Positions 1-64,000 of a stretch of 64,000 nt of DNA are shown here, piece by piece (position 1 is the stretch's first letter; each line of letters opens with the position of its first letter). A program made the position numbers and the translations under genes. Source of the DNA: Nymphaea colorata (Eukaryota > Streptophyta > Magnoliopsida > Nymphaeales > Nymphaeaceae); the NCBI RefSeq assembly GCF_008831285.2, contig NC_045139.1, positions 15,358,354 through 15,422,353 on the forward strand, given 5' to 3'. The notes under the pieces were generated by a model, which made no database searches, was not told the DNA's origin, and saw nothing but the letters and a program-made list of their open reading frames with translations.

Positions 1-2965
1 TAGACCTCTACAAATTGTTTTGGTGGTCTCCATGGATGTTTTTGTACATTTTTAATAGTTTTTAAAGAAGCTTCCAGATCCCTACATCCCTAGACATTTA
101 GGAGCTAAATAATTAAACTAAACGTAGAGCTTTCAACAAAAAAAGTATGCCTTGAAAAGATCACTCGATTATCTCTCCACCGTGAACTCTTAAATCTTTA
201 GGGCTGCTATTTGGTAATAGTAACAAATGGTGGTTATTTGGCAATTGGTTACTGTTTATTAATTTGCACAAAATCAAATTGATTACAACAGTTTCATGAA
301 TTTACTTCAATCTTTTAAGACATGTTTATAAAACAGTTTGTACGTCGGTTCACCCAATCACAAATTAGTTGCTTTTCACAACATTGGTGTAAACTGCTTT
401 GAATCCACAGTTGATCACAAATTAGTTGTTTATTTTGAACTTTTTATTAGTTTTTCATGTGTTGGAAAGAGTGAAGTGAGTTAATCAGAACATTCTTCAT
501 CTGAAGCCAATTAGAATGTCCCACGAATCAAATACGTTGTAACATTCTTCAGTTTACTTTGACCAAATGAGACGGACGAACTTAAATAATATGCTCTATG
601 AAATTTGTTGGAAAGAGCCAAACTTAATGCGAATGTTTTTCTTTTGGGTATGGAATTGGATTCAAACTCGACTTATAATACTATATTTTGTTTGTGTTGA
701 ATTAAAAAGGGATCTGTTGTTTGAATTCCATAGTTGCAATCATGTTTCGATGTGTTGTTCGAGGTGCAAACTGCGGCAAGCACAACATTCAAGTCAAATA
801 TGTAAAAGTTTGAAGGTATAAAGGTTTGACCTAAGAAGTATATACATATATATTATAATTTAAAAAATTTACTTAACAAGTACTGGTTAGAAAATTTTAG
901 AATTTTAAAGAACACCAATATATATAAACGAGAAACATTATTGTGAAGTATCAATACGAATACACAGCATTAGGATTATGTAAAAGTTAATAAAAAACAA
1001 TAATATGAAAATTATCTGCATATCAACTAGATGGTATGTAATATATATTGTTGACATGGACAAACTTCCTAATCGCATAAACTATCTAAAAATGGAAAAA
1101 AGGGGTCACATATGGTATGAATTACTTGTTCGAATCCAATGTCCGAAACCCCATATAAGAAACCCAATTAGGAATGAATGTGACGATGTGAGATCCGAAA
1201 AGATCTCGATAATCTGGATATTATGTCGCTCCATTCTGCATTGTTTGGGATCATGGCCTGGACAACGGCTAGCCTCCACTCTAAAAAGAAGCGTCATCCA
1301 CAGATTGACATGACAAACATTTCTTCTTCTTTTTTTTAAAGGCCGTAGCCATCGTCTTCTTCCACAGCATCAACGGGTACCGCCATTATTTGCTCCGCCT
1401 GCGTCCCAGAGAGATGAGTCCAAAATCCAAACTGGTCCTCTTGTCCAGATTCGCTTGTCCGTTTCTGGACCAGGACGCTAAGGTGGCCATCACCAGATAC
1501 AGTCTGGCGATCAATCCAAATTACCTTCTGTTCTGTGAAAGGCATAAATCCTGTTATGTATTTGCTTGAAGAGTGGAATGTACAGGAGATGCGAAGATTT
1601 GGATCCCAAGATGAAACGCCGGTCGAACGATGCTCATGACCTTCGTCGGAAGAGCATTCTCGTTTTCTTATGCTTGTTCATATTGATCACGAAACGAACA
1701 GCTTATGAACTTGGAGCATGTAATGAGGATTGCAGATACAAAGGAGGCATCGAAAAGAATAACCAAATATTTCTGAAACCCAAACAGAGTTTAAAGTGTG
1801 ATGAAATCAAATAAATTTAACGTGTGCATTATATATACATGGATTTCTTCCTATAGTTTTGGAGTGAGAAATCTTTCTGCTTGTCACAATACACTGGTTG
1901 ATACATTGCACCAAATGGTGTGTTTAATCACACCTACCCAAATTTGGATCAGGAAATTCACAAATGATATCATTCATATATATATATATATAAGTGAATT
2001 ATGAATCTGGTTATCTAATCAAGGCCGTTTATTAATCCAAATGAATGGTTGAGCGAAAAACACATACAAAAAATAGGAACAAATAATAATGATGAAATAC
2101 CCATAACATTTTTTCTTATTTTTTTTATCAGTTTATTAATATGGATTAAAGGGTTTTTATTAGATGATTGAATGACTTAAAAAACGGATATATATATATA
2201 TCGATACAAATAGTGGATCTCTTCACCAAGAACCACCACGCAATTTCACCATTTGGGGCCCTGGGCCAAAAGAAAAGTCGCAGTACCATATTTTAGAGTC
2301 TCAATTGATATGGGGGGGCTAAGGACTGTCCTTGAAAGAGAGGGAGTCCCACTTGTCTTGTGCGTCCATCCATCTCTAGATCATTCTTAGGCAGCAATGT
2401 GCATCTCTAGCAAGGCGAGCATCCAAAGCTAGCGACCAGATTCCCTTCACATGGCTCCCCTGCCCAAGTATCAGATGATTACCCCATGTTCTATAAATCA
2501 CACAGTCATGTTCTGTTCTGATATTTGTATCAATACAATTACCAGGCGCAGTAACCCAGTAGATATCACCATGGAAAGGCACACAAACTCTTGTCGACGT
2601 TTGAGCAGACAACTCTATCTTCATGCCCCATCCAGTTGACTGTAGAAGAAGAAAAAAGAAGTAAAGAAACTCTGTTTATTATTATTATGTGCACCAGACC
2701 AAAGCGAAGAACGAAGAAGAAAACAAAGGCAAGGCCAAGCAAAAAGCAGAGAATGATGGGAGAAGCCCACGTGAATCGAGCACTCCCTCGCATATAAGAT
2801 AAACGGCATCGAATGTAACACGTCTTCCATTATGAATGTCCCTGCCGTCCGCCCAGGTACCATATAGATACGACGCACGATTTGGCGCGTCGGATCTCCC
2901 ACCAAATTCTCGAGCAACTCCCTCTTGCTCCCTGACTCCGATCAACTCTTTCTCTTTCTCCTCTA
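1..2965. other. Intergenic region, no recognised gene
   Basis: AT-rich sequence with short scattered open frames and no plant protein I can name. A TA-rich run lies near 1977-1993 and another near 2190-2203. The last ~180 bases (about 2785-2965) become richer in CT and probably hold the leader and core promoter of the RING gene; a TATA-like ATATAAGATAAA lies near 2791. No tRNA, rRNA or transposon ends were seen. Confidence 0.5.
1336..1545 (-). other. Unidentified open frame, possible gene fragment
   Basis: A 69-codon minus-strand frame with balanced composition and an acidic end (VEEDDGYGL). I do not recognise the family. It has no visible partner exons, membrane segment or signal peptide. 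It may be a last exon, a gene fragment or chance. The sequence on the far side of its start (1550-1640) does not give a convincing upstream exon. Confidence 0.15.
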
Positions 2966-3841
2966 ATGAGTTCGATCTCTGATACCATCATGCGAGCTAT
3001 GGAAAACTCCGGCGGCCGTCCGTCGTCCGAGACGTTGAAGTTGGCCGCCGGGGAGGCACGCTTCCATTTTCAGAGGCTCTGCTTCCTCCTCCTGTCTCCC
3101 TACCATTTTGCCCGCACCTTCCGCCACCTCCAATCCCTATCCTTCGAGCAAAAGACCGTGATGATCGGGCGCACGCTGTTGGGGTTGCTTCGGAAACTCG
3201 CCTCATGGTCCGAGTTCGAGCCGCCAGTGCAGACCGCCGGTGGAGGTGGGGGTGGTGCTGGCTGTGGTTTGCGCGATTTCGACGCGGGGATTTTGCTGTT
3301 GCTCATATTCGAAGTTTTCGAACAAGACGAGGAGAGCGACTTGGAGGGTGGCCGGAAGCTGACGTCTCCGGCGGACTGGCAGGGGAGGTTGAGGGAGCAC
3401 TGCGCGCCTAACGTGCTTAGCCTCGGTGGGTTCGGGTTGGATTATTGGTCGGTTCTGCGGTGGTACGTGGACGTGGTGGGGAGGTACGAGAGGGTTTGGA
3501 GGGCGAGTATCGGGCTGTTAGGCAACGGTGGCGGTGGAGAGAAGGCGGTGCGATCGGCTCCGGCGTCGGTGGCGACGGTGGTCTCGTTGGAGGAGGTGGC
3601 GGTGGTGGAGGAGGGGGAGGAGTGCGTCGTGTGCTGGGAGGAGATGGGAGGGTGGGCCGGCGGTGGGTGCCGGCTGGCCTGTGGGCACGTCTTTCACGTC
3701 GGCTGCATCGTCGGGTGGCTCAAGAAGGCCAGCACGTGCCCCGTGTGTAGGTTCGAGCTGCCCACCGACGACGTCGCCCTTGAGATCGACAGGCTTCGCC
3801 GGGTTCTTGCCGACAGGAGCCGCCATACATGCTTGTCCTAG
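2966..3841 (+). CDS. SGR9-like RING-H2 E3 ubiquitin ligase
   Basis: Intronless 291-codon gene. The C-terminal RING-H2 finger has all eight zinc ligands: C220, C223, C239, H241, H244, C247, C258 and C261, with W251 in the expected E2-contact place. The N-terminal ~190 residues are leucine-rich and helical (LLLSPYHFARTFRHLQSLS, then RDFDAGILLLL), and the tail after the RING reads LPTDDVALEIDRLRRVL. This arrangement resembles Arabidopsis SGR9, an amyloplast-associated E3 ligase that affects amyloplast-actin interaction in shoot gravitropism (recalled knowledge). A glycine run (about residues 92-97) and high GC set it apart from the AT-rich surroundings. The first ATG of the frame is taken as the start; a second Met at residue 9 is possible. 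RING ligase is near certain; the SGR9 assignment is by recalled similarity, and amyloplast location is inference. Confidence 0.85.
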   Translation: MSSISDTIMRAMENSGGRPSSETLKLAAGEARFHFQRLCFLLLSPYHFARTFRHLQSLSFEQKTVMIGRTLLGLLRKLASWSEFEPPVQTAGGGGGGAGCGLRDFDAGILLLLIFEVFEQDEESDLEGGRKLTSPADWQGRLREHCAPNVLSLGGFGLDYWSVLRWYVDVVGRYERVWRASIGLLGNGGGGEKAVRSAPASVATVVSLEEVAVVEEGEECVVCWEEMGGWAGGGCRLACGHVFHVGCIVGWLKKASTCPVCRFELPTDDVALEIDRLRRVLADRSRHTCLS

Positions 3842-3845
3842 CAAA

Positions 3846-4390
3846 ATCTCTCTCTCTCTCTCTACATTATAATCCGATACATAATGATATAGAATAAGAA
3901 ATGGTGTTAATCATGGTATAGTCATGTTTTGCATGTCTGAGACATAAAGTTGGTTGTTTTCTTGACAGAAATTAACATGATGTAAGTTGTTAACTAACAA
4001 TTTTCTCTATCTTCTTAGAGTGCCCTTCTGATCTCTCTCTCTCTCTCTCTCTCGATACAGAATGATATAGAATAAGGTATGGTGTTAATCATGGTGTAGA
4101 CATGTTTTACGTTCGCATGATCCATGAAAACAAGTTATTTTCTTGAGAGAAATTAACATGATGCAAGTTGACCTAACAATCTTCTCTATCTTCTTAAGGT
4201 GCCCTTCTGATCTCTCTCTCTCTCTCTCGATATTATTATCAGATGCAGAGTGATACAGAGTAAGATGTGGTGTTAATCATGCATGGTATGGTCACGTTTT
4301 ACATTTTCCTCATGAACGAAATACGTTGTTTTCTTGAGACAAATTAAAATGACGTAAGTTGTTAAACTAACAATCTTCTCAGAATGCCCC
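3846..4390 (+). repeat. Three ~180-bp diverged tandem repeats after the RING gene
   Basis: Units begin near 3846, 4031 and 4210. Each opens with a (TC)n run, then carries GGTGTTAATCATG, a CATGTTTT-like stretch, TTTTCTTGA, AAATTAACATGA, GTAAGTTG and CTAACAAT, and ends near TGCCCTTCTG. The spacing is 185 and 179 bases and the units differ by point changes and small indels. The first unit starts five bases after the stop codon, so the 3' UTR probably lies inside the array. Confidence 0.85.
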
Positions 4391-5678
4391 TGTTTTCTCG
4401 AGAGAAGCATGATTAAACTCTAGCTTGCTCTTCTCATCGTTCTCTTTCTCTCTCCCCGTCTCTTTGCTAAACGACAGTGTTACGCCAATCGGAGCATGTG
4501 ATGTCCTTCTGCGTGCAGTTGTCGCGGCATGGAAAAGAGAAGGATTCCTCCCTCGCTTCATCTTTCTCAGTAGAAGATGACGACGACGATGGTGATGGTC
4601 ATGGTCGCTTTTCGGCGAAGGAAAAGGAAGGGGACGACTTTATAATAATATGGGCCCCTTCAACAACTACATGCTCTCCTTCCCTCACTCTTTTACTCAC
4701 ATGCATGTGCGCTTACCAGCAGCAGTACAAGTTGCAGTTTTATATATTGACTCTCATGATTCGATGGAGGATTGATCCCACTGCTAGAGCAAGGGCCGAA
4801 GTTCATTCTTGATCGAAAGATTGTACTGGGTTCAGTTGGTAAATCATCAAAGTCAATTCATAAGTGAATCCAAATGAGTAAGATGTCAATTATTCGGACA
4901 TGATTCGATATTCAACTCAAATCCAAGTAATGTGGTCGATCCAGTTAGATGGCAGTCAGATGCAGATGAGATATGAAGTTTTTCTTACCAACTCCGATTA
5001 GAGATAGAAATTCATTAGTTCAAACTTGAATCTGATTCTAAGTCAAGTTAAGCAATACCTGAATAGTTGAATATGGTAACGAATCGGGTCTGTTGATGTC
5101 CTTATAAGTTTGGTATCAGATCAGTTTTTCAGTGAATCCAGCAGATATCCGATTCTATTGGGTGCCAAAAACTTGTACATGTCCAAATCTAAATTAGAAC
5201 TCAAGTAAGCAAATATCCGTCCGAAGTAACGGGAAATGGAAATTTCTGCATTCGATCCAAATCTAGCTCGCTTACATCCCAATCATTAATAGCATGGCCT
5301 TTGTACTCTTCTCTTTTTCCTCATCAAAATGTAGCGGCCGAGGAATCTTGATCAGAACTTGTATGTAGAATCAATGTAATTATCAGAACCGGCCAGCGAT
5401 TTAAATCCAGTAAATGGCAAATAATTAACCAATCCAATTCCATGGCCGATTCAAGAAGCGCGTTTCTCAACTTTTGATCATCTCTAAGAATTATTATAAA
5501 GATATTTCAGTTTTCATTGTTTTTACTTTTTTTTTTATATATAAATTTTACAATATTTTGGCCTGTTTACAATAGGCTCAACTGAATTGGTCACAGTTCA
5601 ACAAATGGTACTATGAACTAATATTTCACCTAAAGCACAAGCCTGTTGAACAATTCTACCTCCTGTCATTTTAAACTA
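4391..5678. other. Intergenic, no gene seen
   Basis: Holds an acidic open frame (about 4477-4812) with no family signature. Between 4840 and 5290 the text is dominated by degenerate short words such as AATCCAAAT and TCCGATT, which is typical of decayed repetitive DNA; no ends or target duplication could be fixed. The last part is plain AT-rich spacer. Confidence 0.4.
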
Positions 5679-5686
5679 ATGTAGAG

Positions 5687-6446
5687 TAAGGCTGGGCATC
5701 GGGTCGGGCCGGGCCGGACCGGCCCGATAAAAATGTAAAAATGAACCCCAATAACCTAAACGGGCCGGCCCGAGGCTCGGCCCGTTTCTAAACGGGCTGG
5801 GCCGGGCCCAAGTCATATCGGGCCTCGGGATTCGGTCAAGGCTCGAGGCCCGGCCCGGCCCGATTAATAATGGGCCGGGCGGGCTGAGATGGGCTTCGGC
5901 CCGGCCCGTTATTGAAAAAACTCAGACACAACGAATGCAGGAGGCAGCACAATTTACAGCTTCAGATGATGAAACACCATGGAGTATCAAGTTCTTTTAT
6001 AGGCACATTGATAGTTTACAGACTGAAGACCTTCACGGCAGCCGGCACACGGTCACCGGAGAAGGCAGCCGATAGCGACGGCGACGACCGGAGGAGCAGC
6101 CGATGGGCGAAGAGGAGGCAATGCCGCAAATGCAATCTCTCGAGTCTCGACGGGCGACGGTGACGACGGAAGGTCGAAAAGTAAACCCTAACTCTCTAAG
6201 CTCAAGTTCATTTTTATTTAACCCTAGGTCCCTAATGAGTAACGAAGTTCATTTAAAAAAAAAAAAAAAAACGTGCTTCACGGGCCGCCGCCGATCAAAG
6301 CGGCTGGCCCGCGCCCGGCCCGTTAGTTACCGGGCCGGGCCGAGCCCGGTAACTAACGGGCCGACTACTATAAAAGCAAGGCCCGGGCCCGAGACCGAGT
6401 CGGGCCGGGTACCGGGTACCCGGCGGCGGGTCGGTGCCCAGGCTTA
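5687..6446. mobile_element. Non-autonomous hAT-type transposon with 8-bp target duplication
   Basis: The left end reads TAAGGCTGGGCA; the right end, reverse-complemented, reads TAAGCCTGGGCA (11 of 12 match). The element is flanked by a perfect 8-bp direct repeat ATGTAGAG at 5679-5686 and 6447-6454, the target-site length of the hAT superfamily. Both subterminal regions are packed with GGGCCGGGCC-like words in both orientations. The 760-bp interior has no transposase frame. It does carry AAACCCTAA at 6183-6191, the telo-box seen in many plant promoters. It sits about 270 bases upstream of the AAED1-like start codon. The intact target duplication suggests a fairly recent insertion. Confidence 0.9.
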
Positions 6447-6714
6447 ATGTAGAGATGGGCTTCTTGAGTTTTGCTCTTTTCGTGGCAGAATCTCACTCCG
6501 GGCTTGTTTTTAGAATCCGCTCCACAAATGGAGGAGGAGTTAAAAGAGAGATACTTTGGACGAGGCAGAATCGGAGAAGGGTAGTCTGACACTTGTCTCT
6601 CTTCTGGCCTGGAAAAGCCTCTCGCTCTTTGTGAGGGACCTCAAATTGCTTCCCTGCCTGCTGCCCACGGAGCCAAAGAAGAGACCACCCTCTCTGCTTT
6701 CTTCCCGCCAGGAG

Positions 6715-8942
6715 ATGGCCGCCGGCGCCGGAATTCCAGGGTCTCCGACCGCCATTTACGCGAGTGGCAGTCTTCAGTACTCGAGGACTGGCCTCTCTGT
6801 GACAAAATCAAGCAACGGAATCCCGTGGAAGGTCCCCCTCTATAAGAACTGGCAGAACGGCACGGTCTCCCTTCGGCGAAGAAGAGTAAGAGCACCTGTG
6901 GTATCGTCATCGTCAGGTACCCACTTTTCCCTTTTCCTTTCTTGTATCAGAGAAGCTAATCTTGAAGTAAAAAACCTCCACTAAACAATTTTTGGTGTCC
7001 TCTACGGCATATCATGAATAATTGGATTCTGGTTCTGCAATTAACTAGTTCAAATGCTTCACATGTTCTTAAACTGGCTAAGATATATATGCTTTTCCTG
7101 CTTTGTCCAGAGAATGCACCTCTTTCTGTGATGCCTGAAGATGCAGAAGCTTTGTTGGATGATGTTAAAGTATTAGACTTGTCAGGAAAGGAAATCCCAG
7201 TTACTGATTTATGGAAAGAAAGAAAGGCAGTGGTTGCTTTTGCTCGTCATTTTGGGTATTGTAATCACTCTCATGTGCTAAAGATGATATTATGCTGCAC
7301 TTCTAGAGCTAATTGAGTGTGAAACTGCAGATGTGTTCTCTGTCGCAAGCGTGCTGATCTTCTTGCTTCTGTAAAGGTAAAATATGTGTAAATGTAAGAG
7401 TTAAATGGTTTCTGGGTTTTCTTTGAGTCAGCTCAATGCTTTCCACTGACCACATCCAATCAGTATGGTCTGTAAGTGAGTTTTTGAGCTTAGTGAAGAA
7501 AAATTGAGACCTCATTTTTTGAAGTTGATAGTCTTGCTCTGGCATGTACTTGAATCAAAATTGTCGTTCACTTGTCAGCGTAAGATATTGTGCCAAAAAA
7601 ATTGGATTAGTTTTGATAACTTTTTGGACAAATGAGTCACAGATAGCTGTTGGTCATATTGTTTGAATGACGGGTTATCTTCGATCTTGATAGTTACTGT
7701 ATCGTTTAGTGAAATCATGCTCTTAATTATCTCTCATTATTTAGCAATTTTTCTAGGATAAGCTGGACGATTGTGAAGCGGCACTTGTTCTGATAGGCCC
7801 GGGTAATCTTGAACAGGTAAGTAATGGTTAATCAAATGTTTATGTTGCTTTCAGACGATGTTTTCAGATTGATATTTCATTTGTTCAATTGGTGATTATC
7901 TGATCCTTAAGTGGGTAGTTTTTTATGGCTCCCTGTTGCTGTTCAGAAGTAATGATGTAGTTTTTAGGGATTGGAATTAGAATACAATTTCCATCTCTCC
8001 TATGATGTTCGACTCTTTGTTAAATTTTTTATTATTAGATTTCTGCTTGTTTCTGTTGGCTTAATTCCCGATTCCTGTTGATCTAGGCAAAGACATTTTC
8101 TGAACAGACAAAATTCAAAGGAGGTATGATTTTGAAAACGATAAAGAGTTCTGTATTCCTAAATGCCACTAATGATCAGAGTGCTTACATAATCTACTCC
8201 TTATGCAGAAGTTTATGCTGATCCCAGTCATTCATCATACAATGCTTTGAAGTTTGTTTCTGGAGTAACAACAACGTTCACTCCTGCGGTACACGTTAAA
8301 TTTTGATATTTCGTTTGAATATGCGATGCTGAGATTCTTCAACCTCAAACTGATTCCTGATCAGGACATTCATTTGTAACACTTGACTAAGATTCTCTTT
8401 GTTCTGGCTTAGGCAGGTATGAAAATAATTCAATTGTATCTTGAAGGATACAGGCAAGATTGGAAGCTTTCTTTCGAAAAGGACACCGTCTCAAGAGGGG
8501 GTTGGTATGGAACTTAACTATCTCCTTCATTCATATGAAATCTGAGAGTTGGCATGCACCGAAACTTACATATACAGTGAATCGATAATGAAAAGTGTAG
8601 TTAATTTCATCGAATGCCGTGCATGAAACAGCATTATGGAGTCAACAAGTCTGCTTTTTGGTGTTGCAGGCAACAAGGGGGGATTCTTGTAGCGGGTCCT
8701 GGGAAAACCAACATTCTGTACTTGCACAAGGTTAGCATTCTTGAGTCCCTGCAGAATTCAACTTGTGAGAAGTCTTAGCGCGTGGCAAATTACAGATCTT
8801 TTTTACTGTTTGTTAGTCTTCCTTTCAATTTCTCATATTAGACTTCTCTTACCCCTTAACTTTGGTTCATCTGTTGGAACAGGACAAGGAGGCTGGCGAT
8901 GACCCTGATGTAGAACAAGTTCTGAAAGCATGTTGCTTGTGA
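6715..8942 (+). CDS. Plastid AAED1/PRXL2-type thioredoxin-like protein
   Basis: Nine exons: 6715-6916, 7111-7255, 7331-7376, 7757-7816, 8087-8123, 8209-8288, 8413-8504, 8670-8730, 8883-8942. They total 783 nt, i.e. 260 aa, with every junction in frame on GT-AG sites. The first ~65 residues are rich in Ser, Arg and Gly and end RRRRVRAPVVSSSS, like a chloroplast transit peptide. The mature part has VVAFARHFGCVLCRKRA, giving the CxxC (CVLC) redox motif of the peroxiredoxin-like 2 / AAED1 group, then VLIGPGNLEQAKTFSEQ and a Gly-rich QQGGILVAGPGK. Arabidopsis has a chloroplastic AAED1 protein of this form; its substrate is not well known. Role inferred: thiol redox or peroxide handling in the plastid. 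Start chosen as the first ATG before the transit-like segment. Confidence 0.88.
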
Positions 8943-10815
8943 GGTTCTTTCAGTTGGCATTCTGCCGAACACAGCTGAGAAGGTTGTCTGGATATCATTA
9001 TGCAGTTAGCCGCCCTGCTGCTGAGGTGGTCCCGCCATGATCTCTTTGACGATTGTTTGTGGCCTTTTATTAAATATAAAGTTGATGTATCTTAAACCAT
9101 TATTGCTGTATTCAAGTTTATCTAGCTTTTAAATTTTTTCTAGTTGCGGTCACTCTGAAATTTACTCTTCTTGAATGATCTAGAGGACAAAAAACTTACG
9201 ATACCCGGCCATTCCTCTCTCGCCTTCTTCTTCTTCTTCTTCTTCTTCTTTGGGAAGGTAGACGAGGTGGAGATTCAGTAGATTACCGATTTTGACCATC
9301 CCAGGAGAAGGAACCAGTGTGGAGGTCGCAGGCAGGAAACGTTGGAGAACAGATGATGAAGCAAGAAAGGAACAGGGGAAACTATTTTATACAAAATTAG
9401 CAAAAACCCGGTTTCGGAAAAAAACCACTTTTCTTTGGAACTCGGGTTTCATGGGATTCAGATCTCCTTGGAACTCGGTGATTCATGAGATTCAGTTCTC
9501 TTTGGAACGGGGGACACAAAATCATTCAAGGATTCCGCAGACCTAACCGCTGGATGCTAAGAGGCTTCAGCAAAAACAGGGGCCTTATCAAACAAACAGG
9601 ACCTTAATTAAGACATCGGCAGCCATAGAAAGAATTTGATCCTCGCAATGATACAAAAGCAGACTTTTATTTGAAACCCCAAGTCAAATTAAATGAAATC
9701 CATGCATAAAAGGACGCCTTTACCAGCAAGTTTTCTTTTAAGCTAATACACAAACAGTATAAAAAAGCTCAAATAACACTGGGGTTTGATTTTTTGAATT
9801 AAATTAATTGAAGATTAATTTTTTCATTGGATAAGAACAATATATACAAGATCGACCGACACTTGACTTTTTTTTAATCTCTTGACGATAAGAAAAGTGA
9901 GCTCCACCACTCCTTAGTTTTGGAATGCTTGGATGCTGTTAAAAATTGAGTTGAAACTAGACTTTATGAAAGCCAAAATTTTGATATAATCAGCTCTTAT
10001 AAACGGGAATGGAATGAAAAACCTGGCCTGTTGGCCGGGTTAGAACTTGATCTAAGGTCTTCAACGTGATACCCTCGATACTTTCCACTAACGACAAACG
10101 CATAAATCCTACCAATATGATAAGTAGACCTTTTCTCTCAAATGATTCACGAGAAGAACCCCAGCATAAGAGTTCAGAACTCTCATAAATACTAAGCATA
10201 GATAGCTAAGAAAAGGAGCTCCAAGAAAATTTGGGTGGCCTAAACATGCCAAGGGTAAAGACGAATTTGGCCAGGTTCCTAGCTCTAGGTTTAATATATC
10301 TGCATGGTTTTACCATTAGAAAGAAAAAAGAAGAAACCAATGATCTGCAATCACCACTGCAGCGGCTTTCTTGGTTCCAAGCTTGAGGAAGAACCCAGCA
10401 CAGCCGTCAGAAAACTTCAACCCACCCTCCTTTTTCTTTTCTTTTCACAACTATCCTTTGATCTTAGGACTGATCAACTCTAAGAAAGAAGAGACATGAA
10501 CAATCCACTTCTAAAATAAGAGAAAGCGTCCGTATCTATTGCCTTGATTTTGATGATCTAATAGGCATGTGTATGTTGACAGGGTAAATAGTAGACAGAC
10601 CCCATATCATACCAGATGAAAGACTTGCATTAAACTCCACTTTTGAATGGACCACGCCATCTCCATATGTATCTTGACAATGTAAACACGTTGACATTTA
10701 TAAACTAAAATATTTTCTATTTATGTATGCTATTTTATCTGAAGGCGAGCGAGATGCAGATATTTCCACATAATATTACAAAACAATGGCACCAGACAGC
10801 CAAATGCTTATACAT
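8943..10815. other. Intergenic region between converging genes
   Basis: Contains the 3' UTR of the AAED1-like gene, a (TTC)n microsatellite at about 9225-9250, and the 3' flank of the ethylene receptor, which is transcribed toward it. The duplicated words GGAACTCGG and TTCATG(A/G)GATTCAG near 9437-9505 look like short tandem copies. No further gene was recognised. Confidence 0.5.
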
Positions 10816-13434
10816 TTAAATCATACTACTGGGACTTTGTAAAACCACCATTCCACTGTTGTCTGTTCCGAGCACTTGTACTCCAGAATTATCTATCCGA
10901 AGAAAATTTGACTGCACTGCAGAAACAATTTGTGATGCACCTTCATTTGAATTCTCAGGAATTCCCAACTTTACAAAGAAAATAGCAGTACAACCCTTCC
11001 CCAAACCCTCACTTTCAAGCCAAATGTGTCCTCCCATCAAATTCAAGAACCTGAGTCAAACACGTCAGGCAGATTAGAAGATACACCAATCAAAAGAATA
11101 ATGGTTTCCATGGGTGGTAAAGACAACCATAAGCAAAGAAAACTCTTATCCGCCAAAACTTGAATGGTATACTATGCCAAATAAAGTTGAAATTAAATGG
11201 AATACCTTTTACAAATGGCAAGACCAATCCCTGCGCCACCAGGATTTCTATTTGCAGAGTTACCAGCCTGTGCAAACTTGGTAAACAATATTGGAATGTC
11301 CTGTGGACTAATTCCTGAACCTGAATCCTTAACCTGCAGAATCAAAGTCTCCAACTATGTTAAAAAAAAAAGCTGCTTGGCGATCCCCAGGTTGCAGCAG
11401 GCCTGGTGCATACAAAAATCAAACCATAAACAAAACATGGTTTCTATCTATACCTGAACTTGCAAATAGAAATGACGATCACTTGAGACAGGGTGAAAAT
11501 CAGGAAGCCAAGCATCCTTCAAAGATTCAACTTTTGCAACACTTGCGATGACATATATGCTTCCTTCCTTTGAGAACTTGACAGAATTACCAGCAACATT
11601 GAGAAGAATCTGCATAAGGCGTTTTTCATCTCCCACAGCATATTCTGGTAAGTCTGGAGACAAACTCAACGAGACAGATAATTTCTTCACAAAGGCTATG
11701 GGTTTTACCAGGTTAATAACCTGCAATACATATTGCAAACAAACTCAGTATGCGTAACTTCCTGCCTCGTGAAAGCCAATTCAGTCTAACTCCGGAAGGT
11801 TATATGATTGATAGGCTGAGGAAGTACCTCTTTAAAGACAGCGTGAAGATTGAAAACTTCATTTTCAAGCTCAAAGCTTCCATCTTCAAGCCTTGAAAGG
11901 TCCAAAACATCATTAATAAGTGCCGCCAAAAGATTGCTACTTTTTAGAATGGTCTCCACCATCAGACGCTGTTCTGGAGTTAGATCAGTTTCTAGAAGTA
12001 AAGAAGCCAATGCAATGATTGCATTCATAGGAATCCGCATTTCATGATTCATAACAGCCAAAAAGTCATTTCGAGCACGAATAGCCATTTCTGCTTCTCT
12101 ACGTGCCAAATCCAGTGCAATATTTTGCTCCATGAGTTTATCTCTTGCCCGCATTGACTCTTCTAAAATTGCAGCATGGGAAAGAGCTACTGCAACCTGA
12201 AGCATTTAGACGAGAAATCAAGTAGTCAGGAAGTGTGAATACACATGGCTGGTTGATGTCAACTAAAAATGAATTCCATCAGCAATGCTTCCTGAATCAA
12301 AGTCGGAGACCACCCAAGGTGGAGATGCATTTAAATACAGCCATCAGAATTACGTCTTCAAATCTAAGTGGTGATCTCCACATGAAGAGAGAGAGAGTGA
12401 GTGATGCAAATCTCTCGTATGAAAAGGCATTACTAAGCAAAGGCATAAGAAGACGTAGAATCTGGAATGCTTGGCATATGGAATGCTGCAACGATGCAAT
12501 CAAAGCCGCAAAGATACATCATACTAACCTGGTCAGCAACCACTTCAACAAGCTCCAGTTCATGGACATGCCACTGCCTTGCACTATCTGAAGGGAGCAT
12601 CAGCACCATTAAAGCATAACGTCTTGTGGAAAAATCTGGCCAGTCATTGATTTGGAAATTTGACAGATGTAAAAGTGGGACACGTACTGCAACAACCTCG
12701 CCAGGCATGTATCTCCCTGATAGTGGTCTAACCCTGGCCATGGGACAATTTGGTGAAATTTTGACAGCCCGATTGGTACTAAAGACCTGAGTCACCACTG
12801 GATGTTGGATGTGTACAATGGAACCAACTGTATTCTGGTAACGAAGGGCATGGGAGAGCTGAAGATCCAAACCTGTTCGAGAAGGCATCCAAAGGGCACA
12901 CTCTTCTAAAGCCAAAGTTCTACCAAGCTCAACAAGAGTGGTCTTCAGTATAGTATCTCTGTCAAGGGTACTTCTAATTTCATGAGTAAGCATTCTCACA
13001 TGTCGGCCTGTTTCTTCCTGGGTTCGTATCAAGCCCATCTCTCTATCAAGCTCAGCAGCCTTGTTTTTCAAAAACAGTTCCCGAGTTTTTACACTTAATA
13101 AATCAGGAATAATGTGCACAAGCATCAAGGCCGTTGCACATGACACAACTGCAGTAAGAACTTTAGCAACAGCCATTACAATTGCAACTGTTTTTGAGTG
13201 TGCATTGAATGTCCATAAGTTGATAAGATGAGTTGCCCCACAAAGAACAATAAATGCACCAAATTGCACTAGAACCCATCTGTATGGAAAGACTGAAGAC
13301 TTTTTGACAAAATAAATAAGCTCAAGAGGGATGGAGAAATAAGCAAGAGCGATAAAGAAGTCTGATATATACTGATATTTTATCAATAGCTCATCCGCAG
13401 ACCACTGAGGCTCAATACAATCACATGACTCCAT
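10816..13434 (-). CDS. ERS1: Ethylene receptor, ERS1 type
   Basis: Five coding exons on the minus strand: 12529-13434, 11828-12196, 11454-11720, 11206-11333, 10816-11050 (1905 nt, 634 aa). The N-terminus has the dimer cysteines C4 and C6, three membrane helices and the copper/ethylene ligands C65 and H69 in CGATH. A GAF domain follows (TREL..., [19 protein letters not shown]). The histidine kinase part has the H-box [10 protein letters not shown] with H353, N-box [15 protein letters not shown] (G1), FTKFAQ (F) and [10 protein letters not shown] (G2). The protein stops after the kinase with no receiver domain, which separates ERS1 from ETR1. It acts in the ER membrane as a negative regulator of ethylene signalling with CTR1 (known for the family). 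Odd: the H-box reads RIPMN where I recall RTPMH in ETR1 and ERS1. A leader intron is likely, since an acceptor (CAG read on the minus strand) lies just above 13484. Confidence 0.96.
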
Positions 13435-16165
13435 CCTCTTATAGATATGTATAATGTCACATTCCTGGAAGTAGTGCTACATCCCTGAGAAAAAAGAACA
13501 AATCTATGCAATTAGTACTGCTTATTGGCTGAAAATGCAACTAAGAGAATCTCTCAAGCTATACTTAAATCATCATTTCATGGTGAAAGCATGACAAATG
13601 AATCACCATGGACTATTCTGACATAAAAGAACGGCAATACCTTAGAAACAATAAGCTCTAATATATTAACACATCGAATGGTAATAATATCCCAAAAAGG
13701 CTTATACATGAAGAATAACTTATCTTCCCTTGCACAATAACTACATTCAGCATAAGCAAATGTTATTGAAGTCAGTAAATCTCTTCAGTCTTCACAACCA
13801 CTGTCTTACAGTATGTGGAACATACCAGATGGCGATTTTACTTAATTCGTCATAAGAATTAAGTGTCTCTTGCAAACTTGGTAACTTAGAGGCTTCTACT
13901 GTGGACTCAAAAGGGAAACTCTCAGTGTATCTTGATGAACAGAGAATTTTCCACACGATTCAGGTTACAATATCATGCCATTAAGAGACTATTTGATCGA
14001 AAAACCCGGTCCTTTCAAAATATCATTACTGTACAATGACACCAGTCTTGGATAAAAATCTATGGACCACTTGAACACCCTTGTTGACAATCCTTTACTC
14101 CCATAGCATCTAGGTTCCTCAAACAATGTGATATGTCACTGTAATTTTTTACTCTTCCTCTACTCATAATGCTACCAAAATATTCTCGCAAATTATGGCC
14201 AATAACATGTATACATAGTTGAATTCAAATCCATGGACAATGGAAGGAGCAGCAAAGGTGAAAAAATAACAGTTTTAATTTCATCTTTCTGCTTGCTTTT
14301 ATGAGGTAAGCAGTTGTAACTTTGGCTCGTTGGATGCACACTATGTCAAGTGATGCCGAGTCGCCGACCATTTACTTAAGATTCCAAGTCGCCGACCATT
14401 TACTTAAGATTTCAAGGGAAGTCGAAAAGCCTTCAGGAAGCAGCTAGCAGGTATCAGTTAAAGTACCACACTCTCGTATATTATCCCACATGACAGGAAA
14501 AACTGGGATCCCTATCACATAAGTCATACATGATAACAACCTGCTATAACGAAAAGGGAAATTATGCTTGCTAGTTAGACATCCATGCCCACCTCGATCA
14601 GGGAGCACCTCAATATCTGATTACTTGTAGTAACTGGGAGTCCTATTACACCTAAAAGGCTAAAACTGTTCTTGTTTCACCAAACCAGGTTCAGAACTTC
14701 AGCCCTTTTAGTGATCGTGGAACCAGTACAAGGTTACCAAGTATATTCTGGTGGTTCAGATATACCCTGCCCATTTCTTTTATACTACTATGAATTTGTC
14801 TTGCTTCCTGGCCTAAATTTTTGAAAAAGTTCTTTTTTCTTCTCTTGTCTAGCTAGCATTTTATGAATATCATTACGGCATATGGAACAAGCAAGATGGG
14901 AGTTTTACTTAGCTGCTCACGAGAATCAAGTAGAAGTACCTACCAGTATGCATATAGAAACCAAGCATAACTGATAATTCTGGAACTACCTATTTTGCCA
15001 ATCAATGTGACAAATTCAGTGAGGACATTCAAGAAAAGAAACATTCATTGCCTAGTGTTCCAAGATAACATCGGAAGCAATGAAGCATCATTCGGTTGAT
15101 GGTACTTAAGAAGGAGAATTCTTCTTTCAGTATCTTTAACATTAAACCGTTACGTTGTGCCTTTCTTAGAACTTCAACGGAACTGAGTGAGAAACTGACC
15201 TTATCTTATGAGAATGCCAATGGAAAATAAAAATAAATAAATAAAAAGATCAAAGGCCGCAGATAATATTTCTTAATTCTAGAGGTTTTTCTGCGATCTT
15301 TATCAAGAAACGGAGAACTGTTCTAATACCCCAGCCAGCCTACTCCTAATTTAGGGATGAGAAGGCAAAATCTTGTAGCTGCATTTACTGAAGACCCATG
15401 TACAGTAAACTGATAAACTGGAAATATTACCATCTTCCATACAAAAGACACAAGATAACCCACTTTCTGCAAAAGGTTTTTCTTTTTTTTTTCACTCAGA
15501 ACACCCAAGAAACGAAACAAGAACATACTTAAATTATGGAAAACTGATGTTACAAGGTTTGATAATCCTTTTTTCCTTTCCCAGTCATAATTCAAGATTC
15601 TGTACCCAACAAAACTAACTATAAAAGAAATTGGTCATCTGAAAACTAAGGGAGCGAAAAAGAGAAACGAGAACAGAAAACAGCCGCTGCCACAATACGG
15701 CGAAAAAGAATTCTGCAAGAAAAGAAGAAATTTAAAAACTAAAGAAAGAATCAAACGAAATTAGGAGGAAAAAACAGAAAAAGGTCGGTCGCAGGAAAGT
15801 AACTGGAGCTAAATCTTCAGATAAACATCGTGAGCATAATGCTGCCCCACTGACTCAAACATGGCAAACTCAAAGCTAAATTGAATCACGAGGTCACCAA
15901 CAAGAAAAGAAGAAAAAATCACTCGACATAAAGTACAACCAAGTTCTCGGCTTAAAGAAATTATTAGCGTAGAGGACAAGGGACTCAGAGAGACGGTTCA
16001 CAGTGAGTATCCAGATGCAACCCCAAATAGCCGAAAACGAAATCCCCAAAAGAAGAATTCGGCAGGGAAGAGGAACAGGAGGAGCAGAAGATCACGCACC
16101 CTCGAACTTCATGGCTTTACTCCTCGTTTGCCTTCCCTATTCTCGAGCCGGAGATTTAGCATGTT

Positions 16166-16202
<37 letters not shown>

Positions 16203-16260
16203 ACAAAGAGAAAGAGAGAGTCTCTATCTGTGTGCGGGTGTTCAGTTGCGGACTATTTAT
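13435..16260 (-). other. Leader intron and promoter region of the ethylene receptor
   Basis: No coding exon seen. A minus-strand splice acceptor near 13485 leaves a ~50-base leader exon before the ATG, so most of this stretch is probably a 5' leader intron, a known feature of subfamily I receptor genes. It contains a 28-bp tandem direct repeat (14359-14386 and 14387-14414, containing GTCGCCGACCATTTAC) and a (GA)13 run at 16171-16196, which would be CT-rich in the transcript and near the transcription start. The exact donor and start site could not be fixed. Confidence 0.55.
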
Positions 16261-19200
16261 TAGTCCGGACGGTGTTTCTGAGACGGTTGATGACTTCTTT
16301 TTTAGCTTAAAGAAGAGCTCTTTTTGCTTCTCGGCTTTTCTTTCTCTCTTTTTTCTTAGGAGGGGAGTGCTTTCAGACAGAAAGGGAAGGACCAGATTTT
16401 TTCTTCACCCCAGGAGAGAGAGAAGATCGAAAGATCTCCATTTGTTCACTTTACTGAGTTTGAATTGGCTGGAATGCCGTTCTTTTCTTGATTTGGTAGA
16501 TCCAAATCACGGCTTTTCAACGTGGTAACTTGTTTCAGCAATGGTCTCACTCTCAACACTCTTGACTTTCCAAGTTGAATGGGACTCAGTAGGCTCCCAT
16601 ATTAATTGGTGTTGCTAAAATCCACTTGAATCAGCGATTCAGCATAAATCGACAGATTCAAAGTTAATCAGCCTCAAATTTATGTGATTTGACTTTATGT
16701 CTTTTCCTACTTTCACTTTCACAGACATACTACAATGCAGTTGAACGAATATCTTTGAAACTTACGCGTGATTTCATCATTTCACTACAAACTAGGCATT
16801 CTTTTGTAAGATATTCAAGACTAACAATCTCGTGATGGATGCAGCAGTGGTCATATATAAAAGACTTCTGACTTGAGACTCGGAAAATGCATGTGCATGT
16901 GGGTGCATGCACGCAAGTCTTCTTTCCCCCTTTTTCTAATTACTCCCACTTGCTCCCAATGCCCCCTTTCCCTTAAAGGTGACACCATGCCAACATGGTC
17001 AAGTTGGTCTCACAACTGGAAGGCAGACTGGGGCGTCATCCAGTTGAACTGAACTTTGAGTCTAGAAAAGGAATCCATGGAGACGCAAATGTGTTGGTTC
17101 TAAGATGAGAGCTCTAAAAGATAACTCTCCCAATGTATATTTAACCAAGGGAGGCTTACAAACCTTCAAGTTGAAGAAGAATGTCAAGAGTAGAGTTTGA
17201 TATATCCTTGACATAATTTGATGAAGATCTGCCTAACTTTCGGTTATTCGACTTATGCATGTCTTCTAATGCTTGCACCTGAACTTGTACAGCTGCCTTG
17301 GAAGGTGGCATACCAATGTTCATATTAGCGGGTTCATTTGCCACTATCACTATAAATAAACTCGAAATTGTGAACTGGACACTTATTTGATGGGGTTCCG
17401 CTTTCTACTCAGGTTCCAAAGCAGCCGTAGACACTAAGAGAAGAAAGAAAGGGAGAGAGGTTTCGGTTCGGCCTCTTCAGGATCTTCCCCACCCCCTTTG
17501 CACCCCTTTTTAGTAAATCAAACTTGTGTAGTTTTCCCTTCGTAGGTTTTGAGGATCTAGCATAACTTGAACTCAAAATTTTACGCTCCATGAAATTCAA
17601 GGGGTTTGGTGCATCGGCCAATTCCTTGCATAAGCCGATGCGGCCATGGACCCTGGGAACAAGGGAGAAGAGGAGCAGTGGCATTCCATGGTTTACTATA
17701 GAATGGTGCTAAAGGTTGCCATCCAAAAGGTGGAGGCATGCACCTTGTTTGCATGCACTTCTAGGCTTCACAAGGACACGCTCAAGCTTTTTCTTTCATG
17801 CGTTCAAATAGCTCTTAATTATCAACAACTAGTTAAAAGCGTCGCGTTACTGGTTACAGAAGCAGAAAGAAAACTAAAGTCACTGAGTAGCTACGTTGCT
17901 ACCGTGCAATCGGAGAGTTGTTTCCAGAAGGAAAGAGCCTAATTAAGATCATCAAGTTCAATAAGATTAAAAATTGAATACTCTACATGCCTTGATCGAA
18001 TCTGACAGTAGTCTGCCTTTCCATACATAACATCAAAGACACGTCTGGAAAAGAAGCCATGGAGTTTTAAGTTGCCGTCGGAGCGACAAAGTCTCTCTAC
18101 TGGGATGTGATTTGCTCGAGTTCAAAAACATGAGGAAAAAAAAAAAAAACAATAAAGCAGCTTCAAAGGGGTCAGCGGGCAGGGAAAAAGTGCATAGAGC
18201 CACATGCTTTCCACGTGGGAACGGGATTTTCCAATTGGTAGAGATACAGCGCATAGTTCATGCAAAAGGAAGGGAGGAAAATGCTTAAAACAGGTGGCCC
18301 CTCCTGTGAATCCCGTCTGAGGAATCTGCTTCTTCTGCGTCTGTGGGTAGAATTCTCCGTTGGTTTCGTATGAAAAGGTTTTTGTCCATTTCGTATGCAT
18401 GGGGTGCGGTTGGAAACGAAGACCCTCCGCCCCCTAAAGTGAGGCTCCAAAACATCACATCCCTTACCTTAAATGACAACCATGAAAAAGTCATTTTTCA
18501 TTAATGAACATTTTCCAAGAGTCATATGGTTCTCAACTGCTTTTTCAGAAATCACGGGTTAGCACATGTGTCCTATGTAATGATCATAGGAACGTGAAAT
18601 AGACCCTACTCTACCTCATCCAATGGACACACACACTCTCCCCCCCTCCTAGAGAGAGAGAGAGAGAGAGATTCAAACCCACAAGGCGCTAGCAAAATAA
18701 AATTTTTCAATGGATGACCATTTGTGATCCTCTTCAATAAAAATCATTTGGTTGTTTAATAGGTTGTCTTATTTTCGTTTAGCAGATATGAGGTCATCAA
18801 GAAGACTCAGCTTATTAAGGCTCCACATGAAGAGTCAAGGGGAAGAACATCTCCATATCGCTGGTTGCAGATATAAAAGGACCAGAGTCAGATAGAGATC
18901 TCTTAGCAATTGGGTATTGCTTGATCAGACTTGGGGTATTGATAACAAAAGATCTCCCACGAATTCATCAAGAAAATCATGGACCAAGTCGACCACTAAG
19001 CTGATACTGTCTATGTTAAGACGTAACCCATTTTACTAATTATGAGGTTTCAAAATCATTTTACTAAACTTTTGTCTCAAAAGCGACTGACTAGGCGCTA
19101 TGCCTTAGTCAGCTTACGTTTCATGATCCGCCTTCTCTTTCTTCCCACCAGCATGCATCGCACCTGATCCATTTTCTTCAAATATCAATATCACTACATT

Positions 19201-19787
19201 AATAACTTATTTTATAAAAACGGCACCAAAGCCTTCATCGTATGGACAGTCAGAGCCTCAGGGGATTCAGCCATTCAATTATATAACGATGGTAACTATA
19301 CAGAACTACCACATTCAGTGTTCAGATACGCAAGTCATCGTTCTCAAGAGCTGGCCACGTAGCTGCGACATTGCTTTCATGCTCTTGACTTCACGCGCTG
19401 TTAACAGTAGTTACAAGAATGATGGACCACGAAACGGCGATCATTCAAAGAGCATCGTTTTCCATAATTAACTAGAGATAGGTGACATAAAAGAGCAACC
19501 AGAACAATTTCTCTAAAAAGATAGGCACTTTATCATGAGTAACTAAAAGGTGACGACAATTAAACGAATATCTCGACATTGGGAGCTTATAATATGAATA
19601 GAGCCTCACCTATACAGCCACGGAAAAAGCATCGCGTACCACAAGACAAAATGGAAAGACGAGAGAAATGGGAGTGTAAACAAAGTAAAAAAAAGTTGAA
19701 CGATAATAAAATAGAAGTGTCTGAAGCTCAACTCCACAGAATATCAAAAAACAATGTAAGGTTACATGGCAAAAATGAGGAACAAAC
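16261..19787. other. Intergenic, no recognised gene
   Basis: Probable divergent promoter sequence next to 16261, then AT-rich spacer. Several 60-100 codon frames between 17150 and 18500 show no family motif and no consistent splice structure. A (GA)n run lies near 18652-18671. I see no transposon ends and no RNA gene. Confidence 0.45.
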
Positions 19788-22219
<2,432 letters not shown>

Positions 22220-22380
22220 GACGGCGGATGATCAGGACACAAAGCCTGCAACAACGACAGTAACAAGGGGCTCGAGTGAAACGCAGCGTCGAGGTGCAAG
22301 ACTTCCCTCGGGAGAGAGAAGCAAAGGAAGGATGATATGTTTTTAAAAGGACTTCGAGGGAGGCGGAGAGGGGAGCTTCA

Positions 22381-22390
22381 AAAACCCTAG
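22381..22390. promoter_or_regulatory. Telo-box-like element upstream of RPS23
   Basis: AAAACCCTAG lies about 160 bases upstream of the RPS23 ATG. Telo-boxes (AAACCCTA) are known in promoters of plant translation-apparatus genes. Function here is inferred from the motif and its position. Confidence 0.5.
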
Positions 22391-23606
22391 CTCCTCCCGT
22401 TTTGCTACCCACGCCTCGGCGTAACTAGATCGGGTTAGTATCTACAGTAAAGACCCGGTTTATTTGGTAATCTCATGGGTTGGCTCGACCCATAACGGCG
22501 GGCACGCAGGCCCCAATTCACTGGACCTGGGTTAGCCCGATAAGTTGTTAGGCCAAATCGAACTGGATGCAGCAATCTATAAAGACCTAAACCAGTTTGA
22601 GATAAATGTTAAGATAGATTTGGATTTTAATTTTTAAAGAGTAAACCATCTTACATTTAAGATTTGTATTCATCTCATGTGAGACCCCAACATTTAGAGT
22701 ATTTAGTGTTTAATTTTAAGCTAACTAAACCTTAATTCAATTGTTAATCGAACTACAAACACTAACAACATGGAACAAATACAGGGGCCTGCATCTCAAT
22801 ATGGGGTGAGTTTTCACACCCGCCTCTTACGCTTTCAATATGTGGTCACTCGGAATTGGATCGATTTAGTCTGATCTAATACAGAGAAACACGATCCGAA
22901 TGTTAAGGGGATTCGGACTCTTTAGTTTACGTGGTTTTGGCGACTGGATTTGAGACCGAGTTCAGAGATTCGGCAAGGATCCGAAATCGGTATCAAGAAA
23001 TTAAAGTCCGGACCTGATACAAGCAAGAATCCGGTTCAGGAAGATTCAATTAGGCCGGATCAGGTACACGGTAGATCCGAACTATTTATATCTCCAAGCG
23101 CGCGCGCGCGAACGTCGGTGCAGTCGTTTTAAGATTTCAACGGAAAGGAATCCTCGTCAACCCTCCGCTTCCCATGCTTCCTCCTCCTCCTCCTTCTTCG
23201 TCGCATTCTTCTCTTTGCCAGTGCTAATCTTCTTCAGATATTCACTGCAAATTATAGTTTTCCGATCTTAGCTTCGTCCCTGTCTGGAAGCTAACTCTCG
23301 CTCGATCGGAGGTAGTTGCTTTCTTCTTACGTGCTCTGTTTGGGCGTCGTTAGATCGACGCCTTTCTTCTCATGAATCCTCTCCGAGAGATCTTAGCTTC
23401 CACCTCGACGGCCAAGTAGACCCGTCGATTGTCCTGGCATGGTTTTCCGTGGATTTCACTGATGGGTCTTGATGGGTACCACCGAAATGCGCGCCATTGG
23501 CGTCGTTTTTGAGACGAAATTCTAGCTGCATTGCCTCTATGCGTGAAATCGAGCTCGAATTTGTAGGATTTCTGGCGTTGGATTAGGGGCGGGGTCTCGT
23601 AGAGCG
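22391..23606. other. Divergent promoter region, RPS23 / transporter
   Basis: Separates two divergently transcribed genes. It has a (CG)n run near 23098-23111 and a CT-rich stretch with CTCCTCCTCC near 23180. From about 23110 the sequence is probably the 5' leader of the transporter and contains several short upstream ATGs, for example near 23462. No coding exon was recognised. Confidence 0.5.
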
Positions 23607-26600
23607 ATGAAGGGAATACTTCCGCTTCAGTCGGGGAAATCTCCCGCCGGAGGAGGTGCTGGCGCTGGCGGCCGATTGTTTACGTTCGGGCTCGTCACTT
23701 CTTGGTACGCTTCCAATATCGGAGTCCTTCTGCTCAACAAGTACCTGCTTAGCAACTACGGGTTCCGATTCCCGATCTTTCTGACGATGTGCCACATGAT
23801 GGCATGCTCGATCCTGAGCTACGTGGCCATTGCTTGGTTCAAGCTGGTGCCGATGCAGATGGTGCGGTCGCAGGTGCAGTTCATGAAAATCACTTCCCTT
23901 AGCGCCATCTTCTGCGCTTCGGTTGTCAGCGGGAACGTCTCCCTCAAATACCTCCCTGTTTCGTTTAATCAGGCGGTTGGGGCGACCACCCCTTTCTTCA
24001 CCGCTGTCTTCGCCTACATCATGACGTTAAAGCGAGAAGCCTGGCTGACGTATGTGGCGTTGATTCCGGTTGTCACCGGAGTCATCATAGCAAGTGGGGT
24101 TAGTCAAGCTCGGTGCTCTGTTTTCTTTCGATTACTTTGGTTGCAATTTGTCTGGAATGGATTTCCCTTTCATTTAAATATTGCCTTGCAATGTCGTTTT
24201 GGTTTGTTAATCATCTTATAGCGTGACGCGTTTAAATAGTTCCATTGAGCTTTGACTGTAAAATGGTTTTCCTTTGATCCTCTCGTTAGGTGGACATTTA
24301 GTTCTTTTCCCTTCTCCGGTCGATAATCAATTCCTTTTCTTGGTTTTTCTAGATGCAGTGGGATGTTTGATTTGCGATTTTATGATCCTCCTGCGTTTCA
24401 TTTTTGTTAATCATATTGTAGGGAAAACTTGGCAGTTGAAATTGGAAGGCAGTCTCTTCTATGTTGCCAAAATGTGTCATTCGCTTGTTACCGCCGGAGG
24501 AGCAGAACAGGATCATGATTTTGGTGTTTGATGGTTTAGTCTTTCTGGATACGCATTAACCGACCTTGTTGATGTTTGTCGCAGGGAGAGCCGAGTTTTC
24601 ATTTATTTGGATTTATAATGTGCATTGGCGCAACTGCTGCGAGGGCGTTAAAGTCAGTACTCCAAGGGATTCTGCTGTCTTCTGAAGGGTACTACCTTTG
24701 CTACTGTTACTTTTCCTGGGTTGCCGTTCTCTATCGTTAAAGGGAATTAGGATTCCAGGACAATAAAAGACAGCGCTACTCTGAGTTGCCTAGCTAGATT
24801 GGTAACACGTCTAATTGGATTCTCTTTTTAGTGTCAGTTGTAGTTACAGCCTTACAGGAACTAGTCTCATGCTGTGCACCTATCTATTCATGTGTGCCTT
24901 CTGGAAACTTTTTCCTAAGGTGCATCCTTGTTTAGCATTCCAGTCCTGCTAGTTCTGGGTTCTACATATTTTTTCATGTTCTGTGAGCGTTAGCATCTTT
25001 CTGACCCTTCTTACCTAAACTGAAATCAAATAAGTGAAAGGTGTGCTGAACCTTATTTGCTTCTTCTTTGTAGGGAAAAGCTGAACTCAATGAATCTTCT
25101 TCTCTACATGGCTCCCATTGCTGTTGTGCTTTTGCTGCCTGCCACATTGTACATGGAGCCAAATGTGCTGGGCTTCACCATTGCACTCGCAAGGCGTGAC
25201 ATCCGAGTTGTTTGGTATTTGTCATTCAATTCATCATTGGCATACTTTGTTAACTTGACCAACTTCTTGGTCACCAAACACACAAGTGCCTTGACTCTGC
25301 AGGTATGTCGTCCATTAATTGTGTCATTTACTATTTCAAAAGGCACCTGCATTATATTTGGATTAATATATTTACAATTTCTTTCGAGCGACTTATATAA
25401 GCACATATCTAGTTGGCTTCTTTTGTAGACTAACAAGCTCTGTTTTCTGATTAATTTTTCATAAGTTGGTGTTTGTCTATTTTTAAACTGCAAAAGTCAA
25501 CATCAATGAAATGAAGAATGAAAGATAAACTTCCTTATGAAAGACAAACTTTCTGATAACTTGACATGGAGCTGCAGATTTTCATTGCTGATATATGGCA
25601 TTCAATTGGAAATCTGGTTTTTGATTCGTTATTTAATATAATATGGCACGATAGTTACTGGCTGTATGCCTCTGTTTATTCCCATTTATTGAATTGAAGA
25701 GGGTGACAATGTTAAGTATTATACATCATGGTCAGTAACTTCACACAAATTTTCGGCTATTCTTCAAAGGAAAGAAATAAAAGTACGTACATCTTGCCAG
25801 ACTCTTTTCCTTGTGGTTCATGTTTCTTTTTTCCTTATTGTCTTAGCCTTTCTTCCTGAAATTAGAGAAACTAATAGTTTCAAGACGTTAGTCGCTACCT
25901 GTTTGAAACATGACGTGAATAACACAGAAATTGAATAAAGAAACGATACCGTTTCAAATTTTCTTGTATGGAGTATGTGAACAATGATCTTGACTTGCGT
26001 AGCAGCAGGATGTCAAAAAGGATATTCTAGCATTCTGAAGCTATTTCTGTTACTGCTGCTAATTAACGTGCCCTATCTTTTGGCACCCTTTTATTTTTCT
26101 CTTTTAAATTTTTTTTTTTTGTTGGGTTCAACCTGGCATTTGGTACTGTGGTGAAAATGAGAACCTTCTCGTCTTTTTCTATGGCTAGGAGTTCAAATGC
26201 TTCATTATTAGCAAGAAACTCAATTATGTGAAAGAATGGATTGTGGTAGCTTTTGGCGTTCTGAAATGGTTGCAAACAATGGGAACATATTATCTTTGAA
26301 GTTTGAACCATTTTGACTGTCTATGGATGATTAGAACTACTGATTTGCCTGTTTCGGAGTCGAACGCATGGAGAAGTTGGCTATGTGCACTCGCCAAATG
26401 GTATTTTTGGTTGCTAATTATATGCGCTTCTCTATTAACCAAAATACCATTTGGGGAACGCGGCATGTCAAGTCAGTCTCATTCTCATTCTCAGGTATCA
26501 ATCCATGTGAAAGAAGTCTGCTTGGTATTCTCCAACATCGGCACTTTCTTTGCCTGGGGAGAAGGTAAAACGCTCATCACTGGCTGCAGTTTGGCAGGCC

Positions 26601-27164
26601 TCCAATTCATAAACACCGGTTCTACCAAACACCCCCGCACGGCCGCACCCCATTCCTCCTGCTTCATCTTTGTTGAAAAGATTGCTTCATTCCGAGCTGA
26701 ACCTGTGATGGCCTGTCAACTTAATGACCTTTGCATGTTGCCCGAGCAAAGTTAGGAGATCAATTGTGGATAGTTCTCTTAAATGATGACATAAATGAGA
26801 TGTTAGATTTTGGTGAAATGCCAGAATTCTTGCAGTTTATTGAATGTTATGGACATGAAATCTCTTGAAAGAATTCATATTGAGGTGTTGCTCCTCACCA
26901 CTTGGAAAAGATAAAAAATACTACTTTCTCATACCTTTGGCGATGGAACCTTTTTATGGAGACACTTTTAGAGTTCTGAAGTTTGTGTTATTTCATGAGT
27001 CTTCACCTATCCTGCAGGTGCTAGGCAATGCAAAAGGTGCAGTTGCTGTGGTGGTTTCTATCTTGCTCTTCCGCAACCCTGTCTCTGTAACTGGCATGCT
27101 TGGTTACGCTCTCACGGTTATTGGTGTCATTCTTTATAGTGAAGCTAAAAAGGGGAGCAAGTGA
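23607..27164 (+). CDS. Nucleotide-sugar (UDP-uronic acid type) transporter, UUAT/KVAG group
   Basis: Four exons: 23607-24098, 24585-24688, 25074-25302, 27018-27164 (972 nt, 323 aa); all junctions keep frame. After a Gly/Ala-rich head, the protein runs through about ten hydrophobic helices: [92 protein letters not shown] and the tail [13 protein letters not shown]. These blocks match, from memory, the Arabidopsis At3g11320/At5g05820 group of the plant triose-phosphate-translocator-like family, some of which carry UDP-glucuronic and UDP-galacturonic acid into the Golgi for wall polysaccharide synthesis. The C-terminal di-lysine-like KKGSK is noted. Substrate is inferred from the group. The 1.7-kb last intron carries a hairpin repeat. 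Confidence 0.92.
26394..26454. repeat. Inverted repeat in the last intron of the transporter gene
   Basis: Arms CCAAATGGTATTTTTGGTT (26394-26412) and AACCAAAATACCATTTGG (26437-26454) pair over their whole length with one extra base in the left arm, around a 24-base loop. It looks like a small hairpin or the end of a MITE; no target duplication was found. Confidence 0.7.
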
Positions 27165-27684
27165 AAATCGCTACCTGAAGCATCGGGTAGAAGCATGTTT
27201 TGTAACTGCTTGTTTGAGCCATCTGCATGTCTCAGTTTGTAGAATTTCACCATATTCTTTTAATGGAAGCTGAAAAAGGGGCTTACATCTGCAACAACCA
27301 GAATAGTTAGAGCATTTATAGATCTAATGAAACTGATATTTCTTTTTTCTTTCTTATGCCTTTCCTGTTTTGGTATGGAGGAAGGGAAAAGTGTATGTGA
27401 TGAGAAGAGGAACTGCTTAGTGTTCTTGTCCTTAATTTGGTTACAAGTGTTCTTGTCTGTAATTTGGTCACAAGAAAAACCTTCAATTCCTTGGAAAGTT
27501 TGTCCTGTCTGTCCATTAAACTTTAGATTGACTTAGGGAACCCTTTGGAAAGATGTTTTCCATTGGGAAGATTCTTTTTTATTTCTTTTCTCGCATGAGC
27601 TCTGCACAGGTTCTGTAAAAAGAATTTGAAGTTGCATTTTTGTAGTTCTCCTGTAATTCTGCTTCAGTGTTTCGAATCAGCGAA

Positions 27685-27721
<37 letters not shown>

Positions 27722-28607
27722 GTGTGTGTGTGTGTGTGCGTGGATCTCTCTGTCTCTCTGAGCTAAGAAGGAGACTGCTCAACAAGCGTATGGAGCAGCT
27801 GCAAATGTCTTTGGGGCTTTCATATGAGAAGTTAAACCATCTTCTTCTTACATCCTAGTGATATTTTCTGTTTCTTTGCTTGCTTATCTCATGTACTGTG
27901 CTTCTGGTTCCAACTTTCTGTTGGATGCAGAACTTTGTTTATTCAGTCGTGTTTTAAGCAGTTTTTATCCTATATTTATGAAGTTCTATTATAGTTGATG
28001 TGGGCGCAAGCAGTAAACAAAAAAGATTGAACTAAGAAATACTTAAAAATATTAATAAAATACGAAAGTTAGAACAGTATACAGCAAGTGGTACTGCAGT
28101 ATTGGCAGATGAATCTAATCCATCTGCCGCAGTTTTGAACTCGGCCGATTTTTGTGAACTGGTTGAAATTGTAATTTATGTTTAATTTGTAAATCATATT
28201 AAAATAATAACTTAGTTTAAATATAAAATATAAAAACTTCCCAATTGTGGCCATAAATAACAGGTCAATGACAGAGCAAACAAACAACTTCAAACGACGA
28301 GATCGCTACCCAGCTGTCGCTGTATCCCAATGTCCCGTACGTCGCCTGAAATGGGCCTTGCCAAGCCATGAAGCAACGACGGTTCCTTGCAGCAGGTGAT
28401 AACACTGCCGGCTGTCCACACATACCACGAGGTTGAGAATAGCCAGCACCGCAGAAGACGCCGTCTCTTATTTTCTTCCAGGTGCTGTAAGATCATAAAT
28501 GAGGTCTGTTCTCGAACAGCCACAACTTTGAATGCATTTTTCTCAGAACTTGTGCGATCTTGTCCCACTGCATATTTTAAAGAGTTTTAGTAGCTACCCT
28601 TTTGACT
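27165..28607. other. Intergenic, 3' flank of the transporter
   Basis: Holds the transporter 3' UTR and a compound (CT)n(TG)n microsatellite at about 27689-27738. A 92-codon minus-strand frame at 28290-28568 has no motif I recognise and may be a fragment of something older. No other gene seen. Confidence 0.45.
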
Positions 28608-28757
28608 TTTCAAAGCCATGGAAGTGGAAAATGGAGTCATCCATTCTGTTAATCCTGCACCGACGCTTTCCTGGAGACCTGGTGGGCTGCAAATGGCTGG
28701 ACACCCGCACCCACGTTGACGTTACCCCACTTTGACATAGAACTGATCTTTTCTGTG
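28608..28757 (-). pseudogene. Relic of a FRO last exon
   Basis: On the minus strand this stretch aligns with the last exon of the three ferric reductase genes to its right. Shared blocks include TCAGTTCTATGTC, AAAGTGGGG, AACGT, CCACCAGG and TTTTCCACTTCCAT near the end. It would read KWGNV at first and then loses the conserved VCGPPGL, so the frame is broken by several changes. It lies about 1.05 kb beyond the stop of copy A. No other exons of this copy were found, so it is the remnant of a fourth, older FRO unit or a dispersed exon copy. Confidence 0.75.
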
Positions 28758-29797
28758 AACTAGTGAGCCCGAGAGGTTTGACGCACGGCACTTGGTCGGG
28801 TCAGTTGCGCGTCCGGTTGCTGGTTCGAATGGCATGGGCGCCCAAAGATCGATTCTAATTGATATCTGCTGAAAGGCAGTGCCAGTGAGGTGATTGGCAA
28901 AGATATGTTCTGGTCTTTATGTCAATAAAGCTATCCATTCTTGTGAAAGAACATGCTTGTGCCCTCAATTTCTTTTTTTCTGCGTATTGTGAACACCTTT
29001 CTATCATTGAACAAGTGTTTTACCTTGGCATAGTTCGTTCTGCTTTGCAACCGTTCTTTGGGGGATTATCTATACAAGAAACGTCCTTGGTAGTCCTGTG
29101 AGGCTGTGAGGTTCTATCTAGAAATTTCATTGATGGGAGGCCAGTGGATTAAATTATACGCTAGGTTTTAACAAAATTCTACCAAGTATTTCACTTTGTC
29201 TACAAGACCCATCAGGTTGGGATGGATTAACTTCTTGTATTCTTGGCGAGTTGGGTATTATAGTTTCTTGCACTGTTAATGGAGATTTTGAGCAGTCGGG
29301 GTTGCTCCCCGGTTGTGCAGCTGTTTGCACAGCTGAACAAGTCTGTGGAGAGCCAGATCCTGGGGTATCCTGTCACTAGGCCACGAGAACAAGAAAACAA
29401 GAGCAGTACAACATTTTAATTATGAAAGTAACCATTACAATATTCAGTCTAATCCCTGCACAAGTAAATGAAAAAGGAAGAATGAATAAATAAACTTATC
29501 CCCATAGAAATTTTTTCAACTTTAATAAGCTCGGGAACCTCACGGCCCTCCACATGGCCACATTTGAATAGCCACGTTACTTTAGTTTATTGCTAGTTAT
29601 CTCCTTCCTTCTGCGGAAGGGTAATTTATTACTAGTTATTGCCTTCCTTCTACGAAAAGGACCATGTACAGTCTTTTTCTTATTTTTGCTGCTTCCTTGC
29701 TTTGCAGGGGCATGAAGTTTGTTCAAGTCCAACTTGATGGTCTCGTATTTGAGTTTTACCGAACAATGAAGTTGGTAATTGCTGCACATGAACATAG
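28758..29797. other. Spacer between the FRO relic and FRO copy A
   Basis: No gene recognised. A GC-richer patch at 28765-28850 contains GGTTCGAAT, but it does not fold into a tRNA. Two imperfect ~40-base direct copies around CTAGTTAT and CCTTCCTTCT lie near 29585-29660. The last part is the 3' flank of copy A and resembles that of copies B and C from about 29715 on. Confidence 0.4.
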
Positions 29798-32700
29798 TTA
29801 AAATTCAAAGCTATAGCTATGGAAGTGGAAAACTGGGTTGCGTATGCTCTTGCAGTGTGCAGCAACACTGGCCTCGAGGCCTGGTGGACCGCAAACAACA
29901 ACCCCCACATCCACGTTCCCCCACTTTTCTGATATAGAACTGAAAATTTCTGCAAAAACAAAAGGAATACAAAATAATCAACCGTTGACATATGAAGAAT
30001 GTGTGACCTACCTGATAAGCAAACATGCTGATTTGAGATCTGTTGTGATGAATTTTAAGATCATAAATCTCTCTCTCGCTTTCTCTCTCTCTCTCTCTCT
30101 CTCAAACACACACACACTCTCTCTCTCTCTCACACACACACACATATGAAGTGCTGATAAATATACGCTATAAGCAGAAAGATTACCTTTGTAGTTAGGC
30201 CGTCGGCCATAATGAATAGATGCCAAGGAAAGAAGATCTTTTGATGCATCCTCGCCGTACTGAGTGGAGCCATTTAGTCCTGCAACATCCTCTTGCTGCT
30301 CATCATCGTCAACAAACTCCAAACCGCTGCTTTCCCACAGACGCCAGAGCATGATCACAGGCCCTCCAAACAAAATGATGCTTGCAAGCATGCAAATGAT
30401 GCACAGAAGTCCATTTAACCATGAGTTTGATATATTTAGCTTTCCTAAGACTAATTCTGCCACACCTTCAAGTGCTACAAAGCCAAATATCGAAAAGAAC
30501 ATGTAGATCCCCAACCATTTCATATTTCCTGAACCAACCATAGTGGACATGCTACTGCCTCTGGTGCTGAAAATGTATCTCACTATCTCACCTCCAGAAT
30601 TACAATTTCCACCTTCCTGCAATTTTGTTGAACATGGAATTAATGTCGTCTTCACGAGCACTATTTGTAATAGCTAAAACCCCTCAAATATAGGACATAC
30701 CTGTAGATTTCCTGATTCTCTTGTTACATATGCTTGAATTTCTATGTCTAAAACTTTGAGGGGGAATGCACATATCGATGTTACATTAATTTCAGAAAGA
30801 AGAGAAAGGTCCTCTGATCTTTTCACTGACCAAACCAACAAAATCTTCTTGGGAAGGCAATACTTTTCTTCCTTAGCTCCATGCAGCATGTCTTTCAGAA
30901 TGGAAAAGAAGGGAGAAATGCCACTGCCCCCAGCTACCAATATGAGATTTTCATACCTGTAGATGTAGAAAATGCATTTGAGTCATTCAGAAATCAAAGG
31001 CTATAGAAACTGATAAACTTCTGCAAAGCACCACCGTCATTCATTTCACTGCAAACAAATAAGGGGTTCATGATAATCGGCTGATGATATTCTACTTGAA
31101 CTGTCAGTGACAGGTTAGCAAATCATTTTTTAAATATAGTCTATGCATTGATTCCAACTCTGAAATGCAGACATTGATGAATCTCCACCATGATATATAT
31201 TTGGGTTCTATCTATATTCATTACTCCGTAAGTTACCCTGAGATTCCCATGATCTGCAAATGCTTTCTGAAATTTGCAGGACCAAAACATGACTCGAATG
31301 CTGACCTATTTTTCTTACTAATATTGCAGAAGTTCATCCAGAAATTCTGTTGTGTTTGAACTTTGAAGTGTAACCCGTGTTCATCTAAGCCCACTGAGAA
31401 GCCTTCAGTGGTTTTGACTTGGAACTGTATATGTCCTAATTATCAAAATTTCTACCATGATCTGCAGACTTGTTCAGTTTTTATCTAGATAAAAAATGAG
31501 ACTAAATGAAAAAACAGAGATGTTTGCTTCAACAGCCCAACAGAGATTTGATTAGATTGACAAACCATGACTCAGTACTACTGATCATGAATTTTTTTGT
31601 CATGTACAAATTGAGGGATTGGTTTGGGCCTGAAAAAAAGTTTTGGAATTAATTTCTTCATTTTTCTATAACTGTAAGGGCACCACCGAGAACATGGTCC
31701 TCATGTGATTAAATGCCTTCACCATTTGGAAAGAGATGTTGCTCCAATATGGCAGAGTTATATGCCAGAGCAGCCAATTACAAGCAATTTTCACTGCATT
31801 AAGCAGGGCATTACCATAAAAGAAAGTTTACCTCTCATCCACTTCACCAAATGCCATTGACAGCAAACAAGGGAGCATGAACAATAGAAACAGAGAGATG
31901 GGTCATATATTAACGTTGTCTCCATTGGTTGTCAGAGTTCTCTCAAAAGTTTTCCAAAATGAGATTTTTATTGGGAAAATCTTGGGAAACAATTGGAAGT
32001 TCTGAAGCTTCGAAAGATATAATGAATAATGGAAAAAGCTGTGAGCAGAAAACTTTTTAACAACAGTGGAGAAACAAAAAGAGAAGGCATCATATACTTA
32101 AAATACAAAAAGAGACTTCAAGAAAGACAATGGATAGTATCAGGAATCTCCTAGAGTAATACCTCAGAATTTTCATTTCTGGTAATATATTGAAGAAATT
32201 ATTACATTTTGATGGTATCAGTTGTTGGGGGCTCAAAGTGACAACAGTACAGTTATATAGCGACTGTGCAAGAAATAATGGGCTATGGTGCACATAAGTA
32301 GTTCCACATATCTCAATTTACCTACTTGCTCTATCGAGAATATTAGCCATGAAATTGCACCAGTAAATTAAGCTGCTCTATCTCATGTTAATTACATAGG
32401 ATCATAAGGATTTCAGCTTACTGGAGATGGTATAGCGACCTATACCCATATGGCCCCTCAACTGCTGCCCTTATTCCGGAAGCATGATTCCTAGCATTCA
32501 AGATTTCATCTCTTAATTTTTGTGTCCACTTCCCGGCAACTTTAATTAGAACAGTTAAATGCGACCTGCCATCTAGTGAACTAGAAGAAACACTAAAAGG
32601 ATGCCACTGGAACCACGACACTTCCCTTACTTGCAGGAAGACAAAGTTGAGAGGATTGTATGTCATGTCTAGAGGCAGCAAAAACCAACAGAAATCAAAT

Positions 32701-35700
32701 TAGAGCAAGTCATCATAGACAAATTGCATAAAGAGACGCATGTCAGCATGAAAAATTGAAAAATGTTGAAGCATTGAGATATTGATCAAGCCGAAGGGTT
32801 AATTCTTTCTACTCCACCTTATGGAACAGGTAGCAATAAATTAATATTTTTGCTTATGTTTTCTATTAATTCATTCATTTCTTCTATTTATCTATATGGT
32901 ATATACTGTCATAATATTGATCGAAAAGCAGTTTTAGTTGTCGTTTTTGGTGAGCAGTGTTTGAACGGAAGCAGTGAGTTTCTCACTGGCCTGTAATTCA
33001 GGATGTAATTGGAAAATGTTGAAGCATTGAGATATTGATCAAGACGAAGGGTTAATTCTTTCTACTCCACCTTATGGAACATGTGGCAATAAATTAATAT
33101 TTTTGCTTATGCTTTTATATTAATTCATTCCTTTCTTCTATTTTTCTATATGGTATATACTGTCATAATATTGAACGGAAGCAGTGAGTTTCTCACTGGC
33201 CTGTAATTCAGGATGTACTTGGAAAAGATCGACATCAAACACCATATATGCAGCACACTCTCCCATCTTCCACGATATATACAAGAAGGACACCTTTCCT
33301 GTCGGTCTTGCAATAGTTGACAAGTCCAATATCCCCCTAACATTTCCACCACTTCTAAGACAAATCGATGTTTTTTTTTTTTGTTTTAACCATGATTAGC
33401 AGCTTAGCCAGTATAGTGATATGCACAGACACATTAGATTGTTTAATTTGAAGAATTGATAGATCTAATCCTCTCTGTTAACTAATTCCTTCCTTCAATT
33501 AATATTAAACATAAATAACTGCAACTGTATGCGTATAATCAAGTACCAATTAAAAAAAAAAAGACCATCGATTAATAGAACAGAAGCCAAGCACATACAT
33601 ATTGTTTTTGTCATGACCAAAACCCAAGAGCAAATCATTTTTTAAGAAAAGATTTCTCTGTATTACTGTATACGATGGGTGCGTCGACACACACAAACAT
33701 AATTTGTTCTAACCCACACACATGATTTGTTCTGGTGTTGAGAAAAATAAGGGCAAAAGAACAATACTTTTGGGCTTTGATAAAGTCAACTCTACTGCTC
33801 CACATGGAAAGCATTTTGCTGAAAGCACATCCACAGTAGTCCTGGACTGCCAGAACCTCAGAAACCGATCCATGATAAACAAGAAAACAGAACCAGCAAT
33901 AATGTAGAACAGATTAATTCCAACATGCAATGCAGCAAAAATGATGAACACTGCATAGAGCTGATGGGTGTAGTAGAAGAGCTCGAAGCGCTTTCTTCTA
34001 ACTGGAGAAAGCGAAGTTAACCACATCAACAGCCCAGCCAAAAGGCTTACTGCCCCAGGACAATGGGCGATACCGTCAGTTTGCCACAGAATTATCTGCA
34101 AAATTTCCACAACATACAATATTAGGTGAACACAAAGCAGGATGACTTTAACATCTCTGAGACCACCACTAATGTGCAATATGAGTTATACGTAAGTGCC
34201 TTTTGGCAACAGTAACATACAGTTACAGTCCCATGAATCTGCCCAACCGTAACACATTCAATTATTCTTTAGAAATCGAAATCTAAACCTTTGAGACATT
34301 TAACTTTCCATGATACATGGCTCCAATTTCTAAAGTTGATTCCTTAAGCAGCCTTATGCACTAGTAAGCAAAAAAGGGAGGAGCTCAATGATCTATATCT
34401 AAACTGCAATAAGGCCACCTCTTCTGATTTGATCTGATATTCAACTTTCATGGTAAAACTAACATGTAAAAAAGACGGCAGAAAAGAAGACGAAAATTTT
34501 TAATCAGAACCAAATTGATGTCTGGTTTGAATTTGCCGACCTTGGCTTGCAGTGTGCCCTGGGCGATCCATATTAAGATAACAACCAGGCCATGCAAAGT
34601 GAGGAGGATCAACGTCACATGTCCCAACCATTTGTGATACCTGATTGCATGTTCAAATGGAATGTCTAAAACGCGGAGAAGAATGGAGCCTCTAGCTGTG
34701 GGTATAAGAAGAAACGCAACGCAAAAGAATCCAACTGCTCCAAGACGGCGACTGAAGCAGCGGCCAAAATGGACACTGCGAGCAAAGTTCGGTAATTCAA
34801 ACACCTGGACATAAATACAGCAGCCGCTACAAGAAAGTGGAAACAGAAAGGGACACTTGAAGATGTTAATGTGAATGTAAAAAAACTTTGAGGGGTTGGT
34901 GCAAAAGCTGCCCACACTAGCGGTCATGATTTAAATGTGCAGGATGCAGAGAAAACCATGCATTATGCAGATTGCATTCTCAGGAAGTTTACAACAGAAT
35001 TTGGACCTGTGATTGTCGAAGGTTCGGACAAGGGTGAGAAAAAGGAGATTGAAGGAGCAACTTACTTGAATAAGGTGAGAAAAGAAAGAACGCATGCATG
35101 CATATTTCAATTATTGCATTGCAATGAGGAGTATTTCGTGCACATTGCCCGGTTTGGCGCACTGGTTGGGTTCCTCTGTTCCGGCTAGAGTTGGTAGGAG
35201 GTCAGCCACCGATTCGAGTGGGATGAAGGTCGTGCGTCAATGGATGGGACGAGTGTATTAGCTGACATACACACTTTGCACCTACGTAACTGTGCAGGTA
35301 AGAGAAATGAAGGGCTTCTCAATATAAGCACTCAAATATAGACTATGAAATATAGACTATGATCTTGGGGATAGCTATAACAATTCTATCCACTCTTGAG
35401 TTTGGATGCGTTCGCGGGTGTAGGACCTTAGGTTCGAGTATTAAACCGATTTTGAATAACAACCCGACCCACTCCCGGGCTTGGGCTCTTGATTCGACGG
35501 ATCCCAATCCACCCCTTAATAGTTTTGGCTTCAACCCTCGAAAAGGTTAGAAATCATGACAATCATCTCATTGCTTTTATACTAGATTAAACTTTTGAAA
35601 TATTACAATAACTATAAAATGTTTCACTTTGTTAACTGGCTAGGAGAACTACATCCCAACTAATTAAATATAAGTGGTCAAATCTTTTATTGAAAAAGAA

Positions 35701-37931
35701 AATGACAATAGTTTTTTATTTTGCCCCAGCATGTGCTGGGCATTTATCATAAATGCCCACTCAACCAACCTTTTGGATGCTGCAGGTCATAAGTTTGGAA
35801 TGTTCGGGATCGGGTGCCCAAAGCATTAATTATTAAAGCCAATGCTTGGATTCTTAAATGGTTAAAATGCCCTCATGATAGAATGGCAAAGTAAGAAAAA
35901 TCATATTTTCAAAAAAGAAAAAGAAAAAAAAATACTAATTTTCTAAGTCACATGAGTGCTAGTAGCTTGGAGATAAAGTGTGACATGATAAAACGTGGGC
36001 ACGAGATACGGCGAATTAATGCCCCTAAATGGCTTCCTCCTTGTAGGAAGGAGTCCAAATGTATTTTAATAGCTTAATGGGCAGAGCTAGGAGCCATGGG
36101 CTCTCTTTAATTTTTAAAAAGTTAAAATATATTTATCATTTCAAGTTTTTAAACATTTTAATTTGGCCTCCCAATAATTTTGAAAAATTATATAGCAGTC
36201 CCTTTATTAGAAAAGGAACATGGGAGCCCCAGCATGGTTGCACACCCAAAATAATGTTTTGGATTAAAAACATCTTTTTGCTTCCAAAACTCCATTTTGG
36301 ACGTGTTTGGGAACATTGAAAATGACATTTTCAAAAAAACTTGTTTTTTGAAAACGCTATTTTACGAAGGGGTGAAAAAACTACCTTTCGAAACCTGGTT
36401 TTGTCATGCCCACCCAAACATATAAACAATTTTTTTAAGAAACTCGTTAAAATAGTAAGAGTAATTTTATGAGAAGAGGGGCTCTTTCTATCTCTCCTGT
36501 TGCACTTGCAAAGCAGACTACTCAGCGGAGTTGTCTCTCTCTCAACTGTTGCTCAGCCAACGCTCTACTGGCCATTGAATGGTAGTTGATTCTGCACCAC
36601 CAACATTCAATGGAAACAACAAAATAGAGAATCGTGGGAACGACATAGCAGTGCTGAGTGTTGTGGCTTCATCTAAACCCGCCCTTCTGATTGCCACAAT
36701 TTTTCTCTACAATTTTTCTTTTAGTTTACACGTAAATTTTAAAAGATTTCATTATTCTACATAAAAATTTAAAAAAATTATATTTCTGCTCCCCTTCATT
36801 AAAAATTCTATGTTACCAAAGGAAGAGACTTGCGTCTATTGGCCTACAAAAACATGCTCTGACAAGATTCACCTGTGTTCTCTAACAAATGACATGCATG
36901 CCTGCCTAGAGAAAACATGGATAATCAAATTATCAGTTCCTAAAGCCTGGAAATGTGGAGTCTTTCATTGGCTTTGTTTTAAGACATGGCTGTCGAGGTT
37001 CCCTAGTGCACACCCTGAAAAATTATACCTATGAGTATGCAATGATAAAAAAAAAAAACTTTTTAAAAGCATAAAGAAATATAAAAATGTTAAAAAGTAT
37101 AAAATTTATTGTTATCAGCAGGAAAAGGAAAAGAAGGGAGCAAGGAATTTACAGGTCCGTCCCACTTGGAGCAAGAAACGGTCCAGAGGTATAGTCTCTT
37201 ATCATATAAGCAGGCAGTGCCCAAAGGATATAAGCTGCAAATGCAATAATTCCGATCAGTTCTGCAGCAGAAACCACACCAAGAGGCCCCTTTACGATGA
37301 CCGGATGGGTCCATAATACCCGGAAAGATGGCAGCCTCTTCTTCTTTCTCCTGCAACCAATTTAATTTGTTCATGAGCTCTTCTGCAATGCCAAAGAAAC
37401 GCATAAACTAAGAAGCACAGTTTTAGATCTTGAAGGAAGCTTATAAGCAGTAATGCCTCATACTCATTGTACTCCGTGGGAAAGAAGGCGAGATAGGCAG
37501 CCCCCAGCAGCGCAATAGCCAGAACAGGGGCGCTGAACAGGAGAAAAGGAACCCCTGCCAATGGAGGAAATTGAAAGAAAGAAAGAGAATAAATATTGCG
37601 AAGCTAAGTTGTTCTTAACTAATTTGGTGTGGTAATTGCTTCCCTTTCGTTCCTGCCTCTGATGATTAAAAGAGTCATTATCTTCCCGGATCTCACCTGA
37701 TGAACCATATACAGTGGTGTTGGTCATGGAAATCCATTTGGCGAGCAGTTTTCCCATGAAGTCCGTGGGAAGGAGGAAGACGAAGACGACCCATGTGAGG
37801 AAGATGGCTACCATAAGAAGCTTTAAGCTGCAGCTCAGGCAAACCTTGAGGCATTGAGCAGATCTGAAGAGAAGCCCATCGTCTCCGCCATCTTCAGCAA
37901 GGAATGGTTCCCAAGGAGAGTTTCCCTCCAT
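29798..37931 (-). CDS. Ferric reduction oxidase (FRO), copy A
   Basis: Nine exons on the minus strand: 37697-37931, 37464-37554, 37153-37350, 34541-34775, 33768-34095, 32422-32668, 30701-30956, 30187-30616, 29798-29949; 2172 nt, 723 aa, normal for plant FRO. The protein has an N-terminal membrane helix and GKLLAKWIS. The ferric reductase core has probable heme histidines H222/H236 ([13 protein letters not shown]) and H297/H310 ([13 protein letters not shown]). The FAD site is WHPFSVSS (H385). The NADPH loop is AGGSGISPF (~453-461), and VCGPPGL lies near C693. It reduces Fe(III) (or Cu(II)) across a membrane using NADPH. Recalled similarity is closest to the FRO6/FRO7 side of the family; membrane location is not resolvable. 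Start set by alignment with B and C; an in-frame ATG six codons upstream (37949) is also open. Odd: Ser replaces Ile in GGIG. Confidence 0.93.
30064..30146. repeat. Compound CT/CA microsatellite in FRO-A intron 8
   Basis: Runs of TC and CA alternate, ending about 40 bases from the exon 8 donor. The matching introns of copies B and C lack it. Confidence 0.85.
32760..33226. repeat. ~250-bp tandem duplication in FRO-A intron 5
   Basis: Two copies start near 32761 and 33014 with AAATGTTGAAGCATTGAG and share TTCTTTCTACTCCACC and the end CACTGGCCTGTAATTCAGG. The second copy lacks about 45-55 bases before that end. Copies B and C have only one unit, so the duplication is specific to A. Confidence 0.85.
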
Positions 37932-39089
37932 GGAAGTTTGGAAATACATAGGACTTCGATGAGCTTGGAGACAAACTTATGAAGAAACAGTGGTAGAACA
38001 TCGAGAGAGAGTGGGAGATTCGAACGTGAAAAACACGCCGACTTTGACGACTGTCTGGTGGTGTTTGGTTCGTTCTGGGTGCCGGGCCTCTGCTGACAAT
38101 TATGTAAGTTAACCATCAAAGTTCTTTACTGAGATAAAAGAAAGAGCACAAAAGTTCAACGTGGAGTTTCATGGACCTTGAAGTCGATAGTTCCAAGACC
38201 TTGATATTTATTAGGCCTTTTACAAACGACAGCTCCTTGTTTCAAGGAATAGTTGCGCGAGATACGTTACAAGCATTAACGGCATAATAATTCTTCTTTG
38301 ATATCTTTAACTATTAAATCCATCGTAATTTTCATTGCCATGAATGTTGCCATGCATCATAATCTTCAATCTGTAAGCATCATCTCCAATGCCTTCATTT
38401 ACGCTGCTCTATTTTGAAATGACACCATAATATATTCACTTTTGATCTTAAACCTAAGACATAAACCGACCTTGCTGGGTTTAAAATTAGGCTTCACCAG
38501 AATTTGCCTTAATTGGATGAGACCACTGTAGGGAAGTAGATTGAAAGTGAATGCTTCACAGATTCTATTCGTATAGAAGCACCCAACTCTGTGAAATAAG
38601 CAGGTGTTCTAATTTCCAGAGTAATCATAGGAGCATCTTTACGAGAAGAACTGCACCACCAACGTATCTCTCTCTCTACCTACCTAAAGTCTAAACAGTT
38701 GCAGACCACAAAGGAGGCAGCAGCCAGTACTGCTACAAGACCTTTGAATGGCAGATGAAACTATTCCGGGATTTTTTGTTGACCATCTGATGGGTTCCGC
38801 TTCCTCCTTAATCTTTTGTTATGTTCACGCTGCCATTTTTTTTTTTGTGTGTGTGTGGCTTTCAGCACAAGGGAGGCCCATGTGCTGTCAAATCGCTCCC
38901 CAACTGCCTGCCGGTGCATGGGAAGGACAGGAAATGGGGCCTCTAGTATCACCCCACCGGCGGTCGGTCTGCTGTGCTGATGCCGCTGCCTGGCCAGTCG
39001 TTGGCAGCCAGCGGTGGCGTGGGTTTATCTGAAGGAAAATCGGGGTCCCATTGCCACATCGATGGGGGAGATGGCAGGCAAAGGCAGGT
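37932..39089. other. Upstream region of FRO copy A
   Basis: Promoter and leader of copy A, then spacer. Between 38748 and 39089 the sequence becomes GC-richer and joins the repeated block that begins the B unit. No gene recognised. Confidence 0.45.
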
Positions 39090-39449
39090 CTCGATCAGGG
39101 CCGCGCGTTGCATCCCACCACGGGGATCCGTGGCGATGGTGGTGGACATCGACTATTGCTCGTCCCAGACCCACTGGTAGGCGGAATGCTCACTGGTGGG
39201 GTAGATTCTGGTGTCTTCAAGCATGGGTGCCACCCTATGTCTTAGAAAGGGGAACGCCAGAAGCTTTCTGGTACCGTTCTTCCGTCTGCCACCTGGTTGT
39301 AACCTACGCCAGGTCTTGGGTTTCCACCGGCATCCTTAGGTGCCAGTGCTGCGCTCCCATGACGGAGTCTTGTCTGCCTCTTTGCTCTCCGACGCTGGAT
39401 ACATCTTTGCTTCTTTGCTGCCAGACGATGGGTTTCAATTATATCTGAT

Positions 39450-39945
39450 ACTCTTCATATCCTTTTGAAAGATTTTTGTTAATTTGCAGCAATTTCTCCT
39501 TGGTTGCATATTTTTTTTCTTAAATTCAACTAAAAATTCATTCATTTCTTGCATGATACGCTCCTGGCCTTCAGGACTCTTCCTCGGATCATGCATTATC
39601 ACGATCAATATGGAAAAACAAACCAAATCTCTGATACCAAGTTGATACAAAAAGAAAGAAGGGTTTCTCTTCTAAGCCACGATCAATGCCTACCTAATCT
39701 AGGGATAACAGAAAGAAATGCAAAATAGAATATAAAATGTGAAAAGAAAACATAAATAACCATTATGGTTTTTTTTTTCTTATTCACTCAAAAACTGATT
39801 ATAAATGAGGCGTAAGTGCCTTTAAATAGGGTAAAAGCGGATTTAAGAATCTCTAATCAAATAAAAGAAAATAACAAATAAAAATCCAAAATATGAAGAT
39901 AAATCTGGTTGCTCTGCTCCTGCGTCACATTTTCAGCTGAACAGC
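39450..39945 (-). mobile_element. LTR-retrotransposon fossil, B unit
   Basis: Read on the minus strand, an LTR-like segment (about 39945 down to 39643, ending TATCA) is followed two bases on by TTGGTATCAGAG (39629-39640), the initiator-Met tRNA primer-binding site typical of plant LTR elements. Internal sequence follows to about 39450 and may continue to 39090. No second LTR or full polyprotein region is present, so it is a fragment and broken. It was there before the B/C duplication because the C unit carries the same piece. Confidence 0.65.
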
Positions 39946-40037
39946 GAGCTGCCAATCTCATCAAGCTCCAAAAAATGACGACCTCATTTAAGTTTTATCT
40001 AACAATGCAATGCATTGATAATTGCACATCAACATAG

Positions 40038-43000
40038 TTAAAATTCAAAGCTGACGCTATGGAAGTGGAAAACGGGTTGGCATAAGTTCCTGCACTCTGC
40101 AGCAACGCTCGACTCAAGGCCTGGAGGACCACAAACGAGAACCCCCACATCCAAGTTCCCCCACTTTTCTGATATAGAACTGAAAATTTCTGCACAGAAA
40201 CAATGGGAATAGAAAAGAATCAGATAATGAATATGATCTGAAGAATGTGTAACCCACCTGGCTTGCAGACATTCTCATCCTTTGAGTTCTGTTTTAATGA
40301 ATTTTAACATCATACTTAAATGTCTTCCTGTCTCACTAGATTCCTCTGTGCCTGACATAACGGGGCTGTTTGGCAAGAGGAATACTTTGTTATTGTTTTA
40401 AGTACGTACATAAAAACTTAGGGCAAATTCATGAAACATTTGTGAAAGTATCTAATCTAATAAATATATCATCAGTCTTGGAGCAGAAGATACATGAAAT
40501 ACTAACAAAGTGACCTATATGAGCAGTTATGTGCAAAAAGATTACCTTTGTAGTTGGGCCTTTGGCCATATTGAGTAGATAACAAGGAAAGAAGATCATT
40601 TGATGCATTTTTGCGGTACTCAGTGGAGCTATTTAGTCCTGCAGCATCATTGTTCTCCTCATGGACATCAAACTCCAACTTGCTGCTTTCCTGACGACGC
40701 CAGAGCATGATAATAGGCCCTCCAAACAGGATGACACTTGCGAGCATGCAAATGATGCATACAAGTCCATTTAACCACGAGATTGATATATTTAGTTTTC
40801 CCAAGACAAATTCCGCCAGACCTTCAAGTGCTATAAACCCAAATATCGAGGAGAACATGTAGATCCCCAACCATTTCACACTCCCTGAACCAACCAAAGT
40901 TGACATGCTATTGCCTGTGCTGGGAAAGTAATTCACTATCTCCCCTCCGGAATTATAATTTCCGTCTTCCTGTATTAGTTTGTAGATCATGGAACTCAGC
41001 TCATCTACACAAATGCTACTTTTAATAGTCACAATTTGAATATAAAGCATACCAGCAGATTTCCTGATTCTTGTGTTACATAAGCTTGAATTTCTATATC
41101 TGAAACTTTGAGGTAGAATGCGCGTATAAATGTTGTATTAATATCAGAAAGAAGAGAAAGCTCCTCTGATCTTTTCACTGACCAAACAAGCAAAATCTTT
41201 TTGGGCAGGCAATCCTTTTCTTCCTGAGCTCTATGCATGATGTCCTTCAAAACGGCAATGAAGGGCGAGATGCCTATGCCCCCAGCTACCAATATGAGAT
41301 TTTCGTATCTGTGGAGGTAGAAACTGCACTTTGAGTCGTTCAAAAAAACAAGACTTAAAGAAACTAATCAAACTTCTGGATGTATGTACCATCGTAATAG
41401 AACATATGTAATTAAAAGCATGAATGTGTTTTAGTTGAACTTCCAGTAATAGGTTGCTGAATGATTTTCAAATCTAGTCTATGCACTGATATCCAAACTC
41501 TCAAATGTCGACACTGATGAATCTCTGACACCATATTAATTGGTCGGGTAGACGATTAACTATCTCTGCGTACAAGGCAGTTGCTCATCGTAAGATTCAC
41601 ATGATCTACAGTTGCTTTTTGAAATGTGCAGACTAGAACATGATTTTGAATATTGCTACCCTGTTTGACTTGTTAATGCTACAAAAGTTATTCCAGATCT
41701 GTTGTGTCTTAGGTTTAACCCGTGTTCATCTAAGCCAATTAAGCAGCCTGCTACATGCAATTTCCACTACATTAAGCATGGTATTACCAAAATATATATA
41801 TATAACAAAGTTTACCTCTCATAGCACTTCAGCTAATGCAATTGATAGCAAACAGGGAAGCATGAAAAGTAGAAACCAGGACCAGATGAATCATTCCTCA
41901 ATATTGTCTCCGTAGTAATAAGATATTCGCAAGACTTGATTTTTCAAGTTGGGAAAATCGTGGTGAAACATTATAAAAAATTCTAAAGCTTCAAAGCATA
42001 ATGGGAAAAGCAATGAGTGGAAAATCTTTTAAAAAACAATACAGTAATGTCTCAGAATAATAATGTTGAAAAAGTTATGTTATTTTTTTACGGTTTCAGT
42101 CATCGGGTTCAAGACGAAAACAATATACTGATATTTGAACCATGCAAGAACAATTGGGCTGCAGTGCACGTAATTAGATATACAAAATAACATAATAAGC
42201 ATCCATCACAATTTCAAAGAAGTCCATTTTCACAAAAAACGTATTTTTTTTAAAAAAAAATGCGTATTTAATGCCAAAAACAGTTTTGTTGTATAATACC
42301 TGTATTATTCTCATTTTTTTTAAAAAACGTCAAAAAAACAAAAAACGCGTATAATACCCATTTAATACCCGTATAATACTCGTATTATACGTTATTTTCC
42401 CATTTTTGCCGTTAATTTTCCGTTTTTGCCATTTTTTATTAATTATTATTTTTTATAATTTTTAAGATGTATTAAATGTTTAATTTTTAAAAAAAAATTG
42501 CCGAACTTTTCTCGTTTTATTCCCGATATATAAAACATTGTCGTATTATACCCGTTTTTTTCCTCGCCATTTAATACCCGTCCCCGTTTTTTGTGACAAT
42601 GATTTGATCCATCGAGAAAATAAAACACGCGATGTTGCACCAATAAATCAAGTTGCTGCTATTAGGATCATAGAGATGTGAGCGTACTGCAGATGGTATA
42701 GCGGTCTACACCCATATGATCCCTCAACTGCTGCACTTATTCTGGAATTAGCATGATCCTTAGCATTCAAGATTGTGTCTCTTAATTTTCGTGTCCATCC
42801 CCCGGAAACTTTAATTAGAACTGTTAACTGCAGCCTGCCATCTAGTGGACTAGAACATACACTGAAAGGATGCCATTGGAACCAGGACACCTCCCTTATT
42901 TGTAGAACGACGAAGCTGAGAGGATTGTATCTCATGTCTAGAGGCAGCAGAACCAACAGAAATTAAATTAAAACAACTCTTCATAGACAAATCACATCAA

Positions 43001-44865
43001 GAGACTCATACCAACATGAAAAACAAAAAAATGTTGAAGCATTATGGTATTGATCAAGAGAAAATGCTACTTCTGTTCCACCTTATGGACCGCATAGCAA
43101 CAAATTTTTTTATATATGCTTTCGTCTATTAATCCATTCCTTTCTTTCTTTCATGTATGTGTACTTACTGTCATAATATTAAGGAAAATAAATTTTACTT
43201 GTCGTATTTAATATAGAGCACTGTTTCAAAGGAAGCTATGAGTCTGTCATTTGCCTGTAATTGAGGATGAACTAGGAAAAGATCGATATCAAATACTCCC
43301 ACATATACATGTGCTTACTTTCTCATCTTCCACGTTATATAGAAATTAAGTTGATGGTTCTTGTGTCTTACTGCAATGATAAGTCCAATATCCCTAACAT
43401 TTGCACCACTTCTAGATCAAATCTATGTTTTCTGTTCTTTTAATCATGAGTAGCATCTTAGTCAGGAGTGATCTAGACAGCCACATGAGAACGTTTAATT
43501 TGAAAAAACAGATCTAATAATCTCCTTTAACTCATTCCTTCAATTAACATTAAACATGAAGGACTGAATTGACATGATCAATTGCGCATGTAGACTAGTC
43601 TTGGACCAATTTGGAAAAGGAAAACGTTGATTAGTAGAAGAGAAAGCTAAGCATATATATATATGATTTTTGTCATGAAAAAACCCAAGCATATATAATT
43701 TGTTCTACTGTTAGAGAAAAAAAAGCAGTACTTTTGGGCTTTGATAAAGTCAATTCTACTGCTCCACATGGAAAGCATTTCACTGAAAGCACAGCCACAG
43801 TAGCCCTTGACTGCCAGAACCTGAGAAACCGATTCATAATAAACAAAAAAACTGAACCAGCGATGATGTAGAACAGATTAATTCCAACATGTAATGCAGC
43901 GAAAATGATGAAGACTGCATAGAGCTGATGGGTGTAGTAAAAGAGCTCGAAGCACTTTCTTCTCACTGGAGAAACCGAAGTAACCCACATCAATAGCCCA
44001 GCCAAAAGGCTTATAACCCCCGGAAAATGAGAGACATCGTCTGTTTTCCACTCGATTATCTGAAAAATTTTCCATACACAATGTTAGATGAACACAATGC
44101 CGGATAACTTTAATATCTCTGAGAGCACAAAGTAGTAGCAAATAATACATATATTAATCACACTTTAGAAATCAAAAGTTTAAGCTTTTGAGATCTGATT
44201 TTAAAGGCTGCCTGCACGGCCAAAAGTCTTTAAAGTCGATACTGTATAAGCAGTTCATGATGTATATGTAGGGCTGGGTGGGCTTTACAAAGTCAGGTTA
44301 GGGTTGACACGAAGTTCGTGACGGTGGCCCAAGCCCGGCCCTCTTAATTATTGTGTTGGGTCCAACCGTCAACTTTGTACCTATCGAGTACCTATTTCGA
44401 TGACCACCCATATTTAAAACCTTTAATATTTTATATTTTAATATCTCATAAACCTTTGTCTATTTGCTAAGAGTTTCTAAGAGTGCTACTTGCAACATAT
44501 GATGAGTTTCAAACGATGCCATGAGCAACACATGAAGAGTTTTTAAGGCAGTTACGCGGATACACCAAAAGTTTTTAAGTGAGCCGATTGCTAGTATCAT
44601 ATGCGGAGAGAGAGAAAACGAAATAAAAAAAGTGAAAAGATGAGTTATAGAAATCCCCAATACCCGGCCGAGTGGATTTTTTTAAACGGACTGGCCCAAG
44701 TGTTAAATGACCAGCATAAACCTGGCCCATAATGTTAAATGACCACCATAAGCCTGGCCCATAAGTACTCAGCCCCTTAGGCACCCTTATATATACGACA
44801 TTTTACGCACCCTAGCATACTGGTTGGATCCAACCTTTTTACTTATTTAGATTTTTGTGCCCCTC

Positions 44866-44898
<33 letters not shown>

Positions 44899-47206
44899 TC
44901 TATAGTTTCCATTAATCATCTTACTACATAATAAAGAGGACTACTTTTTTTTAATCAGTGGTCTTAATAAAAAAATTACTAACTTCGCCACCGACTTCCC
45001 GTTTTAAGTTCATGGTGAAAAAAAAAATCCCAGAAAAATCAGATGCAAACTAATGTGTGGTTTTTACTAACCTTGTTTGGCAGCCAACCAAGGCGAGCCC
45101 AGGATATGATAAAAACCACGCCGTGCAAAGTGAAGAGAATCAACGTCACATGTCCGAGCCGCCTGTGATACCTTATTGCTTGCTCGAATGGAATGTCTAA
45201 AACGCGGAGAAGAAGAGAACCTCTAGCTGTGGGTATAAGAAGAAAAGCAGTGCAGTAGAATCCAACAGCTGCCAGACGGCGACCGACGTAGGATGCCATA
45301 AGATCACTGCAACGAAAGTTCAGTAACTCAAACACAGACATAATTTGCAAGACCATCATATAACTTGTAGTGCAATACAGTGACTAGAGTATTATACAAG
45401 CCGCAGAAGAAGCCATTATACGCACACAGGAAGTTTAGAGAGACTTTGAGCCTCAGATGCTCCAACGCTAAAACGACGGAAAAAAATTAATAATAATTTT
45501 CTGCCGAGGACTATGGCCCAAGCACTAAGTCCCTTCCATTTGTAGTTGGATGAGAACTGTTTTCGATCTAAGGAGTCTTTTAATTAAGCTTGTTTAGTTG
45601 ACAGTCAAAGGCAAATTTATAAAAAAATGTGGCGGTTTGAATGACAGTTGAAAACCAACTTTGGCCTTGGGAACATCATTTCAGGCAGATTTGGACGATC
45701 ATCCAAATTGGACTCTTCAAAATCCTGCTAGTTTTGACGTACTTATGAATTAAAAGGCCTAGAAAATCCGACTTCACATATGTTTTTTAAGGCAAAGATC
45801 CAAAGTAGATTTCAGAAACTGAGTTTTTAATCAAGTTACAGTCTTTAGAAAAGAGTTTTGTTTATGGGGTGCCATCTAAACGCCCCTTGGTTTTGACAGG
45901 AACGCTGAAAGGTTATAATTCACACAAAGCACCCATTTTTGTATTGCCATTGAAATACGAGACCCTACGACCGTGAGGTGGCCACTTCTTATGCTAGAAT
46001 CTCTCTCTAATTGGTACCACGGCCTACAAAAACTAATGCTTTCAAGAATATTCACCCGTCGTCTTCCTGTAAGCGTGCTTCGTACTATAGTAGTAGTAGA
46101 TTTTTCCTAATTCAGCAACTCCCTCTCATCAGAACTAAATGCATCCAACAGGCATGGAGGATTTGATACATGCATGGGATCCTAAGCCTGGAAATGTAAG
46201 TCTTTCAGTTTCAGGTGCGCGGAAGGAAAAATCTTACTGCTCAAGGTAGGAAGCTAGGTTCAGACGGGACAAACTTATGTGTTTCTCCCTTCAACGAACA
46301 ACAGTGCCTACCACCCTTTAAACCAGTGGTTTACTAACCTGTCAGCTCAACCAACTATGTTATGTTCATTCGCAAAGGGAGACCATGGTGCAGTTTTTCT
46401 TGGTTATCAGCAGGAAAGAAAAAGGAAAAGTGGGGTGTATGAAATTTACAGGTCGGCTCTTGGAGCAAGAAACGGTCCGGAGGTAATGTCTCTTATTATA
46501 TATGCAGGCAGCGCCCAAAGGATATAAACGGCAAATGCAATTATCCCGATCAGTTCTGCAGCAGAAACCACACCAAGAGGCCCGTTTACGATGACCGGAT
46601 GAGTCCACAATGTCCGGGAAGATGACGTCCGCTTCTTCTTTCTCCTGCAACCAATTTAATCTGTTCATGAGCTTTTGTGCCATCCCAAAAAATGCATTAG
46701 CTGAGAAGCACAGTTATAGACAAGATCTTGAAGGAAGCTCATAAGCAGTGGGGCCTCATACCCATCGTACTCCGTGGGAAAAAAGGCGAGGTAAGCAGCC
46801 CCCAGAAGCGCAATAGCCAGAACGGGGGCGCTGAACAGAAGAAAAGGAATCCCTGCCAATGGAGGAAATTAAAAGAGAGCAAGAGAAAAAATATTGCTGA
46901 AGCTAAGTTATTCTTCTCCTGCCTCCGACCTGATGGTTAAAGAATCATATTATCTCCAGAGGCCTTACCTGATAAACCATATACTGTAGTGTTGGTTATC
47001 GAAATCCATTGCGCAAGCAGTTTTCCCATGAAGTCGGTGGGGAGGAGGAAGATGAAGGCAACCCAGGTGACAAAGATGGCTGCCATAAGAAGCTTTAGCC
47101 CACAGCTCAGGAAAAGTTTCAGACCTTCAGCGGACTTGAGGAGAAACCCACCTTCTGATCCACCATCTTCTGCAACGAGTGGTTGCCGAGCAGAGTTTTC
47201 GTCCAT
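40038..47206 (-). CDS. Ferric reduction oxidase (FRO), copy B
   Basis: Nine exons on the minus strand: 46969-47206, 46762-46852, 46450-46644, 45072-45306, 43732-44059, 42688-42937, 41053-41308, 40546-40969, 40038-40189; 2169 nt, 722 aa. Intron positions and phases equal those of copy A. Key parts are intact: [17 protein letters not shown] in the first membrane segment, [18 protein letters not shown] and [19 protein letters not shown] heme histidine pairs, WHPFSV for FAD, AGGIGISPF for NADPH, and VCGPPGL near the end, closing with FHFHSVSFEF. Same activity as copy A is inferred: NADPH-dependent metal reduction at a membrane. Exon 4 and most of intron 3 are identical to copy C. Introns hold an hAT-like element (intron 4) and a copy-specific insertion (intron 6). 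The exon 6 donor is GTACGC where A and C have GTAAGC. Confidence 0.93.
42230..42597. mobile_element. MITE-like insertion specific to FRO-B intron 6
   Basis: Absent at the matching place of copy C. The ends read CACAAAAAACG (left, near 42230) and, reverse-complemented, CACAAAAAACG (right, near 42596), with a very AT-rich middle full of AATACCCGT and CGTATTAT words. No clear target duplication was found, so the superfamily is unresolved. Confidence 0.65.
44269..44789. mobile_element. hAT-like element in FRO-B intron 4
   Basis: Starts TAGGGCTGGG and ends with GGCACCCTTA after CAGCCCCTTA. It contains GGCCC-rich words like the element at 5687. The same insertion, diverged, lies in the same intron of copy C, so it predates that duplication. 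The ends are worn; limits are approximate. Confidence 0.5.
45086..45962. repeat. 877-bp tract identical to FRO-C (B side)
   Basis: Covers most of exon 4 and the adjoining part of intron 3. By eye I found no substitution or indel against 54419-55295 (constant offset 9333), while the bases just outside differ. Exons 5 to 9 of B and C show many differences. Confidence 0.85.
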
Positions 47207-48741
47207 GGAAGCGTGGAAAAATTTAGCACCTGTATAAGCTTGATAAGAAAGTCAGATGCTGCTTAATTTATAACAATAATGATATTCGTATTTTGAGATT
47301 TTAATGCGAAGAAAAGTCAGCATATTTTCAGCACCTTGAACAATTTTCACTTAGTAAAAAATCTACCTCATAAATATTGACCTCAAAGAGAGACTGTAAT
47401 GTGCATACCTCCTTAGCTGAGACAATTGAGCAAAGTTTTGCAGCCGACTAATTATCTCAGCCGACAGGCTGTGTCGATCTCCTTACGAGCACCACATGAT
47501 CACTTCGCAGACTACAAAAAGGAAGTAGGAGTACAAAAGAGCACAACAGCGATGAAACTCTCCACTAGCTTTCATATACACATAATTTAAAAGCAGTGGC
47601 GCAATATTCCACCAAACTTTTATATATGCCAATAACATAATACAAATCTACCTACTGAATGGTCAAAATTGAAAAGTTGTTCTTAAAAAGTACCGTTAAT
47701 TCTTGCTAAAAACACTGTAACTGCACTATATACTGTCGTTAAACCTTTATAACAATTGTTCATTAGTAACAGTTTTTTAACTTTTAACTATGCAGCAATA
47801 TTCAATACAACTTGAATTATTGTTATTAGTAGTAGTATTAGTTTATTATTATATAAACACTGAAATTAAATGCTGACTACATATTGAAAGACCGGGTCCC
47901 AACCAAGCGCAATCATAAATGATTGTTCAAATTCGAACACCCACCCAACGAAACTAAAAGGTGAGATGTACTTTGTCAAGAGGTTGATCTTACAAGAGAG
48001 TGCGAAAGTGAGTTGCGTGCACTGGGGTGTTGCACATAAAATATGTGCACCAAAAAAAAAAAAAAAGAGATTTTATGGATTTTTGAAAAAAAAAAAGTGT
48101 TTTTGAATGATGTATATAACCAGTTTGGTTCACTTTGAGGAATCACTTATTCATCTAATCGGGGGGCCAATGTTAGGAGAGATTCAACAATTATAGAGGC
48201 ACCATAAATCCATAATGGGGTCAGCATACCATGGTCCATTTTGATCTTCACAATCTGGTGGGAGCTGTGGTATTTTTATCTTGGCGAGACACATCGCCAT
48301 GTAAGGAATTTTTTTTATTGGAGAACCAAAATATAGTTTCAAATTTTTAACATGCGCTCAATATAATTTTTCAAAATTTTTATATAAGTTAAAATTAAAA
48401 AATTACATGATTTTTTTTATTAAAAAAAAAATTGAGGGGGCCAATAGCCCCTGCCACCCCCTCCCCCTACTTCTAAATAGATTCTATATGACAGCCGCTT
48501 GGCTTCAACCAAATGTTGTTAAAAACTTTATATACATAACGTCCATTATTTGAGACTTGGCTCAGCATTCGGTCCTGCATTCCTACCTTTCTAACACCTT
48601 GTTGGGATTTATATATATTAAACTAAAAACTTCTATATTTAAAGTTTTTAAAATCTGAAGGGCAACCAAGGCTCCTGTGCCCTTGGGCGTTGATATCTTC
48701 TTTTCGTAATATTTGATTTGATTGTTTAAGTTTCAGCTCTC
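47207..48741. other. Upstream region of FRO copy B
   Basis: Promoter and flank of copy B, AT-rich, without a recognised gene. Long parts resemble the flank of copy C (56550-58990), for example TTCTAACACCTTGTTG near 48590 and 58660. The C-side flank has several hundred extra bases. Confidence 0.5.
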
Positions 48742-49107
48742 TCGATCCGGGCCGCGCTTTGCCTCCCACCACGGGGATCCGTGGCGATGGTGGAGGACAT
48801 CGACTACTGCTCGTCCCAGACCCACTGGTAGGCGGAATGCTCACTGGTGGGGTAGATTCTGGTGTCTTCAAGCATGGGTGCCACCCTATGTCTGAGAACG
48901 GGGTACGCCAAAAGCTTTCTGGTACCGCTCTTCCGTCTGCAACCTGGTTATAACCTACGCCAGGTCTTGGGTTTCCACCGGCATGCGTACATGCCAATCC
49001 TGCGCTCCCATGTTGGAGTCATGTCTGCCTCTTTGCTCTCCGACGCTGGATACATCTCTGCTTCTTTGCTGCCAGACGATGGGTTTCAATTGTATCTGAT
49101 ACTCTTC

Positions 49108-49565
49108 CTATCCTTTTGAAAGATTTTTCTTAATTTGCAGGTTTTTTCTTCTTGGTTGCATATTTTTTTTCTTAAATTCAACTAAAAATTCATTCATTTC
49201 TTGCATGATATGCTCCTGGCCTTCAGGACTCTTCCTCGGATTATGCATTATCACGATCAATAGGGAAAAACAAACCAAATCTCTGATACCAAGTTGATAC
49301 AATAAGAAAGAAGGATTTCTCTTCTAAGCCACGACCAATGCCTACCTAAAGAAAAGCATAATATACTATAAAAGGTGAAAAGAAAACATAAATAACCATT
49401 ATGGTTTTTTTTTATTCACTCAAAAACTGGTTATAAATGAGGCCTGAATGCCTTTGAATGGGATAAAAACGGACAGAATCAAATGAAAGAAAATAACAAA
49501 TGAAAATCCTAAATATGAAAATAAATCTGGTTGCTCTGCTCCTGCGTCACATTTTCAGCTGAACA
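49108..49565 (-). mobile_element. LTR-retrotransposon fossil, C unit
   Basis: Copy of the fragment in the B unit: LTR-like segment about 49565 down to 49295, primer-binding site TTGGTATCAGAG at 49281-49292 (minus strand), then internal sequence. It is incomplete and broken and arose by host tandem duplication, not by a new insertion. Confidence 0.65.
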
Positions 49566-52500
49566 GCAAGCTGCCAATCTCATCAAGCTCCAAAAAATGA
49601 TTACCCCATTTAAGTTTTAGCTAACAATGCAATGCATTGATAATTGCACATCAACATAGTTAAAATTCAAAGCTGAGGCTATGGAAGTGGAAAACGGGTT
49701 GGCATATGTTTCTGCACTCTGCAGCAACGCTCGACTCAAGGCCTGGTGGACCACAGACGAGAACCCCCACATCCGATTTCCCCCACTTTTCTGATGTAGA
49801 ACTGAAAATTTCTGCCAGAAACAATGGGAATAGAAAAGAATCAGATAATAAATATGATCTCAAGAATGTCACCCACCTGGCTCGCAGACATTTGATCCTT
49901 TGAGTTCTGTTGTAGTGAATTTTAAGATCATAATTAAACATCTCCTTCTCTCACTAGATTCCTATGTGCCTGACATGAAGGGGCTGTTTGGCTTGGCAAG
50001 AAGGATACTTTGTTATCGTTCCAAGTCAAGCATGTGCATCAAAAATTGTGGCAAATTCGTGGAACCTTTGTGAAAGTATCTAATCTAATAAATCTATCAT
50101 TTGTCTTGGAGCAGAAGATACATGAAATACTAACAAACTGACCAATATGAGTAGTTTACCAAAAAAACGGATTACCTTTATAGTTTGGCCTTTGGCCATA
50201 ATGAGTAGATACCAAGGCAAGAAGATCATTTGATGCGTCTTCGCAGTACTCAGTGGGGCTATTTAGTCCTGCAGCATCATTGTTCTCCTTATGGACATCA
50301 AACTCCAACTCGCTGCTTTCCTGCCGACGCCAAAGCATGATAACAGGCCCTCCAAACAAGATGACGCTTGCGAGCATGCAAATGATGCATACAACTGCGT
50401 TTAACCATGAGATTGATATATTTATCTTTTCCAAGACGAATTCCGCCAGACCTTCAAGTGCTATAAACCCAAATATCGAAGAGAACATGTAGATCCCCAA
50501 CCATTTCGCACTCCATGAACCAACCAAAGTTGACATGCTATTACCAGTGCTGGGAAAGTAATTCACTATCTCCCCTCCGGAATTATAATTTCCATCTTCC
50601 TGTATTAGTTTGTAGATCATGGAACTAAGCTCATCATCCCAAATGCTACTTTTAATAGTCACAATTTAAATATGAAACATACCAGTAGAATTCCTGATTC
50701 TTGTGTTACATAAGCTTGAATTTCTATATTTAAAACTTTGGGAAAGAATGCGCTTATGGATGTTGTATTCATGTCAGAAAGAAGAGAAATCTCCTTTGAT
50801 CTTTTCACTGACCAAACAAGCAAAATCTTTCTGGGTAGGCAATCCTTTTCTTCCTGAGCTCTATGAATGATATCCTTCAGAACGGCAATGAAAGGCGAGA
50901 TGCCTATGCCTCCAGCTACCAATACGAGATTTTCGTATCTGCGAAGGTAGAAACTGCACTTTGAGTCGTTCATAAAAGCAAGACTGATAGAAACAAATTA
51001 AACTTCTGCATGTATGTACCATCGTAATAGAACATATGTAATTATAGCCAAGAATGTGTTTTAGTTCAACTTCCAGTAATAGGTTACTGAATGATTTTAG
51101 AATATAGTCTATGCACTGATATCCAAACTCTGAAATGCCGATACTGATGAATCTCTGACACCATATTAATTGGTCGGGTAGACGATTAATTATCTCTGCG
51201 TATAGTCTTTACTGGGCAGTTACTCATCGTAAGATTCACATGATCTACAAGTGTTTTCTGAAATGTGCAGGACTGGAACATAGTTTTGAATACTGCTAAC
51301 CCATTTGACTTGTTAATGCTGCAAAAGTTATTCTCAATCTGTTGCGTGTTAGGTTTAACCCGTGTTCATCGAAGCCAATTAAGCAGCCAGCTACAAGCAA
51401 TTTCTACTACATTAAGTATGGTATTACCAAAATAGATAACACCAAGTTTACCTATCATACCACTTCAGCTAATGCAATTGATAGAAGACAGGGAAGCATG
51501 AAAAGTAGAAACGATGACCAGATGGATCATTCCTCAATGTTGTCTCCGTAGTTAAGAGAACTTTCCCAATACTTGATTTTTCTAGTTGGGAAAATCTTGG
51601 TGAAACATTATCAGAAATTCTAAATCTTCAAAAGATATGAAGAATAATGGAAAAATCAATGAGTGGAAAATCTTTTAAAACACAATACAGTAATGTCTCA
51701 GAATAATAATATTGAATGAATTATGTTATTTTTAATGGTTTCACTCGTTGGGCTCAAGACGAAAACAATATATTGATATGTAAACTATGCAAGAACTGTT
51801 GGGCAGCAATGCATGTAATTGATTCTACACAGCTAAACTTAGTCATTTGAGCTATTGAGAAAATAAAACACGAGATATTGCACCAATAAATTAAGCTGCT
51901 GCTATCTTAGAGTAACTAGATAGGATCATAGAGATGTGAGCTTACTGCAGATGGTACAGCGATCTACACCCATATGATCCCTCAACTGCTGCACTTATTC
52001 TGGACTTAGCATGATTCTTAGCATTCATGATTGTGTCTCTTAATTTTGTGTCCACCTCCCGGAAACTTTAATTAGAACTGTTAACTGCAACCTGCCATCT
52101 AGTGGGCTAGAACATACACTAAAAGGATGCCATTGGAACCAGGACACCTCCCTTACTTGTAGGAAAACGAAGCTGAGAGGATTGTATCTCATATCTAGAG
52201 GCAGCAAAACCAACAGAAATTAAATTAAGACAACTCTTCATAGACACATCGCATCAAGAGACTCATACCAACATGAAAAACAGAAAAATGTTGAAGCATT
52301 ATGGTATTGATCAAAACAAAAGGCTACTTCTATTCCACCTTATCGACTTCACAGCAACAAATATTTTTATATATGCTTTCCTCTATTAATCCATTCCTTT
52401 ATTTCTTTCATGTATATGGTGTACTTACTGCCATAATATTAAGGAACATAAACTTTACTTGTCATATTTAATATTGAGCGCCGTTTCAAAGGAAGCTATG

Positions 52501-53674
52501 AGTCTGTCACTTGCCTGTAATCGAGGATGAACTAGGAAAAGATCGATATCAAATATTCCCACATATGCATGTGCTTACTTTCTCATCTTCCACTTTATAC
52601 AGAAATTATGTTGATAGTTCCTGTGTCTTACACTCTCACTGCAATGATAAGTCCAATGTCCCTAACATTTACACTTGTAGAACAAATGTATGTTTTTTGT
52701 TATTTTAATCATGATTAGAAGAATCTTAATCAGAAGCGATCTAGTTGGTTCATGTGTCTTACTGCAATGATAAGTCCAGTATCCCTAACATTTGCACCAC
52801 TTCTAGATCAAATCTATGTTTTTTGTTGTTTTAATCATAATTAGCATCTAGTCAGGAGTGATCTAGACAGCCACATGAGAACGTTTAATTTGAAAAAATA
52901 GATCTAATAATCTCCATTAACTCATTCCTTCAATTAATATTAAACATGAAGGAGTGAATTGACATGATCAATTGCGCATGTAAACTAGTCTTGGTCCAAT
53001 TTGGAAAAGAAAAACTTTGATTAGTAGAAGAGAAAGCTAAGCATATATATATGATTTTTGTCATGAAAAGGACCGTAGCATATATAATTTGTTCTACTGT
53101 TACAGAAGTTAAATTGAAGGCATGTAAAAGAGCAGTACTTTTGGGCTTTGATAAAGTCAATTCTACTGCTCCACATGGAAAGCATTTCACTGAAAGCACA
53201 TCCACGGTAGCCCTTGACTGCCAGAATCTGAGAAACCGATCCATAATAAACAAAAAAACTGAACCAGCAATGATGTAGAACAGATTAATTCCAACATGTA
53301 ATGCAGCGAAAATGATGAAGACTACATAGAGCTGATGGGTGTAGTAAAAGAGCTCGAAGCTCTTTCTTCTCACTCGAGAAACCGAAGTGACCCACATCAA
53401 TAGCCCAGCCAAAAGGCTTATAACCCCAGGAAAATGAGAGACATCGTCAGTTTTCCACTCAATTATCTGCAAAATTTTCCATACACAATATTAGATGAAC
53501 ACAACGTAGTATAACTTTAACATCTCTGACACCATAAAGTGGTAGCAAATAATACATATATTAATCACAATTTAGTAATAAAAAATTTAAGCTTTTGAGA
53601 TCTGATTTTAAAGGTTGTGTGCACGCTAAAATTCTTTAAAGTCGATACTGGATAAGCAGTTCATGATTGATATG

Positions 53675-54128
53675 TAGGGCTGGGCATAGGCTAGGGCAGG
53701 CCAGCCCAAGGCTTTACAAAGTCAGGTTAGGGCTGGCTCGAAGTTCTTGCCAGTGGCCCAAACCCGGCCCTCTTAATTATTGGGCTGGTTTCAACCTTCA
53801 ACTTTATACCCGTCAGTTACTTAGTTGGATGAACCCCCATATTGAAATCCTTAATATTTCATATCTCAAAAACCTTTTATCGGCATGCTAAGAGTTTGTA
53901 ACGGTGCTATTGGCAACACATGATGAGTTCCAAAGGATGCCATCAATGAATGACACATGAAATGAATGACACATGAAGAGGGTTTTCCAGGCATTTATCA
54001 TGATGTGTACCCGATTCGGGTATTGAGTGCCCAAACCCTATATATATATATCCTCAATGCGCAGGCCGGTGAATGTTTTTAATCGGACCGGCCCAGGTGT
54101 TAAATGACAAGATGAAGCCCAGCCCTTA
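53675..54128. mobile_element. hAT-like element in FRO-C intron 4
   Basis: Left end TAGGGCTGGGCATAG; right end reverse-complemented TAAGGGCTGGGCTTC. The flanks GATATG and TATATG are only a weak target-duplication match. It matches the copy in FRO-B intron 4 and has no transposase frame. Confidence 0.55.
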
Positions 54129-54418
54129 TATATATGACATGGGCTTTCCTCTCTTTATTATTATCGGTTGGATCCAACCTTTTTACTTATTTATATTTTT
54201 TTGCCCTTCAATTATTTATTTATTTATTTATATATAGTTTCCATCAATCAACTTACTATATATTAAAGAGGTCTTTTTTTTTTAATCAAATAAAAATTTT
54301 TCTAACTTCGCCACAGACTTCCCGTTTTAAGTCATGGTGACAGTAAGAAACCAAAAAGAAAACCAGAAAAATCAGATGCAAACGAATGTCTGGTTTTTAC
54401 TGACCTTTTCTGGCAACA

Positions 54419-55295
54419 AACCAAGGCGAGCCCAGGATATGATAAAAACCACGCCGTGCAAAGTGAAGAGAATCAACGTCACATGTCCGAGCCGCCTGTG
54501 ATACCTTATTGCTTGCTCGAATGGAATGTCTAAAACGCGGAGAAGAAGAGAACCTCTAGCTGTGGGTATAAGAAGAAAAGCAGTGCAGTAGAATCCAACA
54601 GCTGCCAGACGGCGACCGACGTAGGATGCCATAAGATCACTGCAACGAAAGTTCAGTAACTCAAACACAGACATAATTTGCAAGACCATCATATAACTTG
54701 TAGTGCAATACAGTGACTAGAGTATTATACAAGCCGCAGAAGAAGCCATTATACGCACACAGGAAGTTTAGAGAGACTTTGAGCCTCAGATGCTCCAACG
54801 CTAAAACGACGGAAAAAAATTAATAATAATTTTCTGCCGAGGACTATGGCCCAAGCACTAAGTCCCTTCCATTTGTAGTTGGATGAGAACTGTTTTCGAT
54901 CTAAGGAGTCTTTTAATTAAGCTTGTTTAGTTGACAGTCAAAGGCAAATTTATAAAAAAATGTGGCGGTTTGAATGACAGTTGAAAACCAACTTTGGCCT
55001 TGGGAACATCATTTCAGGCAGATTTGGACGATCATCCAAATTGGACTCTTCAAAATCCTGCTAGTTTTGACGTACTTATGAATTAAAAGGCCTAGAAAAT
55101 CCGACTTCACATATGTTTTTTAAGGCAAAGATCCAAAGTAGATTTCAGAAACTGAGTTTTTAATCAAGTTACAGTCTTTAGAAAAGAGTTTTGTTTATGG
55201 GGTGCCATCTAAACGCCCCTTGGTTTTGACAGGAACGCTGAAAGGTTATAATTCACACAAAGCACCCATTTTTGTATTGCCATTGAAATACGAGA
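54419..55295. repeat. 877-bp tract identical to FRO-B (C side)
   Basis: Partner of 45086-45962. The left border is marked by changes just before AACCAAGGCG and the right border by GAGAACCTAAG in place of GAGACCCTACG. Confidence 0.85.
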
Positions 55296-56549
55296 ACCTA
55301 AGATCGTGAGGTGGCCACTTCTTATGCTAGAATCTCTCTCTAATTGGTACTTGCAAAAGCACGGCCTTGTACCCATCGGCCTACAAAACTAATGCTTTCA
55401 AGAATATTCATCCGTCGTCTTCCTGTAAGCGTGTTTCGTACTACAGTAGTAGTGGATTTTTCCTAATTCAGCAACTCCATCTAATCGGAACTAAATGCAT
55501 CCAACATGGAGGATTTGTTACATGCATGGGATCCTAAGCCTGGAAATGTAAGTCTTTCAGTTTCAGGTGCCCGGAAGGAAAAATCTTACTGCCCAAGGTA
55601 GGAAGCTGGGTTCAGACGGGACAAACTTTTGTGTTTCTCCCTTCAACGAACAACAGTGCCTACCACCCTTTAAACCAGTGGTTTACTAACCTGTCAGCTC
55701 AATCAACTATGTTATGTTCATTTGCAAATGGAGACCATGGTGCAGGTTATCAGCAGGAAAGAAAAAAGAAAAGAGGGGTGTATGAAATTTACAGGCCGGC
55801 TCTTGGAGCAAGAAACGGTCCGGAGGTAATGTCTCTTATTATATATGCAGGCAGCGCCCAAAGGATATAAACGGCAAATGCAATTATCCCGATCAGTTCT
55901 GCAGCAGAAACCACACCAAGAGGCCCGTTTACGATGACCGGATGAGTCCACAAGGTCCGGGAGGATGACGTACGCTTCTTCTTTCTCCTGCAACCAATTT
56001 AATCAGTTCATGAGCTCTTCTGCAATGCCAAAAAAAGCGTGAGCTGAGAAGCACAGTTATAGACAAGATCTTGAAGGAAGCTCATAAGCGGTGAGGCCTC
56101 ATGCCAATCGTACTCCGTGGGAAAAAAAGAGAGGTACGCAGCCCCCAGAAGCGCAGTAGCCAGAACGGGGGCGCTGAACAGAAGAAAAGGAATCCCTGCC
56201 AATGGAGGAAATTAAAAGAGAGCAAGATAATAAATATTGCTGAAGCTAAGTTATTCTTCTCCAGCCTCCGATCTGATGATTAAAGAATCATATTATCTCC
56301 AGGGTCCTTGCCTGATATACCATATACTGTAGTGTTGGTTATCGAAATCCATTGTGCGAGCAGTTTTCCCATGAAGTGGGTGGGGAGGAGGAAGATGAAG
56401 GCAACCCAGGTGACAAAGATGGCTGCCATAAGAAGCTTTAGCCCATAGCTCAGGAATAACTTCAGGCCTTCAGCGGACTTGAGGAGAAACCCACCTTCTG
56501 ATCCGCCATCTTCAGCAAGGAGTGGTTGCCAAGCAGAGTTTTCGTCCAT

Positions 56550-58990
56550 GGAAGCGTGGAAAAGATTAGGACCTGGATAAGCTTGGAAAGAAAGCCAGAA
56601 GCTGCTTAATTTATAACAATAATTATCTTCGTATTTTGAGATCTTAATGCAATGAAAAGTCAGCATATTTTCAGCACCTTGAACAATTTTCACCTAGTAA
56701 AAAATCTACCTCATATATATTAACCTCAAAGAGAGACTGTAATATGCATACCTCCTTAGCTGAGACAACTGAGCAAAGTTTCGCAGAACCACATCTTGAA
56801 ATCACTTCACCGACTAATTATCTCAGCGGACCGGCCGTCCCACACAATCTATGGTGGTACTGAGCTATGTCGATCTTCTTACGAGCACCAAATGATGACT
56901 TCGCAGACTCAAAAACAAAAAGGAAGTAGGAAGTGCTAAAGAGCACAACAGCGATGAAACTCTCCACTAGCTTTTATATAGACATAATCTAAAAGCAGTG
57001 GTCCAATATTCTACCAACCAACTTTTATATATGCATATAAAACAATACAAACCTGCCTACCGAATGGCCAAAAATTGAAATGTTGTTGTTAAAAAGTACT
57101 GTTAATTGTTGCTCAAAACACTGTAATTGTTAAGCCTATATAACGATTGTTCATCAGTAACAGTTTTTTAACTTTTAACTACCTAGCAATTAAATGCACT
57201 GTATACTGAAACGAAATTAAATGCTTGCAGAAATTAAATGCTTGCAGGATTCTGACGACAACATATAAAAGGACCGGGTCCCAACAAACTGCAATAATAA
57301 ATGGTTGTCCAAATTCCAACACCCTCCCAACTAACCTTTGTACTCTGTCAAATGGGTGGCTCCTTATTAGTTGGGTGCATTGGGGGTGGTGCCATGGCGA
57401 TTTTTGCCGATTTTGAAAAAAAAAAAAACAAAGTCTTTTTTGAATTTTTGATTTTTTCGTATTTTTTCTATGCCCTGACAATGACTCTCGAGTATTATTA
57501 TTATGATCACTACACCCCAATACACAATACTTTTGTGCATTGGATAATGTATATAACCAGTTTTCATTGGATGTGTTGGTCATAATTGGCAAGTTTGTAC
57601 TATTCACTTTGAGGAATCTGTCTTTTTTTATTTGTTTTTTTGTTTCAAAAAAGTTTTTTTTATTAGTCATGGCATTTTTTGTCATTATTAAAATAAAGTT
57701 GATATTTCATACATAAAGGCGTCGTACATAACCAGATTCAGAGGATAGACACTTTCTAAGTCATTGCCGATTCTTTTAGACAGATACTTTGGAAAAATTG
57801 CTCGTAAAGAGGTCATTATACCATTATTTCACCAAATACCAATTTTGCTCTTTGTGAAATGACATAAGATGAGGGGGTGAAATCGATTCCTTTCATGTAA
57901 CAAAGGGGCTCGGATTAGGGGTGGAGATAGGATTTTTTTTAAGGGCAGTCGGAACAATTCAACCTTTAAATTTGGGTAGGATCAAACTGAATTCAAATTC
58001 AAATATACATGAGGCAACTAAAAGTTTTTAATTTTTTCAATGTAATTTTTTTTTCAGTTAGCTGGGGCAGGGTCATGGCCTAGGTGGCCCTCCCCCTCCC
58101 TCCGCCCAGGGCTTGGATAAGCCTGCGCATAGGGCTGAGTACATGTTGGGGTGTCAAGTACTCGACCTGTAATAAGCCAAACCCGAGTTGCAAGTGGAAC
58201 TGATAAGTTGATAAAAGTATTTGTTTTGGGCATGTGTTTCACAAAGCAAATAATGGTGCTCCAGGGACGTGGGTCTCCCTTGCCTTTCAATTTTTAGTTG
58301 AGTTGGTCTCCAAGGGACGTGGGTCTCCAGGGACATGGAAACTAGGAGTGAACAACGAGTCGGGTCGAGCTCGAGCTCAACACGTAACTATCGAGTCGAG
58401 TTCGTTGCTTACGTTGAGCACGAATTGAGTCGAGCTCGGGGTTTCATTATTCAAGCTAAGCTTGAGCTGGCTGAACTCGGGCTCGACTCGACTTGTGTTC
58501 ACTCTGCCAGCCCCCTTGCTTCCCCCTCATGAAAAGGACAATTTGCACTACATAAAGATTTTTTATATGGCAGCTGCTTGGCTTCAACCAAATGTTGTTA
58601 GAAACGTTGTATACATAAAGTCCATTATTTGAGACTGCATCCGGTCCTGCATTCCTACCTTTCTAACACCTTGTTGTGGGGTTTTAGCGGAATGTTACAA
58701 GTGTGATTTTCTCTCTCTTCTAAAAACGGTGTATTGCAAACTGGTGTTGAGTCAAAGATTTTTTTGTCCCAAGGGTCAAATTATACTTTCAAAATTTTAA
58801 TAGGGATCGAAGTAGAAATTTTTTAAATTTATATATATATTAAACTAAAATTTTTTAGATTTACATATAAATTTTTAAAATTTTTAAAATATGAGGGGAG
58901 ACCAAGGCCTATGCCGGCCACCCCTTTAACATCTTTTTTTGCTTTTCTTCATAATATTTCATTCATTTGATTGTTTAGGTTTCAGCTCTC
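56550..58990. other. Upstream region of FRO copy C
   Basis: Promoter and flank of copy C without a recognised gene. At 58342-58506 a short GC-richer block has inverted ends (AGGAGTGAACA left; AGAGTGAACAC from the right) and GTCGAGCTCGAG-type words, likely a small hAT-type MITE, although no target duplication is visible. Confidence 0.45.
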
Positions 58991-59089
58991 TCCCTAATAT
59001 CGATAGTGGTTTTGGGTTTCCTCTGTCTATTTTAAATACCATGCATTTCTAAACCCTGTTTTGTGGGACCTTAATAAATACAATGTTAT

Positions 59090-59126
<37 letters not shown>

Positions 59127-59716
59127 CCCTTAATGATGATTTTAAAAAATATGTACATCAAACGACACAAAGCTTGAGTTATCCGATATTTTCAATTGAA
59201 CGGCGAGATCTCGATGTATAGCTCAGGAGTGGACATGGGCGTTGAATGGCAGATGAAAGCGCAGAGGTATTACGCAAATAATGGAACCAACAACTTTTTA
59301 AGATATATGGGTAATGTTGGGGCTACACATTTTCTATCAGGTGTTAAATCTCGTTAATTTTAAGTGATAAGATGTATGGTGATTTGGATTTAAGATTGAA
59401 CCACTTTTCTTCTGGTCATTTTGGATTTTAGATTGCACCACTTTTCATCTGACTTGTTTTTAACATATAGCTAGCATGGATTTAAAACTCATGCTAATGA
59501 TATCTTCAATTTGTTTAAATGAAAATATATAAAATACACGTAACTTGGAATCCACGATTAAAAATAACTTGGCAGAAATGAGAGAAGAGCAGATTGAGTG
59601 ATGGGTACTCCGCTTGAGTGATAGGTCATCTCTCTTACCACCATTATATTATAAAAAAGAGAAGACGACTGACATGCAGAAAACGGCGTCAGTAGACAAC
59701 AACATTTAATTATGAC
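58991..59716. other. Intergenic, right of the FRO array
   Basis: AT-rich spacer with a (TA)n microsatellite at about 59095-59126. No gene seen. Its last 90 bases take part in the inverted duplication described separately. Confidence 0.5.
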
Positions 59717-59935
59717 CAGGACTGCACACGACCTCGAGTTCAACTCTACTCAGTTTAGTCAACTCGAACTCCATTTGAGTTCAAATTGAAGTTGTGAAGC
59801 TGATATTGAGTTCGAAATGGAGTTGGAGCTGACTAAACATGAGGAGAGTTGAACTTGAGGTCATGTTTTCTGCATGTCAGTAATGGTCGTCTTCTCTTTT
59901 TTATAATATAATGGTGGTAAGAGAGGATGATGATA
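59627..59935. repeat. Large inverted duplication across a transposon end
   Basis: The outer arm at 59627-59684 (containing CTCTTACCACCATTATATTA and GACTGACATGCAGAAAAC) and the inner arm at 59730-59787 (GACCTCGAGTTCAACTCT) together reappear reverse-complemented at about 59813-59935. The 45 bases 59685-59729, which include the transposon end, are missing from the inverted copy. The outer arm is nearly perfect; the inner arm is more diverged. Confidence 0.8.
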
Positions 59936-60289
59936 TGAAGCATGGTGAGAAAAAATAATGAGAGTAAAGGAAAGCGTTGCCGTGTGGATGAAGGCATGGG
60001 TAAAGAAAGAGAAAAACCAGAGGAAAAATGAACACCAACGGGGTGAGGAGAGAGAAAAATGGGAGAAAAAATTAAAGAGAAGCGTCGTTGAAGAGAAGAA
60101 AACTAAAAACCCAAAACAAAAACTTAAACTCCAGTTTGGTTGAGCCGAAGTTCGACTAACTCAAACTCGACTTGTTGATATACTCAAGTTTATATTTAAG
60201 CTCGAGCTCAGCTCGTATAAAAAATGGGTCGAGCTCGAGTCAAGTTTACTTGAGTGAGTTCGAATCGAATCCGAGTTGGTGCAGCCCTA
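59717..60289. mobile_element. hAT-like non-autonomous element
   Basis: The left end is CAGGACTGCAC and the right end, reverse-complemented, is TAGGGCTGCAC (9 of 11). Flanks ATTATGAC (59709-59716) and ACTATGAC (60290-60297) match at seven of eight bases, fitting an aged 8-bp target duplication. Subterminal parts carry CTCGAGTT and GAGCTCGAG words. There is no transposase frame, and the left half is rearranged by the inverted duplication. Confidence 0.7.
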
Positions 60290-60297
60290 ACTATGAC

Positions 60298-62170
60298 TCA
60301 ATGATTATACAACAACCTTGCCTTCATCCACCGTTGTCAGATGACTTAAGAAATGAATTTTGTGACTTGGAAAAAAAAAACTTATTTATGTATTCTTTCA
60401 TACAAAATGTTAGTTCCTCCCATGTTCTAAAAATTTCTTCATGGTACCAACGAAATGCACGAAATTGAAAACTTAAAAGGTTCCTGCAAAGTCAGTTTTT
60501 GTTCCATCTGTGTAAAAAGACTTTGTAAACTCAAGAAGTTTATCATTGATTTATACAGACTCCTGAAAATTATGAGACATGTATATTCAGAAAATATGCA
60601 ATAACCATTGTTAGGTTTGTACCATTGACTGATCTCATCTTTGTTTCTTTGATTTGCACTCTATATGATATCCATGGTAATCAAACACAACCTTTCTGAA
60701 CCAATGAATGGTAACATTCTTCATTTTTGCTTCTTTCTTTGAAGAGTACAAATTAATGATTCGATCATGAGTTGGACCTTCACATTTTCCTTTTAATTCA
60801 TTTCTTAATTACGGCCATGCGAATGAGGAGATCTTTCTTTCTCATTATTTAAGCGTTTCAATTAGCCTTTGAGCTTGCATTTTGTCAGCTCAATAAACGT
60901 TCTTAGAAACTAACAACGTTTGGCTTGAAGATGCAATTTCGATTAATTAATTTTTATCGATCGCAGCAAGTCAGGAAGAAATGATTCTGTAATTCATTTT
61001 CTTTCTTTGGATTGAGTTAGGTCTAATGTGAAGCGGGAAAGTTTTAGAGAGTGGCTGTTCAGAAAATTTCTGAATTAAAGTGTGTTTTTGAAATCTCTTT
61101 TCCAATGAGAGTTGATTTTGTAAATTTTAAAGAATAAACAAGTCTGACCATCGAGCCAGACCCGATAAGGAGTGGGGCCTGACACTCGAACTCCGTCCCC
61201 ACACTTAAAAAAGGAAGTTGGAGCTTAATTTGATTAAATTAAAAATATATATTTTTAATATAAAATATTATAATTATATATATAAATTAATAAAATATAT
61301 ATTAAAAAATCTTATCAAACTTAACCGAGAATTTATTTGACCCGACCCGATAACTTATTTAGCCGGCCCAGTACCCTTTTTGAAATTCAAGATGGAGCTG
61401 AAGTCCAACTAAATAAGAATACCGATTGAGTACCGACCATCCAAACGCCCACCTTTATCCATTGCGACTCTCTTTCCCTTCAACGCAAACCGGGGAGAGA
61501 GTTTGAGAGAGCAAGAAAGGGAGTTAGGGAAAGAAAGAACGGGAGACTCAGAGAAAGAGAAGGGGAAAACTAAAGAGGCAAATTATTAGTCAGTAACATT
61601 TTGTTTGGTTGGAGGGAAAGGAAGGAATGAAAAGAGAGAGAATGTGATGGGAAGGGAAGGGAAGGGATGGGAAAAGAAAGAGGAGGGAAAGGAATGAAAT
61701 GAAAAAGAATGAAAATAGTTGATTAAAAAGTTTGTTTGGATAAAAATGAAAGAAAAAAAGAATAGAATGAAAGAAAAAAACTAAATAGCACGTGGGTTTA
61801 GAAAGAATGACTAGCACATGGATTTAAAAAGGAATAATAGTATGAGAATAAAAAACTCTTTCACTTACCTTTTTTTTTTTTTTTCTTTTCCTTTCAATCC
61901 GTCATATTTGAAAAAGACTAAACAATCTCTTTTTTTTTTTTTCCTTTTATTTTCTTTAACGAATTCTTTTTCTTTTTTCCACTTAGCCAACCAAACAACT
62001 CAATCCATTTGTTTCTCGCCTACCTACCAAACAGACTCTAAGTCTGGAAGAAATGTTTTTTTATTCAATAGTTGTTGTTGTTGAACTTTTTGTTTTTTTA
62101 TAGAGAAAAGCAACCTTCTTCCTCCGCTTTATTGATCTACATGAAACATTTTCCTTCTTTGAATTTCTTT
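60298..62170. other. Intergenic, left of the aminotransferase-like gene
   Basis: AT-rich. A purine-rich block at 61500-61760 (GGGAAGGGAAGGG and relatives) is followed by a pyrimidine-rich one to about 61980, flanked by TTTGGTTGGA and CCAACCAAA; this may be an old palindromic MITE, but the ends are unclear. No gene recognised. Confidence 0.4.
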
Positions 62171-62242
62171 ATGTCGAATGACACGAATTCAACCCGTTTG
62201 CATCCCTTGGACGAGGCGTCGCTCGAGCAAGGGGACGGGTGA
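62171..62242 (+). promoter_or_regulatory. 23-codon upstream ORF overlapping the start codon
   Basis: An ATG at 62171 opens a 23-codon frame whose stop TGA (62240-62242) shares its last base with the ATG of the downstream gene (TGATG). If both lie in the same leader, ribosomes would have to leak past it or restart. Whether the transcript begins upstream of 62171 is not known. Confidence 0.45.
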
Positions 62243-62336
62243 TGGAGGGTTCGCTTCCCCTTCTGGTGAAGAATGGCGTTGTCATTCAACCCAGCAATGC
62301 CGCTCCAGTTTCTGCCTTCCTACAAACTTATTCAGG

Positions 62337-62373
<37 letters not shown>

Positions 62374-63698
62374 GCAATTCCCCAACTTATGCAGGTCTTC
62401 TGGTTAAATAGTTGGATACAGACACCCCGCGGATGGTTTTTTGGATCCAACGTACGCAGTGGGTAGGCTCCCTTAGTTATAATTCTGCGGTATAGTAAGC
62501 GATTCTGTATGCCAGTGACCACCATCTGTTGTCTTGGGTCCTTTCCCCGGAATTCAGTAACTAGCATCCATTATTTTGAGGCAATTTTTCTGTTGGTTTA
62601 TGGTTGTTATGCGGCGTCTTTGGCATGTGGTTTTTTGTGGAGCACCAGTTCATTCTTATTTGTGAAGATCGTTTCACAATGAAGGGGAAAGAGTAAATGT
62701 TTCTGTAAAGGGTTATTTCTGACTTCTAGTTTATTTTCCACCTTTTCTACTTGGTGCCGTGGTACTTAACGGTTGCATCACTAGTTGTTACGAAACTAGT
62801 AGAGTTTCACATGTTCGACGAAAGCTACTGATTATTTGATACTAGCTTTGTAGCAGATCTAGGACCATTATCGATCGTTTTCTTAAATACCTAGTATCTC
62901 CTGTTTTTCATTGTTAGGTGCATATACGACGTTCCGAACACATGAGAATGCTTCTTACGTGATGTTCTGGGAGAGACATCTACGACGCCTAGTGCAGTCT
63001 GTTGAAATTTTAGGTGAAAGAAGGCCAGACTTGTACCCGTTAAAATGCAGATTTGAGTCATCTTGGGACATATTCATCAGACCTCTTGTCGACAGTTCCT
63101 TGAAAAATGGGTTGGCACTAGCGCTGAAGAAGAGGAAACATGGAGAAGAGTTGGCAATTACATCACTTGTTCACGGAACCACTGACCAACCTGATGATGA
63201 TTCTGTTGTGAGACCTTGTGATGTCTATGTGCACATTGGAGGTTATTTGCCAATGAAGTTTGGTCTGAGTGATAGTGCTGCTTGTTTAGCTCTTGTGGGT
63301 CAGAGCAGGGAAATCGCTATGTCAAAGTTCTCTGAATGGGCAAGGTTTGTTTAGTCTGAAATTTGAACCTTTCTTCTTTTTTCCATTCAGTTGATAATTT
63401 GGAGATGAAAATGTACCAGGTTCTCTTTTAAGAAGTGTACCAGACATTTGCTACAGAGAAGTCATGGAAATTTTGCTTGTTCTATAAGCAAAATGCATGG
63501 GCAAAATCCTTGAGAAAAAAATTATATATGCTTCCGTTAGAAGGCTTCCTTTACTTATTCATATTCATAATTTTTTGCAGGACGAGAAAATACTTGGAGA
63601 AGTTAAGGGCTCCATTAGTAACAGAGCTTCTCTTGTCAAATGATGGTGACCACATTTTGGAGGGAACAGTTACAAATTTCTTTGTTGTTTGTCGAAGG
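62242..63698 (+). CDS. Class IV aminotransferase-like protein (5' part)
   Basis: Three exons seen, 62242-62335, 62918-63344 and 63581-63698 (639 nt, 213 codons, in frame), ending at a good donor (AGG|GTGAGT); the remaining exons lie beyond the window. The product starts MEGSLPLLVKNGVV, then GAYTTFRTHENASYVMFWER, a middle part with VYVHIGGYLPMKFGLSDSAA, and LLLSNDGDHILEGTVTNFFV. The LEGTVTNFF block matches the EGS/T-NxF cofactor-binding loop of PLP fold type IV enzymes (branched-chain and D-amino-acid aminotransferases). The overall form recalls the plant D-aminoacid aminotransferase-like group such as At3g54970. The PLP lysine would be expected near RHxxR...K; in the visible part the fit to canonical enzymes is loose, so catalysis is uncertain. 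A CT microsatellite follows the first donor. Confidence 0.85.
62341..62369. repeat. (TC)n microsatellite at the start of the intron
   Basis: About 14 TC dinucleotides begin five bases after the exon 1 donor of the aminotransferase-like gene. Confidence 0.9.
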
Positions 63699-64000
63699 GT
63701 GAGTTGTTGGCTGATCTCGCTTTTCCTGTGTGTACTTAGAGTCCTTTACTTCACACATAAAATCTGATGCGCTTGTATTTTCTGCTAGGTCAGTTTCATT
63801 CTTGTTTGGATAAGGATTTTATTTTCTTTTACTTAGTTATCCATTTTTTCTGCTCCAGTCGTCGTGTTTTCTATCATTAGGCAATTCATGTACAATTTTG
63901 TTCCCCGTTTCATCTTCTCATTTTGTCTAAGAGTGTTAGTTTTTAGGACAATGACTTATTTCGGTTTAGGACAATGACTTAAATGTTCGGGCTATTAAAT

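Follow-up and report, generated by a model that had tools for sequence, protein, structure and literature searches.

What happens to a family of FRO genes that has multiplied at one locus? The stretch of Nymphaea colorata DNA analysed here (64,000 nt, C2:15358354-15422353; referred to as the window) belongs to an assembly of 407,766,735 bases in 783 contigs that was searched as a whole, and the host is probably an early-branching flowering plant. A first-pass annotation had described three FRO genes in tandem in one orientation, and had read the array as birth, conversion and decay side by side. We recovered the three genes, A, B and C, all on the minus strand, and our results support the wider reading as well: birth by tandem duplication, probable conversion between B and C, and decay in a relic and probably in C are found together at this locus. 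It is very probable that the array belongs to a FRO cluster that grew by stepwise duplication, with A, B, C and a further gene, D, on the same strand, and whose history, reconstructed in part, takes in a B/C repeat unit, an 877-bp identical tract, loss of frame in C and the relic.

Genes of the array and their relatives

To fix the exon limits of A, B and C, we compared the three copies and required agreement of GT/AG sites and phase. Gene A (29798-37931, minus strand) has nine exons (37931-37697, 37554-37464, 37350-37153, 34775-34541, 34095-33768, 32668-32422, 30956-30701, 30616-30187 and 29949-29798), and 8 of its 8 introns are bounded by GT/AG. Its coding sequence of 2172 nt specifies 723 aa with no internal stop; an in-frame ATG at 37949, upstream of the start at 37931, would add six residues if used. 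Gene B (40038-47206, minus strand) is likewise divided into nine exons (47206-46969, 46852-46762, 46644-46450, 45306-45072, 44059-43732, 42937-42688, 41308-41053, 40969-40546 and 40189-40038; GT/AG at 8/8 introns) and is open over 2169 nt and 722 aa, so that both of the open readings first reported, of 723 and 722 codons, were reproduced without an internal stop. The nine exons of gene C (49660-56549, minus strand) were placed as in B: 56549-56312, 56195-56105, 55987-55793, 54639-54405, 53466-53139, 52194-51946, 50938-50683, 50599-50176 and 49811-49660. Coding parts thus cover 29798-56549, and with a relic from 28614 and similarity upstream of C to about 58676 the position first given to the array was right.

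The intron phases 1,2,2,0,1,2,0,1 are common to A, B, D and a fifth gene, E. C has the same phases through exon 5 and deviates from exon 6 onward because one base is missing, so that the earlier description of three copies with nine exons and identical phases stood for the exons, and for the phases of A, B and the first part of C only. A, B, D and E have GT donors at all eight introns, C at six of eight. Intron 5 of A contains an internal direct repeat (32754-33226) of ~180 bp at 94% identity and a 56-bp piece at 98%.

A whole-protein Pfam scan of A, B and D gave matches above the cut-off to Ferric_reduct, FAD_binding_8 and NAD_binding_6 in each. By eye, GH...LHG and YTHQLY...LHVG can be found in all five aligned proteins, A to E, and we take the haem-binding histidines to be those of these two motifs. 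Plant FRO proteins require four conserved histidines for two haems, according to passages of PMC3968747. A and D would be membrane metalloreductases that pass electrons from NADPH to FAD, across two haems and on to chelated Fe(III) or Cu(II).

D is an open FRO gene of nine exons at C2:15485555-15490991, ~63 kb beyond the right end of the window and on the same strand as A, B and C, and the cluster accordingly has four members and a relic. E, an open FRO relative also with nine exons, lies on contig C3. Two FRO-type genes, F and G (L018 and L019), are found on C4 at about 18.152-18.157 and 18.172-18.177 Mb, head to head and about 14 kb apart; they form a different subgroup (GPYGPPSTDFLR and GPYGSPSIDYLR). 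Among the best 16 candidates listed from a whole-genome search with the Ferric_reduct profile, 13 fell on A to G. The remaining three, on C7 and on C2 at 22.4 and 24.3 Mb, were matched by NAD_binding_6 too, and these loci look like NADPH oxidases. NAD_binding_6 alone was matched at three more places (C3 at 11.25 Mb, C5 and C11).

The Ks of 0.92 between D and E is near the paralogue peak of ~0.9 given for Nymphaea colorata in passages of PMC7015852. When open stretches of at least 50 aa were compared between 40 kb of C3 and 164 kb of C2 (E 1e-6), matches were seen at the FRO genes only. We set aside the idea that the C2 cluster and E are a whole-genome-duplication pair, as a comparison of shared neighbours over 40 kb and 164 kb rests on too little DNA.

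Order of the duplications

B and C are identical at 664 of 721 amino-acid positions, A and B at 558/720 and A and C at 547/719; comparisons with D and E gave 429/716 (A-D), 407/716 (A-E) and 463/725 (D-E). Synonymous divergence was 0.118 for B-C, 0.341 for A-B and 0.349 for A-C. The other pairs gave 0.854 (A-D), 0.922 (D-E), 1.000 (B-D), 1.101 (C-D), 1.073 (A-E), 1.211 (B-E) and 1.244 (C-E), the larger of these being near saturation. The seven FRO rows A to G, all from this genome, gave a tree (319 columns) of the form ((D,E),(A,(B,C))) against F and G, with support of 88/92 for A,B,C, 99/97 for B,C, 81/73 for D,E and 100/100 for F,G. Two of the four inner branches reached the strong mark, and the A,B,C fork, at 88 bootstrap, lay under 95. 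Separate old clades for A, B and C, the outcome that the first-pass annotation had named as contrary to a local expansion, were not found among the genes of this genome. Six residues near the C terminus that are present in D and E are missing from A, B and C and from the aligned partial F and G, a pattern consistent with a split that separates A,B,C from D,E.

A, B and C show the features of tandem genes made by duplication in that they form one clade, share one orientation and have collinear introns; duplicated flanks are seen in B and C only. The similarity of A to B and C extends ~50 bp past the stop and ~40 bp ahead of the ATG at 37931. Over 1.4-2.4 kb of upstream DNA, we detected no similarity of A, D and E to each other or to B and C, whereas B and C share theirs; because its upstream DNA is unlike that of the other four genes, A may be regulated differently from B and C. 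Judged from these comparisons, A is probably an older copy than the B/C pair. Its lineage would have split from the B/C ancestor prior to the B/C duplication, and the duplications may have come about by unequal crossing-over.

The relic beyond A (28614-28746, minus strand) corresponds to the last exon of a FRO gene; aligned with exon 9 of A, it shows 67% identity across 137 columns (E 1e-6 within the window). It reaches a local score of 41, whereas the highest score among 410 background stretches, drawn from both strands of positions 1-28.2 kb, was 14, so that the relic and the location first assigned to it were both confirmed. We regard it as decayed because its FRO-like pieces are split among three different frames.

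Constraint on B and C and the change in the NADPH motif

Selection was followed along the branches by parsimony counts of dN/dS, with 117 ambiguous codons set aside. Branch B, with 19 synonymous and 15 replacement changes (dN/dS about 0.24), is below neutral (p 4e-5), and the branch of the B/C ancestor (42.5 synonymous, 26.5 replacement; about 0.19) is constrained. The highest value, about 0.52, was found on branch A (21.8 synonymous, 37.2 replacement; Fisher p 0.008 against the B/C ancestor). A simpler count with A as the sole outgroup assigned 17 synonymous and 11 replacement changes to B and 17 and 22 to C, with 40 codons ambiguous. A stands alone against a state shared by B, C, D and E at 30 columns, of which 2 are gaps; one such change turns GGIGI, beside the nucleotide-binding region, into GGSGI. 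From the branch values and these private columns, A is the faster-changing copy and B/C a constrained pair with an odd motif.

That motif is the NADPH-binding GPYG, which is GSYG in B owing to a serine codon, TCA, at Ser436 (42717-42719, minus strand). C has the same change (51975-51977), and A has CCA for Pro435 (32451-32453). A, D, E, F and G retain GPYG, and GSYG occurs in B and C only. The proline is also present, as GPFG or GPYG, at the matching site in all five solved sequences that were aligned (among 13 matched), and according to passages of PMC6099960 GPYG serves cofactor binding in OsFRO1 and OsFRO7. A literature search for the matching proline of NOX2 found nothing. Residues at 18 columns follow the same division, with A, D and E in agreement and B and C sharing another residue; they include the GPYG proline and a serine in HPFSVSS. 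The first-pass annotation had suggested that a local expansion could spread metal-reductase activity over tissues or metals; GSYG argues against taking B simply as a second standard reductase. Because A, D, E, F, G and the five aligned solved relatives all retain the proline, B, although open, may not be a standard reductase, and in view of this motif we propose that B is a weakened or altered one.

Could B already be dead as a reductase despite its open frame, leaving the function to A and D? The confinement of GSYG to B and C, and a cofactor-binding motif whose proline the other copies and the five aligned solved sequences retain, would fit such a loss, but the constraint on B and on the B/C ancestor is not what a dead protein would long keep, B still reaches 75.2 bits with NAD_binding_6 (75.9 for A), and more columns deviate in A than in B. 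Nor is A an obvious standard enzyme, given its dN/dS and its private columns. We consider the death of B possible but somewhat doubtful, and favour a weakened or altered reductase. If B is active despite GSYG, or is constrained for some other reason, it would offer a natural test of how far the NADPH motif can vary in FRO and NOX enzymes.

C had been called broken, and in this assembly it is: in 2169 columns aligned with B there is one gap, a single missing base in an A-run of exon 6 (about 52044-52048), which ends the reading after 413 codons, ahead of the NAD-binding domain. Read in the frame of B, C contains no further in-frame stops. GC replaces GT at its first two donors, after exons 1 and 2. 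Branch C, with 22 synonymous and 24 replacement changes, has a dN/dS of about 0.33, below neutral (p 2e-4); loss of constraint was not seen on this branch, which does not differ from branch B (Fisher p 0.51). Since C is constrained and has a single break, either the loss of frame is young or the sequence is in error at the break.

If the base at this short A-run was lost in sequencing or assembly, C would be a third open copy with two GC-AG introns. The first GC donor of C, CAG|GCAAGG, is similar to working GC donors. The constraint on C and its otherwise open frame agree with an intact gene, and the likely source assembly was based on PacBio RSII data, according to passages of PMC7015852; the same passages, however, describe polishing with Arrow and, using Illumina reads, Pilon, and GC donors are found at 2 of 8 introns in C, while A, B, D and E have none at any of their 8 introns. 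We think an intact C rather unlikely and would class it as a young pseudogene.

A more far-reaching reading is that the B/C lineage is a FRO offshoot with a changed NADPH motif (GPYG to GSYG, HPFSVSS to HPFSVCSS) that was under purifying selection before and after the B/C split. Its product would be a FRO-type protein held under constraint that uses its electron donor in an altered way or has a non-standard role, and that is partly homogenised by conversion between B and C. We put this forward as speculation that is probably wrong.

The B/C units and comparable loci

B and C lie in a direct duplication of 39089-48604 (about 9.5 kb) and 48740-58676 (about 9.9 kb), which align in BLAST blocks that are 84-94% identical, with insertions between them. 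Over 39122-47780, the units differ at 656 of 8069 ungapped columns (8.1%), and each has private insertions of some hundred bases. About 450 bp in intron 6 of B (42151-42600) is mostly missing from C and is 79% identical over 170 bp to a neighbouring locus (L014); it is probably a dispersed repeat. Upstream of C there is ~1.2 kb (57331-58560) compared with ~0.5 kb at B, and since pieces of it match L013, L014, L016 and L027 at 71-80%, these are probably repeat insertions.

Within the units, 877 bp of B (45086-45962) is identical to 54419-55295 in C. This probable conversion tract takes in the greater part of exon 4 together with about 650 bp of intron 3, and divergence outside it is 9.1% (7192 columns). 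In 10,000 permutations of the differences the longest identical run was 202 bp, and permutation of 50-bp blocks agreed (p 1e-4). Gene conversion between B and C over these 877 bp is well supported by such comparisons, with collapse in the assembly as the main alternative, and it may have arisen through mispairing of the close repeats. The first-pass annotation had placed conversion in the array as a whole, and its claim gained support for B and C only. At the 113 coding sites where B differs from C, A sides with B 56 times and with C 42 times and differs from both at 15, and a runs test on the coding sequences showed a deficit of runs at no better than p 0.13; we therefore dropped conversion of A with B or C.

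Exact identity over 877 bp within copies that are 9% diverged could mean that the reads of one copy were used twice, but we consider it very unlikely that the identity is a local collapse or that B and C are alleles or haplotigs put in tandem by the assembler, the error that the first-pass annotation had warned of, given the divergence outside the tract, the private insertions in each unit, a window with no N anywhere, and the presence of A, a separate and older tandem copy.

FRO genes in tandem are known from Arabidopsis, FRO6 and FRO7 being one such pair. FRO4 and FRO5 are another, described in passages of PMC3968747, and resemble the Nymphaea genes in their tandem arrangement and high similarity. 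The Nymphaea array differs in having three copies, a relic and, further along, a fourth copy, and in its probable conversion tract, its frame break and the GSYG of two copies. Over the whole protein, A, B and C presumably resemble FRO6/FRO7-type metalloreductases. The order Ferric_reduct, FAD_binding_8, NAD_binding_6 fits this type; A, B and C are set apart from D and E by the six residues near the C terminus, and the GPYG site is followed by HES in D and E, YRS in A and CRP or CRS in B and C.

Twelve distinct solved sequences match A at E 0.001, the best of them labelled cytochrome b-245 heavy chain (NOX2), dual oxidase 1, NADPH oxidase 5 and 'putative ferric reductase'. By sequence, the NADPH oxidases (NOX2, DUOX1, NOX5) share the FAD/NADPH core and partly the haem part; in contrast, their EF-hand or peroxidase part is unmatched in A, B and D (Pfam). 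FRO proteins deliver electrons to metal chelates, NADPH oxidases to oxygen.

A search of one literature library on FRO tandems and the FRO family, water-lily FRO and ferric-reductase conversion, the last of which led only to work on Candida, found no report of this array. The locus appears to be a further example of known tandem FRO growth, ordinary but well preserved. Its value is that the steps of a tandem family can be viewed at a single locus: an old relic, an old copy with unrelated upstream DNA, a recent copy, conversion and loss of frame.

Elsewhere in the window, a 155-aa open stretch at 62887-63354 (plus strand) had no Pfam match at E 0.001. A 301-aa open stretch at 2936-3841 (plus strand) has a RING-H2 domain (zf-RING_2), and after it comes a tandem repeat with a 179-bp unit in 2.9 copies (3846-4380); an open stretch at 23547-24221 (plus strand) matches the triose-phosphate transporter family (TPT). 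Part of an ethylene receptor gene lies at 11786-13476 (minus strand), with ETR1_N and GAF domains in 12433-13476 and an open stretch at 11786-12205 that by eye is histidine-kinase-like.
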